From positions 1 to 54,275 of the forward strand of contig JAFUFL010000030.1 in the NCBI GenBank assembly GCA_017469935.1: DNA of 54,275 nt. Reading direction: 5' to 3'. This document shows positions 1 through 54,275 of the stretch, one piece after another (the first letter of the stretch is position 1; the number at the start of each line of letters is the position of its first letter). The stretch comes from Lachnospiraceae bacterium. GTDB lineage: Bacteria; Bacillota; Clostridia; Lachnospirales; Lachnospiraceae. The translations under genes were made by a program, and so were the position numbers. The notes under the pieces are model-generated. The model searched no databases. It was given only the letters and a program-made list of their open reading frames with translations, and was not told the DNA's origin.

Positions 1-1760
1 TAGGTAGTTGCGAAACTCGTTCCGCGAGCGGACGCTGCTGACTAAACGGGTCAAAAAATCGGTTCTACCGACTTTGCCCAGCCGTGATATGCGGGAAGCC
101 CTGCAGGCTATGCGGAAATCAACCTCAGGGATCAGAAATTGACGTACTTTAATAAACTCTCCGCATTATTCAGTTCCGGCAGCCTATGCGATGAGACGCT
201 TAAGTGAGCGAAAGTATTCAGGTTTATGAAGCCTGTCCGCCACAACTACCGTTATCAGCTGTGTTATGCCGGCAAGCAGAAGGTCGGCATGGAGTGTCCT
301 GGCGTTCTGTGTCTTGCGGTCTCCGAGACAGAAGCTGTCTTTGATGTGGTTGATGGAGCGCTCGACAGAAGTGCGGATCTTATAGGTGGACTCCCATTCC
401 TCTGTTCCGCGGATCGTTCCGGGATAAAGGCGGAGGTTCTTCTCTGGATAAAGGTAGACCATGCGGCCGCAAGCTGAAGTCGTGCACGGATTGTCACAGT
501 GACAAACACGGCGATATTTTCCGTCTTCGCATTTGTCCCAGCTCATTTTGGGACAGACGAACTTGAAGGTCTTAAGGCCGCAGCGGAGATGGGAGGTGTT
601 TGCTTCGGGTCTCATGGGGAGTGACGGATCATGAGGACAGCAGGGTATTCCTTCTTCATTGATCGTGTAATCAGTGTTTGTCTGCGCTGCGCGGCTGTTC
701 ATCGGGATAAACGCCCGTTCAAAGATCCTGGCAGTGCCATCTTCTTTAAGGCCGAATGTATCGCCGCTCAGAAGTGCTTTGTAGATTTCAACGCTGTCAA
801 AAGCGGCATCGCCCAGGAATGTCACAGGGTTGATCAGAGGATGCTTCCGGAAGAAATCCTTCAATAAAGGAAGCAGAAGCCTTGCATCGCCTACCGACTT
901 GTCCTCATCAGGGGCATCGGTCTTCTTGTATCGCTCGATCTCCGGATGGGAAGCGAAGTAATCTTTGTCATAGAACTCGATGGCGCGAATGATACCAAGT
1001 CCATTGGTCAGGATACCGGTTTTAAAAGCGTAGCAGAAATGACCGTTAAGATACTGCTGCTTGACCTCCGGGTTTGCTGACGCGTGTGTCGGCATGGAGC
1101 CGTAGGCAGCTTTATAAGGGTCATAAGAGCTATCCAACCCTTTAGCTTTTGCCCAGGCTTTCAGCTGCCGGATCTTCTGATTGGCATATTTGGGGTTATT
1201 CTCCGTTACATATGCTTCCAGACCTGTAGTGTCAAAGACGGACATAGAAGCTTTGTCGGCATCGATTTTCTGCAGAATAGGTTCAGTCAGATCAACAAGA
1301 GAATCAAAGAACGTCTGCAGGTCGTCCTTAAAATCCTGCTTAAACCGGGTGATCTTTGAAGCATCAGGCACCTTGTTAAAGCCGCAGAATTCCCTCAGGT
1401 CTTTCGAGTACGCGAGGAAAGTCAGGAGCAGGGAATCAGTCGGTATAGAAAAGATCCGCTGGATTATGAGAGCCCATAACAAAGAAGTCAATGTATATTC
1501 ACGGGGTCTTCCGGTGGATGCGTAGAAATGGTTTCTGAAAGAAACCGGGATAATTTCACAAAGGTCAATGGTAGATTCGAGCAATCGCAGGAACTCCGGT
1601 TTATTCGATTCAAAAACTACCTGAGTTTCTGTAAAAACTTCAGCCAAAGTCATCTGATGATATGGTATCATAGATGTACAAACTCCTTTCTGGGGCATGG
1701 TTGATTGTTTGTAGGCATCTCAATTTTACCATGAACCAGTGAGGAGTTGTTTTATTTTGT
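1..1760 (-). mobile_element. Probable IS1182-family insertion sequence, ends not resolved
   Basis: The transposase gene at 184-1671 fills most of this stretch. I could not find matching terminal inverted repeats or a target duplication by eye, so the limits are guesses. The left end may lie before base 1, and the right end is probably between 1700 and 1765, before the hairpins at 1768-1809. Bases 1-183 downstream of the transposase contain no recognisable gene. Confidence 0.45.
184..1671 (-). CDS. IS1182-like DDE transposase
   Basis: A cut-and-paste transposase of about 495 residues. The acidic triad is visible: FDTTG (first Asp) near residue 145, FLGDAAFDS (second Asp) near residue 285, and RTSVERSINHIKD (Glu) near the C-terminus. 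The N-terminal region with NHFYASTGRPREYTLTSLLWALIIQ matches the transposase InsH/DUF772 type, and a Cys-rich segment (CPKMSWDKC, CHCDNPC) precedes the Glu, as in IS1182 members. A longer frame begins at 1698, but ATG 1671 is preferred because AGGAG lies about 11 nt upstream of it and nothing useful precedes 1698. The gene appears intact, with no stops or frameshifts, so the element may be active or recently acquired. It is transcribed away from the uvrA-like gene. Confidence 0.9.
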   Translation of the reverse strand: MIPYHQMTLAEVFTETQVVFESNKPEFLRLLESTIDLCEIIPVSFRNHFYASTGRPREYTLTSLLWALIIQRIFSIPTDSLLLTFLAYSKDLREFCGFNKVPDASKITRFKQDFKDDLQTFFDSLVDLTEPILQKIDADKASMSVFDTTGLEAYVTENNPKYANQKIRQLKAWAKAKGLDSSYDPYKAAYGSMPTHASANPEVKQQYLNGHFCYAFKTGILTNGLGIIRAIEFYDKDYFASHPEIERYKKTDAPDEDKSVGDARLLLPLLKDFFRKHPLINPVTFLGDAAFDSVEIYKALLSGDTFGLKEDGTARIFERAFIPMNSRAAQTNTDYTINEEGIPCCPHDPSLPMRPEANTSHLRCGLKTFKFVCPKMSWDKCEDGKYRRVCHCDNPCTTSACGRMVYLYPEKNLRLYPGTIRGTEEWESTYKIRTSVERSINHIKDSFCLGDRKTQNARTLHADLLLAGITQLITVVVADRLHKPEYFRSLKRLIA

Positions 1761-1767
1761 AGCTAAA

Positions 1768-1809
1768 AGAATGCCGTAATTATGCGGCTTCTGGCGTTTC
1801 GCAAACGCC
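1768..1809. other. Two adjacent hairpins between IS and uvrA-like gene
   Basis: The first hairpin pairs AGAATGCCG (1768-1776) with CGGCTTCT (1785-1792). On the minus strand it is followed by TTCTTTTAGC, so it could stop transcription running towards the IS. The second is a perfect palindrome, GGCGTTT-CGC-AAACGCC (1793-1809). Neither has a T-tract on the plus strand, so they should not block the uvrA-like gene. Confidence 0.4.
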
Positions 1810-1845
1810 TAACTGAAACAGATGATGTAAGGAGACCAACCACAC

Positions 1846-4344
1846 ATGGCAGAAACGAAAAAGATCCTGCCCCGCAGCATGCAGGTGCGCGGAGCCAGGG
1901 TACATAACTTGAAGAATATAGATGTGGATATTCCGCTCCACAAGATCGTCGCGGTCGCGGGCGTATCCGGCTCCGGGAAGTCCTCCCTGGCGCTGGGCGT
2001 CCTCTATGCGGAAGGGTCCAGGCGCTATCTGGAATCCCTGTCGACTTACACCCGCCGGCGCATGACGCAGGCGGCGCGCGCCCACGTCGATGACGTCCGC
2101 TACGTCCCGGCAGCGCTGGCTCTGCACCAGAGACCCGGCGTGCCCGGCATCCGGAGCACTTTCGGGACGATGACAGAGCTTCTGAACAGCCTGCGGTTGA
2201 TCTATTCAAGGCTTGCCAGCCACAGATGCCCCAACGGGCACTATTTGGCCCCGTCCTTTGATGTGGCGACCATGAACGAGCAGGTGTGTCCGGTCTGCGG
2301 GGTTCACTTTTTTGGCCCCGGGGCGGAGGACCTGGCCTTCAACAGCGCCGGCGCCTGCCCGACCTGCGGGGGAACCGGCATCACACGCACCGTGGACGAA
2401 TCCACTTTGGTGCCCAATGAGGAGCTGACCATCGACGAAGGCGCGGTCGTGGTGTGGGGAACGCTCATGTGGTCCCTGATGAAAGACGTCTGCCGCGAGA
2501 TGGGCGTCCGCACGGACGTCCCCTTCAAAGACCTGACGCCCGAAGAGAAGGAGATCGTCTACCACGGACCGGCCGAGAAGAAGCATATCTTCTACATGAA
2601 CCCCCAGACGGGACAGACGGCGGAGATGGATTTCACTTACTACAGCGCGGTCCACACGGTCGAGAACGCCCTGTCCAAGGTCAAGGACGAGAAGGGCATG
2701 AAGCGCATAGAGCGCTTTCTCGCGGAGGGAACCTGCCCGGACTGCCGTGGAAGCAGGCTCTCGGAGGCCGCCCGCGCTCCCAAAGTGCAGGGCATCGGAC
2801 TCGACGAGGCCGCCGCTATGACGCTATCGGAGCTCATCCCGTGGGTCAAAAAAGTGCCCGATTCACTTCCTAAGCCCATGCGTCCGATGGCGGTCAACAT
2901 CTGTGAGTCTTTCCTTGACACCTCGGTGCGGCTGATGGACCTCGGACTGGGCTACCTGGCTCCGGACAGGGCAGCTTCTACGCTCTCCACCGGCGAGCGG
3001 CAGCGCGTGCAGCTGGCGAGAGCGGTGCGAAACCGGACGACGGGCGTCCTCTATGTACTGGACGAGCCGTCGATTGGCCTGCATCCCCACAATCTCAAGG
3101 GACTGACCGGCGTCATGGACGACCTGGCGGCGGACGGCAATACGGTGGTCCTTGTGGACCATGACACGCAGGTCCTGACGCACGCGGACTGGATGATCGA
3201 AATGGGGCCCGACGCCGGCGCGGCCGGCGGGACGGTGATCGCGGAGGGCACGGTAGAAGATCTGGAGAAAAATCCGCAGTCGGTGATCGGCCCGTATCTG
3301 TCCGGAGAAGCGTCCATGCGAGTACGCCCACGGATCGGGCAGGAAGAGCTGTTCTCCAGGGGAACGATTCATATGGAGACTGCGCAGCTCCACACCGTTC
3401 ACCCGCTCAGCGTGGACATACCGATGGGCAGAATGACAGCCGTAACCGGTGTCTCGGGCTCAGGAAAGACGACCCTCATCCTGGAGAGCCTTGTGCCCGC
3501 TCTGGCAGCAGTCTGCAGCGGAAAGAAACTGCCGCCCCATGTGGTGAAGATCGAAGCGCCCGGCATCACACAGGTCAAGCTGATCGACGCGACGCCCATC
3601 GGCATCAACGTGCGATCCACAGTGGCGACTTACGCCAATGTGCACGATGAGCTGCGAAAACTGTACGCGAAGACACCCGGGGCGAAGGCCGGCAAGTACA
3701 AGGCGGGTGATTTTTCCTATAACACGGGGAAACTGCGCTGCCCCACCTGCGACGGAACGGGGGAGATTTCTCTGGACGTGCAGTTCCTGCCGGATGTGGA
3801 TATCCCGTGCCCGGACTGCCGCGGAACCAGATACCGCAGGGAGGCGTTCGAGATCCGGCGCCGCACCGGGAGCGGCGGCGAGTACAGCCTGCCGGATCTC
3901 ATGGCCATGAGCGTCGACGAGGCGCTGGAGGCCTGCGCGGATCTTCCCACACTGCACAGAAGGCTGCAGGTTCTGTATGACTTGGGCCTGGGCTATCTGA
4001 CACTGGGCGAGGAGACGCCCGGCCTTTCGGGCGGAGAAGCCCAGCGCCTCAAACTGGCCAGCGAGATGGGAAGAGGGCAGGAGGACTCCGTATTTGTTTT
4101 CGACGAGCCCACGATCGGACTGCACCCGCAGGATGTGCGGGTCCTTCTGGACGTCTTCCAGACCCTGATCGCACACGGGGCGACCGTCATCGTCATCGAA
4201 CACGATCTGGATGTGATCCGGAATTCGGATTATGTCATCGATATGGGACCCGGCGGCGGGACGGAAGGCGGCAGGATCGTCGCCTGCGGGACGCCGGAGG
4301 AGATCCGGAAGTGCGCGGAGAGCCTTACAGGGCAGAATCTGTGA
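1846..4344 (+). CDS. UvrA-like ABC ATPase lacking part of the UvrB-binding region
   Basis: An excinuclease subunit A paralogue of 832 residues, against about 940 for canonical UvrA. Both ABC modules are complete. Walker A GVSGSGKSS is at 39-47, with signature LSTGERQRVQLARA near 380 and Walker B VLYVLDEPSIGLHP near 405. The second set is GVSGSGKTT near 535, LSGGEAQRLKLASE near 727 and VFVFDEPTIGLHP near 750. Zinc-binding CxxC pairs (CPVCG, CPTCGGTG, CPDCRGSR, CPTCDGTG, CPDCRGTR) are present in both halves. The missing length falls after the first Walker A, where canonical UvrA carries the UvrB-binding domain, so this resembles the UvrA2/DrrC class linked to DNA-damaging drug tolerance rather than core repair. 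AAGGAG lies 11 nt before the ATG. A strong terminator follows at 4368, so the gene is monocistronic. Confidence 0.9.
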   Translation: MAETKKILPRSMQVRGARVHNLKNIDVDIPLHKIVAVAGVSGSGKSSLALGVLYAEGSRRYLESLSTYTRRRMTQAARAHVDDVRYVPAALALHQRPGVPGIRSTFGTMTELLNSLRLIYSRLASHRCPNGHYLAPSFDVATMNEQVCPVCGVHFFGPGAEDLAFNSAGACPTCGGTGITRTVDESTLVPNEELTIDEGAVVVWGTLMWSLMKDVCREMGVRTDVPFKDLTPEEKEIVYHGPAEKKHIFYMNPQTGQTAEMDFTYYSAVHTVENALSKVKDEKGMKRIERFLAEGTCPDCRGSRLSEAARAPKVQGIGLDEAAAMTLSELIPWVKKVPDSLPKPMRPMAVNICESFLDTSVRLMDLGLGYLAPDRAASTLSTGERQRVQLARAVRNRTTGVLYVLDEPSIGLHPHNLKGLTGVMDDLAADGNTVVLVDHDTQVLTHADWMIEMGPDAGAAGGTVIAEGTVEDLEKNPQSVIGPYLSGEASMRVRPRIGQEELFSRGTIHMETAQLHTVHPLSVDIPMGRMTAVTGVSGSGKTTLILESLVPALAAVCSGKKLPPHVVKIEAPGITQVKLIDATPIGINVRSTVATYANVHDELRKLYAKTPGAKAGKYKAGDFSYNTGKLRCPTCDGTGEISLDVQFLPDVDIPCPDCRGTRYRREAFEIRRRTGSGGEYSLPDLMAMSVDEALEACADLPTLHRRLQVLYDLGLGYLTLGEETPGLSGGEAQRLKLASEMGRGQEDSVFVFDEPTIGLHPQDVRVLLDVFQTLIAHGATVIVIEHDLDVIRNSDYVIDMGPGGGTEGGRIVACGTPEEIRKCAESLTGQNL

Positions 4345-4367
4345 GGAAGGCTTTTTCAGGAAAGAAG

Positions 4368-4401
4368 GTTCAAGGCTTGCGCGGCAAGTCTTGAACTTTT
4401 T
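4368..4401 (+). terminator. Intrinsic terminator of the uvrA-like gene
   Basis: A 13-bp stem (4368-4380 with 4384-4396, one G-T wobble) around a GCG loop is followed by TTTTTAT. This is a clear rho-independent terminator 24 nt after the stop codon. Confidence 0.9.
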
Positions 4402-4425
4402 ATAGTTGCGGGCGTTAGGATGAAG

Positions 4426-4431
4426 TATAAT
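4426..4431 (+). promoter_or_regulatory. -10 box for the acetyltransferase leader transcript
   Basis: A perfect TATAAT sits just after the uvrA terminator. No good -35 is seen at 16-18 nt. The predicted start (about 4438) falls a few bases before the conserved leader motif at 4442. Confidence 0.6.
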
Positions 4432-4441
4432 ACAGAGAGGG

Positions 4442-4502
4442 AGATGTCCCCCGCCTCCAGGCGGTGGGAATTAACAAGTTTTCTCAGTGGCGGGAGGCAA
4501 TC
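4442..4502 (+). promoter_or_regulatory. Conserved leader motif, copy A (possible riboswitch-like RNA)
   Basis: The order of elements is AGATGT, CCCCCGCC (4448-4455), a short loop, GGCGGTGG (4460-4467), TTAACAA (4471-4477), then TGGCGGG (4488-4494) and GCAATC. The same order and spacing recur at 12775-12836. CCCGCC can pair with either GGCGG segment, giving two mutually exclusive stems. The second partner overlaps the GGAGG Shine-Dalgarno (4493-4497) of the gene starting at 4508, so pairing there would hide the ribosome site. I do not recognise a known riboswitch class. Confidence 0.55.
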
Positions 4503-4507
4503 TTTAA

Positions 4508-5065
4508 ATGAACACTGTAGTGAGCGGGGACGGCACAGAGTCACCGGTTTCTGTCCGGGAAGCGACGGCCAAAGACGCCCCGCGCCTGCTGGAGATCTAT
4601 TCCTATTACGTAGAGAATACGGCCATCACCTTTGAATATGATGTGCCGACGCCGGAGGAGTTCCGGGGGCGGATTGAGCGAATCAAGGCGCGCTACCCGT
4701 ATCTGGTCATCGAAAAAGACGGCGTTATAAAAGGATATGCCTACGCCGGCGTTTTCAAGGACCGGGCGGCCTATGACCGCTCCTGCGAGATGTCGATCTA
4801 TCTGGAGCGCAGCGCGGCCGGACAAGGGCTGGGACGGATGCTCTATGAGGCGCTGGAAGAAGCCCTGCGAAAGCAGGGAATCCTGAATCTGTATGCATGT
4901 ATCGGATATCCGGATGTGCCGGATGAATACCTGGATTACAACAGCGCGCGGTTTCACGAGCATATGGGATACAGCAAAGTCGGGACCTTCCACCAGTGCG
5001 GGTACAAGTTCGGACGCTGGTACAGCATGATCTGGATGGAAAAGATGATCGGCGAACATAAATGA
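4508..5065 (+). CDS. GNAT N-acetyltransferase, phosphinothricin acetyltransferase-like
   Basis: A 185-residue acetyl-CoA-dependent N-acetyltransferase. The opening VREATAKDAPRLLEIYSYYV and the FEYDVPTPEEF segment are typical of the Pat/YncA group. Motif A is visible as LERSAAGQGLGRMLYEALEE (about 100-119), and the family C-terminus YNSARFHEHMGYSKVGTFHQ follows. Members acetylate small amines such as phosphinothricin or methionine sulfone; the substrate here cannot be read from sequence. GGAGG is 10 nt upstream of the ATG and is part of the leader motif at 4442-4502, so translation is probably controlled by that RNA. It is a single gene between its own leader and the reductase at 5156. Confidence 0.85.
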   Translation: MNTVVSGDGTESPVSVREATAKDAPRLLEIYSYYVENTAITFEYDVPTPEEFRGRIERIKARYPYLVIEKDGVIKGYAYAGVFKDRAAYDRSCEMSIYLERSAAGQGLGRMLYEALEEALRKQGILNLYACIGYPDVPDEYLDYNSARFHEHMGYSKVGTFHQCGYKFGRWYSMIWMEKMIGEHK

Positions 5066-5070
5066 ACGGA

Positions 5071-5103
5071 AATTGAACTGCAATTGAACTGAAATTGAAT
5101 TGG
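5071..5103 (+). repeat. 11-bp tandem repeat, three units
   Basis: Three near-identical 11-bp units (AATTGAACTGc, AATTGAACTGa, AATTGAATTGg) lie between the acetyltransferase stop and the next gene. They are AT-rich compared with the surroundings. Function unknown. Confidence 0.75.
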
Positions 5104-5155
5104 AGCGGACAGAAATGACCTGCAGCGCGGGTCTGATAAAGGAGGAAGTGGGGTT

Positions 5156-5773
5156 ATGAAAGTACTGATTTTGAACGGCAGTCCCAGAAAAGGCGGAAAC
5201 ACAAGTGCTGCTCTCGATGAAATGGTTGAGATCTTCGAGCAGCAGGGCATTGAGACAGAGGTGATCAGGGTCGGCAACAAAGCGGTCAGAGGCTGCATCG
5301 CGTGCAACGCCTGCGCGGAGAACGGACAGTGTGTATTTGACGACATCGTGAACGAGATTGCCCCTAAATTCGAGGAGGCGGACGGCCTTGTGGTCGCATC
5401 GCCTGTCTATTACGCATCCGCCAACGCGACGCTGGTAGCATGTCTTGACCGCCTCTTCTACAGCACGCATTTTGACAAGACCATGAAGGTCGGAGCAAGC
5501 GTGGTAGTCGCGAGAAGAGGGGGATGTTCCGCCACCTTTGATGAGCTGAACAAGTACTTCACGATCTGCGGCATGCCCGTGGCCTCCAGCCAGTACTGGA
5601 ACAGCGTGCACGGCCGGATGAAAGGCGAGGCGGTGCAGGATCTGGAGGGCATGCAGACGGTGCGCGTTCTGGCGCGCAACATGAGCTTCCTCATGAAGAG
5701 CATCGCGCTGGGCAAGGAAAAATACGGCCTGCCCGAGACGGAGGAGTGGCAGGCGACGAACTTCATCCGCTGA
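5156..5773 (+). CDS. NADPH-dependent FMN reductase / flavodoxin-fold protein
   Basis: A flavodoxin-like reductase of 205 residues. The N-terminal VLILNGSPRKGGNTSAALD (residues 3-21) is the FMN-phosphate loop of the FMN_red family. The segment CIACNACAENGQC around residues 46-58 is the Cys-rich stretch seen in iron-sulfur flavoproteins and many clostridial NAD(P)H-dependent FMN reductases. VASPVYYASANATL (about 81-94) is the second flavin contact loop. It probably transfers electrons to small oxidised compounds in the cytoplasm. AAGGAGG is 9 nt before the ATG. The 163 nt to the next gene are GC-rich with no feature I can name. Confidence 0.88.
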   Translation: MKVLILNGSPRKGGNTSAALDEMVEIFEQQGIETEVIRVGNKAVRGCIACNACAENGQCVFDDIVNEIAPKFEEADGLVVASPVYYASANATLVACLDRLFYSTHFDKTMKVGASVVVARRGGCSATFDELNKYFTICGMPVASSQYWNSVHGRMKGEAVQDLEGMQTVRVLARNMSFLMKSIALGKEKYGLPETEEWQATNFIR

Positions 5774-5936
5774 TCAAAAAAGAGAAGAGCGCGGGCGGAG
5801 AACGGCCGGCGGCGGACATGGGCCGGCGAATGGTATCGGCTGCGGCAGGTACCGGCCGCGCCGAACATCGGCAGGCGGGGGGAACCGGTTCGCGACAGGA
5901 ATTAACCGGCGCCGGGCCTTTATACAGAGGAAACAG

Positions 5937-6404
5937 ATGAGTGAGATTGACAGACTGAAAGAGATCGTACAGGAGCTGCGGGTGAAATGCCCGTGGGACC
6001 GCGTCCAGACCCATGAGAGCCTCAAACCGGAGTGCATAGAAGAAGCGGCGGAGGTGATCTGCGGGATCAATATTTTGACACAGACAGGGGACGCCGAAAA
6101 CCTGCGGGAAGAGCTGGGAGATCTGCTCCTTCAGGTGATGTTTCACGCCTGCATAGCGGAGGAAGAAGGCCTTTTTACGCTGGACGACGTGGCGCGCACG
6201 GTCTCTGAGAAAATGATCAGGAGACATCCTCACGTCTTTGGCGGAGCTGAAAATCCCGCTGCGGGCAGAGAGAGTGCCGCCTGGGAGGAGATCAAGCGGG
6301 CGGAGAAGGAAGGGCGCGAGTGGCAGGGGCCTTATCTGGCGGCTGCCATGGAAGAAGCAAGGGAACTGATCGGTGCCGCCGAGAGGCGCAAAGGATTCAA
6401 GTAA
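5937..6404 (+). CDS. mazG: MazG nucleoside triphosphate pyrophosphohydrolase
   Basis: A single-domain MazG of 155 residues that hydrolyses (d)NTPs to NMP and pyrophosphate, a house-cleaning role. LKEIVQELRVKCPWDRVQTHESL at the N-terminus is the family signature. The metal-binding pattern appears as ECIEEAAEV followed by NLREELGDLLLQVMFHA (about residues 33-70). RRHPHVFGG near 97-105 is also typical. Full-length E. coli MazG has two such domains (about 260 residues); this is the shorter one-domain form common in Clostridia. GAGG is 6 nt before the ATG. The next gene starts 28 nt downstream, so mazG and the phosphorylase are probably co-transcribed, both in nucleotide metabolism. Confidence 0.93.
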   Translation: MSEIDRLKEIVQELRVKCPWDRVQTHESLKPECIEEAAEVICGINILTQTGDAENLREELGDLLLQVMFHACIAEEEGLFTLDDVARTVSEKMIRRHPHVFGGAENPAAGRESAAWEEIKRAEKEGREWQGPYLAAAMEEARELIGAAERRKGFK

Positions 6405-6432
6405 AAATAAAGCGTTATAGAAAGGGGAGAAA

Positions 6433-7260
6433 ATGGGGGATTACAATGTTTTGGCGGATTATGAGCAGGCTCTGGCGGCAGTACGCGAGCGCACAGACTT
6501 TGTACCCAAAATCGGAATCGTGCTCGGATCGGGTCTGGGCGGACTGGCTGACGACATCGAGGTGGTGACAAGGATCTCCTATTCCGACCTCGACGGATTT
6601 CCGCACTCTACGGTGGAAGGCCACAAAGGAGAGTACATTTTCGGCTATATCGATTCCGTGCCGGTAGTGCTGATGAACGGGCGCGTGCACTTCTATGAGG
6701 GTTATCCCATGCAGAAGGTCGTTCTGCCGGTGCGCGTCATGGCGCTGATGGGCGTGGAGGCGATCATCCTGACCAACGCGGCGGGCGGTCTCAATCCGAA
6801 TTTCCATCCCGGCACATTGATGTGCATCAGCGATGTGAACACCGCCTTTGTGCCGTCTCCTCTGATCGGACCCAACGACAGCAGGCTCGGCGTGCGCTTC
6901 CCGGATGTGAGCGCGGTCTTCGACAAAGAGCTGCAGCAGCTGCTCCACAAATGTGCCGATGATCTGGGCATAGAGCTGGCGGATGGCGTCTATCTGCAGA
7001 TTACGGGTCCGGCCTATGAGACGCCCAACGAAGTGAAAATGTACGCGATGTTCGGCGCGGACGCAGTGGGCATGAGCACCGGCTGCGAAGGAATAGCGCT
7101 GCGTCACATGGGCATGAAAATTCTCGGCATCACTTGCATCACGGATATGGCGATCGTCAACACGACTTTTGAGACTTCCCACGAGGAGATCCAAAAGGTC
7201 GCAAACCGTGCGGGCAAAGAGCTGCAGAAGCTGGTGAAGGAAGTTGTGAGAAGGATCTGA
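6433..7260 (+). CDS. punA: Purine nucleoside phosphorylase
   Basis: A trimeric-type purine nucleoside phosphorylase of 275 residues that splits purine nucleosides with phosphate for salvage. GIVLGSGLGGLAD near residue 26 is the phosphate-binding loop. EGHKGEYIFGYID (about 62), ILTNAAGGLNPNF (about 112) and GPAYETPNEVKMYAMFGADAVGMST (from about 193) are the conserved blocks of the PNP/MTAP family. The Asn of ITDMAIVNTTFE near 240 contacts the purine. Length matches the family (about 275). GGGAG is just upstream of the ATG, 28 nt after mazG, and a terminator follows at 7318. Confidence 0.93.
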   Translation: MGDYNVLADYEQALAAVRERTDFVPKIGIVLGSGLGGLADDIEVVTRISYSDLDGFPHSTVEGHKGEYIFGYIDSVPVVLMNGRVHFYEGYPMQKVVLPVRVMALMGVEAIILTNAAGGLNPNFHPGTLMCISDVNTAFVPSPLIGPNDSRLGVRFPDVSAVFDKELQQLLHKCADDLGIELADGVYLQITGPAYETPNEVKMYAMFGADAVGMSTGCEGIALRHMGMKILGITCITDMAIVNTTFETSHEEIQKVANRAGKELQKLVKEVVRRI

Positions 7261-7317
7261 CGGTAAGATCGGAAGTTACTCCGGTGCTTTGAATTTACCC
7301 AGGCTGTTAGATGAATC

Positions 7318-7344
7318 GGGCTCGCTTTGCGGGCCCTTGTTTTT
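7318..7344 (+). terminator. Terminator after the nucleoside phosphorylase gene
   Basis: GGGCTCGC and GCGGGCCC (one wobble pair) close a TTT loop, followed by TTGTTTTT. Confidence 0.85.
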
Positions 7345-7388
7345 AGCTCAAAGAGGGGGCTTTCCCTCGAGAACGGGAGGAAAACTCT

Positions 7389-7877
7389 ATGGAAAATTAT
7401 CGATTTCGATTTGCAAATGAAAAGGACTGCCGCCTGATCCTGAAGTTCATCAGATCTCTGGCAAAATATGAAAAGATGGAAGACGAGGTCGTCGCCACGC
7501 AGGAGTTGCTGCGCGAGCAGCTGTTTGAAAAGAAGAAGGCGGAAGTGCTCTTTGTTATGGACGGAGAGAAAGAAGTAGGTTTTGCCCTCTTTTTCCATAA
7601 TTTCTCGACTTTCCTGGGGCGCGCGGGAATCTATCTGGAAGATCTCTATGTGCGGCCCGCCTACCGCGGCAGAGGATATGGCAAAGCGCTTCTGCAGGAG
7701 CTGGCGCACATCGCGGTGAACCGCGGCTGCGGCCGGCTGGAGTGGTCCTGCCTGGACTGGAATCAGCCGAGCATTGACTTCTATAAGTCTCTCGGGGCGA
7801 TCCCGATGGACGAGTGGACCGTGTACCGGGCGACCGGCGACAAGCTGCTGGAGATGGCGGGAAGGAAAAAAGAGTGA
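7389..7877 (+). CDS. GNAT N-acetyltransferase, diamine acetyltransferase-like
   Basis: A 162-residue GNAT protein. The N-terminal FRFANEKDCRLILKFIRSLAKYEKMEDEV resembles spermidine/diamine acetyltransferase and related acetyltransferases. Motif A, VRPAYRGRGYGKALLQELAHIA (about 90-111), carries the acetyl-CoA pyrophosphate loop RGRGYG. WNQPSIDFYKSLGAIPMDEW near the C-terminus is the typical motif B region. The likely substrate is a polyamine or other primary amine, by similarity only. GGGAGG lies 8 nt before the ATG. A hairpin with a T-tract immediately follows the stop. Confidence 0.85.
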   Translation: MENYRFRFANEKDCRLILKFIRSLAKYEKMEDEVVATQELLREQLFEKKKAEVLFVMDGEKEVGFALFFHNFSTFLGRAGIYLEDLYVRPAYRGRGYGKALLQELAHIAVNRGCGRLEWSCLDWNQPSIDFYKSLGAIPMDEWTVYRATGDKLLEMAGRKKE

Positions 7878-7878
7878 A

Positions 7879-7910
7879 AAAAATGCTCGCACAACGAGGC
7901 TCGCATTTTT
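7879..7910 (+). terminator. Terminator-like hairpin after the GNAT gene
   Basis: AAAAATGC (7879-7886) pairs with GCATTTTT (7903-7910), with an inner TCG/CGA pairing. The run of T ends the stem. A second perfect hairpin, TGCCCGC-TGC-GCGGGCA, follows at 7951-7967 and runs into the start codon of the next gene. Confidence 0.6.
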
Positions 7911-7966
7911 GGAAGCCGCGCAAAGCGCGTCTTCTTCATGCCCTTGCTTGTGCCCGCTGCGCGGGC

Positions 7967-8866
7967 ATGGTGGCAAGAGTGAACGGGCATCGCATCGCGG
8001 TAATCTCAGACACACACAATCTGCTCCGCCCGGAAGTGGCGGAGGTCATAAAGACCTGCGAAGTCGTCCTGCATGGCGGGGATATAAGCGGGCCCCAGAC
8101 GCTGGAAATGATTCGTGGCGCGTGCGGCGGCAGTGTGAGCAGCAGCGCGAGCGATAGCGGCAGTGCGAGCGGCGGTAGTGTTTGCGGCGGCAGCTCAGGC
8201 AGCGGCAAGATGAGCGGCAGCGGCGCGTCCGGTCAGGTCGGCGGAGCCGGGAATTTCTATGTCGTCCGGGGCAACAACGACCGGGACTGGGCGGCAGACA
8301 TTCCTTACACGCTTGAAGTGACGCTCTTTGGACGCAGGTTTTTCATGACGCACAAGAAAAAGGACATTCCCGCGAACGTGGACGCGGATGTGGTCATCTA
8401 CGGCCACAGCCACAGGTACGCGCAGGAGTATAAGGATGGAACCCTTTTCCTAAATCCGGGCAGCTGTGGGCCCAGACGCTTTAATCAGGCGATTACGATG
8501 GCGGTGCTCACGATTCCGGATCCGGTCGGGGGCGATTCGGAGGATTCGGAGCAGTTCAGTTCTGGAGGCGGTAATCTGCCATTGGAGGGGAAATCGGGCG
8601 AAAGACAGGGATGCTATGGCATCACGGTTGAGAAGATCGAGATTCCTCACAGCCCGCTCAAGACTTCTGCGGCGGTGACGGCAAAAGAACAAGTCTCCGC
8701 AGACCTCATTCGAAAGATCGGCTCAGATCTTGCAAAAAATCGCACGGTAGCGGAAATTGCGGCGCGCCGGGGCGTCAGCCGAGAGCTCACGGAGCAGATC
8801 GTGCGGCTGTATGTCACACACCCGGGCGTGACGGCGGAACAGATCATGAGCAAGATGGGTCTTTAA
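7967..8866 (+). CDS. YfcE-like metallophosphoesterase with a Ser/Gly-rich insert
   Basis: A calcineurin-like phosphoesterase. The metal site is visible: ISDTHN (first Asp and His), LHGGDISG (Asp), VVRGNNDRDW (Asn), FMTHKKKD (His) and VIYGHSHRYAQE (GHSH). The fold matches YfcE/MJ0936 enzymes, which are about 160-180 residues. Two parts are extra. About 40 residues rich in Ser and Gly lie between the GGDIS and GNND blocks (nt 8126-8245), encoded by an AGCGGC-like microsatellite. A C-terminal extension of about 120 residues ends in a helix-turn-helix-like segment (TVAEIAARRGVSRELTEQIV). The open frame extends upstream to 7814, overlapping the GNAT gene. ATG 7967 is chosen because homology begins there, although no good Shine-Dalgarno precedes it; ATG 7883 with GGAAGG upstream is an alternative. 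Confidence 0.82.
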   Translation: MVARVNGHRIAVISDTHNLLRPEVAEVIKTCEVVLHGGDISGPQTLEMIRGACGGSVSSSASDSGSASGGSVCGGSSGSGKMSGSGASGQVGGAGNFYVVRGNNDRDWAADIPYTLEVTLFGRRFFMTHKKKDIPANVDADVVIYGHSHRYAQEYKDGTLFLNPGSCGPRRFNQAITMAVLTIPDPVGGDSEDSEQFSSGGGNLPLEGKSGERQGCYGITVEKIEIPHSPLKTSAAVTAKEQVSADLIRKIGSDLAKNRTVAEIAARRGVSRELTEQIVRLYVTHPGVTAEQIMSKMGL

Positions 8867-8961
8867 GGCACACAGGGCTGCGGGTCTGGTGAAAAGTCTG
8901 CGGTTTCGGAGAAAAAGGCTGCGGTTTTTTGAAAAATGGCCTTATCAGGAGGTATAGGATC

Positions 8962-9687
8962 ATGTGCGGAAGATACTTCTGGACTGACGAAGCGGAAGAT
9001 GCTTTTGAAGAAGATTTTCCTGATCTTGCGGGAGAGGTCCTCGGGATGCGGGCGGGCGACTACACGCCCGGGATGAGAGCGCTCGCGTTGATCGGCGGCG
9101 GCGCCGGGGCGGCCGGTGGACCGGCTGCGCAAAGAAAAGGGGCTTGGAAAGAGCACCCGGCGTCGTGGACTGGGACAGAGAGCCTGACTTCGGGGGATAG
9201 GCAAGAGCACCTGTTTTCGGGGAGTAGGGCAGAGAGCCCGGGTGCGGGACTCCGTACAGAACCTCTGTTGTGGGGATTTCCCGGCTTTGACAAGGGAAAA
9301 CTTCTGATCAATGCGCGGGCGGAGAGTGTGAAGGACAGGCCTACATTTGCGGACAGCTTTGCGGGGAGGCGGTGCGTGCTGCCGGCGGCGGGCTTTTATG
9401 AATGGGACAGGAAGAAAGAAAAGGTGATCTTTACTGTTCCGGAGAGCAAAATCCTGTACCTGGCGGGAATCTACAGACCCTATGGAGAAGAAAACAGATT
9501 TGTGATCCTGACAAGAGAGGCGAACGCCTCGATGGCGCGTGTGCACGATCGGATGCCGCTCATCTTATCGCGCGGTGAAGTCGAACCATGGGTCAGGGGA
9601 GTGAATGAGGCGGACGATATTTTGGCAAAGAAATTGCCGCTGCTCAGGGCAGAGAGACCGTATGAGCAGATGACATTTGAGTGGTGA
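8962..9687 (+). CDS. SRAP (YedK/HMCES-type) abasic-site DNA-protein crosslink peptidase
   Basis: SRAP proteins covalently cap abasic sites in single-stranded DNA through Cys2. The start at 8962 gives Met-Cys-Gly-Arg-Tyr, so Cys2 becomes the N-terminus after Met removal; AGGAGG (8947-8952) supports it. The frame opens earlier at 8929 but that would bury the Cys. LINARAES near 115 carries the conserved Asn, GFYEWD near 144 the Glu, and RVHDRMPLIL near 195 the His. Length is 241 residues, in the usual range. Between about residues 47 and 100 the usual loop is replaced by a low-complexity stretch with repeated TESLTSG/AESPGAG-like patterns. The last bases overlap the reading frame of the downstream gene, whose start lies 14 nt after this stop. 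Confidence 0.9.
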   Translation: MCGRYFWTDEAEDAFEEDFPDLAGEVLGMRAGDYTPGMRALALIGGGAGAAGGPAAQRKGAWKEHPASWTGTESLTSGDRQEHLFSGSRAESPGAGLRTEPLLWGFPGFDKGKLLINARAESVKDRPTFADSFAGRRCVLPAAGFYEWDRKKEKVIFTVPESKILYLAGIYRPYGEENRFVILTREANASMARVHDRMPLILSRGEVEPWVRGVNEADDILAKKLPLLRAERPYEQMTFEW

Positions 9688-9701
9688 AGATAGGAGAGAG
9701 A

Positions 9702-10250
9702 ATGGAATTATTGCATGGTGCACCCGACAGTATGGAAGGAAGGCAGGACAGAGAGGTCAGGGCCTATAAGCTGCTCGACGAATTGGGCGTCGATTTTGTG
9801 CGGACAGACCACCCGGATGAGCCCGCGACATCGATGGAGGTCTGCGAAAAAGTAGATGCGATCCTGGGCGTGAAGATCTGCAAGAATCTGTTTCTCTGCA
9901 ATCGGCAGAAGACGAATTTCTACTTGCTGGTAATGCCGGGCGACAAACCTTTCAAGACCAAGGAGCTGTCCGGGCAGCTGGGGATCAGTCGGCTGTCTTT
10001 TGGCGAGCCGCATTTTATGGAGGAATTTCTGGACATCACGCCGGGCAGCGTCTCTGTGCTGGGGCTCATGAACGACCGCGACCACAGGGTGCGCCTGCTC
10101 ATCGACGAGGATGTGCTCGAAGAAGAGCAGTTCGGGTGCCATCCGTGCATGAATACCAGTTCCATTCGCTTTGCGACGAAAGATCTGATCGATAAGATTC
10201 TGCCTGCCATCGGTGTCGATTACACGACGGTGAAGCTGGTGGGAGTTTGA
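9702..10250 (+). CDS. YbaK/ProX-type aminoacyl-tRNA deacylase
   Basis: A trans-editing deacylase of about 182 residues in the PrdX/YbaK family, which hydrolyses mischarged tRNA such as Ala-tRNA(Pro). AYKLLDELGVDFVRTDHPDEPATSMEVCEKV at the N-terminus and KNLFLCNRQKTNFYLLVMPGDKPFKTKELS are typical of PrdX/ProX. SVLGLMNDRDHRVRLLIDEDVLEEEQFGCHPCMNTSSIRF is the conserved C-terminal half. ATG 9702 is chosen over 9681 because GGAG lies 5-9 nt upstream and homology starts soon after. It sits 14 nt after the SRAP stop and may share its transcript. A terminator follows after a 30-bp tandem repeat. Confidence 0.9.
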   Translation: MELLHGAPDSMEGRQDREVRAYKLLDELGVDFVRTDHPDEPATSMEVCEKVDAILGVKICKNLFLCNRQKTNFYLLVMPGDKPFKTKELSGQLGISRLSFGEPHFMEEFLDITPGSVSVLGLMNDRDHRVRLLIDEDVLEEEQFGCHPCMNTSSIRFATKDLIDKILPAIGVDYTTVKLVGV

Positions 10251-10286
10251 TTGGTGGATTGGGCAGTGGTGTAGTGGTGCTGTGGG

Positions 10287-10404
10287 CCTGCGCGGCGGGT
10301 TGTGGAAGTGAGGTGGCCTGCGCAGCGGGCTGTGGAAGCGAGGCGGGACGCGCAGTGGGCTGTGAAAGCGAGGCGGGACGCGCAGCGGCTATGGAAGCGA
10401 TAAG
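10287..10404 (+). repeat. 30-bp tandem repeat, about four units
   Basis: Units start at 10287, 10317, 10347 and 10377. Each reads roughly GCGCAGCGGGCTGTGGAAGC plus GAGGCGG and a variable pair; the last is shortened. They lie between the deacylase stop and its terminator. This family differs from the 17-bp repeat. Confidence 0.8.
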
Positions 10405-10422
10405 CAGAAAACTGTAATTTGG

Positions 10423-10479
10423 AAAACTCTCTTTTGGGCAGGCATATCAATGGCCTGTTGTCCGGAAGGGAGTTTTTTC
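10423..10479 (+). terminator. Terminator after the YbaK-like gene
   Basis: AAAACTC (10424-10430) pairs with GAGTTTT (10470-10476). An inner stem, GGGCAGGC with GCCTGTTGTCC, and a T run follow. The same stretch would also terminate on the minus strand. Confidence 0.75.
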
Positions 10480-10500
10480 TTGGGTAGTCGGGGGGCGTGG

Positions 10501-10617
10501 TACCCCAGAGGTCATGAGACCCCAGAGGTCATGGGACCCCAGAGGTCATGGGACCCCAGAGGTCATGGGACCCCAGAGGTCACGACATCCCAGAGGTCAC
10601 GACACCCCAGAGGTCGA
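10501..10617 (+). repeat. 17-bp repeat array, seven units
   Basis: Seven tandem units of the form ACCCCAGAGGTCATGGG, period 17, with small changes at the three bases after GTC. This is the first array in the window; it opens the 300-nt region between the YbaK terminator and the PadR promoter. Confidence 0.95.
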
Positions 10618-10635
10618 GTGTCGTGACGCCCAAGT

Positions 10636-10659
10636 GGTTGCGGAGCACCCTCCGCAACC
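10636..10659. other. Perfect 10-bp hairpin between two repeat arrays
   Basis: GGTTGCGGAG, loop CACC, CTCCGCAACC. No T-tract follows. It lies in 90 nt of non-repeat DNA separating arrays 10501-10617 and 10711-10762. Confidence 0.7.
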
Positions 10660-10710
10660 ATTCAACCGTCACTTTCGCCGAGTCAGACTCTTTTTGACGC
10701 TAAATGGTCA

Positions 10711-10762
10711 CGCCACCCCAGAGGTCACGCCACCCCAGAGGTCACGGTACCCCAGAGGTCGG
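10711..10762 (+). repeat. 17-bp repeat array, three units
   Basis: Three units with CACC, CACC and TACC starts before CCAGAGGTC. It ends 15 bp before the -35 of the PadR promoter. Confidence 0.95.
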
Positions 10763-10776
10763 CCGGCAAATTCCTC

Positions 10777-10805
10777 TTTACAAGCGCACGGAACCATGCT
10801 ATATT
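10777..10805 (+). promoter_or_regulatory. Sigma-70 promoter of the PadR operon
   Basis: TTTACA (10777-10782), 17-nt spacer, TATATT (10800-10805). It lies 112 nt upstream of the PadR start. Confidence 0.75.
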
Positions 10806-10807
10806 CT

Positions 10808-10868
10808 TACTACGACAGATATACTACGACAGACGTTGTAACGACAGTCGATACATTGACAGTCGTAG
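10808..10868. promoter_or_regulatory. Repeated ACGACAG boxes, candidate PadR operator
   Basis: Three ACGACAG boxes and a partial GACAG box occur in 60 bp just after the predicted transcription start. ACGAC and GTCGT halves face each other across 10841-10866. PadR repressors usually autoregulate from inverted repeats near their own promoter, so this is a plausible operator; the link is inference. Confidence 0.5.
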
Positions 10869-10916
10869 GCGAATAGCTCGCGCAGCGAGTCCTGAACAGG
10901 AAAGGAGGAAGGCGGT

Positions 10917-11282
10917 TTGACTACGATCAGCAGCGACGTGATCCGCGGCTATAACGACACGTTTATTTTGTACCTTTTGCTTGACAGGCCTTCCTATGGT
11001 TATGAGATTTCCCGGATGATCCGTTCTATGTCAGAGGGAAAATATGTGATCAAGGAGACGACGCTTTACTCAGCCTTTACGCGCATGGAAAAGAACGGGT
11101 TTATCACATCCTTTTCCCAGAACGCGGAGAACGGCAAGCGCCGCACATATTACAGCATAACCGAGGCGGGAAGAGAGTATTATAAAGAAAAGTGCGAGGA
11201 GTGGAATGTGACCAAGGACGTGGTCGAGAACTTCATTTCTCCGCTGGGAACTCGCGCACTGCCGGCAGGCAGCGGCAGATAG
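10917..11282 (+). CDS. PadR-family transcriptional regulator
   Basis: A winged-helix repressor of 121 residues. FILYLLLDRPSYGYEISRMIRSMSEGKYVIKETTLYSAFTRMEKNGFI (about 17-64) is the PadR DNA-binding domain, and RRTYYSITEAGREYYKEK is the wing and C-terminal helix. The start is TTG at 10917, with GGAGG (10904-10908) 8 nt upstream. It is followed 12 nt later by a HAAS-domain membrane protein, the usual partner of small PadR repressors in Firmicutes, so the pair probably forms one operon sensing envelope or antimicrobial stress. Expression is likely autoregulated through the boxes at 10808-10868. Confidence 0.9.
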   Translation: MTTISSDVIRGYNDTFILYLLLDRPSYGYEISRMIRSMSEGKYVIKETTLYSAFTRMEKNGFITSFSQNAENGKRRTYYSITEAGREYYKEKCEEWNVTKDVVENFISPLGTRALPAGSGR

Positions 11283-11294
11283 AAAGGAGACGTC

Positions 11295-12569
11295 ATGGAA
11301 ACAATCAGAAATTATCTGAATGCAATGTTTGCAGGTCTTCCTGACACACCGGAAGTCCGCCGGGCTTACGAGGAGCTCGCTGCGATGATGGAAGACAAAT
11401 ATACGGAGCTTACGGAAGAAGGGATAAGCGAGAACGAGGCCGTCGGCACGGTAATCTCAGAATTCGGAAACCTCGAGGAGCTGGCGCAGACTCTTGGCAT
11501 TGAAGACTGCATCAATGCAGGAGCCTCCCGTGCGCAGAACGCCGAAGCTGACGGAGCCGGGGAAGCTTCGAAAGAAGCATTCAAGGAGAACGCCCGGACC
11601 CGCGAAGAACAATTCCGGGATGCCCGAAATGAGGGCGCACAATTCCAGGGATCACAATTTGAGAGCGCAGCCGGCAGCGCCGCAGGCGGCCGCGGCACCG
11701 ACAGTGTCAGGAATGACCGGGGTACCGCTTCCTATCAGGAGGGGAGCAATGCGTTCTATGGATCAGAGGCTTTTAACGCTTCCCATGAGGAAGGCCGCAG
11801 GATGATCCAGGCGGAAGAACTGTGCGACTATCTGAGCGTCGGAGGATTCGCGGCACTGCTCAGATCCTTTGGCGTCCTGCTCTGCATCACGTCCGTGAGC
11901 GGCCCTGTTTTACTGCAGGGTCTGGGCAGCGGCTGGTTCGCCAGAAAGCTTGAAGCATTTGGCGTAGCTCTGTTCTTCGTATTTATTGCGGCAGCAGTAG
12001 CGAGCTTTTTGATCGCGGACGCTTACATGAAGCCTTGGAAGTTTTTCAAGAAAGAGGCACTGGATTTTGACGGCGAGGCCAGGGAAATCATTGCGGATCA
12101 GGAGCGAATCCTGGATGGCGAGAACACAAAGCGGAGAATTCTCGGAATCGTGCTGATCATTCTCAGTATTGTTCCGACCATTATCTCTGACTCCAACACG
12201 TCTGTGGCAATGCTGTTCGTGCTCGTAGGAGTCGGTGTTTTCCTGCTCGTTTACAACGGAGAAAAGAAAAGGCTGTTCAAGCATATCAAGCGGGCAGAGG
12301 CCAGGGTACAGGCGGCCAGAAGGCGTTATATGAGCGCGGGCGGGAAACGCTATGTGAGCACAGACAAGCCCGCCAGGAAAGAAAAGTATCGCTACAGCGA
12401 TCCCAATCTCAATGCGCTGATGCCGATTTATTGGGAAATAGCTATTTGCGTTTACTTTGCATTCAGCTTCCTGACGGGGCTTTGGCCGATTTCCTGGCTG
12501 CTTCTGATCGCCGCCGGCGCTGTCAAAAAAGTGATAGAGAACAAATATGGCGAACCGATCAGTGCATGA
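11295..12569 (+). CDS. HAAS-domain integral membrane protein (PadR partner)
   Basis: A 424-residue membrane protein. Residues 1-70 ([16 protein letters not shown], then a helix with [24 protein letters not shown]) match the HAAS/permease-prefix domain found next to PadR regulators. Residues 75-175 are a charged, Glu/Ala/Gly-rich low-complexity linker. Four or more hydrophobic segments follow: about 185-205, 218-240, 280-296, 300-316 and two near the C-terminus (about 382-415). A cytoplasmic basic stretch ([21 protein letters not shown]) lies between them. AAGGAG is 7 nt before the ATG. The exact function is unknown; partners of this kind are thought to modulate membrane stress responses. A weak terminator hairpin follows. 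Confidence 0.8.
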
Positions 12570-12595
12570 AGAATGAAATATGTGAAAGAAGGCGC

Positions 12596-12620
12596 AGGGG
12601 TGCTGCATTGCAGCACTCCT
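12596..12620 (+). terminator. Probable terminator of the PadR/HAAS operon
   Basis: AGGGGTGCTGC, loop ATT, GCAGCACTCCT, followed by GTTATTTATG. The stem is strong but the T-tract is poor. Confidence 0.55.
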
Positions 12621-12724
12621 GTTATTTATGTCAATAGGACTTAACGAATGGTCCGCTCTGCGAGCCTTGAATACCCCTGAGCCAGGGTTCAGTCAAGAGG
12701 AGTTCCAATAACGGCAAATGACGG

Positions 12725-12766
12725 TATAATATAGAGGATAGGAGAGATATTACTGCCCGGTATAAC
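12725..12766 (+). promoter_or_regulatory. Two candidate -10 boxes for the lipoprotein leader transcript
   Basis: TATAAT (12725-12730) and TATAAC (12761-12766). Neither has a convincing -35. The second places the transcript start within a few bases of the conserved leader motif at 12775, as in copy A. Bases 12621-12720 contain an imperfect hairpin (12680-12697) and nothing else I can name. Confidence 0.5.
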
Positions 12767-12774
12767 TGGGGGGA

Positions 12775-12836
12775 AGATGTCCCCCGCCGCTGCAGGCGGT
12801 GGAAAGTAACAAACTTCCTAAATGGCGGGTGACAAT
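12775..12836 (+). promoter_or_regulatory. Conserved leader motif, copy B (possible riboswitch-like RNA)
   Basis: It matches copy A at 4442: AGATGT, CCCCCGCC (12781-12788), loop, GGCGGTGG (12795-12802), GTAACAA (12806-12812), TGGCGGG (12823-12829), then ACAATC. A small stem, GGAAAGT with ACTTCC, encloses the AACAA. Again CCCGCC has two alternative partners. Here the coding start is 120 nt further on, with two more hairpins in between, so control could act on transcription rather than directly on the ribosome site. Confidence 0.55.
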
Positions 12837-12860
12837 CCCACTGAAGTTTAGGATGCACAC

Positions 12861-12929
12861 GCGTGCGGAAAGGTGGATGCTGCCTTTGTCGGCAACCCGC
12901 ACGCGGCGCAGAGGCTCACTTCGTGAGCC
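12861..12929 (+). other. Two hairpins between leader motif B and its gene
   Basis: GCGTGCGG (12861-12868) pairs with CCGCACGC (12897-12904). GGCTCAC-TTC-GTGAGCC follows at 12913-12929, just upstream of AGGAG (12940-12944). The segment around 12885-12908 is nearly repeated at 18594-18618. Confidence 0.6.
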
Positions 12930-12951
12930 GCCTTGAAACAGGAGATTCACT

Positions 12952-15363
12952 ATGTTTAAAAAGCAGATAGCAGCCGCTCTGGCATTGGTTCTCACGCTGA
13001 ATATGATGACAGCCTGCACGGGAAACGGTCCGAGAACAGAATCGGCGACAGGAAATTCAGAAGATGCGGCGCTTGTTGCGGGGACGCAGGAAGAGGGGCT
13101 TCCTGACTCGATGCCGTCTGTGCCCGGGACGGAAGAGGACGCCTCGGGCGGAGCCCATGCAGGCGGCCGGGCGGAGGACCAAACAGGGACAGGCGGCCAG
13201 GCGTCCGGTACAGGCCAAACGCAGCCGGGAGCAGGGAGCAGCCAGCAGCCCGGCACAGGCAGTACTCAGCAGTCCGGCACAGGCGGCAGCCAGTCGACCG
13301 GTACGGGCAGCACGCAGCAGCCGGGAGCCGGCAGCAGTCAGCCCTCCGACGCAAGCGGCAAACCTAAGACCGCCCCTCACACCGTGGCAGGGCGGCAGGA
13401 GACCAATTCGAGTGTGATCCTGCCCGGATTTACCTATGTGCGGGAGGCGGCGCAGGATGTCGGCGGCCGGCAGGGAGTCGCCTGCGAAAATGGGGAGTAC
13501 TGGGTCAGTGGGAGCGATGTTTTGGCCCGCTATGGCAAGGACTGGAAACTGCTCTCGACGAACGCGGCCCCTTTCGCGGATCTTTCGGGCAAGCCGGACC
13601 GTTTGGGCGACATTGATGTCTATAAGGGAGAGGTCTACGCCTGCGCGCAGGCGGGGAGCGGCGCGGCGGCGTCGGATCTGCAGATCGCCGTGTATGACGC
13701 GCAGACGCTGAAGCTCAAGCGGACCTATGCGATCAACGCGCAGAGCGGGCAGAAGGACTGTTCGGGCGTCGCGGTGGACCCCGACACGCAGTCCATCTGG
13801 ACCTGTTCCTGGACCGACGACGAGAGCGGGAGCTACCTCTACCGCTACAGCCTGGAGACCGGCGAATACATCGGCAAAATACACCTGCAGGCACCCCCTC
13901 AGCGGAAGCGGGGAATTGCCTGTTACAAGGGATATCTGTACATGGCGGCGGATGATGGCACGGCCCAGCTGGGAGAGCCGGACCACATCTACCGCTGGCG
14001 GGTGGACACAGACAGCACGGACGCCTGCGTCACCTTAGAGCGGACGCTCGACGACGCGGAGGTGGTCGGTGAAGTAGGCGGGCTCTCTTTTGACCAAACA
14101 GAGAAAAAGCTGCTCGTTCTCGAAAACACCGGAGCACTGATCGAGCAGGGCGCGCAGAAAGAACTCTACGAGGGGTATGAGCGGGAGATCCACGAGGTCT
14201 GCGTGTACGGGATGACCCGCAATGCGTGGCCGTTGGACTATGGCAGGGCGGACCTGTGGATCACGAGGCCGGACGCGGAGAAGGCGGAGAGTGCGAGGGC
14301 GGATGTTTTTGCGGTGATGCCGACCGTCAACATGAACATGTGGACGCCGGACAACGAAGACGTCACCAGCCTGCGGGATACGCTCCGATTTGCCAAGACA
14401 TTCAATATGGAGAAGGGAATCTTCAGTCAGGATACGGCGATCTATTCGCCCTATTACAGACAGTGCACGATGGGCGTCTACACACTTCCGGAGGCGGAGA
14501 AAGAGCCCTACAGCAAAGTGGCCAAAGAAGACATCATGGCGGCGTTCAGCTGGTACCTGGACAACTGCCACAAGGAGGGCAGGCCGATCATCCTGTTCGG
14601 GTTCTCGCAGGGAGGCAAAGAAGTCTATGACATTCTGGTGGAATTCGGACAGGACAAGAGGCTGGCGGATCATCTCGCGGCCGCGTATGTGATCGGCCAC
14701 GGCATCACGCAGGCCGACCTGGACGCGAGTCCCTGGCTCAAGATGGCACAGGGAGAGAAGGACACGGGTGTGATTGTGAGCTATGAGTGCATGGACCAGT
14801 CGGCGGCAAAGCCCGCGGTCAAAATATTGTCCATCAACCCGCTGAACTGGAAGACGGACTCCACGCCCGCAGCGGCTGAGGCCAACAGGGGGTATGTCGC
14901 GACGGATACCTATGGGAACGTCAGGCAGGAGATCTCGGCTTTCTGCGGCGGCTATCTGGATGAAAAAACAGGCATTTTGATCCCGACGGGAATTGAGAAT
15001 CCGGAGAATTTCGCAGCCAAGGACGCGAAGGTTGTCCCGGACGGAAGCTATCACTTCTATGACCTGATCTTCTTCTACAACAATCTGAAGGAGAACGTCG
15101 GCAAGAGGATCAAGGCATTTGAAGACGCAAAGGCGGCCTCAAAAGGGACGCAAGGGCAGGAGCCGGCGCAGAAAGAAAAGGCAGGGGCGTCCGAAACAGG
15201 GCAGCCGGCGACGCAGCAGCCGGAAAATGCCGGCGGGCAGGCTGCGACGGTTCCCGACGCGAAACCGGAAACCAAGACCAATGAGCAGCCGGGGACTGAA
15301 AAAGAACCGGACGCAGATACTGCGCCGGAAGCGGACGAAGAAATCGGAGAAGGGATACTATGA
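12952..15363 (+). CDS. Large lipoprotein: beta-propeller-like region fused to a DUF3089 hydrolase
   Basis: An 803-residue exported lipoprotein. Residues 1-22 are a signal peptide ending MMTAC, with Cys22 as lipid anchor. A Gly/Ser/Thr/Gln-rich linker with repeats of the GTGSTQQSG type runs to about residue 140. Residues about 155-430 have short blades (GVACENGEYWVSGSDVLARY, GVAVDPDTQSIWTCSW, GIACYKGYLYMAADD) resembling a beta-propeller. Residues about 440-720 match DUF3089, an alpha/beta-hydrolase-like domain, with nucleophile elbow ILFGFSQGGKEV near 547. The C-terminal 80 residues are low-complexity and rich in Gln, Pro and Glu. The combination suggests a surface enzyme acting on an ester; the substrate is unknown. 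Its stop overlaps the next start (ATGA). Confidence 0.8.
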   Translation: MFKKQIAAALALVLTLNMMTACTGNGPRTESATGNSEDAALVAGTQEEGLPDSMPSVPGTEEDASGGAHAGGRAEDQTGTGGQASGTGQTQPGAGSSQQPGTGSTQQSGTGGSQSTGTGSTQQPGAGSSQPSDASGKPKTAPHTVAGRQETNSSVILPGFTYVREAAQDVGGRQGVACENGEYWVSGSDVLARYGKDWKLLSTNAAPFADLSGKPDRLGDIDVYKGEVYACAQAGSGAAASDLQIAVYDAQTLKLKRTYAINAQSGQKDCSGVAVDPDTQSIWTCSWTDDESGSYLYRYSLETGEYIGKIHLQAPPQRKRGIACYKGYLYMAADDGTAQLGEPDHIYRWRVDTDSTDACVTLERTLDDAEVVGEVGGLSFDQTEKKLLVLENTGALIEQGAQKELYEGYEREIHEVCVYGMTRNAWPLDYGRADLWITRPDAEKAESARADVFAVMPTVNMNMWTPDNEDVTSLRDTLRFAKTFNMEKGIFSQDTAIYSPYYRQCTMGVYTLPEAEKEPYSKVAKEDIMAAFSWYLDNCHKEGRPIILFGFSQGGKEVYDILVEFGQDKRLADHLAAAYVIGHGITQADLDASPWLKMAQGEKDTGVIVSYECMDQSAAKPAVKILSINPLNWKTDSTPAAAEANRGYVATDTYGNVRQEISAFCGGYLDEKTGILIPTGIENPENFAAKDAKVVPDGSYHFYDLIFFYNNLKENVGKRIKAFEDAKAASKGTQGQEPAQKEKAGASETGQPATQQPENAGGQAATVPDAKPETKTNEQPGTEKEPDADTAPEADEEIGEGIL

Positions 15364-15941
15364 TGAAAAAGACGGCTTCAGCAGCAGTGCTGTTCCCGGG
15401 GATCGGCTATACTTGTGACAAACCGCTCCTTTATTACAGCGAAAAGATTGCCCGCGAGAGGGGATACGAGGTCATACGGGTGCCCTACGGGGGCTTTCCC
15501 CCGGGCGTCAAGGGCGACGCGGCAAAGATGTATCAATGTTTTGTCAGTGCAAGGGAGCAGGCGGAGAATATTTTGGCGGAAGTTGATTGGACGGCTTACG
15601 ATGATGTCCTGTTTTTCTCCAAAAGCGTGGGAACGGTGGTGGCCCTGTCTTATGCGGCTGAACATGGGATTGGCGCGCGCCAGGTGTTGTACACGCCTCT
15701 GGTTGAGACCTTCCGCTTTCCGGCGGATCCGGCGGGGGCAATCGCTTTTCACGGGACCGCGGACCCGTGGGCCAAAACAGAGGAGATCACGCGCATCTGT
15801 GAAGAGAAGGGGATTCCGCTTTATCTGACAGAGGGCGCCAATCACTCGTTGGAGTGCGGAAAGGCGGAGAAAGACATTAAGACGATCAGCGATGTGATGA
15901 GGACGGTGGAGCTGTTCCTGGCGAGTGGGAAGACTTTCTGA
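15360..15941 (+). CDS. Small alpha/beta hydrolase
   Basis: A 193-residue hydrolase-fold protein, start ATGATG overlapping the upstream lipoprotein stop, so translationally coupled. VLFPGIGYTCDKPLLYYSEKIA (about 10-31) is the first strand and oxyanion region. VLFFSKSVGTVVALSYAAEHG (about 81-101) carries the nucleophile elbow S-K-S-V-G. AFHGTADPWAKTEE (about 125-138) gives the acid Asp, and EGANHSLECG (about 159) the catalytic His. This dienelactone-hydrolase-like layout indicates a cytoplasmic esterase or acyl transferase. Coupling to the DUF3089 lipoprotein suggests they act on related substrates inside and outside the cell, which is inference. Confidence 0.8.
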   Translation: MMKKTASAAVLFPGIGYTCDKPLLYYSEKIARERGYEVIRVPYGGFPPGVKGDAAKMYQCFVSAREQAENILAEVDWTAYDDVLFFSKSVGTVVALSYAAEHGIGARQVLYTPLVETFRFPADPAGAIAFHGTADPWAKTEEITRICEEKGIPLYLTEGANHSLECGKAEKDIKTISDVMRTVELFLASGKTF

Positions 15942-16030
15942 TTGGAAACTCTCTGATTGGGAAAATTTCTGAAGGGGAGATTTGTGATTGGGAAACTCTG
16001 AGGGGACGCCGCGTCTGAGTTAACAGAACG

Positions 16031-16080
16031 AAAAAAAGCTGAGAGGAAAGAGATCACAGCTCTTTCTTCTCAGCTTTTTC
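16031..16080. terminator. Bidirectional terminator between convergent genes
   Basis: AAAAAGCTGAGAGGAAAGAG (16033-16052) pairs with the arm at 16060-16079, with an A run on one side and a T run on the other. It serves the plus-strand hydrolase and the minus-strand gene at 16083. Confidence 0.93.
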
Positions 16081-16082
16081 AT

Positions 16083-16583
16083 TCATTGCTCCTCATATCT
16101 GCAGATCGATCTTGCGAGATTGGAGGTATTCACTTCGCACTCCGCTCCGGCTATATAAGTGTCGCCTTGATAGAAGCCGACGTCAGCAATGTTAATGCCG
16201 GCTTCTTCCCAGGCATATTGCTCGCTGACATAGACAGATATTTCCGTTTTATCCGGGACGCCCAGCTTTCTGGCGATTTCCAGAACCTGCTCATCCGTAA
16301 AGTGCGGGCTGAAGGTGTTTCCGCGCGGCTTTCCGAGGAAGGACATGGAAGATTGATAATTCGTTGTGGTCGTGATCTTCGTGTCATCCAGGATGAGGTC
16401 CGCCTCAGCGCGCGCATTGACAGGCGCCGCCTCGCCCTCGATCGTGCTGCTGATGATTGCAGCATTACTGAGACCGGCGGCAGCGGTCTCGGGGGCAGAC
16501 GGATTGGCGCAGGCGATTGTCGGGACGACGATAAGTCCAAGCAGCAGAACTGCTCTGATTATATACTTAACAGTCATTTTCAT
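16083..16583 (-). CDS. Exported protein of unknown function
   Basis: A 166-residue protein with a clear signal sequence: basic KMTVKYIIRA, hydrophobic VLLLGLIVVPTIA, then CANPSAPETA. TIAC is an imperfect lipobox; cleavage after ACA by signal peptidase I is also possible. The mature part has a Ser/Ala-rich linker followed by a small domain (FTDEQVLEIARKLGVPDKTEISVYVSEQYAWEEAGINIADVGFYQGDTYIAGAE). I do not recognise a family. It is transcribed convergently with the hydrolase and has its own -10 TATAAT (minus strand, about 16683-16688). A GGGGATCCCC hairpin occurs in the leader at about 16603-16614. Confidence 0.7.
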   Translation of the reverse strand: MKMTVKYIIRAVLLLGLIVVPTIACANPSAPETAAAGLSNAAIISSTIEGEAAPVNARAEADLILDDTKITTTTNYQSSMSFLGKPRGNTFSPHFTDEQVLEIARKLGVPDKTEISVYVSEQYAWEEAGINIADVGFYQGDTYIAGAECEVNTSNLARSICRYEEQ

Positions 16584-16735
16584 TTCTCAGCTTTATCTCC
16601 AGGGGGGATCCCCATTTCTGTAAAATGTGGGATTTGAACAATAATTCTTCCTCAGCGAGGTCTTCGCTGATTTAAAGAAATTATACTATAAGTTGAATGC
16701 AAAATTGTGTCGGACGGAAAAGAAAAAAGGAGCGC

Positions 16736-16788
16736 GACACCCCAGAGGTCACGGCACCCCAGAGGTCGCGAAAACCCGAAGGCCGCGG
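16736..16788 (+). repeat. 17-bp repeat array, two units plus one degenerate
   Basis: ACACCCCAGAGGTCACGG and CACCCCAGAGGTCGCG, followed by a worn copy AAACCCGAAGGCCGCGG. It ends 3 bp before the stop codon of the minus-strand EamA gene. Confidence 0.9.
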
Positions 16789-16791
16789 AAA

Positions 16792-17643
16792 CTATCTCTT
16801 CTTCAGGTTATAGTACATAATTCCGCAAATGACGATCACGGCGCCGACAACGGACCACTTGCCCAGCATTTCGCCGTAGAAGACCGCTACGAGGACCGGG
16901 TTGAGGATCGGTTCCAATGCATTGATGATGGAGGCCGTTACGGGATCTGTATATTTTGTCCCCGTGGTGAAGAAGATGTAAGCCAGGCCCACCTGGACCG
17001 CGCCGAGCAGGAAGACCGCGAGCAGTACCGGCGCGGTGAAATTGGTCTCCCTGAGCGCCAGCGGCGACAGAAGCACTCCGCAGGCCAGCTGCCCGATGAA
17101 GACAGAGGAGAGCGCGTCGCCCTTCTCGAAACTGTTCAGCATGAAGACACCCGCGTAGAAGACGCCGGATAACAGCGCAAGAAGATCGCCCAGCCACTTG
17201 CCCGTGGACAGTCCTTCGAAGAAGAAGCACAGGATTCCGACGAAAACGATCAGGATCGAGACCAGGGCCGTGCGGTCGGGCTTTTTGCCGAATAACAGAA
17301 AGGTCAGAATCACGATCCAGATCGGTGCCGTGTACTGCAGGATGATCGTGTTGCCGGCCGTGGTGAGTTTGTTGGCGATAGAATAGAGCGTCGTGACACC
17401 TGCCATGGAAATGGCGCCGACCAGTACGGTCGGATTGAACACGAGCCTGTGACGGGTGGCCAAAATATAGATTCCGATCACGGCACTTGCGATCAGGTTG
17501 CGCACTCCGTTTATAGCGAGCGGATTCCACGGGATTACCTTCATGAGAAGTCCGCCGGTCGAGAAACAGAGCGAAGCCGCCAGTATCAAAGCTGTGCCAA
17601 GGCGGCGCTTTTTTTCAGTTACATTTTTTTCGAACTTCTGCAT
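16792..17643 (-). CDS. EamA/DMT-family membrane transporter
   Basis: A drug/metabolite transporter of 283 residues with ten predicted membrane helices in two EamA halves. Helices can be followed from ALILAASLCFSTGGLLMKV (about 17-35) to WSVVGAVIVICGIMYYNL at the C-terminus. The second half has the typical GLAYIFFTTGTKYTDPVTASIINALEPILNPVLVAVFYGE signature (from about 224). Members export metabolites or amino acids; the substrate is not predictable. AGGGGTGG is about 10 nt upstream of the ATG. A small open frame lies just upstream at 17696-17824. Confidence 0.92.
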   Translation of the reverse strand: MQKFEKNVTEKKRRLGTALILAASLCFSTGGLLMKVIPWNPLAINGVRNLIASAVIGIYILATRHRLVFNPTVLVGAISMAGVTTLYSIANKLTTAGNTIILQYTAPIWIVILTFLLFGKKPDRTALVSILIVFVGILCFFFEGLSTGKWLGDLLALLSGVFYAGVFMLNSFEKGDALSSVFIGQLACGVLLSPLALRETNFTAPVLLAVFLLGAVQVGLAYIFFTTGTKYTDPVTASIINALEPILNPVLVAVFYGEMLGKWSVVGAVIVICGIMYYNLKKR

Positions 17644-17695
17644 GGCACCGAAACCACCCCTTTGTTACTCAGCTGTCGGATATTTCAACGAATCC

Positions 17696-17824
17696 TTACT
17701 CTCCTCCCAGATCCGGCGCATATGCGCCGCGCACTCTTCGTCGGCGGGCTCTTTTCTGTTCATTCATTACAGAGGGATCGGAAATATACAGGATCCCTCT
17801 GTCCCTGCGTTCCTGATTGGTCAT
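17696..17824 (-). pseudogene. Short ORF resembling the N-terminus of a sugar O-acetyltransferase
   Basis: A 42-residue frame with an excellent Shine-Dalgarno (AAGGAGG, 6 nt before ATG). It opens MTNQERRDRGILYISDPSVM then NEQKRARRR. This resembles the maltose O-acetyltransferase N-terminal domain (E-K-x-x-x-G-x-L-Y-x-x-x-D-P), after which the reading is lost. A perfect inverted repeat, ACAGAGGGATC with GATCCCTCTGT, lies inside the coding part (17769-17802). The best explanation is a truncated remnant whose expression signals survive; a regulatory leader peptide for the EamA gene is the alternative. Confidence 0.4.
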
Positions 17825-17936
17825 TGGCAGCCTCCTTAGCAGCAGTTTTTGTGTAATAAATCAATTCATTTTATCATAAAGAAGAGGAGTGACAACATGA
17901 TAATCCGGAGAGGGAACCGTGACGGATGCCGTAAAC

Positions 17937-17964
17937 TTGACAGGGAATCTGAATGGGGTATAAT
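17937..17964 (+). promoter_or_regulatory. Sigma-70 promoter of the DUF805 gene
   Basis: TTGACA (17937-17942), 16-nt spacer, TATAAT (17959-17964). Both hexamers are perfect. Confidence 0.88.
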
Positions 17965-18034
17965 TAGCTGGAAATGGTAGTGGCGGGGGAAAGCCGCGAA
18001 ATCTTGTTATTCATTATTTAAGAAGGGAGAAAGT

Positions 18035-18442
18035 ATGTCATTTCAGGAAGCTGTACAGAGCGTATTTCAGAACTATGCAAATTTTAACGGAAGAGCACGC
18101 AGATCCGAGTACTGGTTCTTTGTTCTTTTCACAATGTGCGTGAGCTTTATTCTCGGTATAATAAGCGCGATCTTCTCCGGCAGTGAAGCGATGTCAACGA
18201 TTCTTTCCGTGATCACCGGCATCTTTTCATTAGCAATTCTGGTCCCTCAGCTTGCAGTCGGTGTCAGAAGACTTCACGACGTAGGAAAATCGGGCTGGTA
18301 TTTTCTGTTTGGCCTGATTCCTCTGGTCGGATCAATTCTTCTTCTCGTTTGGTTCTGCACAGACAGCGAGCCCGGCGATAACAAGTTTGGTCCCAACCCC
18401 AAGAATATCGGCTACGGAAACGGCAACGGTTTCTATAACTGA
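18035..18442 (+). CDS. DUF805 inner-membrane protein
   Basis: A 135-residue membrane protein. FQNYANFNGRARRSEYWFFVLFTMCVSFIL (about 11-40) is the DUF805 signature, and VGVRRLHDVGKSGWYFLFGLIPLVG (about 71-95) is the second conserved block. Three or four membrane helices are present. The C-terminus FGPNPKNIGYGNGNGFYN is short and polar. The family (YhaH/YhaI in E. coli) is of unknown function. AAGGGAG is just upstream of the ATG; a perfect promoter precedes it and a strong terminator follows, so it is a single-gene unit. Confidence 0.93.
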   Translation: MSFQEAVQSVFQNYANFNGRARRSEYWFFVLFTMCVSFILGIISAIFSGSEAMSTILSVITGIFSLAILVPQLAVGVRRLHDVGKSGWYFLFGLIPLVGSILLLVWFCTDSEPGDNKFGPNPKNIGYGNGNGFYN

Positions 18443-18524
18443 TACGGGTAAAAATCCCGCGCCTTTGAAGGAGGCGGATCTATAGCAAACGGCTAAGCCG
18501 GAAGTACGGAATGAATTAAGAAAA

Positions 18525-18549
18525 GGCACGCGGTAAGCGTGCCTTTTTT
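18525..18549 (+). terminator. Terminator after the DUF805 gene
   Basis: GGCACGC, loop GGTAA, GCGTGCC, then TTTTTT. Confidence 0.93.
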
Positions 18550-18581
18550 GTATGCAGGTAGTAAGACTTTTTCGCGAGCCG

Positions 18582-18618
18582 CCGCGCGCGGAATACCTTT
18601 GCGGCAGCCCGCACGCGG
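18582..18618. repeat. GC-rich palindrome related to 12861-12908
   Basis: CCGCGCGCGG and CCGCACGCGG enclose a segment with CCTTTGCGGCAGCC. Bases 18596-18618 match 12884-12908 with about two differences, so this is a dispersed intergenic palindrome family. A weaker relative lies at 49060-49097. Confidence 0.5.
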
Positions 18619-18629
18619 ATTCAGGCAAA

Positions 18630-19718
18630 TCAATATTGAATATGCTCGGCGTCTTTGAAGTATTCAATGAGGTCAGATACTTTCACAAAATAGAAATTAT
18701 CCACCGGCTGTTTGACGCCCGTCTTGGTAGTCAGAACATCGGCATAAAGATCGTCGAACTGATAAAATTCCCCTGTCTCGTCGATCTCATCGGACTTCTG
18801 GTCCGAGATGTCTTTGTCGATCGCGAGGACCAGGCCGTCGTAGTCGGCCGGGACGCGGAAAGTAAAAGTGGTATCGACAGACCCCGGGCAGGAGAAGGTG
18901 AAATATTCGTCGGTGTAATCGGTTGACCAGCCGCCGCCGGAGGAATTGCGGATGTCGGACTTGGCAAAGAGCCTGTAGGTGCGTCCGTTATAGGTAATAT
19001 CCGATTCCACCATCGAGGTGGCAGTTGCCTGGCCCGGCTTAATGTCCTGCGGTTCATCGTCTTCGGAGCCGGAGTAGTTAAGCAGGGCAGTTCCCGTATA
19101 GGCGTCGCACGGATAAGGCGTGTTTTCCTGCCAGCGGATCAGCCAGCTGGGAACATGGCTGGAAATTTTTTCCTTTCCGTTCATTGTTCCGGTCCATCTG
19201 CATTCGACCGTGATGTCCACATATCCGCCGGAGCGCAGTTTCATTTCTCCGCCCACCGGCTCCGCCTTGCAGTCAATGATCTCCAGCTTGGCGTCTTCAA
19301 TAGCTTCGGGATCCTGGATCAGATCGTAGTCGGAGACCTTGGTATGGTTGTACATCACAAAGGTCCAGAAGGTCTTTACGTCAAATTCGGTCTGGTCCGT
19401 GTACTGGAATCCTTTCCACTCATCATAGCGCTGTCCGTCCGGGGGAGTATCGGGCTTAACCATGACACTGGCCGGGTTTTCGTCCGGATCGGGCTGGCCG
19501 TCGCCAAGAGCGGCACCATCGGTGTCGCCGGTCGTTCCGAGCGTCTCGCTCCCGGTGTCCCCGGAGCCGCTTCCGGCCTCCCCGGTGCCTTCACTTCCGG
19601 CTTCGTCCGCACCGACATCGCCCGGTCCGGAGCGGGTGCCGCCGCAGCCTCCCAGGAGGAGAGATATACTAAGTGCCGCAACAATGGCGGGAAGCAGTTT
19701 TCTTTTTGTCTTTACCAT
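18630..19718 (-). CDS. Lipoprotein at the end of the MoxR/VWA operon
   Basis: A 362-residue lipoprotein. The signal peptide ends LLLGGCGG, a good lipobox with Cys at about 25. Residues 26-85 are a Gly/Asp/Glu/Thr-rich linker. The mature region has two segments that read as beta-rich domains, one with LEIIDCKAEPVGGEMKLRSGGYVDITVECRW and one with DITYNGRTYRLFAKSDIRNSS. I know no named family. It overlaps the upstream gene by 7 nt, which ties it to the operon; last place in a BatABC-like cluster suggests it works at the cell surface with the VWA protein. A 34-nt gap separates its stop from the terminator side at 18549. Confidence 0.75.
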   Translation of the reverse strand: MVKTKRKLLPAIVAALSISLLLGGCGGTRSGPGDVGADEAGSEGTGEAGSGSGDTGSETLGTTGDTDGAALGDGQPDPDENPASVMVKPDTPPDGQRYDEWKGFQYTDQTEFDVKTFWTFVMYNHTKVSDYDLIQDPEAIEDAKLEIIDCKAEPVGGEMKLRSGGYVDITVECRWTGTMNGKEKISSHVPSWLIRWQENTPYPCDAYTGTALLNYSGSEDDEPQDIKPGQATATSMVESDITYNGRTYRLFAKSDIRNSSGGGWSTDYTDEYFTFSCPGSVDTTFTFRVPADYDGLVLAIDKDISDQKSDEIDETGEFYQFDDLYADVLTTKTGVKQPVDNFYFVKVSDLIEYFKDAEHIQY

Positions 19719-20569
19719 AATGTTCCGTCTCCATATCCCTGCGCGTCTCCACCCTCGAGATACTCATATTCGTAAGGGGAGGAGGACTGACTCTTGTCCT
19801 TGAGGTCCTGCTTCTGGTTTTCAAGCTGTTCCTTGACGTTTTCCTGGCGGGCCTTTTCTTCCTTTTCCTTATCCTTATCGCTCTGGGACTGCTGGTTGTT
19901 TTGCTGCTGGTCCTGGGACTGGTCCTGCTGATCCTGGTTCTCGTCCTGGTTCTGGCTGTCGTCCTGGTCCTGGCCGCCGCCGCCCTGACTTTGGTCATCA
20001 GAATCGGAAGAAGACTGGCTCTGGAGTTTCTTAAGCATCTCGTCGATATCGTGTTTGAGACTGTCGGCATCCGGGAAGTGTCCGTCGTTGCTGCCGACGG
20101 GCTCACTTGCGCACCCGCACTCGGTTAGATACTGGCGTGCCGTCATAAGAACATTGATCGCATTCGTCACGGCTTCCTGATCATTAAGATCGAGGTTGTC
20201 AAAATCAATAGTGTGACACAGCGCCAGCGCCAGATTTGTGCGGATCATGCACTCCTCATCCTGTTCGGGCGGGTTCTTGGTCAGTGCCGTCGCATAGTAA
20301 GTGACCGCCTGGTCATAATGACCGTCAATGTACTCCACATTTCCCAGATTGTAGTAGGCGACATAGTTCTCCCCAAAAGGAAGATGCGGCAGCACGCCCT
20401 CCAGCAGGGTGGGGTACTTGCCCTTGTGATAATTATTGAGGAAGTTTGCGTTTATAAGACTCCTTGCGATGATGAGCACGCCGATCACCGTGAGGACGGT
20501 GCACAGCAGAAGGAGAGCTTTTTCAATAAAGGAGAGGACTTTTTTGAACTTTTCGAACTTCGGATTCAT
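19712..20569 (-). CDS. TPR-like membrane protein, BatC-like
   Basis: A 285-residue protein with one N-terminal membrane helix (ALLLLCTVLTVIGVLIIARSLI, about 18-39). Residues about 65-150 form one or two tetratricopeptide-like units, e.g. YVAYYNLGNVEYIDGHYDQAVTYYATAL, the layout of BatC in Bat operons. The C-terminal half is very rich in Gln, Asp, Ser and Lys (DDQSQGGGGQDQDDSQNQDE type), a low-complexity tail. It starts at the base that ends the upstream VWA gene and overlaps the downstream lipoprotein gene by 7 nt, so translation is coupled. Function of Bat proteins is not settled; they are linked to envelope stress and chaperone-like assembly with MoxR ATPases. Confidence 0.82.
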   Translation of the reverse strand: MNPKFEKFKKVLSFIEKALLLLCTVLTVIGVLIIARSLINANFLNNYHKGKYPTLLEGVLPHLPFGENYVAYYNLGNVEYIDGHYDQAVTYYATALTKNPPEQDEECMIRTNLALALCHTIDFDNLDLNDQEAVTNAINVLMTARQYLTECGCASEPVGSNDGHFPDADSLKHDIDEMLKKLQSQSSSDSDDQSQGGGGQDQDDSQNQDENQDQQDQSQDQQQNNQQSQSDKDKEKEEKARQENVKEQLENQKQDLKDKSQSSSPYEYEYLEGGDAQGYGDGTLW

Positions 20570-22557
20570 TATGCCACCCCCCCTCGATAAACCGTGAGAA
20601 ACAGCCAGATCAGAAGGATCACGGCAAGGATCGCGGAGCTGTAGAAATAGGTCTCCTCAAATCCTTCCCGGTCGCCGTCCGCAAAGGCGGCGTCCCGGCT
20701 CATCAGCCGGACGGACTGCAGCCTTGCGATGAGGGATCCGCCCTGGTCGCTGGTCTCATTTATGTAGGGAATTCCGAGATCTCCGGCAATCTGTCGCAGC
20801 GCAGTCTCGTCAATCTTGGACAGTGCGTCTTTCCCGGTGGAGACGTTCTTGATATATCCGCGTCCGGGATAGTTCATCCGCCCTCCGGCTCGGGTACCGT
20901 ATCCAAGGACGGCACCGTTTCCGATCATCTTTTCCAGATCGTTAAAGCTCATCAGGCTCGACCCGTCCGTCGTCTCGCCGTCGCTGAAAAGGAAAACAAC
21001 GGTCCTGCGGTTTCCCTTTTTCTTGCCGGCGGACTCCAGCATCATGCGGAGCGCTTCGTGGGACGTGTTGAGCGAAGAGCCCTGGGACGTGGTATACGAA
21101 GGCATCTCAAGGTGCTTTACCAGGTCGCTGATGACGTTAATATCCTGCGTATAAGGCGCAAGAATGTTGGCGCCGTTGTCAAAGCTGATCAGCGAGAAGC
21201 AGCTGCCGGGCAGCTGGTCCATGATCGTCTGAATATCCTTTCGGACGCCGTCCATACGCTTTTGGCCTCCGTGATCTTCCGCCCACATGCTGATCGTGGT
21301 GTCGACCACAAAGGCGACGTCCAGGTTGTTGGTTTTGGTGATCTTGCTCGGATCCTGGTACATGGGCCTTATGCCGATGTACACGGAGCCGCCGATCATG
21401 GCAGCCAGCATGATGCCTGCCGTCACAAGACGTGCGGGGCGGCCTCTCTTGATTCCTCTGCGGAAGACGAAAAAGATCGTGGTCAGTACGATCAGAACGA
21501 TTCCGACGGCCAGCACGATGAACCAGGGGGTCGGCATATCCGTGTCTCTGGTGGAGGTTGTGGTCTTGGTGATCTTGTTCTCGGTGGACTGAATATCCGC
21601 GAGAATGTCCGCAGCCGTGAGTGTAGTATCCGGTCCGTAGAACTTTCCTCCCGTCAGCTCTACGGCGCCCTTCATTTCACTTATATTTGCGGCGTACTGA
21701 GTGGGATCCTGCCCTGTGGCGGGATCGATGCCGAAGACGACCACCTTGTCGAACTGGCACATTTCGGCCGCTTCATTTAACGATACCAGCGGCGCGTCGA
21801 GAAGTTCGGGCTGGTTGTCCGTCAGGAAGATGATGATCCTGGTGCGCTCCTCCGTGGTCAGTTCCGGAAAGCTGAACAGGCAGGAGGCCAGGCCTTCCCC
21901 GATCGCAGAGGTTCCCTTGAGCTCGTATCCGGCCGTTATACCTGCGTCAAAAGTCGCAAGGATCTTGTTCAGCTCCTCGTACCGGCTTTTTTCGGATTCC
22001 GGGATATCGTAGACGGATTCATATTTTGCCGCATAGGTCGACATGAATTCTTCCTGTGCGTTCAGATAGGTCTCAAGCTCATCGAGCCTTCGCTGGACAA
22101 AATCGTAGTCGTCCGTCATCGGGACATACTGAACGCTCGAGGTGTTGAAAAGAGAGATTCCGATGCGGTCTCCGTCAAGGCCGGAAACAGTATCTCTGAA
22201 AGCCTGCACCAGTTCCTCGACGCCCGCATAGTTGGAAGAAGACAGGTCGATGCACAGGAAGATATCCCGGCGGTTGACCGTGTCCTTGACGACATCCCGG
22301 TGATAGGGTCTCGCCGTGAGGACCGTTGCGCCCAGGAGGGCAACAATAATGCCGGCGTACGACAGAATCCGGAAGATTTTGGCTTCCAGAAGTTTTCTTT
22401 TGTAGATGGCGGTTTTTTTGAGCCGCTCCGTATTGGCGGCCCGCAGACGAGTATTTCTGTCGGACTTTCTTTTGAGGAAAAAGGCAGTGAGACAGACGCC
22501 CGCGGTTAAGATCGCCCCGAGTATAAGGACCCAGGGATTATGAAAGCTTACACCCAT
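20569..22557 (-). CDS. Membrane protein with two VWA domains (BatA/BatB fusion-like)
   Basis: A 662-residue protein. Helices at about 9-27 and 59-80 lead into a first von Willebrand A domain whose metal site begins DIFLCIDLSSSNY (about 99-111, D-x-S-x-S). A pair of helices at about 345-367 and 377-395 separates it from a second VWA domain beginning LDVAFVVDTTISMWAED (about 408). A final helix (SSAILAVILLIWLFLTVY) closes the protein. The second MIDAS reads D-T-T-I-S, so D-x-x-x-S is present but the middle position is Thr. In most Bat operons BatA and BatB are separate proteins with one VWA each; here both are in one chain. It overlaps the upstream gene by 10 nt. Confidence 0.88.
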   Translation of the reverse strand: MGVSFHNPWVLILGAILTAGVCLTAFFLKRKSDRNTRLRAANTERLKKTAIYKRKLLEAKIFRILSYAGIIVALLGATVLTARPYHRDVVKDTVNRRDIFLCIDLSSSNYAGVEELVQAFRDTVSGLDGDRIGISLFNTSSVQYVPMTDDYDFVQRRLDELETYLNAQEEFMSTYAAKYESVYDIPESEKSRYEELNKILATFDAGITAGYELKGTSAIGEGLASCLFSFPELTTEERTRIIIFLTDNQPELLDAPLVSLNEAAEMCQFDKVVVFGIDPATGQDPTQYAANISEMKGAVELTGGKFYGPDTTLTAADILADIQSTENKITKTTTSTRDTDMPTPWFIVLAVGIVLIVLTTIFFVFRRGIKRGRPARLVTAGIMLAAMIGGSVYIGIRPMYQDPSKITKTNNLDVAFVVDTTISMWAEDHGGQKRMDGVRKDIQTIMDQLPGSCFSLISFDNGANILAPYTQDINVISDLVKHLEMPSYTTSQGSSLNTSHEALRMMLESAGKKKGNRRTVVFLFSDGETTDGSSLMSFNDLEKMIGNGAVLGYGTRAGGRMNYPGRGYIKNVSTGKDALSKIDETALRQIAGDLGIPYINETSDQGGSLIARLQSVRLMSRDAAFADGDREGFEETYFYSSAILAVILLIWLFLTVYRGGVA

Positions 22558-23426
22558 GTCTTGATCAGCTCCTTACCTTTTGTTATTGCAAAAACCGGGT
22601 TATAAGAGGAACGGTACATAAAGTCGGGGTCATAAAAATCCCGGGCGGAGACGGCCGCCGAGGCCTGCTCGGGCAGTCCGCTTTTCCTTTTTGCTTCCAG
22701 AGCTTTAAATGCTTCTGTTTCGGATTTGGCGCCGGACGCCGAGCGGACAAAGCTTCTTACCGCTTTGCTCATATGTCCGCGGACACTGTAAGAATCCAGA
22801 TCGCCTTTCGCGGCTGCTTTTTCAATTCTCTGAACCCATGAGAGGCTGTTGCCCCGGATCAGGCCCAGCACTGCCGAAGCGGCAAATTTCGGGGCAATGT
22901 GAAGAACCCTGCCCAGAACATCGTTGATCCAGGTCTTGACGCGGCCGGTCCTGTTGATTCCCTTCTCCTTCAAGACCCGCTGATAGAGCTCGTCGATCAG
23001 TGCTTTTGCTTTTGCGACGGATGCCGCCGCGTCGGCCTGAGGAACGTAAGCGAACTCAGGGCCGTAATAGTCACCGATCAGGTCAGCCAGGTCGGGTCTC
23101 GCCTTCCGGCACAGTTCATCGTAAACCATTGACTGTGCCCGCAGGCCGTCCATTTTCTGAACATACTGACGGACCTCTTTGCTCAGTTTCTGATGCAGGG
23201 TCCGCAGATCGAGTTGTCTGTCTCTGTAGGACTGGTCGGCGCTGTCAATCTGCTGCATGGTCTGCCGGTAAAGCTTGTCCGCCTTGAGAGGCGACTCCAC
23301 TTTTCTCTTGAAGATCCAGTTGAACAGCCAGCGCAGCAGGATAGCCAATAAGATCAGCCCCAGGCCGATCGCGTACCAGTATGCGGAGTAAGCGAAAGGC
23401 GGCTCCAGGTCTATGGAATACTTCAT
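22548..23426 (-). CDS. Membrane-anchored protein of the MoxR operon
   Basis: A 292-residue protein with one clear N-terminal helix (AYWYAIGLGLILLAILLRWLFNWIF, about 16-40). The remainder is basic and helical. Two similar blocks can be seen: SKEVRQYVQKMDGLRAQSMVYDELCRKA with YYGPEFAYVPQADAAASVAKAKALIDEL, and SKAVRSFVRSASGAKSETEAFKALEAKR with FYDPDFMYRSSYNPVFAITKGKELI. This internal duplication is easy to miss. Position between DUF58 and VWA genes corresponds to the DUF4381-like member of other MoxR operons, though similarity is weak. It overlaps the DUF58 stop by 4 nt. Confidence 0.75.
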   Translation of the reverse strand: MKYSIDLEPPFAYSAYWYAIGLGLILLAILLRWLFNWIFKRKVESPLKADKLYRQTMQQIDSADQSYRDRQLDLRTLHQKLSKEVRQYVQKMDGLRAQSMVYDELCRKARPDLADLIGDYYGPEFAYVPQADAAASVAKAKALIDELYQRVLKEKGINRTGRVKTWINDVLGRVLHIAPKFAASAVLGLIRGNSLSWVQRIEKAAAKGDLDSYSVRGHMSKAVRSFVRSASGAKSETEAFKALEAKRKSGLPEQASAAVSARDFYDPDFMYRSSYNPVFAITKGKELIKTWV

Positions 23427-24303
23427 GTGATTCCCTTTCTGCGTCTGAATAAATAAATGAGCGAATCGATGATCTCTTCTTCTTTCGAGATGCTCTTAAA
23501 GTAAATTCGGTGCGGGGTCAGGAGCTTCTCGGCCTCTTTGTCAAGGTTCTCTTTCAGCTTTACTTCCTCGCGGTAAAGGTCCCTGCACATGGCCAGGAAC
23601 GGATCAACATAAACGTCGTCATCAAGGTCGTAGACATCCGTCTGCGTAAGGAGCGCGTCCTCGATCTTGAAAATGTAGACATCGTTGTAATAAATAAGGC
23701 GCTTGATCAGACTCGCGTCCATCTCGGCCAGGCCTTCCGCATCAGTGATGATGATCATGATCATGTGCCGGGAGAAAATAGACGCCGAGTTCAATAAAGT
23801 GGTATAGAAGCTCTGTTTTGGCGTGCCGCACTCAATCGCCTTCTTGTAAGTGGCGAGGAGTTCCTCGAGATGAGAGGGGCCGGAGGTAAACGCAGTGATC
23901 CGGCTTCCTTCGTCCGAGCAGCAGGAAAGGGCGTAATTCACTCCCTGCTTGCCGAGTATGTACGCTGCCACGCCAAAAGCCATGAGGGCGATATGCTCCT
24001 TGGATTCGCCGGCGGGCGTATCTCCGGTCATCTTCTTCCCGGTGTCGCCGATGAAGAGCGCGTCGTGCTTTCTGTCGGCAAAATAGCGCCTGACCAGAGG
24101 CTTGCCGACTCTGGAGGAGGACTTCCAGTCGATATAGTTGATGTCGTCCCCGTAGCGGTATTCCCGCAGGTCGTCGAAATCAAGACTTCGCCCGTGCTGC
24201 ATGGAACTGTAGTCTCCGTCGAGAAGGTCCGAAGTCTTTCTTTTTGTGTAGAGCGCGGCGACCCTTCGCACTCTGTCCAGATAATCGTAATTAAGATCTA
24301 TGC

Positions 24304-24307
<4 letters not shown>
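23423..24307 (-). CDS. DUF58 protein of the MoxR operon
   Basis: A 294-residue DUF58 protein. The signature DFDDLREYRYGDDINYIDWKSSSRVGKPLVRRYFADR lies at about residues 38-74, followed by DALFIGDTGKKMTGD, the first strand of a VWA-like fold. DUF58 proteins act with MoxR AAA+ ATPases and VWA proteins. No membrane helix is seen, so it is probably cytoplasmic, unlike DUF58 proteins that carry two N-terminal helices. Overlaps of 4 nt with both neighbours (ATGA type) indicate tight coupling. Confidence 0.92.
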
Positions 24308-25308
<1,001 letters not shown>

Positions 25309-25350
25309 GGTGTATTCCTCTCATCCTTTCTGGAGAATTTACTGAGTGTA

Positions 25351-25379
25351 ATTTTAGCACGACAATTCGTGCAGTTCCA
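25351..25379 (-). promoter_or_regulatory. MoxR operon promoter with palindrome in the spacer
   Basis: On the minus strand TAAAAT (25356-25351) is a -10 candidate. The 17-nt spacer is almost filled by the perfect palindrome GCACGA-CAAT-TCGTGC (25357-25372). The -35 position reads TGGAAC, a weak match, as expected for a regulated promoter. Confidence 0.5.
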
Positions 25380-25396
25380 TAGGGAAAGGGCGAAAC

Positions 25397-25570
25397 GATG
25401 ACCTCTGGGAAGGTTTTGGACCGCCTCTTGCCGCGACCTCTGGGGTGGCGTGACCTCTGGGGTGCTGTGACCTCTGGGGTGCTGTGACCTCTGGGATGGC
25501 GTGACCTCTGGGGTGCTGTGACCTCTGGGGTGCTGTGACCTCTGGGATGGCGTGACCTCTGGGGTATGGA
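25397..25570 (-). repeat. 17-bp repeat array, about nine units, with 51-bp superstructure
   Basis: Units of GACCTCTGGGGTGCTGT type in tandem. The variants run in the order GGGGTGGC, GGGGTGCT, GGGGTGCT, GGGATGGC, GGGGTGCT, GGGGTGCT, GGGATGGC, so the real repeating block is three units (51 bp). It lies between the divergent MoxR and zinc-ribbon genes. Confidence 0.95.
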
Positions 25571-25645
25571 GTAATTTGGGTATGGAGTAATTTTATGCTA
25601 TGCTATATTCATAATTGTTCGACAGACCACAAAAACCGGGAAGAA

Positions 25646-25764
25646 GCAAAACGCGGGGACGCAGGCATCCCATTGATGTTCTTAAAGGACTCGCTGTTTT
25701 GCTGATCATTATTTTTATGTCAAAAAAGAGACCGGGCTGCGTGTATTCCGATACACACTCGTGA
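25646..25764 (+). promoter_or_regulatory. Structured leader upstream of the zinc-ribbon gene
   Basis: AGCAAAACGCG (from 25645) pairs with CGCTGTTTTGCT (to 25703) with one bulge, enclosing a small hairpin, GGGA-CGCAGGCA-TCCC. A second structure follows: GTGTAT-TCCG-ATACAC inside an ACCGG(G)CT/AGCCGGT stem (25731-25776). A TATATT box near 25605 could start this RNA. It does not match a riboswitch class I can name. Confidence 0.45.
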
Positions 25765-25833
25765 GAAAAGCCGGTACAGGACCGGATCATCAGGCGGATG
25801 ATGGCAAAGTGACAAAACAGAGGGGAATTTGAT

Positions 25834-28098
25834 ATGTTTTGTGAAAACTGCGGATATAAGCTTGAAGAAGGGTTGAAATACTGCCCCAATTGCGGAGTTA
25901 AAATTGAATACGGGAGCAATTCGAATTACTCGGGACGCGACCGCGTGCGACCAGATAGCGGCGCAGAAGGGAGACGCGACCGCGTGCAGGGGCAGCGTGA
26001 CATTGGCCGGGGAGACGGCCGTGACAATGTACAGCCTTTTAACGGCAGGATCGGGGCGCCGGATGAGCCGCTCAAAAACACCAAGGGCCCAAAAGATCCC
26101 AGCGCTCCGCCGATTGCGAATATTGATTTAAGCGGAATCGTGGAGCTGTTTCGGAACAAGGTCTTTCGCATGGGAGCCCTGGCCGGGGCGTCGGCAGTCG
26201 TGACATTTGCCGCTATTTTGCTCGTGACGAACCATCTTGGGAAACAGCCGGTGACGCAAAGTGAAACAGTGGCAAATGAAGCTTCCGATACCTATGATGA
26301 GGAGTCTGTGCCGGCCAATGGAGAGCAGACCGGCCCGGAGGAAACCGATGGAGAGCAGACCAGCGCGGAGGGCACCGGCGCAGCGCAGAAAGAGCCGGCT
26401 GTCGGCGATGTTTTCCAAACCACAGGTTCGGAGGAGTTTGCAAAAGGATTGGACTTTTTGTATGGGGAAGAATATACGGTTCCGGTCAAGGCATCTTCCG
26501 GGGCTTTCAGTTTCGGAGAACAGGGTGTAGATTTATCTTCCGTTCCGGCAAAATATCTCGGCTATTACTGTAAGGATCTGGATCAGGACGGCGACGAGGA
26601 CCTGCTATTGTTTAAACTGACGAGCGACCATACGGTAGCTGCGCTGATGTGTTTATTTGACAGCGATACCTCAGAGCTCGTGGTGGCAGATTCGGCAGCC
26701 CTGAAGACGACGAATGACGCCATTGCAAATACAAGCCTGTCGAATATGAATGCATTCATTTATGAGAATGACGGCTCAACTTATATTGGCGCGCAGTTTC
26801 TTGACGAATCGCAGGGAAATGTAATGCTCAATGTGTCCGCAGAAGGATCTTTAAGCGGAACTTCTTTTGACTCCGAATGGAAAACGGATAACAGAGACAG
26901 CCGTACTGAGATCAGTATGGACAGCGTAGACGACATCAATCGAAATGCGGGGGCCTTCATCTTATCTCAAGATGAGGTGACGAGCATAAGGGAGCATAAA
27001 AAATACGTTATGGATTTCATTCCCGGAGCACGGGAGGTGTTCAGAATTGAGACGACGCCGTCCGGAAACGAGGCGGTTATGCGATTTTTTGACAGAGAAA
27101 GTCTGCGTGAAGACGGATCGGAACTGATCGCAGAGGGAAAGTACTACTATACGACAGGGGCGAATGAAAATGAGAAAGGCAGCTTGAGGTATGAAGCGGC
27201 GAAAATAGACGAGGATTTTATCTACAGCAATGAATTTTACGGCATCAAGGGAGAATCGGCAACGCTGACTTCCCAGCTGGAAATCGGGGCTTCAGATGAT
27301 GAAGAGGGAAAACTGTCTGTACATAACATATATGATGACAACGCGGTAAAAATAAGCTTTAGGTATTTTCTGTATAATGACACGGACTTTTATGTTGGGG
27401 CTAAAGATCATTATTTTATGGTGATAAGAAGAACCTATAATAATTCCCGAAAGGACAACGGGTTGTATTATCCTTCATCGACGCTGGGAGAAGATGCGGT
27501 TAATAATGAATTTTCGTTTGAGGAAACCATTTATGTTTTCGATATGGAAAAGGCAGGTACCGATGAAGAAGACAATGTGTTCAGCTTCAGCAGAAGCGTC
27601 GATCCAGCGGGAAAGGTTGAATGCTCTTACATAATGCTGGATGAGCACTTCAGGCTTGCTCAAAATGACGAGAACAGTTCCGGTTCGTCAGGATCAGGGA
27701 CATATTACTTCAGCGATGAGAAAGAAATGCTGGATGCGGCAATGGAGGAACTCGTAACGTTTTTTGGCGAGGATCAGATTCGCCTGCAGCCAATTTCCTG
27801 GGACAATAAGATGGAAGCTATGGAGTTTGCCTCTGATGATTGGATTGCTTCGTACAGGATGTTTTTGGATGAAGGGGCGCAGCAGGCGAAGGAGCCGGAG
27901 AATCAGGATGCATCATCTAAGAAGGAGCCGGAGAATCAGGATGCATCATCTAATACAGCGGATCAGGGAGAAGAAGGTCAGGGAGAAGAAGATCGGGAGG
28001 CATCACCTAATACAGCGGATCAGGGAGAAAATGTGGGAGACACCGGTGGAGTTACATCGGGGAATTTCAGGGTCAAGGCGGTGAAGATGGTTCGGTGA
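25834..28098 (+). CDS. Zinc-ribbon membrane protein with large extracellular region
   Basis: A 754-residue protein. Residues 1-24 are a zinc ribbon (MFCENCGYKLEEGLKYCPNC, two CxxC knuckles). A charged linker leads to a single membrane helix (GALAGASAVVTFAAILLVTNHL, about 111-132), then an acidic linker with repeats of EQTGPEETDGEQTSAEGT type. The long C-terminal region has an EF-hand-like DLDQDGDEDLLLF segment (about 247-259), otherwise no family I know. The tail repeats a KEPENQDASS unit and a GEEGQGEED unit, so it is low-complexity. Zinc-ribbon plus helix plus extracytoplasmic domain proteins are common in Clostridia and usually of unknown role. GAGGGG precedes the ATG. Confidence 0.8.
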   Translation: MFCENCGYKLEEGLKYCPNCGVKIEYGSNSNYSGRDRVRPDSGAEGRRDRVQGQRDIGRGDGRDNVQPFNGRIGAPDEPLKNTKGPKDPSAPPIANIDLSGIVELFRNKVFRMGALAGASAVVTFAAILLVTNHLGKQPVTQSETVANEASDTYDEESVPANGEQTGPEETDGEQTSAEGTGAAQKEPAVGDVFQTTGSEEFAKGLDFLYGEEYTVPVKASSGAFSFGEQGVDLSSVPAKYLGYYCKDLDQDGDEDLLLFKLTSDHTVAALMCLFDSDTSELVVADSAALKTTNDAIANTSLSNMNAFIYENDGSTYIGAQFLDESQGNVMLNVSAEGSLSGTSFDSEWKTDNRDSRTEISMDSVDDINRNAGAFILSQDEVTSIREHKKYVMDFIPGAREVFRIETTPSGNEAVMRFFDRESLREDGSELIAEGKYYYTTGANENEKGSLRYEAAKIDEDFIYSNEFYGIKGESATLTSQLEIGASDDEEGKLSVHNIYDDNAVKISFRYFLYNDTDFYVGAKDHYFMVIRRTYNNSRKDNGLYYPSSTLGEDAVNNEFSFEETIYVFDMEKAGTDEEDNVFSFSRSVDPAGKVECSYIMLDEHFRLAQNDENSSGSSGSGTYYFSDEKEMLDAAMEELVTFFGEDQIRLQPISWDNKMEAMEFASDDWIASYRMFLDEGAQQAKEPENQDASSKKEPENQDASSNTADQGEEGQGEEDREASPNTADQGENVGDTGGVTSGNFRVKAVKMVR

Positions 28099-28105
28099 GG
28101 GGGGA

Positions 28106-28294
28106 GGACCCCCAGAGGTCGCGGTACCCCAGAGGTCACGGTACCCCAGAGGTCGCGGTACCCCAGAGGTCGCGGTACCCTAGAGGTAATGGGACCCCAG
28201 AGGTCACGGTACCCTGGAGGTCACGGCACCCCAGAGGTATCGGGCCCCCGGAGGTCACGGTACCCCAGAGGTTGCGGGCCCCCGGAGGTCAGTG
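28106..28294 (+). repeat. 17-bp repeat array, about eleven units
   Basis: Starts 8 bp after the zinc-ribbon gene stop and ends shortly before the next gene. Units vary at CCAG/CTAG/CTGG/CCGG and at the four bases after GAGGT, so this is among the more diverged arrays. Confidence 0.95.
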
Positions 28295-28337
28295 AACGGC
28301 TGTGTTTGTCGAGTCAAAAAAGAGAAGGAGCAAAGTG

Positions 28338-29849
28338 GTGAACAGCTTTGAGAATTACAGTAAATCAATATTGAAACAAAAGAACATAGACAGAGCGTTG
28401 GAAGCATATCTGGAGATTTTACAGAAGGAGCATGCGGCCGGTGCAGGAGTCGTTCATAAGAGAGTCGCAGTCAGTAGAATTATCGCAACAATACTATACG
28501 CAATCTTATTGTTTTTGATAGTAAGCTTTTTCGTATTCTTCCATGAATTCCATTTTTTCTTTTGCGCTTCGGGCATAACAGCGCTTACTGCTGTTTGGAT
28601 ATACATAACCCGTACATTTTTTACTACAGAAAGAGCCCTGCGTCCAATAATACAGGCAAACCCTGATACAGACATCGATAGTATACTGGCCGGTGAAGAT
28701 GCTAATTACCGGAAGGCGAATACTGTTTGGGGAATCTGTGGAGCCATTATAGCAGTCACATTGGTTCTTACTGCAGTTGTGTACTGGTCGCCGCACATGA
28801 TCTTTCAAAAAAACAGCAATGGCTATAGTCTGCGAAATTATTCACTATCGCTTCATCCCACCCCGGAGGTCGAAATTCCGGATTATTGGAAAGGGGAGCC
28901 TGTCACAGAAATCAGAGGAGGCGCTTTTTATGGAATGAATTCCCTTAAGCAGGTCAAACTGCCTGGTGGGATCACGGAAATTCAAAAAAAGACTTTCGAA
29001 AAATGCAAGAATCTTGAAAATATAGATATTCCCGAAGGAACTACTGAGATAGGAAGTCGTGCCTTCTGCGACTGCCACAATCTGAGCAGTGTGACTGTGC
29101 CATCAACAATGGAATCGATCGGCAGCTCTGCGTTTCGAAGATGCTATAAACTGTCAGAGATCATCTTACCTTATGGCTGTGATGTAAGCAGTGATGCGTT
29201 TAAAGAGAGCGAGACAAAAATTTACTATAGTGACGGGGTTACAGTTACAACGGCAGAAAACACAGAAGAGACAGATGATTACGACTCTTATGATGATTCT
29301 TATGACGATTCTTATGATGATCAGAAAGAACCCGTTGAATATAAAGAATATGAGGCCAACACTGATGCGGGAGGAACGGAATCCGACAGCGAAATAATAT
29401 ATGTCAGGGATGAAGCGACCAACAAAAAGGTTGTAGAAATCAAAAAACCGGATTGGTGTGAAGGATATGATGATTATGTTGACAGTATCTGGCTTGACGG
29501 CCGTGATGGCTGGATGACTGTCAGGTATTCCTCGGATTATGCAAAATATGCCTTGGATTTTCTCGAAAGTGACCGGGACTATCTTTTAAACGATCCGGAA
29601 CTGCTGGATATGGAAAAGGTTTCGGAAATATATAAGAGCCAGGTTGGCGAGATGGAAGTATATTGGTTTGAAAGCAGGTACCGCTACAAATCAGGGAATG
29701 ATGATTACTGGATCCATTATTATGCGACAATTATTAACAAAGAGGGATATGTCGAAATAGAGGATTACAGAATTGGTGATGAAAAAACTATTGAACTTAC
29801 GGCGGACGATTTTTTGAACGATGTGTCACATATATCTTTCGTAGAGTGA
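28338..29849 (+). CDS. BspA-type leucine-rich-repeat membrane protein
   Basis: Start GTG 28338 with AAGGAG 7 nt upstream (the frame is open from 28302), giving about 503 residues. Two pairs of helices are at about 50-90 and 140-162, so the N-terminus is cytoplasmic or embedded. Residues about 175-305 are BspA-like leucine-rich repeats: GGAFYGMNSLKQVKLPGG, KTFEKCKNLENIDIPEG, RAFCDCHNLSSVTVPSTM, SAFRRCYKLSEIILPYG. An acidic YDDSYDDSYDD linker leads to a C-terminal domain of unknown fold. The codons for H-P-T-P-E-V near the start of the LRR region match the 17-bp repeat (nt 28859-28870). The stop TGA (29847-29849) is supplied by the first bases of the following array. Confidence 0.85.
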   Translation: MNSFENYSKSILKQKNIDRALEAYLEILQKEHAAGAGVVHKRVAVSRIIATILYAILLFLIVSFFVFFHEFHFFFCASGITALTAVWIYITRTFFTTERALRPIIQANPDTDIDSILAGEDANYRKANTVWGICGAIIAVTLVLTAVVYWSPHMIFQKNSNGYSLRNYSLSLHPTPEVEIPDYWKGEPVTEIRGGAFYGMNSLKQVKLPGGITEIQKKTFEKCKNLENIDIPEGTTEIGSRAFCDCHNLSSVTVPSTMESIGSSAFRRCYKLSEIILPYGCDVSSDAFKESETKIYYSDGVTVTTAENTEETDDYDSYDDSYDDSYDDQKEPVEYKEYEANTDAGGTESDSEIIYVRDEATNKKVVEIKKPDWCEGYDDYVDSIWLDGRDGWMTVRYSSDYAKYALDFLESDRDYLLNDPELLDMEKVSEIYKSQVGEMEVYWFESRYRYKSGNDDYWIHYYATIINKEGYVEIEDYRIGDEKTIELTADDFLNDVSHISFVE

Positions 29850-29925
29850 CCTCTGGGGTGCCGTGACCTCTGGGGTGCTGTGACCTCCGGGGTGCCGAGC
29901 ACGCGGGGTGCCGAGCACGAGAGCA
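29846..29925 (-). repeat. 17-bp repeat array, three units plus two degenerate
   Basis: Three GACCTCTGGGGTG-type units, then two worn copies (CACGCGGGGTGCCGAG) that keep the 17-bp spacing. Its first TGA ends the LRR gene. Confidence 0.93.
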
Positions 29926-29949
29926 AGACTGGAGAGGAGGAAACGATTT

Positions 29950-30246
29950 GTGGATAGACCTAAAACTTATAATGAATTTACAAGCTGGTATTATTCGCAG
30001 AAATTGACAGACTATTACGCGGTGGACCAGAATGCATTGCGTTCCATATTTTCGGAACTGCTTAATGGCGGTTGTGTGCAAGGGGATACAAGAGGCTTTT
30101 CTTTAATTGATTCCAAGGGCACTGTGGTCAGAAGATTCAACGTAAACTGCTCGCTCAAAGGCTTACAGATTTGTTTTATAAACAAAACTGGGATAGCAGT
30201 CAGGACAGATGCGGGACGGACCGTTGTCGGCCGACCTCTGGGGTAG
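29950..30246 (+). CDS. Small protein of unknown function ending inside a repeat array
   Basis: Start GTG 29950 with GGAGG (29936-29940) 9 nt upstream, 98 residues. The sequence begins with DRPKTYNEFTSWYYSQK and has a compact mixed composition (QNALRSIFSELLNGGCVQGD), with no membrane helix and no family I recognise. The last residues, G-R-P-L-G, and the TAG stop are encoded by the first unit of the next array (GACCTCTGGGGTAG), so the natural C-terminus may have been replaced when the array arrived. Confidence 0.65.
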   Translation: MDRPKTYNEFTSWYYSQKLTDYYAVDQNALRSIFSELLNGGCVQGDTRGFSLIDSKGTVVRRFNVNCSLKGLQICFINKTGIAVRTDAGRTVVGRPLG

Positions 30247-30365
30247 CGGACGACGGCAGTGTCGGCCGACCTCTGGGGTAGCAGACGACGGCAGTGTCGG
30301 CCGACCTCTGGGGTAGCGGACGGCGGCAGTGTCGGCCGACCTCTGGGGTAGCGGACGACGGCAGT
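30226..30365 (-). repeat. 35-bp tandem repeat built on the 17-bp core, four units
   Basis: Units start at 30226, 30261, 30296 and 30331. Each holds one GACCTCTGGGGTAGCGG core plus an extra segment with CGACGGCAGTGTCGGCC, so here the array grew as a longer compound unit. It covers the 3' end of the small gene at 29950. Bases 30366-30480 hold nothing I can name. Confidence 0.95.
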
Positions 30366-30480
30366 GCCGAGCAGTCTCCGGAGGCAGGCCAACAAGGAAG
30401 AATTGCCGGGAGCAGAACTTCAGGGCATGCAAAATATAGCCCCCCCAGCGATATTGAGGGCGCCATAAAGAGTTCCCGGA

Positions 30481-30690
30481 ATGAAAAAAATCAGGGACCG
30501 GGTATATTTTGCCTTGTCAGGGTTCAAGGGCACACCAACGGAAACAGCCTGCGTGATTGCGGAGAAATACGGACTGTTTTAGGGGAATATGACTTCACAA
30601 AAATGAAGCCATCGGCATGTATATGCGCAGTCTGCGGCAGTATGTACGGTCCGGCAGACGGCAGGGGTGCCCACGACAATGCGGTTATGA
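30481..30690 (+). pseudogene. Possible frameshifted gene remnant
   Basis: ATG 30481 opens a 33-residue frame (MKKIRDRVYFALSGFKGTPT, then ETACVIAEKYGLF) ending at 30582. After shifts, a second stretch in another frame (KNEAIGMYMRSLRQYVRSGR, nt about 30600-30660) reads like a continuation. No start signal is good. I take this as a decayed gene of unknown type next to the RAYT. Confidence 0.3.
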
Positions 30691-30730
30691 AAGGATTGTT
30701 ATTTGTAAGAATCCGATGCTCGGAGCACGG

Positions 30731-31510
30731 TCAGGCAATAACAGGCCCGCTCCGGCTCCCCACAGAAGCAGTAGCTTTTCTGATCACGCCATACGAGATT
30801 CCGGTAATCCTGCTGGTCTGTTTCATCGAGATTCCCGCCTCTCTTAATTTGCGCAGCATCTCATCTCTCACTTTGACGGCGAGAGCCTGAAATTCAGACA
30901 CGGTTCTGCATCCGGAGACCTTGTGCATGATCTTTGCGGCATTTTTGTCATTCATGCGCGGCTTTATGTCATCGATATCCAGACAGTGGTCATTGTTTTT
31001 CTGGCAGTTAAAGCTGAAAAAATCGTCGCAGCTGACAATAGATCTCACATAAGTATCATCAATCAGATCATTGTGAAAATAGTCTTTATAACTGCTGTAT
31101 TTGTACTGAGCAGGATGACTGCAGATCGCTGCTCTTACCGGATTCTGGTGGACGTAGCGGATGGCGATCAAAAGCTGGTTCTCACTTTCAATCGGCGTGC
31201 TGTCAAAGCGGGACTGAAAGAGACTGCCGACCCGCGCGTATTTTCTGTTGTACCAGGAAACGAAGCTGGGCGCGATGTACTGAAAGATTCGGCCAAGCGG
31301 CATTTTTCCTGTTTTAATGATCAGATGTATATGATTTGACATCAGGCAATAGCCGAGAACTTTGTAGTCGCATTTGGCCTGGAATCTTTGAAGAGTATCC
31401 AGGAAGCGCTGGGAATCTTCTTCATCTTCAAATATTCGCTGCTTGTTTATACCGCGATATACCACATGGTAAATACCAAAGGAACTGATTTTGCGAGGAA
31501 GTGTAGGCAT
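30731..31510 (-). CDS. RAYT (REP-associated tyrosine) Y1 transposase
   Basis: A single-strand HUH transposase of 259 residues. The HUH site is LMSNHIHLIIKTG (His60 and His62), and the catalytic Tyr is probably in SWYNRKYARVGSLFQSRF (about Tyr87). The opening SSFGIYHVVYRGINKQRIFED and IRYVHQNPVRAAIC are diagnostic for the RAYT/TnpA_REP group. A C-terminal helix-turn-helix (AGISMKQTSRITGISYGVIRKA, about 225-246) is an extra seen in some clostridial members. The frame extends to 31678, but ATG 31510 begins the conserved part and has AAGG 8 nt upstream. RAYTs are domesticated enzymes that move short palindromic REP repeats rather than themselves. It lies between arrays 30226-30365 and 31780-31881, in the densest repeat zone. 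Confidence 0.93.
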   Translation of the reverse strand: MPTLPRKISSFGIYHVVYRGINKQRIFEDEEDSQRFLDTLQRFQAKCDYKVLGYCLMSNHIHLIIKTGKMPLGRIFQYIAPSFVSWYNRKYARVGSLFQSRFDSTPIESENQLLIAIRYVHQNPVRAAICSHPAQYKYSSYKDYFHNDLIDDTYVRSIVSCDDFFSFNCQKNNDHCLDIDDIKPRMNDKNAAKIMHKVSGCRTVSEFQALAVKVRDEMLRKLREAGISMKQTSRITGISYGVIRKATASVGSRSGPVIA

Positions 31511-31618
31511 AGATGTGACCTTTTTAACCTTTCTTTTTAGAAATGAATGACTGATTGTACAGCTTCGTGTGATCTTATGATCAAAGGATCGCTGTGGTTT
31601 AAAAGAGGTTCGGAGTTT

Positions 31619-31634
31619 TGCGGAGAAATCCGCA
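31619..31634. other. Hairpin with GNRA loop upstream of the RAYT gene
   Basis: TGCGGA-GAAA-TCCGCA, 108 bp upstream of the RAYT start. RAYT genes are often flanked by REP-like hairpins; this one is short. Apart from this, the region 31511-31779 shows no gene I can support. Confidence 0.5.
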
Positions 31635-31770
31635 GAAGACTGAACGGATGTGAGGTGCCTTATCAGCAGATTGTGCAAGGACCTTAGAGATCCGGGCCGA
31701 ATGAGATAGATGGCGCCGGTTCGATTGGCTGTATATTACCACATGCCGGGGCGGAGCGCAAGCATTGATG

Positions 31771-31785
31771 GTATCCGATGGGTAC
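31771..31785. promoter_or_regulatory. Near-copy of the XRE operator
   Basis: GTATCCGATGGGTAC differs at one base from GTATCCGATGGATAC at 38457-38471. It overlaps the first unit of the array before the PQQ gene, so it may be chance. Confidence 0.25.
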
Positions 31786-31881
31786 CTCGGAGGTGGAGGT
31801 ACCCCAGAGGTGGAGGTACCCCAGAGGTCACGGTACCCCGGAGGTGGCGGTACCCCAGAGGTCACGGCACCCCAGAGGTCG
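31780..31881 (+). repeat. 17-bp repeat array, six units
   Basis: GGTACCCCAGAGGTGGA-type units, the first three ending GGTGGA or GGTGGC instead of GGTCGC. No stop codon interrupts the frame running from the array into the PQQ gene. Confidence 0.95.
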
Positions 31882-31912
31882 TTTGGCATGCACATGGCAA
31901 AGGAGGATCAAA

Positions 31913-32923
31913 ATGAAGAAAAAGTGGGAGTATAAGTATCCTGAACGGCTGGTCGAAGCAATGGTCTCAGAAGACTATGTGCTGTCAGGCGAAGAGCTAT
32001 ATTTTGTCCATATGACGAACGGGCGATACCCGAGGGCCGGCATATACTGCGTGAATGCAGATACAGGAGAAGCGAAGGCCGTGTTCGAGACGACGGACTT
32101 CCTCAGAGTTATAGGAGCCACTGACGGGAATTGCTTCTACTTCACATCGCTCAGAGGTATCGCGTACTGCGTCACGAAAGAGGGCGAGCTGGTCTGGAAA
32201 AAGCAGCTCGGCGAAAAAGCAGGCGCGGCAGACTTCAACGTTGTGCTGGAGGGAGACCGGCTGTATATGGCGCAGGACGCACTCTATTGCCTGGACCCGA
32301 AGACCGGCGAGACGATCTGGGCGAACGACGAGAGAGGGTACGGCTCCAACTGCACAATTCTTGTGGAAGGCGACTATATTTACCATGCCAAAAGCGGGAA
32401 GCACCTCTACTGTGCGAGCAAATCCACAGGGGAGACCGTCTGGACTTACGGAGAGGAAGAGTGGTGCAGAAGTGTGATCGCAGTGGATGCCGATACTTTG
32501 TGCTATCAATGCACGCACGGGAAGTACTTATTCCTGGACAAGAAGGATGGCCATCTGGTCAAAGAAGTGAAAGCGGGCGGAAAACTGATGAGGCAGCCCA
32601 TACTGGTTGACGGGGCCATTATTGTCGGCGAGAACACACAACTATCCGGCGGGCGGGTGGTCCGCTACGAAGTGGAAAGAAATTATGGACTGAAGGCGGC
32701 TTTTGAAGTAGCCGTACCCGCAGCCGTGACCTCTGGGGTGGTGCTCAGTGGGGATAGACTGTATTTTGGCACAGAAGACGGCTCAGTTTATTGTGTGGAC
32801 AGCAGTACTGGCGAGGAAATCGAGAAAAAGAAAAAAGTGAAAGGTGCCTGCCGGGGAATCGTTCCCTATGGAGAGGGGATCATTGCGCTGTCCGATAAGG
32901 GGCCGGCGGCTGCGTTCGTATAG
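31913..32923 (+). CDS. PQQ-like beta-propeller repeat protein
   Basis: A 336-residue propeller. Successive blades are visible: YCVNADTGEAKAVF, YCVTKEGELVWKKQ, YCLDPKTGETIWAND, YCASKSTGETVWTYGEE, FLDKKDGHLVKEVKA and YCVDSSTGEEIEKKK, the D-x-x-T/D-G-x-x-x-W pattern of PQQ repeats. No signal peptide or membrane helix is seen, so it is cytoplasmic, unlike BamB or quinoprotein dehydrogenases. Such proteins serve as binding scaffolds; the ligand is unknown. AAGGAGG (31900-31906) is 6 nt before ATG 31913; the frame upstream is only repeat. Nt 32726-32743 encode V-T-S-G-V-V with a 15-nt exact match to the 17-bp repeat, inside a normal blade. Confidence 0.85.
   Translation: MKKKWEYKYPERLVEAMVSEDYVLSGEELYFVHMTNGRYPRAGIYCVNADTGEAKAVFETTDFLRVIGATDGNCFYFTSLRGIAYCVTKEGELVWKKQLGEKAGAADFNVVLEGDRLYMAQDALYCLDPKTGETIWANDERGYGSNCTILVEGDYIYHAKSGKHLYCASKSTGETVWTYGEEEWCRSVIAVDADTLCYQCTHGKYLFLDKKDGHLVKEVKAGGKLMRQPILVDGAIIVGENTQLSGGRVVRYEVERNYGLKAAFEVAVPAAVTSGVVLSGDRLYFGTEDGSVYCVDSSTGEEIEKKKKVKGACRGIVPYGEGIIALSDKGPAAAFV
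32726..32743 (-). repeat. Single 17-bp repeat unit inside the PQQ gene
   Basis: GTGACCTCTGGGGTGGTG lies in the coding region and is read in frame as V-T-S-G-V-V, which suits the propeller blade. Confidence 0.7.
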
Positions 32924-32944
32924 GACAGGTCGAGGCGGTGGGTC

Positions 32945-33058
32945 GCGGTACCCCGGAGGTCGCGGTACCCCAGAGGTCACGGCACCCCAGAGGTCGCGGT
33001 ACCCCAGAGGTCGTGGCACGAGGTCGTGGCACGAAGGGTGCCGCGACCTCTGGGGTCG
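32945..33058. repeat. 17-bp repeat array, four forward units, one degenerate and one inverted
   Basis: Four CCCCAGAGGTC units, a shortened GAGGTCGTGGCAC copy, then one unit on the opposite strand (GCGACCTCTGGGGTCGG). The array fills the gap between the PQQ and HD genes. Confidence 0.95.
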
Positions 33059-33080
33059 GCGCACCATACGAGGATATTTT

Positions 33081-33668
33081 ATGGGAAATCACATCACAAC
33101 TTACACGGGAAAGCATTTTGAACCGACAAATCCGGATCCGGAGACAATCCTTATTGAGGATATTGCACATGCACTTTCCTTGATCTGCAGGGGAAATGGC
33201 CATATAAAAACTTTCTGGTCTGTCGGGCAGCATTGCATAAGCTGCGCAAACGAAGCGTGGGCAAAGGGACTTTCAAAACGTATGGCGCTGGCTTGTCTCC
33301 TTCATGATGCCAGCGAGTGCTATATGTCCGATATTCCGAGGCCGTTCAAGATGGAACTGCCGGAGTATAAAGCACGGGAAGAGCGCCTGTTGGACATGAT
33401 TTTTAATAAGTTTCTGGGATCATCTCTCACTCCTGCAGAGCAGCTGCAAATGAAAGAGATTGATGATGCGATGCTTTGGTACGATCTGAAAGAGCTGCTG
33501 GATGAGACGCCGTTAGGAGAACCCCCGGAGCTGCATAGCGATCTGGATTACTCGGTGCGCCCATTTCAGGATGTGGAAAAGGAATATCTGGAACTCTACT
33601 ATCAATTTTCCGAGACAAGCCACACCCCCCAAAGCCACATCACCCCAGAGGTCTCTGGCTCCGCCTAA
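33081..33668 (+). CDS. HD-domain phosphohydrolase (YfbR-like)
   Basis: A 195-residue HD-superfamily hydrolase. The metal ligands appear as SVGQHCISCAN (about 49), LACLLHDASECYMSDIPRPFK (HD near 72-73) and EIDDAMLWYDLKEL (Asp near 129). This layout resembles YfbR-type 5'-nucleotidases and phage-associated HD proteins. GAGG is 7 nt before ATG 33081; the frame is open upstream to 32844, but that part is only repeat translation. The C-terminus S-H-T-P-Q-S-H-I-T-P-E-V-S-G-S-A is encoded by the 17-bp array at 33633, so the native end has been extended or replaced. Confidence 0.82.
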   Translation: MGNHITTYTGKHFEPTNPDPETILIEDIAHALSLICRGNGHIKTFWSVGQHCISCANEAWAKGLSKRMALACLLHDASECYMSDIPRPFKMELPEYKAREERLLDMIFNKFLGSSLTPAEQLQMKEIDDAMLWYDLKELLDETPLGEPPELHSDLDYSVRPFQDVEKEYLELYYQFSETSHTPQSHITPEVSGSA

Positions 33669-33733
33669 GCCAAAGCCACATCACCCCAGAGGTCTCTGGC
33701 TCCGCCTGAAGCAACTCCACCCCAGAGGTCCTT
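33633..33733 (+). repeat. Repeat array, three units within a 41-bp compound repeat
   Basis: Three CACCCCAGAGGTC cores. Between the first two, a 35-bp segment starting AAAGCCACATCACCCCAGAG (33631 and 33672) is repeated at 41-bp spacing. The first unit codes for the end of the HD protein. Confidence 0.9.
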
Positions 33734-33807
33734 GGTCCTGCCTGCGAGCAGTACCCCTGAGCTCGCGGGTGCAGGTCAAAATATCGACAATTCCAAACGG
33801 AGTCAAA

Positions 33808-34329
33808 ATGAGAATTACACAAGCAAATCCCGGCGACTTTGAAATGGTCAGATCTTTTTACCATTCATTGATCGACGGTATGAAAGAGCGAAAACAGACA
33901 ATTACATGGACTAAAGACATATATCCAGCACCGGAATTTCTGAGGTCGTCGCTGGACAAAGGAGAACTGTATATATGCTGCGACGGCCCGAGTACAGCTG
34001 CTGCTATGGTCGTAAATCATGACTGCAATGAAGGATATCACAAGATAGGAAAGCAGACGCCGCTGACAGACGCAGAGGTGCTGGTAATCCATGCACTCGG
34101 CGTTCATCCTGATTTCAGCGGCAGAGGAATAGGCAAAATGATGGTGGAAAAAGCCATAGATATTGCAAAAAGAGCAGGAGTAAAAGGCTTGCGACTGGAT
34201 GTCCTGAAGGGCAACGATACAGCGAGCAGGCTCTACGTGCGGTGCGGATTCGAGTACGTCGGCTCGGTGCAGATGTATTACGAGAATACGGGCAACGCGG
34301 AGTTTGGCATATACGAGTATGTCATTTAA
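33808..34329 (+). CDS. GNAT N-acetyltransferase
   Basis: A 173-residue acetyltransferase. The start at ATG 33808 follows CGGAG by 6 nt; the longer frame from 33571 runs through the repeat array. RITQANPGDFEMVRSFYHSLIDGM is the N-terminal strand-helix. ALGVHPDFSGRGIGKMMVEKAIDIAKRAGVKGLRLDVLKGNDTASRLYVRCGFEYVG (about 90-145) is a complete GNAT motif A/B with the R-G-I-G-K acetyl-CoA loop. The closing EYVGSVQMYYENTG is common in clostridial members of unknown substrate. It is a single gene between arrays. Confidence 0.88.
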   Translation: MRITQANPGDFEMVRSFYHSLIDGMKERKQTITWTKDIYPAPEFLRSSLDKGELYICCDGPSTAAAMVVNHDCNEGYHKIGKQTPLTDAEVLVIHALGVHPDFSGRGIGKMMVEKAIDIAKRAGVKGLRLDVLKGNDTASRLYVRCGFEYVGSVQMYYENTGNAEFGIYEYVI

Positions 34330-34341
34330 TTGAGAGCCCAG

Positions 34342-34423
34342 GAGCCCAGTACCCCAGAGGTCGTATGAAAATTGAGAGCCCAGTACCCCAGAGAGCCCAG
34401 TACCCCAGAGGTCGTATGGAGGT
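34342..34423 (+). repeat. 17-bp repeat array, three interrupted units
   Basis: Three CAGTACCCCAGAG copies separated by GAGAGCCCAGTAC, with a truncated middle unit. The last unit plus a duplicated GGAGGTCGT (34418-34426) leads directly into the MATE start codon. Confidence 0.9.
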
Positions 34424-34426
34424 CGT

Positions 34427-35824
34427 ATGAAGATTGACAAAATACTAACGCAGAAAAATGTGACCAAGGCCGAGAAAGTCCGCCTTGTTCTCAGCATGAG
34501 CCTTCCGGCAGTCCTGGCACAGCTGACATCGATCGCAATGCAGTATATTGACGCCGGAATGGTAGGAAGCCTCGGTGCTGAGGCAACAGCCTCAATAGGG
34601 CTGGTTTCTTCCACGACGTGGCTGATTGGCGGGAGCTGTATCGGCATTTCGGCCGGGTTTTATGTACAGATTGCACAGCTCATCGGCGCCGGACGCGACC
34701 GCGAAGCAGAGGACGTCCTCCGACAAGGCCTGAAAGCCGCGGCATTAATCGGGATTCTAATAAGCACAGTGTGCATGCTGATCAGCGACAGTGTGCCGAA
34801 GTGGCTTGGCGGAGGGGAGGCAATCCTTGGGAATGCCACGGCATATTTCCGAATCTATACCCTGGGGGTTCCGTTTATGCTCCTTCGCCAGCTTTCGAAC
34901 GGGACGATGCAGAGTACAGGGGACATGAAGACGCCGAGCATTTTGTCTGCAGTCGTATGCTTACTGGATGTTGCGCTGAACATGCTGATGATCTTCCCGA
35001 CAAGAACGCTGTCCGTCCTCGGAATGCAAGTGGTGATCCCCGGCGCCGGACTTAAGGTGGCCGGCGCGGCGCTTGCTACCACCACCTCAGAGGTCATTAT
35101 TTCGCTTGTGTCTCTGTTTTTGCTTGCTGCCGGGAACAAGAGAATCTCGTTGGCAAAAAATGGAAGCTGGAAATGGCGCGGCCGAACTCTGGCTATTGCG
35201 GCCAAAATAGGGATCCCGCTATCTTTTGACCAGATTTTCATGTGCAGTGCCTACGTGGCAGGAACCAAGATTGTCGCAGGATTGGGCACAGTGGCGATCG
35301 CGGCCAATTCGCTGGCGATCACGGCGGAAAGCTTGTGTTACATGCCGGGATATGGAATCGGCGCGGCGGCGACGGCAATCATCGGGCAGACGATCGGGGC
35401 GGGCCGATTTGACCTGACCAAAAGCTTCTCGCGTGTGTCAGTTTATCTGGCAATGGTCATGATGGGACTGACGGGTGCGATCATGTATATTTGTGCGCCG
35501 ATCGTGTTCTCGCTGTTGACAAGCAGCGCGGAAGTGGCGGCACTGGGCACGCAGGTGCTGCGCCTCGAACTGGTCGCGGAGCCGCTGTACGGCGCATCGA
35601 TCGGCTGCGCGGGCGTCTTTCGGGGAGCGGGAGACACGCTTCGGCCGAGCATAATGAATCTGGTAAGTATGTGGTGCGTGCGCATCGTATTGGCGCTGCT
35701 GTTGGTCCCGCGCCTGGGTCTGCGGGGATACTGGACAGCAATGGCGCTGGAGCTGTGTTTCCGCGGGCTGATCTTCCTTATCAGGTTGTACCGAGGGGCA
35801 TGGATGAAAGCGGCGGTGGTGTAG
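34427..35824 (+). CDS. MATE-family efflux transporter
   Basis: A 465-residue, twelve-helix multidrug/toxin exporter, probably sodium- or proton-coupled. MSLPAVLAQLTSIAMQYIDAGMVGSLGAEATASIGLVSS (about 25-63) is the MATE N-terminal bundle, and IGIPLSFDQIFMCSAYVAGTKIVAGLGTVAIAANSLAIT (about 263-301) opens the second bundle. GVFRGAGDTLRPSIMNLVSMWCVRI near 400 is typical. The ribosome site GGAGGT (34418-34423) is built from the last repeat unit, 3-4 nt from the ATG, a short spacing. Codons T-S-E-V (nt 35085-35096) also match a repeat variant. A long array follows the stop. Confidence 0.92.
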   Translation: MKIDKILTQKNVTKAEKVRLVLSMSLPAVLAQLTSIAMQYIDAGMVGSLGAEATASIGLVSSTTWLIGGSCIGISAGFYVQIAQLIGAGRDREAEDVLRQGLKAAALIGILISTVCMLISDSVPKWLGGGEAILGNATAYFRIYTLGVPFMLLRQLSNGTMQSTGDMKTPSILSAVVCLLDVALNMLMIFPTRTLSVLGMQVVIPGAGLKVAGAALATTTSEVIISLVSLFLLAAGNKRISLAKNGSWKWRGRTLAIAAKIGIPLSFDQIFMCSAYVAGTKIVAGLGTVAIAANSLAITAESLCYMPGYGIGAAATAIIGQTIGAGRFDLTKSFSRVSVYLAMVMMGLTGAIMYICAPIVFSLLTSSAEVAALGTQVLRLELVAEPLYGASIGCAGVFRGAGDTLRPSIMNLVSMWCVRIVLALLLVPRLGLRGYWTAMALELCFRGLIFLIRLYRGAWMKAAVV

Positions 35825-35944
35825 GCCGACCTCTGGGTGTAGGCCGACCTCTGGGGTGCCGCGACCTCTGGGGTACCGTGACCTCTGGGGTGCCGCGACC
35901 TCTGGGGTATCGTGACCTCTGGGGTATCGTGACCTCTGGGGTAG
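35823..35944 (-). repeat. 17-bp repeat array, seven units
   Basis: GACCTCTGGGGT units with GCCGC, ACCGT, GCCGC, ATCGT and ATCGT after the core. It starts at the stop codon of the MATE gene. Confidence 0.95.
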
Positions 35945-35965
35945 TTTGAGCATGAGGGACAGAAA

Positions 35966-36658
35966 ATGGGCAAAAAAGTGAAGCTGCAGAAAATCAGCAA
36001 ACATGTGTGGATTTTTCCGTTTGACTCGCCAAAAGATCGGCCGAATCTCGGCTATATATACGGCACTAAGATGGCACTGGCGGTGGATGCGGGTCATTCC
36101 TCCAAACATGTAGAAGAGTTTTACGATGCTATTTTGGCAGAAGGGCTCTCTCTTCCGGAGATTACAGTGATCACTCATTGGCATTGGGATCACACCTATG
36201 GAATGCACGCGGTAAGCGGGAAGACAATGGCCAGACCGGAGACGAATACAAAGCTCGCTCAAATACGCCAGGATATGAGCAGAGATCCGGACAAAGTGCG
36301 TGAATTTCTGAACAGCGATCCTTCGATTCAAAGAGAATATGCCGGCGGCGTACCGGTAGTAGTCGTACCGGCGGAAGAAACTATTATGGAAGACCACTCG
36401 ATCGATCTCGGTGGAGTGACAGCAGAGCTCATGCTGTCAGAATCACCGCATACGGACGATGCGCTGCTTGTGTATGTACCGGAAGATCGGGTCTTGTTTG
36501 TTGGAGATGCCCAGCTCGGCGAATTTCCTTCCTGGAAGATGAACTGGAAAAAGCTGGCATCTTTTGCAAAGAAAGTGCAGGGAATCGATGCGGACGTGAT
36601 CATTGATGGGCACTGGAAGCCGTATACGAAGGAAGAGTTCATGGCAGATATCATGTAA
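35966..36658 (+). CDS. Metallo-beta-lactamase-fold hydrolase
   Basis: A 230-residue MBL-fold enzyme. The zinc site is TVITHWHWDHTYGMHAV (about 67-83; H-x-H-x-D-H). LFVGDAQLGEFPSW (about 173) supplies the bridging Asp, and DVIIDGHWKPYTKEEF near 209 the last His. The opening KLQKISKHVWIFPFDSPKDRPNLGYIYGTKMALAVDAGHS matches the small soluble hydrolase branch rather than a secreted beta-lactamase, and there is no signal peptide. The substrate is unknown; thioesters or phosphodiesters are typical. GAGGG lies 8 nt before the ATG, downstream of the array. Confidence 0.9.
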   Translation: MGKKVKLQKISKHVWIFPFDSPKDRPNLGYIYGTKMALAVDAGHSSKHVEEFYDAILAEGLSLPEITVITHWHWDHTYGMHAVSGKTMARPETNTKLAQIRQDMSRDPDKVREFLNSDPSIQREYAGGVPVVVVPAEETIMEDHSIDLGGVTAELMLSESPHTDDALLVYVPEDRVLFVGDAQLGEFPSWKMNWKKLASFAKKVQGIDADVIIDGHWKPYTKEEFMADIM

Positions 36659-36670
36659 GCGCGTGAGCGC

Positions 36671-36858
36671 GCCACCCCAGAGGTCGCGCGGAGGTCGTGG
36701 AACCTCAGAGGTCGTGGAACCCCAGAGGTCGCACGGGGGCGCAGCAGGTAGGCGCGGTACCCCAGAGGTCGTATGTACCCCAGAGATCGTATGTAGGCAC
36801 GCTACCCCAGAGGTTGTATGAAGACTTGCGTAATGCTTGCCAGCGACCTCTGGGGTAG
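36671..36858. repeat. 17-bp repeat array, about seven units, mixed quality, last inverted
   Basis: Forward units are CACCCCAGAGGTC, AACCTCAGAGGTC, AACCCCAGAGGTC and four more, several followed by GTATG. The final unit at 36843-36858 is inverted. Confidence 0.92.
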
Positions 36859-36915
36859 TTTGTGTGGGGTAGTTTGTGCGGGCAAAATATAGAAGAAAAG
36901 AACAGGAGACACAGA

Positions 36916-37785
36916 GTGACTATCAGAATTGCATTTTTGCAAATTCTGCCCGGGAAAAATCTTGAAGAGAATCTTGCTTTGGGGATGAATGCATGCAGAG
37001 AGGCAAAAGAAAAAGGGGCGGATCTGGCTCTTTTTCCGGAAATGTGGAGCGACGGTTATTACCTTCCGCAGCATGATAATGTGATAAATAGTCTTGCGGT
37101 CAGAGAGGATAGTGAATTCATTAAGAAGTTTGCTGACCTTGCGGCTGATCTGCAGATGGCGATCGGTATTACCTTTCTGGAAGCACATGAACCAAAGCCG
37201 CGCAATTCCATAATTGTTTTCGACAGGAGGGGGCAGGAAATCCTTCATTATTCGAAGGTACATACCTGCGCGTTTGACCTTGAAAAGATCTTAGACAGTG
37301 GTGAGGGCTATAATGCCGCTGAGCTGGATTTTGGCAGAGGTACGGTAACGGTTGGGGCGATGATTTGTTTTGACAGAGAATTTCCCGAAAGTGCAAGGAT
37401 ACTGATGCTTAAGGGAGCTGAACTGATCCTGGTTCCGAATGCCTGCCCGATGGAGATTAACAGATTGTCCGCACTGAGAACGAGGGCTTATGAGAATATG
37501 GTCGCGGTGGCGACATGTAATTATCCGCAAGGACATCCGGATTGCAATGGAAAATCAACGCTGTTTGACGGTGTTCCATGGAATGTGAGCGGCGTAAGGG
37601 ATATGTGCGTTTTCGAAGCACCGGAAGCCTGTGGAATATATGTCGCTGACCTTGATCTGGACAGCCTCAGGAACCACAGAAGTAATGACATAATGGGGGA
37701 TAAATATAGACACCCTGATAAATATGGGATTTTGGCAGATGAAAGTGTCTGCGGCGTCATTGGCGGGGAATTTGTACATTGGTGA
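36916..37785 (+). CDS. Nitrilase-superfamily carbon-nitrogen hydrolase
   Basis: A 289-residue amidase/nitrilase-fold enzyme. The catalytic triad is readable: Glu42 in LALFPEMWSDG, Lys114 in LHYSKVHTC and Cys151 in VGAMICFDREFPESARIL. Length and motifs fit the aliphatic amidase/omega-amidase-like branch that removes ammonia from small amides. The start is GTG 36916, with AGGAG (7 nt) upstream; the frame continues to 36862 without a ribosome site. Residue Cys151 sits in the C-F-D-R-E-F-P elbow typical of the family. It is a single gene between two arrays. Confidence 0.92.
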   Translation: MTIRIAFLQILPGKNLEENLALGMNACREAKEKGADLALFPEMWSDGYYLPQHDNVINSLAVREDSEFIKKFADLAADLQMAIGITFLEAHEPKPRNSIIVFDRRGQEILHYSKVHTCAFDLEKILDSGEGYNAAELDFGRGTVTVGAMICFDREFPESARILMLKGAELILVPNACPMEINRLSALRTRAYENMVAVATCNYPQGHPDCNGKSTLFDGVPWNVSGVRDMCVFEAPEACGIYVADLDLDSLRNHRSNDIMGDKYRHPDKYGILADESVCGVIGGEFVHW

Positions 37786-37791
37786 CTGTCC

Positions 37792-37966
37792 ACTACCCCA
37801 GAGGTCGTGGAATCCCGGCCGCTCCCGGCCGCTCGCTACCCCAGAGGTCACATGGAGCCATGTCGGGCTGCTCGCTACCCCAGAGGTCGCAGGACCCCAG
37901 AGGTCATGTGGCCTGGGGTATCGTGACCTCTGGGGTAGGGGGCTCTCTCGTGACCTCTGGGGGTAG
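37792..37966. repeat. 17-bp repeat array, four forward and two inverted units
   Basis: Forward TACCCCAGAGGTC copies are separated by irregular spacers (one duplicated CTCCCGGCCG). Two inverted units close it, so this array points both ways, as at 32945 and 36671. Confidence 0.92.
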
Positions 37967-37975
37967 GTCTCTCCG

Positions 37976-38000
37976 AAAAAAAGCCGCCCTTTCGGGCGGC
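37976..38000 (-). terminator. Terminator of the XRE regulator gene
   Basis: On the minus strand GCCGCCC-GAAA-GGGCGGC is followed by TTTTTTT (38000 down to 37976), 51 nt after the XRE stop. Confidence 0.92.
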
Positions 38001-38051
38001 ACATTTCAAGCAGCAATATGATGAGATAAGAATAGGAAATGGCCTTGAGTT

Positions 38052-38399
38052 TCAGGGCTGTTTTTTTATTTTTCGATAATAGGCCAAAAGCCTGTCTCTT
38101 GCACTGCTGTTCTGATCCGCGATATCTACCAGAATGTCAAAGAGTTCCGGATCAGAATCTCTGGAAATCAGCAGTTCTTTGGGAGAAGGGTCATCAGTGA
38201 GTCCGGCAAGGTACTCCGGAGAGGTCCTGAGCTTCTGGGCGATGAAAACGAGGGTCTGATAAGATGGCGTTCGGACTGCCGTTTCATAGCGAAGGTACCC
38301 CATTTTTGAAAGCCCCAGAAGTCGGGAGGCTTCGGCTTTATTAAGCCCGCGCGCCTCGCGGATTTTAATTAAGCGGTCAGGTAATAGCGTCATGTCCAT
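38052..38399 (-). CDS. XRE-family helix-turn-helix repressor
   Basis: A 115-residue regulator. RLIKIREARGLNKAEASRLLGLSKMGYLRYETAVRTPSYQTLVFIAQKL (about 9-57) is a classical HTH_3 domain. AAGGAGG is 5 nt before ATG 38399; the frame extends to 38432 but without a ribosome site. Two operators of the type GTATCCNATGGATAC lie in the divergent intergenic region (38425-38471), overlapping the promoters of this gene and the 149-residue gene. Autoregulation and repression of its partner are therefore likely. Small pairs of this layout include toxin-antitoxin and phage-type switches, but no toxin signature is seen. Confidence 0.88.
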   Translation of the reverse strand: MDMTLLPDRLIKIREARGLNKAEASRLLGLSKMGYLRYETAVRTPSYQTLVFIAQKLRTSPEYLAGLTDDPSPKELLISRDSDPELFDILVDIADQNSSARDRLLAYYRKIKKQP

Positions 38400-38417
38400 A
38401 GTAACCTCCTTAAAGGG

Positions 38418-38500
38418 TTGACAAGTATCCAATGGAGACTATAATTGATGTCAAGAGTATCCGATGGATACATTATAGTAGTATAAGTTGTTTTTATCAA
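38418..38500. promoter_or_regulatory. Divergent promoters with two XRE operators
   Basis: The plus promoter is TTGACA (38418-38423), 16 nt, TATAAT (38440-38445). The minus promoter is TTGATA (38500-38495), 17 nt, TATAAT (38477-38472). Operator 1 (GTATCCAATGGAGAC, 38425-38439) exactly fills the plus spacer. Operator 2 (GTATCCGATGGATAC, 38457-38471) abuts the minus -10. Centres are 32 bp apart, three helical turns. Confidence 0.85.
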
Positions 38501-38520
38501 GCGAAAAGGAGGTAATTAAT

Positions 38521-38970
38521 ATGGGATGTTGGGGTATGGCAAAAGATAGAATCGAGGTTAAGCCGGGGGTAAATGACGCTCTGATCAAGGAATTTATTGA
38601 GTTCAGCATAATCAGCTGTCCGGAGGAGTATTGTAGGGAAAAGTTTGCTAATCCCTGGTTTTTTGATTCGGAGAACAAGCTGGTATGTCATGCCGGGAAA
38701 TTTGCTGAAGATGAGGTTTGGTACAGGCACCTGAAAAATTATCTTTTCGAGCCCCGGGGATATGAGGTCCCGGACGAGATCTCATTTACTGGGGACTGTG
38801 ATATAGGGTTCTGGGATCTTGCCAAGATCAGAGCGGAGGAATATGAAGAATGGAAGAAGAGAACGGTAAAGATTGTAGAGAGCTTAAACGGCTATGATAC
38901 TCTGTTCAGCTATACAAGAATGGATGGCGGATCTGCTCCTCTTCCAAGAGGTTTTTACGCACAATACTGA
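38521..38970 (+). CDS. XRE-controlled protein of unknown function
   Basis: A 149-residue soluble, acidic protein. AGGAGG is 8 nt before ATG 38521; the longer frame at 38488 has no ribosome site. Segments to note are GCWGMAKDRIEVKPGVND, CHAGKFAEDEVWYRHLKNYLFE and SFTGDCDIGFWDLAKIRAEEYEEW. No membrane helix, signal peptide or known motif is seen. It contains five Cys and nine Trp, an unusual aromatic content. The gene faces the XRE repressor across a shared two-operator region and ends with its own strong terminator, so it is the main target of that repressor. A toxin or stress-induced role is possible but unproven. Confidence 0.75.
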   Translation: MGCWGMAKDRIEVKPGVNDALIKEFIEFSIISCPEEYCREKFANPWFFDSENKLVCHAGKFAEDEVWYRHLKNYLFEPRGYEVPDEISFTGDCDIGFWDLAKIRAEEYEEWKKRTVKIVESLNGYDTLFSYTRMDGGSAPLPRGFYAQY

Positions 38971-39000
38971 GTAAGGAGATAGAACACCCCCTTTATTAGA

Positions 39001-39041
39001 AAGAGGACGGCACTGATATTGAGGTGCTGTCCTCTTTTTTT
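39001..39041 (+). terminator. Terminator after the XRE-controlled gene
   Basis: GAGGACGGCAC pairs with GTGCTGTCCTC (one wobble), then TTTTTTT. Confidence 0.92.
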
Positions 39042-39058
39042 GTGCTACGACTTCTCAC

Positions 39059-39302
39059 TACCCCAGACTTCTCACTACCCCAGAGGTCGCAAGGAGGTCG
39101 CAAGGAGCCACGCTGCCGTGGGCTGCCCACCACCCCAGGGGTCCCGCGACCTCTGGGGTCCCGTGACCTCGCAAGGAGCCACGCTGCCGTGGGCTGCCCA
39201 CCACCCCAGAGGTCGCAGTACCCCAGAGGCACCGCGACCTCTGGGGTACCGCAACCTCTGGGGTACCGCAACCTCTGGGGTACCGCAACCTCCGGGGTAC
39301 CG
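39059..39302. repeat. Mixed repeat array, about ten 17-bp cores in both directions plus a 41-bp direct repeat
   Basis: Forward CCCCAGAGGTC and inverted GACCTCTGGGG cores alternate. A 41-bp segment starting TCGCAAGGAGCCACGCTGCC occurs at 39098-39138 and 39169-39209. Four inverted units with ACCGC or ACCGCA close the array. It fills the gap between the XRE pair terminator and the YhfC-like gene. Confidence 0.93.
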
Positions 39303-39337
39303 CGCCCGCGCGCCCCAAACACCCCCCGGGTCTCCCC

Positions 39338-40129
39338 CTACATCGTCTCCCTCCACAGGCTCCGAGCGTAAAGCGCGACAGCCGCAGTGATAGCAGCGAC
39401 GACCACCTCAATGACGATCACATTGACGCCCAGGCCCGACAGAACAACCGCCGCCGCATCCACAGCGAAGTGGAACAGGATGGCCAAAGGATACAGATAG
39501 AACTTGCCTTCCCACTTGACGGCGAACCACACGAGCACGGAGAGCGAGATATGAAGGACGATGGCGAAGAGACGCTCCAGACCGCCCATCAAGAACTGAT
39601 AGGAAGGCGTCGTGATCAGAAGATCGATCGACTGCTGCGCCTGCGCCAGCTGCTCGCCGGTCAGAGCTGCGGTAAGCTCCGCGATGCGACCGTTGTTGAT
39701 CATAACGGACCATGCGATATTGTTGATCATTGTAATCCCGAGAAGGACGATGGCCTCGAAGCCGCCGTGGCCGGCGCCGTACATGAGGGCGTTCACGTTT
39801 TTGGCGCGGTACTTTTTCAGGGCGAAGCTGAACGCAAGATAGCGTCCCGTCTCCTCGAAAAGCCCCGCCATGAATCCGCCGTAGAGTGCGTACAGCCAGA
39901 CGTTTCCCCTGATGGCCGGCCCGGCCGGCGAGGAGAACACCAGGCTGTGGGCACCTGATTCCAGAATGAAGGCGAAGAGCAGCATCACGGTACATCCGGC
40001 AAAAAAGGGATAGATGTCCGCTTTTTTGACAAAGCGAAGGTAGAGGAAGAGCGCGACGGGCAAACAAATGCTGAACGCGCAGGAGATGATCATAAAGACA
40101 ATAGATAACACAGGAACAGTTCCGTTCAT
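39338..40129 (-). CDS. YhfC-family intramembrane protein (putative CAAX-like protease)
   Basis: A 263-residue multi-pass membrane protein. Start ATG 40129 with AAAGGAGG 5 nt upstream; the frame opens earlier at 40198 without support. About seven helices are visible. FEETGRYLAFSFALKKY (Glu-Glu, about 90-106) and YGAGHGGFEAIVLLG (His, about 117-131) are followed by LFHFAVDAAA near the C-terminus, the E-E / H-x-x-x-E / H arrangement of the YhfC and CPBP-like intramembrane metalloprotease group. The activity is not proven for this family. It lies next to the LysR gene on the same strand, 65 nt downstream, and may be co-transcribed with it. Confidence 0.85.
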   Translation of the reverse strand: MNGTVPVLSIVFMIISCAFSICLPVALFLYLRFVKKADIYPFFAGCTVMLLFAFILESGAHSLVFSSPAGPAIRGNVWLYALYGGFMAGLFEETGRYLAFSFALKKYRAKNVNALMYGAGHGGFEAIVLLGITMINNIAWSVMINNGRIAELTAALTGEQLAQAQQSIDLLITTPSYQFLMGGLERLFAIVLHISLSVLVWFAVKWEGKFYLYPLAILFHFAVDAAAVVLSGLGVNVIVIEVVVAAITAAVALYARSLWRETM

Positions 40130-40194
40130 AGGGACCTCCTTTACAACACAAAAAAGATTCGCCGCGCCCCTTTCTGCGCCCGGCACCATCAACC

Positions 40195-41106
40195 TCACTC
40201 CACTATATTGTACTGCCTCAGAACGAAATCCTTGAAAACCTGCGTCACAGGGTTGATGGAAGTGTCCTTCCAGATCGCCATGATATCGACATGCTCGTGC
40301 TCCCCTTCCAGCGGCACAAAGGAGAGATCCGTTGAGTTGCCGAAGGCGTGCACGATGGACTCGGGCAAAATAGTGATGCCGATCCCCGCAGAGACAAGGA
40401 CCATGAGAGTCTCCGCGTCGGAGGACTTGCCGTTGATCTTGGGGATAAAGCCCGACTCCGCATATTTGTCGGGGAGTACATGCCCGTATTTTCTGGCGGA
40501 AGGATCCTCGTAGTATTTGGTCAGCAGAAAAGGCTCTTCCCGCAGGTCGTACCGGCGGATCGAGGAGAGCTGCGCATAGGGGTGTCCGGGCGGCAGGACC
40601 GCATAGAGCCTGTCGCTGCAGATTCGGCGATAGGAGAAATCCGTCAGATCCGTATTGCCGTAAACGATGTTGAATATGAAGTCCAGTTTCCCCTGTTCCA
40701 GGTTCATCAGAAGATCCAGGTGCGGCTGACGGAACAACTGAAATTTGACGGAAGGGTTTTGGAGATAGAAGTTTTTGATCAGCGGGCTGACCAGTGAGAA
40801 GGCCTGCCCTTTTACATAACCGATGTTCAGCGAACCCGAGATGCCGTCGGCGGCGTTTCGGGCTTTGCTGATGGCAATTTTGCTTCTCTCCAGGATGGCC
40901 TTGGCCTCCATATAGAAAATCTCGCCGGCGGGTGTCAGATACACCCGCTTTTTGTTGCGGGCAAAAAGCTTGACGCCCAGCTGCTCCTCAAGAGACTGTA
41001 TATGCTGCGTGATGGCGGTCTGCGAAATATAATGCAGTTTTCCCGCCTCTGTAAAACTTAGAGTTTCGGCTGCGGTAATGAAGTATTTCAGCTGATTAGT
41101 GGTCAT
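40195..41106 (-). CDS. LysR-type regulator, divergent to the 2-hydroxyacyl-CoA operon
   Basis: A 303-residue LysR protein. Residues 1-60 are the winged helix (NQLKYFITAAETLSFTEAGKLHYISQTAITQHIQSLEEQLGVKLFARNKKRVYLTPAGE). The effector domain includes GSLNIGYVKGQAFSLVSPLIKNFYLQNPSVKFQLFR and LVSAGIGITILPESIVHAFG. ATG 41106 is chosen because AAAGG is 6 nt upstream; the earlier ATG 41112 abuts the ribosome site. Its divergent position to the CoA-transferase gene at 41469 suggests control of that operon, probably in response to a pathway acid or CoA ester. This is inference from LysR practice. Confidence 0.93.
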   Translation of the reverse strand: MTTNQLKYFITAAETLSFTEAGKLHYISQTAITQHIQSLEEQLGVKLFARNKKRVYLTPAGEIFYMEAKAILERSKIAISKARNAADGISGSLNIGYVKGQAFSLVSPLIKNFYLQNPSVKFQLFRQPHLDLLMNLEQGKLDFIFNIVYGNTDLTDFSYRRICSDRLYAVLPPGHPYAQLSSIRRYDLREEPFLLTKYYEDPSARKYGHVLPDKYAESGFIPKINGKSSDAETLMVLVSAGIGITILPESIVHAFGNSTDLSFVPLEGEHEHVDIMAIWKDTSINPVTQVFKDFVLRQYNIVE

Positions 41107-41316
41107 ATACATCCTTTCCGAAAAGCTGACGGGCAGGGAATAGATCGGCTCCCTGTGTGATTCAAAATCTGTATTACGTTCCTATTTTAACATCAATCCA
41201 TAAGTAAAACGTTATTAATTTCGAAAAAAATCCGGCTAAACAGCAGATTCAGCTGGAATAACAGGGAATTTACGAAATCAATAAGCTTTTACTTTTGAAA
41301 TGATTTGAAAGCCTTA

Positions 41317-41346
41317 TTGGAAGGTTAATTCCAAAAACTTTACAAT
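41317..41346 (+). promoter_or_regulatory. Promoter and palindrome for the 2-hydroxyacyl-CoA operon
   Basis: TTGGAA (41317-41322) as -35, 18-nt spacer and TACAAT (41341-41346) as -10. The palindrome TTGGAA-GGTTAA-TTCCAA (41317-41334) covers the -35 and is a good LysR activator or repressor site. The remainder of 41107-41316 is AT-rich with no gene. Confidence 0.6.
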
Positions 41347-41364
41347 ATTGTTAAATAAAAAACA

Positions 41365-41398
41365 CACTCCGCGCAGAGCGGAGTGGCAAACACTCCGC
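41365..41398 (+). other. Leader hairpin with a third copy of one arm
   Basis: CACTCCGC (41365-41372), GCAGA, GCGGAGTG (41378-41385), followed by another CACTCCGC (41391-41398). The middle arm can pair with either side, so two structures compete in the 5' leader. Confidence 0.55.
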
Positions 41399-41468
41399 AA
41401 AGGGGGCACGGAGCAGATCTTTTCTCAGGCTCGCAGGCGCGGAAACAGCAACCGGAAGGAGGAAACAG

Positions 41469-42704
41469 ATGAGGAAGGCACTGGAAGGAATCAAAGTAAT
41501 TCAGCTCGCAAACTTTATCGCAGCTGCAGCAACGGGACGTTATCTCGCCGACCACGGCGCAGACGTCATCCTGGTTGAGTCCCCTAAGGGCGACCCGATC
41601 CGCTACACACAGGAGCAGGAGGGACGTCCCCAGAATATCAAAGAGAATGTGGCATGGGAGTACCTCAACGGAAACAAGCGCTGCATCTCGATCAACACCA
41701 AGACAGAAGAAGGCAAAGAGGCTCTCTTTAAGCTCCTCGACGGCGCGGATGTTCTTCTCACAAACTGGAGACTGGGCGCTCTGCAGAGAGCAGGCCTTGA
41801 CTATGAGACCCTCAAAGAGAGATATCCCAAGCTCGTTTACGCTATGATCCTCGGCTACGGCAAGACCGGTCCCGACAAGGATCTGCCCGGCTACGATTTC
41901 ACCGCGTTCTTCGGAAGAGGCGGCTACACACAGAACCTTCGCCGCAGAGGAAATGACCCCATCACCATGATCCCCGGCCTGGGCGACAACAACGTAGGCC
42001 TGATGCTTGCCATGGGTATCATCACCGCTCTGTACAACAGACAGTTCACCGGCAAGGGTGATTTCGTCACAACGAGCCTTTACGAGACCGCAATCTTCAA
42101 CATGTCCATGATGCTCCTCGGCGTTCAGTATGACGGCCAGGCGCACGACTATCCGATCTCGATCTATGACAACAAGAACCCCTTCAACGGCGCATACCGC
42201 ACATCCGATGACCGTATCATCCAGTGCGCATGCCCTGACTACAACGTAAGATTCGAGCAGTTCCTCAAGACCATCGGCAGACAGGACCTGATCGACTGCG
42301 GCAAGTACTATCCTCAGTCTGACATGCTCGCAAAGGGCCTGATCAAGGAGTTTATGGATGAGATCCAGAAGACTTTCCTCGAGCACGACGTCAAGGAGAT
42401 GGATGAGATCCTCAGAAAGGGCGACATCCCTCACAGCATCGCGTACAGCTGGGATGACATCATGAACGATCCTCAGGCACACGCCGTCGGCGCTTTCTAC
42501 GATGTCACATGCCCCAACGGCGTAGTCCGCAAGGCAACCCACACGCCTGTCCGTCTTGAGTCCGAAGGCGAGATCGACGGCAGGACCGCTCCCATGATCG
42601 GCGAGCAGGGCCGCGAGATCCTTGAGGAGATCGGCTACTCCGAAGAGAAGATCAATCAGATGCTGGAAGACGGTTCCCTCTACATCTGGCAGGACAAGGA
42701 ATAA
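41469..42704 (+). CDS. hadA: Family III CoA-transferase, 2-hydroxyacyl type (HadA/FldA-like)
   Basis: A CaiB/BaiF CoA-transferase of 411 residues. It would move CoA from an acyl-CoA to an (R)-2-hydroxy acid, the first step before dehydration. VIQLANFIAAAATGRYLADHGADVILVE (about 10-37), then NGNKRCISINTKTEEGKEAL and LGYGKTGPDKDLPGYDFTAFFGRGG are family blocks; the Asp of GYDF (about 143) is the likely catalytic residue. Length and order of genes match HadA of Clostridioides difficile and FldA of C. sporogenes. Whether the substrate is hydroxyisocaproate or an aryllactate cannot be decided. Codons are strongly biased (CTC, ATC, AAG), which fits high expression. AGGAGG precedes the ATG. Confidence 0.92.
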   Translation: MRKALEGIKVIQLANFIAAAATGRYLADHGADVILVESPKGDPIRYTQEQEGRPQNIKENVAWEYLNGNKRCISINTKTEEGKEALFKLLDGADVLLTNWRLGALQRAGLDYETLKERYPKLVYAMILGYGKTGPDKDLPGYDFTAFFGRGGYTQNLRRRGNDPITMIPGLGDNNVGLMLAMGIITALYNRQFTGKGDFVTTSLYETAIFNMSMMLLGVQYDGQAHDYPISIYDNKNPFNGAYRTSDDRIIQCACPDYNVRFEQFLKTIGRQDLIDCGKYYPQSDMLAKGLIKEFMDEIQKTFLEHDVKEMDEILRKGDIPHSIAYSWDDIMNDPQAHAVGAFYDVTCPNGVVRKATHTPVRLESEGEIDGRTAPMIGEQGREILEEIGYSEEKINQMLEDGSLYIWQDKE

Positions 42705-42711
42705 GCAGACA

Positions 42712-43491
42712 ATGTATACATTCGGAATTGATATCGGATCGACCACTTCGAAATGCGTAGTCATGGAAGATGGTCAAAATATCGTCGGCTCCTCACTCCT
42801 TGTGGGGGGCATAGGGACGAAGAGCCCCGAGCTGGCAGTCAGCCAGGCCCTGGAGGCGGCAGGCGTCACATGGGACGACCTGTCGGCGACCGCGGCTACT
42901 GGCTACGGACGAAACCGCTATGAGAACGCGGATTATAACGTCAGCGAGCTGTCCTGTCACGGACTGGGCGCGCACCACATCTTCCCGACTGTCCGCACGA
43001 TCATCGACATCGGGGGACAGGACGCCAAGGTGATCTCACTGGACGAAAAAGGCCGCATGAACAACTTCCTTATGAACGACAAGTGCGCGGCCGGAACCGG
43101 GAGATTTCTCGATGTGATGGCGAATATCCTGGTCGTGCCGGTGGACGAATTCGCGGCCTACTGCGAGAAGTCCGACAACCCGGCACAGATCTCCAGCACC
43201 TGCACGGTGTTTGCGGAGAGCGAAGTGATCAGCCAGCTGGCCAACGGCGTGAATATGGAAGACCTGATCGCGGGCATCTGCAGCAGCGTGGCAGTCCGCG
43301 TGGGAAACCTGGCAAAGCGCATCAATATAGTTCCGGATGTCTGTATGAGCGGAGGCGTTGCGCAGAACGCAGGCGTCAGAAATGCTCTGTCGCAGAGTAT
43401 CGGGCATCCTATTTTATTCTCTCCTAAAGCCCAGTTATTCGGAGCGATCGGCGCAGCGCTGTATGCATATCAGAAACAAGTCAAGAAATAA
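42712..43491 (+). CDS. hadI: Dehydratase activator ATPase (HadI/FldI-like)
   Basis: A 259-residue BadF/BcrA-type ATPase that injects a high-energy electron into the dehydratase. TFGIDIGSTTSKCVVMEDG at the N-terminus is the ASKHA nucleotide loop; IIDIGGQDAKVISLDEKG (about 101) is the second phosphate loop. Cys125 (NDKCAAGTGRFLD) and Cys164 (SSTCTVFAESEVIS) are the cluster ligands that bridge the homodimer, matching Cys127 and Cys166 of the glutaconate activator. The start ATG 42712 is 8 nt after the hadA stop; the ribosome site AAGGA is weak and within hadA, so translation is probably coupled. Confidence 0.95.
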   Translation: MYTFGIDIGSTTSKCVVMEDGQNIVGSSLLVGGIGTKSPELAVSQALEAAGVTWDDLSATAATGYGRNRYENADYNVSELSCHGLGAHHIFPTVRTIIDIGGQDAKVISLDEKGRMNNFLMNDKCAAGTGRFLDVMANILVVPVDEFAAYCEKSDNPAQISSTCTVFAESEVISQLANGVNMEDLIAGICSSVAVRVGNLAKRINIVPDVCMSGGVAQNAGVRNALSQSIGHPILFSPKAQLFGAIGAALYAYQKQVKK

Positions 43492-43567
43492 GTACTCCTT
43501 CAGCACCACGCGCCTGAAATACTTCGCATTTGAGACTGAGGGCGTCCGGAGACGCGGCGCGTCTTCT

Positions 43568-43593
43568 CCGGGGTGCCGGACATACCGGGGTGC
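43568..43593 (-). repeat. Degenerate pair of 17-bp repeat units in the had operon
   Basis: CCGGGGTGC at 43568 and 43585, exactly 17 bp apart, within TCTCCGGGGTGCCGGACATA. The core is worn (CTCCGGGG instead of CTCTGGGG). It lies in the 130-nt gap before hadB. Confidence 0.6.
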
Positions 43594-43621
43594 TGAACAT
43601 ATACAGAAAGGAAAGATCGAT

Positions 43622-44848
43622 ATGGCAGAAGAAGTTAAGAAAAAACGCCCGCCGCTGGATCCCAATTCAGCAAAGGCAAGACTTGGAAAGATCGCCGCAG
43701 AAGCTTATTCTTCAGCGCAGGCCGCTAAGGAACGCGGTGAGATGGTAGGCTGGTGCTCCAGTAACTTCCCTGTGGAAATTCCCGAGACTCTCGGCCTGGC
43801 CGTAGTCTATCCCGAGAACCAGGCAGCAGGCATCGCGGCGCGCGGCGCCGGCGAGCGCATGTGCAACATCTCCGAGGCAGACGGCTACTCCAACGACATC
43901 TGCGCCTATGCGAGAATCAGCCTCGCATACGCCAAGGTTAAGAGCGCTCCGGAGCAGGATATGCCCCAGCCGGATTTCCTCCTCTGTTGCAACAATATCT
44001 GCAACTGCATGATCAAGTGGTATGAGAACCTGGCAAAGGAACTGAACATCCCCATGATCATGATCGATATCCCCTTCAACCCTGACTATGAGGTATCCGA
44101 CGCGCAGGTCGCTTACGTTCGCGACCAGTTCCGCGCGGCGATCGCCCAGCTCGAAGAGATCACAGGCAAGAAGTGGAGCGAAGAGAAGTACAACGAAGTC
44201 AGAGAGATCAGCGGCAGGACCAGCCGCGCATGGCTCAAGGCTACAGCCTGCGCGCACTATGAGCCCTCACCTTTCAACGGTTTCGACCTGCTCAACCACA
44301 TGGCAGTCATGGTCACCGCCCGCGGCAAGCTTGAAGCGGCGGAAGCTATGGAGAAGCTCTATGAGGAGTATGAGGAGAACCACGCAAAGGGTGTCAGCAC
44401 ATTCCGCACAGAGGAAAAATACAGGATCATGTTCGAAGGCATCGCATGCTGGCCTTGGCTTCGCGTGACATCCACCGGTCTTAAGAGCAGAGGCATCAAC
44501 ATGGTCACGACCATTTATGCCGACGCTTTCGGATTCATTTATGACGACTTTGACGATATGTGCCGCGCGTACTGCAAGGTGCCTAACGCCATCAATCTCG
44601 AGTATGCACGCGACAAGCGCGTTGCGCTGTGCAAGAACAACAAGGTCGAGGGACTTTTGGTCCACACCAACCGCAGCTGCAAGCTCTGGAGCGGATTCAT
44701 GTATGAGATGAGCCGCCAGATCGGCGAAGAGTGCGATATCCCGGTGGCAAGTTTCGACGGCGACCAGGCAGATCCCAGAAACTTCTCCGAGGCACAGTAC
44801 GACACCCGCGTTCAGGGACTCATGGAGATTATGGAAGCACGGAAGTGA
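43622..44848 (+). CDS. hadB: 2-hydroxyacyl-CoA dehydratase subunit B (HadB/FldB-like)
   Basis: A 408-residue dehydratase subunit, the same length as C. difficile HadB. It removes water from (R)-2-hydroxyacyl-CoA through a ketyl radical mechanism at a [4Fe-4S] cluster. VGWCSSNFPVEIPETLGLAVVYPENQ (Cys about 45) and FLLCCNNICNCMIKWYENLA (Cys about 122-128) are the conserved blocks. LVHTNRSCKLWSGFMYEM (about 345) and DIPVASFDGDQADPRNFSEAQYDTRV complete the HgdB-type fold. AAGGAAAG precedes ATG 43622; the long frame from 43358 overlaps hadI and is not used. A 130-nt gap after hadI carries the degenerate repeat pair. Confidence 0.95.
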   Translation: MAEEVKKKRPPLDPNSAKARLGKIAAEAYSSAQAAKERGEMVGWCSSNFPVEIPETLGLAVVYPENQAAGIAARGAGERMCNISEADGYSNDICAYARISLAYAKVKSAPEQDMPQPDFLLCCNNICNCMIKWYENLAKELNIPMIMIDIPFNPDYEVSDAQVAYVRDQFRAAIAQLEEITGKKWSEEKYNEVREISGRTSRAWLKATACAHYEPSPFNGFDLLNHMAVMVTARGKLEAAEAMEKLYEEYEENHAKGVSTFRTEEKYRIMFEGIACWPWLRVTSTGLKSRGINMVTTIYADAFGFIYDDFDDMCRAYCKVPNAINLEYARDKRVALCKNNKVEGLLVHTNRSCKLWSGFMYEMSRQIGEECDIPVASFDGDQADPRNFSEAQYDTRVQGLMEIMEARK

Positions 44849-44926
44849 TAAAAACGCTATTTTGACGGCCGCCGTGCGGCCTGACAGCGCAGCACTGACA
44901 CCACTTTCCGTAAAAAGGAGGAATAA

Positions 44927-46045
44927 ATGAACAAACAGGAATTACTCGCCTGCTTCCATGAGGCTGCAACAAGCCCCCGGAAGCTGATGGACAAATATTT
45001 GGCAGAAGGCCGCAAGGTGGTCCTGACAGCACCTGTCTACACACCCGAAGAGATCATCCACGCAATGGGCATGGTCCCCATGGGCGTATGGGGCGCTGAC
45101 ATTCAGATCAACGAGGCCAAAAAATACTTCCCGGCATTTATCTGCACGATCATGCAGAGCATTGTCGAGCTGGGCGTAAAGGGCGCCTACGACGGGGCGT
45201 CCGCGATCGTGATCCCCAGCCTCTGCGATTCCCTTAAGGTCATCGGACAGAACTGGAAATACGCGGTCAAGGGCATTCCCTTCATCGCCATGACCTATCC
45301 CCAGAACAGAAAGCCCGCTTTCGGCCACGCTTTCACAAAGGCCGGTTACGAGTACGTGATCAAGGGCCTCGAGGATGCGACCGGACTTAAGTTTGAGGAT
45401 GAGAAACTCGCAGAGTCCATCGAAGTTTACAACGCCCACAACGCGGCGATGAGAGCGCTGGTTCCCGCTCTGGCGGCACACGCCGAGATCACGAGCGCAC
45501 AGAGAAGCGACATCTTCAAGAGCGCCTTCTTCATGAGAAAAGAAGAGCACACAGCTCTCGTAAATGAGCTGCTGGCAATCCTTGACGCAGAGGCAGCTGA
45601 CGAAGGCAAGATCCGCATCATGACCACCGGTATTCTGGCTGACGCGCCCGGACTCCTTGAGATCCTGGACGACAACGGAATGCGCATCGTGTGCGACGAC
45701 GTCGCGGCCGAGAGCAGACAGTACCGCACAGACGCTCCCGCAGAGGGCGAGAGCGCACTGGACCGCCTTGCATCCAAGTTCTGCGCGATGGACAACTGCA
45801 GCCTTCTCTATGACGTAGAGAAAAAGCGCGTGGACAAGATCGTCGAGGACGCCAAGGCAGCGAAGGCGCAGGGCGTACTGGTCCTGATGACCAAGTTCTG
45901 CGATCCCGAGGAATTTGACTATCCTCTGATCAAGCGCGCATGTGACAAGGCGCAGATCCCTTGCGTCCTGATCGAGATCGACCGCCAGATGGTCAACTAC
46001 GAGCAGGCCAGAACTGCGATCGAGACCTTTAAAGATCTGCTGTAA
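44927..46045 (+). CDS. hadC: 2-hydroxyacyl-CoA dehydratase subunit C (HadC/FldC-like)
   Basis: The partner subunit, 372 residues. YLAEGRKVVLTAPVYTPEEIIHAMGMVPMGVWGADIQINEAKKYFPAFICTIMQ (about 21-74) is the HgdB-family N-terminal domain with a cluster Cys. IVIPSLCDSLKVIGQNWKYA (about 91) gives another, and VLVLMTKFCDPEEFDYPLIKRACDKAQIPCVLIEIDRQM near 318 is the C-terminal cluster region. It forms a heterodimer with HadB, each subunit holding one [4Fe-4S] cluster. AAGGAGG precedes the ATG, 78 nt after hadB. Confidence 0.95.
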   Translation: MNKQELLACFHEAATSPRKLMDKYLAEGRKVVLTAPVYTPEEIIHAMGMVPMGVWGADIQINEAKKYFPAFICTIMQSIVELGVKGAYDGASAIVIPSLCDSLKVIGQNWKYAVKGIPFIAMTYPQNRKPAFGHAFTKAGYEYVIKGLEDATGLKFEDEKLAESIEVYNAHNAAMRALVPALAAHAEITSAQRSDIFKSAFFMRKEEHTALVNELLAILDAEAADEGKIRIMTTGILADAPGLLEILDDNGMRIVCDDVAAESRQYRTDAPAEGESALDRLASKFCAMDNCSLLYDVEKKRVDKIVEDAKAAKAQGVLVLMTKFCDPEEFDYPLIKRACDKAQIPCVLIEIDRQMVNYEQARTAIETFKDLL

Positions 46046-46148
46046 ACAATCGATTCCATCTGTCGACTAATCTATTCAAAAGCGTCGGTGGCGGGCAGGC
46101 CATCCTGCCCGCGTGATCCGGCCCTATAAGCTTACCGGAGGTACCGGA

Positions 46149-47852
46149 ATGGAACTGGTTCAAAAGACAATCGGCGGATGCCTCAAGGAGACGGCATCTC
46201 GCATCGGACAGCAGACAGCAATTGAATTTGAAGATTGGACCTGCACATGGTCGGAATTTGACGAGGTGACGGACCTTCTGGCGGCGCGCTTTATGACGGC
46301 CTACGGCATTCGGAAGGGCACGCACGCGGGCATCTGGAGCCAGAATTCTCCGGCTTTTGCCCAGGCAGTGCTGGCACTGTACAAGATCGGCGCCGTGGTG
46401 GTCGTCCTCAACGCGGCAAACAGTATAGATGAGATGATCGATCAGCTGGACCGCGCGGACGTGGAAGTTGTTTTCTACGGATCAGGCGCAAGGAACAGCG
46501 TCTTCGATGACATGATCCCGAAGATCCGCAGACAGACGCCCAAGGTCAGGCATTTCCTTCATATCGAAGAGAGGGAGGCCGGCAAATGGCTTCGTCCGGG
46601 GGATTTCTCGGAGAGAAGCAGGAAGAACCTTCCGGTGGAGGAAGTGAGAAAGAATCTCGAGACTCTGTCGGCACAGACGCCCGCCTGCATCATTTTTACA
46701 TCCGGCACGACGTCCAGGGCCAAGCCCGTTGTACTGACGCACTACGGGATCGTAAATGTGAACCTGCATGTGCAGAAGTGCATGCGGTGGACCACGGATG
46801 ACAAGACGGTGGTATCCGTCGCCATGTATCACGGGTTCGGACTTAACACCGCACTGGCGGGAAGCGTCATCGTCGGTATGACCATGCACATCGTCCCGTC
46901 CTTCAGGACACAGGCGGTCTGGGAGGCCATCAGTGATTACCGCTGCACGGTGATGCTGGGCGTTCCCAGCATGTACCTGGCGCTGGTCCGCAAGGAAGGA
47001 AACGAAGTATACGACGGAAGTTCCCTCAGGTCCGGCATCATCGGCGGAAGCGTCATCACAACCGAGGAGTTTAAGGAGATCTGCAGGCGGTTCCCGCAGG
47101 CGCACCTGATTCCCTCTTTTGGCATGACGGAAGCTTCCACGAGCGGCTCTTTCTCGGACTGGGACAACCCGCTTCGCAGCGGAGAAGTCACGGGCGGAGC
47201 CTTCTATGAGGACACGATGGCGAGAGTCCGCGACATTAACACCGGCGAGATCGTCGGCTGGAGTTCGGAAGCGGATCCGGTGGTCAATCCCGACGGGACA
47301 AAAAAGAGAGAGTTCGGAAAGCCCGGCGAGCTGGAGCTGGCAGGATTCAATATTTTCAAAGAGTATTACAAGATGCCCAAGGAGACGGCGGAGACCATGA
47401 CCGAGGACGGATGGCTTAAGACCGGCGACATCGGGTATTTCAATGAATTTGACGAGATCTGCATCACAGGCAGAAGAAAAGAGATGATCATCCGATCCGG
47501 GGAGAATATATCCCCCCGCGAGATCGAAAAAGCGATCATCGAGAGCGGAGTGACGAAAGAGGTCAAGGTCGTGGGCGTCCCTAACGTGTTCACGCAGGAG
47601 GAGATCGCGGCTTGCATCGTCGTCGAGGACGGAAAACAGCTCGACGCCGAGGCGCTCCTCAAATTCCTGAGGTCAAGGCTTTCCTATTTCAAGATTCCGA
47701 AATATATTTTTACATTCCGGGAGCTGCCCATGACAGCGAGCGGAAAGGTACGCCTTGGCGAGCTCAAAGAGATCGCCGCGAAGAACGCAGCGGATGCGGA
47801 CGGACTTAAGGCGGTAGGAACAACGGGTAACTATTTAAAGGCAATACAATAA
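46149..47852 (+). CDS. AMP-forming acyl-CoA ligase of the dehydratase operon
   Basis: A 567-residue ANL-family ligase. The P-loop is PACIIFTSGTTSRAKPVVLTHYGI (about 178-201), the A5 motif is LIPSFGMTEASTSGSF (about 320), and the hinge region is LKTGDIGYFNEFDEICITGRRKEMIIRSGENISPREIEKAI (about 418-458). The last catalytic Lys is in TASGKVRLGELKEI near the C-terminus. GGAGG is 7 nt before ATG 46149; the frame from 46113 starts upstream of the ribosome site. Had and fld loci are primed by CoA transfer; a ligase beside them would supply the first acyl-CoA donor from the free acid, using ATP. That role is inference from position. Confidence 0.92.
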   Translation: MELVQKTIGGCLKETASRIGQQTAIEFEDWTCTWSEFDEVTDLLAARFMTAYGIRKGTHAGIWSQNSPAFAQAVLALYKIGAVVVVLNAANSIDEMIDQLDRADVEVVFYGSGARNSVFDDMIPKIRRQTPKVRHFLHIEEREAGKWLRPGDFSERSRKNLPVEEVRKNLETLSAQTPACIIFTSGTTSRAKPVVLTHYGIVNVNLHVQKCMRWTTDDKTVVSVAMYHGFGLNTALAGSVIVGMTMHIVPSFRTQAVWEAISDYRCTVMLGVPSMYLALVRKEGNEVYDGSSLRSGIIGGSVITTEEFKEICRRFPQAHLIPSFGMTEASTSGSFSDWDNPLRSGEVTGGAFYEDTMARVRDINTGEIVGWSSEADPVVNPDGTKKREFGKPGELELAGFNIFKEYYKMPKETAETMTEDGWLKTGDIGYFNEFDEICITGRRKEMIIRSGENISPREIEKAIIESGVTKEVKVVGVPNVFTQEEIAACIVVEDGKQLDAEALLKFLRSRLSYFKIPKYIFTFRELPMTASGKVRLGELKEIAAKNAADADGLKAVGTTGNYLKAIQ

Positions 47853-47878
47853 AGGCAATTCAAAAAGGAAAAAAAACT

Positions 47879-49021
47879 ATGAAGAGTGCGTTTTTTAACG
47901 AAGATCACGAATCGATCCGCGAGATGGCCCAGCAGTTTGCGGAAGGCACACTGGCCGGCATCGCAGGCGAGATTGACAAGACCAACGTATTTCCGGAAGA
48001 AGTTGTCCAGGAGATGGCGGAACTCGGATTCTACGGCCTGAAGATTCCGGAGGAGTACGGCGGACTGGGCCTCGACATGCGCAGCTATGTCTGTGTTATG
48101 GAAGAAGTCGCTAAGAAGTGCGCGACAGCTACGCTGTTCATCTCTTCCGCGAACTCCCTGTCCACACAGCCGATCCTTCTGTCCGGAACAGAAGAGCAGA
48201 AGGCCAAATATCTTCCCGGCGTTGCTGACGGAAGCGTCAAGATCTCCTTCGCTCTGACCGAGCCCAACGCAGGTTCCGATGCAGGCTCCCTCAAGACAAA
48301 GGCAGTCAAGGACGGCGACAGCTACATCCTCAACGGCGTAAAGTGCTTCATCACAATGGCTCCCATCGCGGATTATCACATCGTCTATGCTAAGACGGAT
48401 CCGGATAAGGGCACAAAGGGCATCAGCGCATTCATCGTCTCCAAGGATCTGCCCGGCGTATCCGTAGGCAAGCACGAGGAGAAGATGGGCCAGCACGGCG
48501 TTCCGGTCAGCGATCTGGTACTGGAAGATGTCCGCGTTCCCGCAGACTGCCTGCTCGGCAAGGAGAACATGGGCTTCATCAACGCTATGAAGACTCTGAA
48601 CGTAGGCCGTGTCGGCGTCGCTTCCATGGCGCTGGGCATCGCGCAGGAAGCTCTGGATCTGGCTGTTGAGCACACCAAGAACCGCATTCAGTTCGGCAAG
48701 CCTCTTTGCAAGAACCAGGCGCTGGCATTCATGATGGCTGATATGGAGACCAAGCTCAACGCGGCAAGAAACCTTGTCTACAACGCAGCATGGCTCATGG
48801 ACAACAAGGAAGATGCCACCAAGGCCGCCTCCATGGCAAAATATTTCACAACCGAAGCTGCGATCGAGATCGTCAACAAGTCTCTGCAGCTGCACGGCGG
48901 CTATGGCTATTCTCAGGAGTACGAGATCGAGCGCCTGTATCGTGACGTCCGCATCACTTCCATCTATGAAGGAAGCTCCCAGGTACAGCAGATGGTCATT
49001 TCCGGAGCACTGCTCAGATAA
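47879..49021 (+). CDS. Acyl-CoA dehydrogenase (AcdB-like)
   Basis: An FAD acyl-CoA dehydrogenase of 380 residues. SFALTEPNAGSDAGSL (about 122-137) is the first family signature, GVKCFITMAPIADYHIVYAKT follows, and QLHGGYGYSQEYEIERLYRDVRITSIYEGSSQVQQ (about 337-371) is the C-terminal signature, with the catalytic Glu expected in YEGSS. In had and fld pathways this enzyme reduces the 2-enoyl-CoA to the saturated acyl-CoA with electron transfer flavoprotein. No etfA or etfB gene follows here, unlike C. difficile, so these must be encoded elsewhere. AAGG precedes the ATG, 27 nt after the ligase. Confidence 0.95.
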   Translation: MKSAFFNEDHESIREMAQQFAEGTLAGIAGEIDKTNVFPEEVVQEMAELGFYGLKIPEEYGGLGLDMRSYVCVMEEVAKKCATATLFISSANSLSTQPILLSGTEEQKAKYLPGVADGSVKISFALTEPNAGSDAGSLKTKAVKDGDSYILNGVKCFITMAPIADYHIVYAKTDPDKGTKGISAFIVSKDLPGVSVGKHEEKMGQHGVPVSDLVLEDVRVPADCLLGKENMGFINAMKTLNVGRVGVASMALGIAQEALDLAVEHTKNRIQFGKPLCKNQALAFMMADMETKLNAARNLVYNAAWLMDNKEDATKAASMAKYFTTEAAIEIVNKSLQLHGGYGYSQEYEIERLYRDVRITSIYEGSSQVQQMVISGALLR

Positions 49022-49245
49022 TCGGCAGTCAATACGGCTTAAAGCCGGTATAAAAGTCCGCAAAGTGGGAGGCCCTGTGAGGGCAGCCCGCTTGCGGTAC
49101 ACAACTCGCTCTGAGGTATCGGAGAGCTCTGAGGTATCGGAGATCTCGGCATAGAAACCTCATGGCGAGTCCTGAAGGGCGCCACTGCTCATGTCGGGGA
49201 ATCATGAGCAGCGATATATAATAAGCCACCAATAAGGAGGAAAAA
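49022..49245 (+). other. Structured intergenic region before the transporter gene
   Basis: ACTCGC and TGAGGT (49104-49117) pair with ACCTCA and GCGAGT (49157-49170) across a 2-nt internal loop, enclosing two tandem copies of CTCTGAGGTATCGGAGA (18-bp period). A second hairpin, CTGCTCATG with CATGAGCAG (49185-49211), sits 34 nt before the start codon. A GC-rich palindrome at 49060-49097 resembles those at 12861 and 18582. Confidence 0.6.
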
Positions 49246-50421
49246 ATGAATAAGAAACAGTCAAATTTATCAATCGCGATCGGAATGGCCTGCGTATGGA
49301 TGGGCACACACTTCGGTCCCGGCGTAGCATCCGGTACACAGATCCTTGTTTACTGGGTTAAGTACGGCATCTGGGGCACCCTCGCAAGCATTCTTGCCAT
49401 GGGTCTGCTCGGCTACTGCATCTACTGCGCAGCAGAGTTTTCCAGAATTTACAAGACTTACAACTACGCAGACTGGACCAAGAAAGTCTGGGGTATCGAT
49501 TGGATCGTATATCTCCTTGACTTCTCATTCATCATCGTTATGCTGACCGCTCTGGGCGGATCCCTGAGCGCGATCGGAAACCTGCTCAACAGCCAGTTCG
49601 GCCTTAACTACTGGGTAGGTGTAGGCGCCGTTATCATTTGCGCCGGTCTTCTCTGCGCATACGGTGCAAAGCTTGTTGCCCGTGCATCTTCTTACATGAT
49701 GTATCTTGTTATCGCAGTTCTTGCAGTCATCATCATCATGTGCGCGACTACAGGCAAGCTTCACCTCGGCCAGGCACTTTCCAACATCAGCGCCGGAAAA
49801 GTTGCCGGGATCAACCCCAGCTTCCTTGGAGCTATCTGGAGCGGCATCATCTATGCTTCCTTCCAGGCTAACGTTATCGGTAACATTTCTTCCATCGCTC
49901 CGACTCTTCCCGATCGCAAGACCACAAGACTCGGCGCCATCATCGGTATCTGCGGAAACGCTCTCATGCTCGTCGTACTGAGCCTGTTCTTCCTTTCCGC
50001 TACAACACTTGAGAACTACGATGTTCTTGACACAGCTACGAACCCGCTTCCTTTCTACGGAACGCTGACAGCACTCGGATTCTCCGGCCTGAAGCTCGTG
50101 TATGTTATCACAGTTTTCATCGCTGTTCTTTCCACTGCTGTAGGATTCAGCTTCGGCGCAGTTGCAAGATATTCCAAGCTCTATCGTAAGCCCGATGAGG
50201 AAGCTCCTCTCAAGGACGGCCTTCTCGTAGTCGTACTGCTGCTCGCATGCGCAGCTGCTTCCAAGATCGGTATTGTTAAGCTCGTTTCCACAGGTTACAC
50301 TATCCTCGGATACCTCAACCTGCCTCTGCTGATCTTCCCTGCGATCTATCTTGCAAATCGTAAGATTTCCAAGAAGTATCTGAAGGAAAACAACATTGAA
50401 GCGACAGGTATCGACGAGTAA
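49246..50421 (+). CDS. YkvI-like multi-pass membrane transporter
   Basis: A 391-residue protein with ten or eleven helices. SIAIGMACVWMGTHFGPGVASGTQILVYWVKYGIWGT (about 10-46) holds the broken first helix with G-P-G typical of the LeuT-like fold, and VYLLDFSFIIVMLTALGGSLSAIGNLL, VGAVIICAGLLCAYGAKLVAR and LVYVITVFIAVLSTAVGFSFGAVARY follow. This matches YkvI-family proteins related to amino acid transporters. Last but one in the dehydratase operon, it probably imports the amino acid or exports the product acid; inference from position. AAGGAGG precedes the ATG, and codon bias is as strong as in the upstream enzymes. Confidence 0.87.
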   Translation: MNKKQSNLSIAIGMACVWMGTHFGPGVASGTQILVYWVKYGIWGTLASILAMGLLGYCIYCAAEFSRIYKTYNYADWTKKVWGIDWIVYLLDFSFIIVMLTALGGSLSAIGNLLNSQFGLNYWVGVGAVIICAGLLCAYGAKLVARASSYMMYLVIAVLAVIIIMCATTGKLHLGQALSNISAGKVAGINPSFLGAIWSGIIYASFQANVIGNISSIAPTLPDRKTTRLGAIIGICGNALMLVVLSLFFLSATTLENYDVLDTATNPLPFYGTLTALGFSGLKLVYVITVFIAVLSTAVGFSFGAVARYSKLYRKPDEEAPLKDGLLVVVLLLACAAASKIGIVKLVSTGYTILGYLNLPLLIFPAIYLANRKISKKYLKENNIEATGIDE

Positions 50422-50460
50422 TCGTTACTGCCAATAGCATTTTATATTCCTTATCATTGC

Positions 50461-50487
50461 GGGGGAGGCCCTTGACGGGCTTCCCCC
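50461..50487 (+). other. Hairpin between the two membrane genes
   Basis: GGGGGAGGCCC, loop TTGAC, GGGCTTCCCCC (one wobble). No T-tract follows, so it may be an attenuator or RNA-processing stem that lowers expression of the next gene. Confidence 0.6.
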
Positions 50488-50514
50488 ACACATGAGCAGA
50501 ACATGGAGAACAAC

Positions 50515-51201
50515 ATGAGAAAAAGCACACTTCCCCAGTGGGGGATCCGAGTACTGTTCTATTGCATAGCTTTGTTCTTTATGGCATTGGGCGTGGCGTT
50601 TTCCGCCAATTCCGACCTGGGCATTTCCCCGGTCAATTCTCTTCCGTATGTCATCAGCGACATTGTGAAAATGCAGCCCGGAACCTGCGTGACGATCGTA
50701 TTTTGTTTTTACATCCTTGTGCAGGTCATTCTTCTGGGAAAAGAGTTTAACCCGATCAACCTGACTCAGATCATCTTCTCCACGATCTTTGGCTATTTTG
50801 TCAACTTTACCAAGTGGATGGTCGGTGATTTCCTTCTCCCCGGAGGATACATCGGACGTCTGGGCATGCAGTGTATCGGTATTGTTTTTGTGGCCTTTGG
50901 TGTCTTCCTGTATCTGGACGTGGAGCTTGTTCCCATGCCTATGGAAGGCATGACGATGGCCATTGCCAAGAAAGTCGGGAAGCCCTTCCCGCAAGTCAAG
51001 ACAGTCGTGGACTGCACGGTCGTTCTGATCGGTGTGCTCCTGACAATCTTTTGCCTGCATCTGATCCCCTTCAGGGATCCGGGCGTTCGCATCAGAGAGG
51101 GCACGATCCTCGCGGCGCTGGTCACCGGCAAGGTGATCGAGATTATGAGAAAACCGCTGTCGCCGATCGTCAAGAAGATCTGCTTCGGCGAGAGCAACTG
51201 A
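50515..51201 (+). CDS. YczE/YyaS-type membrane protein
   Basis: A 228-residue membrane protein with five or six helices. VLFYCIALFFMALGVAFSANSDLGISPVNSLPYVISDI (about 14-51) matches the YczE/YitT-like family, DUF6198 in recent naming. GRLGMQCIGIVFVAFGVFLYLDVELVPMPMEGMTMAIAKK (about 120-159) is the second half. GGAG is 6 nt before ATG 50515; the alternative ATG 50503 lacks a ribosome site. It may be read through from the transporter gene, past the hairpin. Function is unknown. Confidence 0.85.
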   Translation: MRKSTLPQWGIRVLFYCIALFFMALGVAFSANSDLGISPVNSLPYVISDIVKMQPGTCVTIVFCFYILVQVILLGKEFNPINLTQIIFSTIFGYFVNFTKWMVGDFLLPGGYIGRLGMQCIGIVFVAFGVFLYLDVELVPMPMEGMTMAIAKKVGKPFPQVKTVVDCTVVLIGVLLTIFCLHLIPFRDPGVRIREGTILAALVTGKVIEIMRKPLSPIVKKICFGESN

Positions 51202-51260
51202 ATATGGGTAAATCGGTGATAGGGCACTGCCTGATGCACTGTTTTCCATTTCCTTCCGGA

Positions 51261-51300
51261 GACCTTCTCCCGCACCGGCGCGGTGCGGGGGAGGGTCTTT
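51261..51300 (+). terminator. Terminator of the dehydratase operon
   Basis: GACCTTCTCCCGCACC pairs with GGTGCGGGGGAGGGTC around a GGCGC loop, followed by TTTCC. The stem is very strong. Confidence 0.8.
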
Positions 51301-51331
51301 CCATTTGGCCGCGCGGGACCCCACGGCGCGA

Positions 51332-51459
51332 GGGACCCCAGAGGTCGCCGGGGCGCTGGGCACGCCAGGTGTGCGGGCCCCCAGAGGTCTCGGTACCCCA
51401 GAGGTCTCGGTACCCCAGAGGTCGCGGAACCCCAGAGGTCACGGAACCCCAGAGGTCGA
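51332..51459 (+). repeat. 17-bp repeat array, six units with one gap
   Basis: One unit (GGGACCCCAGAGGTCGC), a 30-nt non-repeat stretch, then five units ending in CTCGG, CTCGG, CGCGG, CACGG and CGATT. A TATAAA box (51492-51497) follows and could start the next gene's transcript. Confidence 0.95.
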
Positions 51460-51574
51460 TTAAAATGGGGGTGCTATCTGCGCCTCCGTGGTATAAAATA
51501 GAGATAGGGTGATACGCAGAAACAGAGCGGACCCCGCGTTCGCTTTACAAGGTGCAACAGCAGGAGGGGAGCAT

Positions 51575-51919
51575 ATGTTTGAAGGACTGACTAAATATAT
51601 TCCTAATCTGGAAAATGGAGAGGATATCGAGCGAACTCTGAGCAAAATAGAGGATGCCGTTTACGGTTTTAACCACGAGCATCCTGAATGCGGACTCAAG
51701 TATTACAGGGACACATTAAAGAGCAGGGGAGTGAATCTGGATAAGATGCGGCTCTCGGAGGTCGACGCGACCAGTGTCGGCTGGCTTGGCGTTATGGGAC
51801 TTCTTACTGCGGCCGTCAGTGAAGAGAGACGGAGCTTCGGAAAGATGAAAGCTCTTTATGAGAACGGAAGTCTTGTGAAATGGCTGAAGGAATTGAAGAA
51901 GGCCGACGAGAAGAGATGA
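51575..51919 (+). CDS. Small soluble protein, DUF6508-like
   Basis: A 114-residue protein. AGGAGGGG lies 6 nt before ATG 51575; the frame from 51509 has no ribosome site. FEGLTKYIPNLENGED and AVYGFNHEHPECGLKYYRDTLKSRGVNL match the opening pattern of DUF6508-type proteins (helical, about 110 residues). DATSVGWLGVMGLLTAAVSEERRSFGKMKALYENGSLVKWLKELKK is the second helical half. The family has no known function. It stands alone between an array and its own terminator. Confidence 0.65.
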   Translation: MFEGLTKYIPNLENGEDIERTLSKIEDAVYGFNHEHPECGLKYYRDTLKSRGVNLDKMRLSEVDATSVGWLGVMGLLTAAVSEERRSFGKMKALYENGSLVKWLKELKKADEKR

Positions 51920-51936
51920 TCGCGGAAAAAGAAATA

Positions 51937-51972
51937 CGAGAGGTGTTGCGCGTGCAGCACCTCTCGTTGATT
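51937..51972 (+). terminator. Terminator after the DUF6508-like gene
   Basis: CGAGAGGTGTTGC pairs with GCAGCACCTCTCG (one wobble), followed by TTGATTT. Confidence 0.8.
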
Positions 51973-52064
51973 TAGGCATAATGCCTCATATTCAGGGTTA
52001 ATAAATTCCAAAGCCATCGGGAAAATGGAAGCCTGTCGCTCAACGCGGCGCCCCCTTTTTTTCA

Positions 52065-52295
52065 TCATCCGAGCAGCTGATCAATCGTTTCGAACAGCGC
52101 ACGGGCATCCTCAGAGGGAGCCTGGCTGCCTCCGCTGCCGGTGTTCTCTTCCTTGGGCGGAATAACGGGAATTCCGAAGATATAAAGCGAAGTGTCTCCG
52201 GTCATCAGCCGTGTTATGATGCCGTAAAGCACCATCAGGACCACGAGTCCTATTAAGACGAAATTGCTGCGGCGCAGCTTGTCGTTGCGATTCAT
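52065..52295 (-). CDS. Small single-helix membrane protein
   Basis: A 76-residue protein. Start ATG 52295 (reading MNRNDKLRR) has GGGGG 10 nt upstream; ATG 52304 is possible but crowds the site. RRSNFVLIGLVVLMVLYGIITRLM (about 8-31) is one membrane helix after a basic N-terminus. The rest is polar (PPKEENTGSGGSQAPSEDA) and lies outside or is a short tail. No family known. Divergent to the CinA-like gene. Confidence 0.6.
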   Translation of the reverse strand: MNRNDKLRRSNFVLIGLVVLMVLYGIITRLMTGDTSLYIFGIPVIPPKEENTGSGGSQAPSEDARALFETIDQLLG

Positions 52296-52450
52296 AATTG
52301 CCATACCCCCTTTTAAGAAGAGCCCTGTTACCAATCTTGATAAAGAGTCGAAAACAACCCGATGCACCGGGCTCTGATCATTAACATAATACCATGATAT
52401 ACGAGCGGTTGGAACTAAAAAAAACAGGCCGGAGAGAAAGGAGAGACACG

Positions 52451-52960
52451 ATGAACTACACCGAGCAGGCGATCCGCGAACACTATCGAGCCCTGACCCG
52501 GCTTCTCATAGAGAAGAAGCTGACCATCACCACAATGGAGAGCGCGACCTCGGGGCAGATCGCATCTCTGATCACGGATACGGAAGGCTCCTCGGCGGTC
52601 CTGAAGGGCGCCTTTATCACCTATTGCAACGAGGCCAAAATATTGCAGGGTGTACCCTCAGAAATACTCGACAGGTACACGGTTTACTCAAGGGAGACGG
52701 CGGAGGCCATGGCGGCGGCCTGCATGAGAGCCTATAACGCGGATATCGGAATCGGGGTGACGGGCACCATGGGCAACGTGGACCCCGCAAATTCGGAGGC
52801 GTCGAAGCCAGGTCAGGTATATTTTGCTATAGGTGTGAGAGAGGGCGGCGAGCCCGTCATCGAATCTTACCACATCGAGCTGGAACCGCAGCCGTCGCGG
52901 CTCATGTACAAGCTGGCGGTGGCCGAAGAGGTATATCAGAGGCTGACCAAAAGGATTTGA
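52451..52960 (+). CDS. CinA C-terminal (nicotinamide-nucleotide amidohydrolase-like) protein
   Basis: A stand-alone CinA C-terminal domain of 169 residues, which in E. coli (PncC) deamidates NMN. TMESATSGQIASLITDTEGSSAVLKGAFITYCNEAK (about 29-64) has the E-S-x-T-x-G motif and its Ser. IGIGVTGTMGNVDPANSEASKPGQVYFAIG (about 98-127) is the second signature. Note Met and Asn where most members have T-G-I-A-G-P-x-G, a divergence in the substrate loop. AGGAG is 7 nt before ATG 52451; the upstream frame to 52394 has no ribosome site. The 188 nt to the next gene hold no feature I can name. Confidence 0.88.
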   Translation: MNYTEQAIREHYRALTRLLIEKKLTITTMESATSGQIASLITDTEGSSAVLKGAFITYCNEAKILQGVPSEILDRYTVYSRETAEAMAAACMRAYNADIGIGVTGTMGNVDPANSEASKPGQVYFAIGVREGGEPVIESYHIELEPQPSRLMYKLAVAEEVYQRLTKRI

Positions 52961-53148
52961 CGGGACCGGCAGAGCTTGCCAAAGCAGAGGCAGGCCGAAC
53001 GTGCATTAAGTTTGGCATAGCAGGACGGGCAATATTTTGGCGCACTGTGCATGGATGCTTGCGCGCAGCTGCGTATATGGGAATATAACACAGATAAAGA
53101 TAATCAATTTCAATACATAAAATTTCAAGACATAAGGAGAAAACAGAA

Positions 53149-53565
53149 ATGAAAAAGATGGTAAGCCTTGTACTCGTTCTTGCAATGATGGCAGTGATCG
53201 CGACCGGATGCGGCGGTTCTTCGGACAATAAAAGCAATGTTCCGCAGGCGCAGGCCGCCGAGAATGCGGGGGCTTCTGAGAATACCGGGAGCAAAGAAGC
53301 AGAAGTGACACCCCTTAGTGACGGCTATCTGATCCTGGTCACGGATACGGAAGGCGCGCCGGTTGTCGGTGCGGCCGTGCAGTTCTGCTCCGATACGCAG
53401 TGCATGATGCAGAAGACGGACGACACGGGATGTGCGGCTTTCAAGGTTGACCCCGGCAAATATACAGTTCACATTCTCAAGGCGGCGGGCTATGTGGTCC
53501 CCGAGGAAGAGTTTGCAGTGCCTGAGCAGTACGACGTTGTCAGGATCACGCTTGAGAAGCAGTGA
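53149..53565 (+). CDS. Lipoprotein with a Cna-B/carboxypeptidase-regulatory-like domain
   Basis: A 138-residue lipoprotein. The signal peptide KKMVSLVLVLAMMAVIATGC ends in a good lipobox (I-A-T-G-C, Cys21). Residues 22-53 are a polar linker. LILVTDTEGAPVVGAAVQFCSDTQCMMQKTDDTGCAAFKVDPGKYTVHILKAAGY (about 60-114) is a small beta-sandwich like Cna-B or carboxypeptidase regulatory domains. Three Cys in that domain may form a disulphide. AAGGAG precedes the ATG. Surface location is likely; role unknown. Confidence 0.85.
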   Translation: MKKMVSLVLVLAMMAVIATGCGGSSDNKSNVPQAQAAENAGASENTGSKEAEVTPLSDGYLILVTDTEGAPVVGAAVQFCSDTQCMMQKTDDTGCAAFKVDPGKYTVHILKAAGYVVPEEEFAVPEQYDVVRITLEKQ

Positions 53566-53594
53566 GGTTTGCGGACGGAACAGAGGTGACTGGA

Positions 53595-53628
53595 AGGCCC
53601 CTCGCCATTATGGCGGGGGCCTTTTTTT
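53595..53628 (+). terminator. Terminator of the small lipoprotein gene
   Basis: AGGCCCCTCGCC, loop ATTAT, GGCGGGGGCCT, then seven T. Confidence 0.93.
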
Positions 53629-53631
53629 GTT

Positions 53632-53796
53632 GTGTCACGGGGACGTATCTACTGACACATTTTTTGATGTGACACAGGGATGTGACAGGGGGACGTATCA
53701 GGTGACACATTTTGCGCCAAAAGTGTCACCTGATACGTCCCCCAGTCACGCCCCCCAGGGTCACAAAATGTGTCAGCGGATACGTCCCCGTGACAC
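53632..53796. repeat. Nested inverted repeat of REPIN type
   Basis: The outer arms are GTGTCACGGGGACGTATC (53632-53649) plus TGACACATTTT, mirrored at 53765-53796. The inner arms are perfect over 21 bp (53688-53708 with 53723-53743) and extended by TTTTG/CAAAA to a CGC loop. Both contain GGGGACGTATC and TGACAC. This GGGGACG...GTCACA type is the usual REP sequence mobilised by Firmicute RAYT transposases, and it is unlike the 17-bp repeat. Confidence 0.85.
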
Positions 53797-53798
53797 AC

Positions 53799-54113
53799 TT
53801 AATCCACGAACCGGATTGCCGTCCCGTACGCCACCACTTCCGCGGCGCTCTGCATCACGGAGGAGGAGCCGTATCGCACGCCGATGATGGCGTCCGCTTC
53901 CAGAGCCTCGGCCTCGTCGACCATGCGCTTTGTGGCAATGGCCCGCGCCTCCGCGACCATTTCCGTGTAGCCGACGATCTCACCGCCCACCAGCGTCTTC
54001 ATTCCGGCCATAAAATCTTTGCCCAGATTCTTGCTCTGGACGACGGTTCCCTTGACCAGGCCCAGGACCTCGTAGTTCTTGCCGGGCCAGTTTTCAATAG
54101 TTGCGAGCTTCAT
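53799..54113 (-). CDS. ybjQ: YbjQ-family heavy-metal-binding-like protein
   Basis: A 104-residue YbjQ/DUF74 protein. NYEVLGLVKGTVVQSKNLGKDFMAGMKTLVGGEIVGYTEMVAEARAIATKRMVDEAEALEADAIIGVRYGSSSVMQSAAEVVAYGTAI covers the whole domain, with the conserved G-E-x-x-G-Y-T-E and D-A-I-I-G-V-R-Y blocks. Members form pentamers of unknown function. AGGAGG precedes the ATG, which lies 20 nt inside the 3' end of the upstream gene, so translation is coupled. Its stop lies 2 nt from the REPIN. Confidence 0.94.
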   Translation of the reverse strand: MKLATIENWPGKNYEVLGLVKGTVVQSKNLGKDFMAGMKTLVGGEIVGYTEMVAEARAIATKRMVDEAEALEADAIIGVRYGSSSVMQSAAEVVAYGTAIRFVD

Positions 54114-54275
54114 CTAATTCTCCTCCTTTTATTTCTTTAATTCTTTCCCTGCAGGCGATAATGACGCCCGCACATACCGCCAGCGCGACCAGTGTGATGA
54201 CCTGTACCACACCGAAGGGCGCCGGATCGATCGAATTCAAGTACCACACAAGCGCGGTCAGGACGATCATCAAAA
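54094..54275 (-). CDS. Membrane protein, C-terminal part only
   Basis: The window ends inside this gene. The 59 visible residues are two helices (MIVLTALVWYLNSI and VVQVITLVALAVCAGVIIAC) and a short basic tail RERIKEIKGGELDEARNY. It overlaps the ybjQ start by 20 nt, so the two form an operon. Pairing of a small membrane protein with YbjQ is common in Firmicutes. Confidence 0.8.
   Translation of the reverse strand, partial: LMIVLTALVWYLNSIDPAPFGVVQVITLVALAVCAGVIIACRERIKEIKGGELDEARNY

Follow-up and report, generated by a model that had tools for sequence, protein, structure and literature searches.

Repeat arrays at the gene boundaries

The window analysed here, one whole contig of 54,275 nucleotides from a Lachnospiraceae bacterium, carries a series of unrelated single genes that runs from MoxR through a zinc-ribbon gene, an LRR gene, a small ORF, a RAYT (REP-associated tyrosine transposase) gene, PQQ, HD, GNAT, MATE, MBL and nitrilase genes and an XRE pair to YhfC, with arrays of a short repeat between them. 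On the plus strand are the MoxR/zinc-ribbon array (25401..25565; 17-bp units, then a 16-bp duplication at 25562-25593), the LRR/small ORF array (29848..29919, with a 16-bp flank duplication), four core-carrying 35-bp repeats at the end of the small ORF (30225..30366) and the MATE/MBL array (35827..35944). The minus strand has the zinc-ribbon/LRR array (28107..28291), the RAYT/PQQ array (31781..31880), 41-bp repeats with the core between the HD 3' end and GNAT (33629..33730) and the GNAT/MATE array (34344..34429, with 17-bp and 11-bp flank duplications). No strand is assigned to the arrays between PQQ and HD (32941..33057), MBL and nitrilase (36674..36882), nitrilase and the XRE pair (37793..37964) and the XRE pair and YhfC (39049..39303). 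The XRE pair forms a single unit with repeats at both ends (37911..39191, also without assigned strand), which contains an XRE-type regulator (38052-38432) and an unknown gene (38521-38970) and is missing in genome G007. The RAYT gene, at 30731..31510 on the minus strand, encodes a Y1_Tnp protein of 259 residues.

The arrays share a 12-bp core, GACCTCTGGGGT, with 48 copies at 25.3-39.4 kb; 54 exact 11-bp cores lie within 8.5 kb of the RAYT gene. The degenerate 11-mer ACCYCWGRGGT matches 73 times in the window, whereas 100 dinucleotide shuffles average 0.06 matches and never exceed 1. The original prediction had held that such repeats delimit every transcription unit and had proposed a genome-wide count; for the 11-mer this gave 149 matches in 3.55 Mb, of which 73 fall in the window. 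As some weak genes escaped our gene caller or came out too short (the LRR start, HD, XRE and the small ORF), the boundaries were additionally read by hand, and the core was found at 12 of the 13 from MoxR to YhfC, the sole exception being that within the XRE/unknown-gene pair, just as had been claimed. A core lies in 11/11 gaps of at least 60 bp at 25.3-39.4 kb vs 3/25 elsewhere in the window, a count for which the region was bounded after its density was known and the genes were those of our own caller, in whose output the small ORF and XRE are absent and LRR and HD too short.

Other details of the prediction held in part. Tandem Repeats Finder returned 17-bp arrays at most of the named boundaries, and periods of 35 bp (30225-30366), 41 bp (33629-33730), 16, 14, 13 and 11 bp also occur. 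Once an array exists, recombination or slippage can also alter its copy number. The repeats, described as intergenic, occupy nearly all boundaries, but some cores lie within reading frames: one in PQQ at 32729 (a lone plus-strand core, 32728..32739, that G007 has too), others where the small ORF (30234) and HD (33642) end, plus a variant core inside MATE at 35084. The arrays are dense in the range first given for them, 25397..39302, but further minus-strand arrays lie beyond it at 10502..10760 and 51335..51457, together with two units at 16739..16767.

Several other identities were considered and rejected. CRISPR-like arrays do not fit, since periods vary from 11 to 71 bp and, as judged by eye, unique spacers of regular size are lacking; Rfam, run at gathering thresholds, matched nothing in the window; and a contig artefact is contradicted by a 278-kb contig of G007 that also holds the island, its flanks and the shared island parts aligning at ~79-96%. 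Literature searches with the strings GACCTCTGGGGT, ACCCCAGAGGTC and CCTCTGGGGTAGTTTG had two unrelated human-genetics papers among the matches listed, and for 17-bp intergenic repeats in Lachnospiraceae or for RAYTs with short tandem repeats none of the matches listed was relevant.

The RAYT protein and its association with the core

The window RAYT scores 47.9 bits against Pfam PF01797, above the cut-off of 23, and 69.3 bits against NCBIfam NF047646 (REP_Tyr_transpos), under the cut-off of 80. Its HUH motif is formed by His60 and His62, and Tyr119 lies in a Y---NP motif; these three residues, Asn123 and Pro124 are invariant across 12 RAYT sequences. A RAYT profile found the E. coli TnpA-REP structure 4er8 (6.6e-5). 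An extension of ~110 residues past the core domain has a weak HTH_7 match (E 0.14). We infer that the protein may belong to HuH subclass 2.1 (RAYT group 1), which is marked by an HTH or DnaA-like domain at the C-terminus.

Within the genus, cores occur in all 12 genomes whose RAYT is full-length and at least 46% identical, with 12-235 in each; of the other 50, 44 are without any core and six, which have no close RAYT, hold only 1-19. This association (Fisher 9e-9, 62 genomes) does not represent independent trials because the genomes are related to one another. At the level of single loci, surveyed up to 10 kb on either side, at least five exact cores accompany 16/17 RAYTs of at least 55% identity and 0/8 of the more distant ones, and a local repeated 11-mer with at least four copies is present at all 25. 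Two loci with RAYTs of 60-63% identity, G000:C61 (0 exact cores) and G007:C24 (5), have mainly ACCCTAGAGGT-type variants beside them. No RAYT was found near the dense island of G058:C3 on the 60 kb compared. In other genomes 80 named RAYT loci were surveyed, 61 of them at least 8 kb long; at 28 of these 61 a local 12-mer repeat is dispersed over up to nine places, and CCGTCCC or its complement lies within the repeat at 16 of the 28. One of 11 control stretches passed the same test. RAYT, originally read as one cargo gene among others, is probably the repeats' own enzyme.

Tagged palindromes in related species

In four relatives the core is followed by GTAG or GTGG at 74-81% of sites (G048 153/190, G045 142/176, G058 115/155, G050 116/145), many of them palindromic, and many cores there form the ends of 50-bp palindromes bearing this tag. 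The layout, seen in several related species, is GACCTCTG, GTAG/GTGG and a variable hairpin arm, present twice, head to head. Among 52 distinct 50-bp elements, positions 20 and 31 are complementary in 44 and positions 21 and 30 in 46, and both pairs use C-G as well as G-C. The tag is in the minority in G000 (24/95), G007 (24/52), G038 (8/30) and G052 (6/26) and absent from G061 (0/12) and G049 (0/7). In the window it is found in 15/25 end units and 3/39 inner units; most units in this lineage are tagless and kept as short tandem arrays. The arrays seen in the window would then represent a derived state.

Gene order around the repeats

Gene order at the repeats is mostly stable: it was kept in 215/252 gap comparisons among four relatives and in 35/36 between G000 and G007, each genome pair being counted in both directions. 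The original prediction, that gene gain, loss or swap breakpoints would fall inside arrays when relatives are aligned, was borne out for only part of the differences. Four of 14 alignment gaps are clean single-gene units running from repeat to repeat, namely the window's XRE pair and three between G048 and G045. Of the others, two (window 17.6-18.6 kb) are without a nearby core, one (G048 10799-15019 compared with G050) is an artefact of chaining, MATE and MBL being present in both, and in the remainder only one end has a core or the distances to cores are uneven. One gene has moved, standing beside MBL in G051 and nine genes away in G048, with cores flanking it in both.

These observations bear on a reading in which REPs enter any tolerant intergenic DNA near a RAYT, and the region is a hotspot of accessory genes for other reasons. 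It competes only with the gene-turnover step of the model below, is compatible with the REP/RAYT identity of the repeats, and has, in our estimate, a little under an even chance of being correct. REPs are known mostly from between genes (according to parts of PMC6006769 and PMC3733652), and the stable gene order favours it. With 31-47% of the intergenic bases of four islands no more than 25 bp from a core, an indel can often be expected to end close to one, and such nearness by itself is weak evidence. Island-type genes also adjoin in G041 and G042 where there are no exact cores, two of them in G041 less than 20 bp apart with no core between. Against it, genomes that lack a unit have the joint within a repeat, and at one such joint G045 and G050 retain different flanking elements; moreover, the 62 genomes (many of whose contigs are short) include 7 in which MATE and MBL are on the same contig, and all 7 bear repeats. 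On eight MoxR contigs without exact cores, no other island genes were found except an LRR homologue in G042. On balance, the observations are better explained by repeats that settled between genes already there than by repeats that brought genes together.

Break points of tandem duplications

Tandem duplications with units of 8-60 bp were collected from the contigs analysed, excluding L041 (part of the window) and L125. Of 236 found, 8 same-sequence repeats, 16 with both ends in cores and 67 with neither were dropped, leaving 145 with exactly one end in a core. Tandem duplications number 2.47 per kb in DNA up to 60 bp from a core and 0.28 per kb in other intergenic DNA. On the CCCC side of the core, 21/35 duplications fit a break at ACCCCA^GAGGTC, equivalent to GACCTC|TGGGGT (expected 6.6, 0/1000 simulations), and 16/28 do when similar units are merged (expected 5.1, 0/1000). 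On the GAGG side the break is mostly two bases away, at ACCC^CAGAGGTC, in 46/110 (expected 19.9), or 17/49 after merging (expected 8.6). Also raised in the unmerged set are GAGG-side positions 1 (27 vs 15.1 expected) and 6 (28 vs 17.9) and CCCC-side position 4 (11 vs 6.3).

The unit-based merging leaves 77 events. A strict merging, which reduces the 145 duplications to 54, blurs the signal, with 8/17 at the C|T position and 9/17 two bases off on the CCCC side, and 12/37 each at positions 4 and 1 on the GAGG side; we judged it over-strict because it joins events that share the palindrome's own flank. The second favoured break is not accounted for by a single C|T nick. Published RAYTs cut at C|T, according to part of PMC8266576. 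The 17-bp arrays have the look of local tandem duplications that break preferentially at one fixed base of the core, GACCTC|TGGGGT, and the junctions, as read from sequence, point to the C|T step as the putative site at which RAYT cleaves its REP.

Plain polymerase slippage or unequal crossing-over, with no need of a nuclease, could also have made the arrays. Any tandem repeat can expand in this way once formed, and 85/145 duplications have a junction overlap of at least 1 bp, but the remaining 60 have none. Lengths are 13-20 bp in 111/145, with a mode of 17 and a peak at 15-18 bp, and exceed 20 bp in only four, whereas duplications elsewhere are mostly 8-11 bp (38/62). As certain break positions are, in addition, favoured beyond a simulation that preserves local sequence, we regard slippage alone as rather unlikely.

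Discussion

We rate the region as a REP/RAYT system, not an integron. The full account, in which the arrays are REPs of the RAYT among them, spread locally, grow into arrays through nicks and allow recombination to move single genes, is in our judgement probable. RAYT would act as an HUH single-strand nuclease, and local spread of its REP, suggested by the association of the two, would have filled nearly every surrounding gene boundary. For array growth, RAYT would nick GACCTC|TGGGGT, the free 3' end would grow by ~13-20 nt, and the 5' end, displaced and linked to the enzyme, would be rejoined, giving a tandem duplication with its inner end fixed at the cut and its outer end variable. Recombination between neighbouring boundaries is possible because they carry the same sequence, and could remove, insert or move one gene, outcomes of the kind seen in a few cases.

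On the integron-like reading, single genes are actively captured and shuffled by recombination at the repeats, and the relocated gene and the clean differences of one unit between repeats give this some support. Synteny breaks are also somewhat commoner at core gaps (37/252 vs 13/185; odds ratio 2.3, p 0.015), in comparisons that are non-independent and confounded because core gaps lie mostly in islands and the others mostly in backbone. No excess is seen between G000 and G007 (1/36 core gaps vs 2/65 others), gene order is largely conserved, cores also lie within genes, and the GTTRRRY box of attC sites, which have R' and R'' boxes, was not seen in the core when compared by eye. The prediction of a region "without an integrase" stands in that Pfam found none among 40 window proteins scanned, but a likely enzyme, RAYT, is present. 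We consider integron-like joints improbable. Similarly doubtful is a version with RAYT as the engine of an integrase-free cassette system, nicking REPs at every boundary, building arrays and releasing or inserting single-gene units as single-stranded or replicative intermediates; if true, RAYT-bearing species would gain, lose and move genes one by one. That the arrays are regulatory iterons, binding a protein (perhaps the C-terminal part of RAYT) or acting in RNA as terminators or stabilisers, agrees with about one array per transcription unit and with the strong hairpins predicted for the relatives' palindromes, but is likewise improbable given the mixed orientation of arrays relative to genes, their presence between divergent genes (MoxR/zinc-ribbon, RAYT/PQQ), copy numbers that differ at orthologous boundaries of G000 and G007, and the lack of Rfam matches in the window.

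How REPs multiply and form tandem clusters is unsettled in the field: REP dissemination is called poorly understood in part of PMC8266576, and a second mechanism for tandem clusters is proposed in part of PMC3116915. On the REP/RAYT reading, the large natural set of duplications preserves a record of where the break occurred, in many cases at the step cut in vitro by known RAYTs, and provides a simple model of array growth that can be tested. The islands could also serve to study whether REPs influence the set of accessory genes that a chromosome retains.

Comparison with known systems

Like integrons and superintegrons, the region has unrelated single genes with repeats between them and clean presence or absence of one unit; unlike them, it shows no integrase among the 40 scanned proteins, mostly conserved order, and repeats in both orientations, some within genes. 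The REP family of PMC3733652 is likewise gathered in blocks, but the passages concerned speak neither of gene turnover nor of duplication junctions. TIRYTs (HuH subclass 2.1, nearly all of RAYT group 1) resemble the window RAYT in being longer, with a C-terminal extension, and all HuH class 2 proteins share its Y---NP motif. PMC6006769, the source for the longer subclass 2.1 proteins, found no REP-like sequences near their genes, whereas here there are tagged palindromes and up to 235 cores per genome. There are parallels with the REPtrons of E. coli, Pseudomonas and Stenotrophomonas, as portrayed in parts of PMC6006769, PMC8266576, PMC3116915 and PMC3733652: an HUH Y1 nuclease gene (RAYT/TnpA-REP) amid its own REP or REPIN, a GT[AG]G tag with a palindrome and doublets as hairpins (here mainly in some of the relatives), a separate repeat family for each RAYT, and tandem clusters beside RAYTs. 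The present system differs in its larger RAYT (259 residues vs 165 for the solved E. coli protein), in the mainly tagless 17-bp arrays of the window's lineage, and in repeats that form local islands filling nearly every gap.

Repeat placement

The degenerate 11-mer class ACCYCWGRGGT, the core of the short repeat found at gene boundaries, has 149 matches in the genome (3.55 Mb, 111 contigs), 73 of which lie in the window, the entire 54,275-bp contig C42, where 0.06 would be expected. That a repeat delimits the gene boundaries, as originally predicted, was borne out, with a core at 12 of the 13 boundaries from MoxR to YhfC by manual reading. Using our own gene caller, gaps of at least 60 bp, and island bounds chosen after the repeat density was seen, a core was present in 11/11 gaps within the island and 3/25 outside it. 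The corresponding counts on contigs of related genomes were 8/8 and 5/35 (G007:C12), 25/29 and 2/28 (G048:C32), 26/28 and 0/2 (G045:C13) and 20/27 and 0/12 (G058:C3), with 13/16 and 9/13 for the islands of G050:C65 and G048:C61. The predicted 17-bp unit is indeed the predominant form in the window, but flank duplications of 11-18 bp and forms of 35 and 41 bp occur alongside it.

Pairing with a RAYT

We have good confidence that the repeats are REPs of the resident REP-associated tyrosine transposase (RAYT). The gene at 30731-31510, on the minus strand, encodes a Y1 HUH transposase (PF01797) of 259 residues, whose sole NCBIfam match is NF047646 (REP-associated tyrosine transposase) at 69.3 bits, under the cut-off of 80. 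Full-length relatives with at least 46% identity occur in 12 of the 62 genomes of the genus; one copy in G052 and one in G061 contain internal stops. All 12 RAYT-bearing genomes have GACCTCTGGGGT, at 12 to 235 sites, while of the 50 genomes without such a RAYT 44 have none and the other six have 1, 1, 5, 7, 17 and 19. A local repeated 11-mer was present at each of the 25 RAYT loci examined, and at least five exact cores were found at 16/17 loci whose RAYT is 55% or more identical and at 0/8 loci below that value. Two RAYTs of 60-63% identity lie mainly amid ACCCTAGAGGT-type variants, with no exact cores within 10 kb at one (G000:C61, in the window's own genome) and five at the other (G007:C24).

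The genus also has more distantly related RAYTs, and each of these lies amid another repeat, such as AGGGTAACCCT, GATCACAGCCC, GAACCGTCCCC and AGGGGACAGAG, at loci L132 (G052:C18), L134 (G061:C23), L137 (G004:C91) and L140 (G014:C175).

Palindromic elements and tag

Many cores in G045, G048, G050 and G058 terminate 50-bp palindromes such as GACCTCTGGGGTAGTTTGTCCACAGGTGTGGACAAACTACCCCAGAGGTC. Across 52 distinct palindromes (125 copies), with the outer 12 bases fixed by the search, complementarity at arm positions 13-24 holds in 36 to 52 of the 52, and at the central pair 25-26 in just two. At 74-81% of sites in these four genomes the bases following the core complete GTAG/GTGG, given as the tag of REPs in the available text of PMC6006769. 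A smaller share of sites has the tag in G000, G007, G038 and G052, and none of the few sites in G061 and G049 does. Within the window arrays it is carried by 15/25 end units versus 3/39 inner units, which is what array growth through copying of the core alone, with the hairpin left behind, would predict.

Tandem duplications and break points

The density of tandem duplications is 2.47 per kb up to 60 bp from cores versus 0.28 per kb in other intergenic DNA, about nine times higher. A set of 145 duplications (8-60 bp) has one end, but not both, within a core; 111 of these are 13-20 bp long, with a mode of 17, and 4 are longer. On the CCCC side 21/35 duplications fit a break at ACCCCA^GAGGTC, which reads GACCTC|TGGGGT on the complementary strand (6.6 expected, 0/1000 simulations), and on the GAGG side ACCC^CAGAGGTC fits 46/110 (19.9 expected, 0/1000 simulations). 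Other positions are mildly raised, namely 1 and 6 on the GAGG side (27 vs 15.1 and 28 vs 17.9 expected) and 4 on the CCCC side (11 vs 6.3 expected). Merging similar units gave 16/28 on the CCCC side (5.1 expected) and 17/49 on the GAGG side (8.6 expected, p 0.001); stricter merging left the C|T position and the one two bases away level on the CCCC side (8 and 9 of 17) and split the GAGG-side peak with position 1 (12/37 each). In the window alone the C|T position fits 8/12 such duplications. Cutting at C|T is described, in the accessible part of PMC8266576, for the E. coli and Stenotrophomonas RAYTs, and also at C|A for that of Marinomonas. Arrays could grow when a nick is followed by short extension and rejoining. 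One C|T nick does not account for the offset of two bases on the GAGG side, which may stem from a cut on the opposite strand.

Gene turnover at the repeats

The original prediction held the arrays to be integron-like joints lacking an integrase. This reading fits some of the outcomes but is conjectural as a mechanism.

Synteny between the window and G007:C12 extends on both sides of the island, and PQQ, HD, GNAT, MATE, MBL and nitrilase are common to both in identical order. The boundaries they share have repeats in both, in unequal numbers: six exact cores versus two exact and two one-mismatch cores at MATE/MBL, two versus five cores at GNAT/MATE, and three exact versus two one-mismatch cores at HD/GNAT. 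The XRE pair, whose ends lie 12 and 17 bp from cores, is present in the window only. G048 and G045 differ likewise by three units (1,460, 578 and 805 bp) with ends in repeats. At one site a unit is missing from both G045 and G050, and the flanking elements they retain differ, which suggests separate events. Clean repeat-to-repeat units account for 4/14 alignment gaps.

To the left of the RAYT the window has, by eye, short remnants (about 25600-25800) followed by zinc-ribbon, LRR and small genes. G007:C12 has a longer, open counterpart of the remnants at about 47,962-48,960, which from its appearance we take to be acyltransferase-like; the remnants look as if left by internal deletions of that gene.

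Order is broken in 1/36 comparisons at core gaps and 2/65 at other gaps between G000 and G007, and in 37/252 versus 13/185 among four relatives (p 0.015, resting on ordered pairs and non-independent comparisons). G051:C140 has the order GNAT, a deformylase-like gene, MATE, MBL and a hydrolase-like gene, the deformylase and hydrolase names being our presumption from sequence motifs; in G048 the hydrolase-like gene precedes MBL by nine genes. MATE homologues (at least 75% identity) are also present on eight contigs that lack exact cores, some of which span only 4-5 kb, and none of these homologues has MBL beside it.

MoxR adjoins a repeat island in two species (window 24304-25308; G058:C3:42256-43257). 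By tblastn the G058 island, of about 35 kb, contains none of the window's island genes, an HD homologue lying outside it, and it terminates in a different gene neighbourhood. A shared MoxR border with unshared island genes and far end suggests rearrangement at the island.

Overall, gene turnover at the repeats is real and unit-like but modest, with gain and loss indistinguishable.

Beside the island, 41469-47852 encodes consecutively a CoA-transferase, a BadF-type activase, two 2-hydroxyacyl-CoA dehydratase subunits and an AMP-binding ligase, with 98-100% protein identity in G007. In an informal comparison using the gene caller, several island genes (25.8-39 kb) score below backbone genes in codon usage for their length, as if acquired or weakly expressed.

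Comparison with known systems

A single RAYT is paired here with a single REP family, as described in the available text of PMC6006769. The top-scoring named RAYTs (43-49%) come from Oscillospiraceae, Clostridia, Acetobacterium and Lachnospiraceae MAGs. Around named RAYTs of Bacilli and Clostridia (L147, L154, L189, L207, L214 and other loci), repeats of the AGAACCGTCCCC type are recurrent; these show a partial resemblance, short of a match, to GGGGWSAS, the motif reported for the flanks of TIRYTs, the longer-protein class, in the accessible part of PMC3733652. Length and a C-terminal extension suggest, short of proof, that the window RAYT belongs to this class (subclass 2.1). If so, it would be an exception to the survey in PMC6006769, which, in its available text, did not find REP-like sequences by subclass 2.1 genes. 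Features that stand out as unusual are the saturation of local islands by repeats, the 17-bp arrays that lack the tag, and the signature of the break points.
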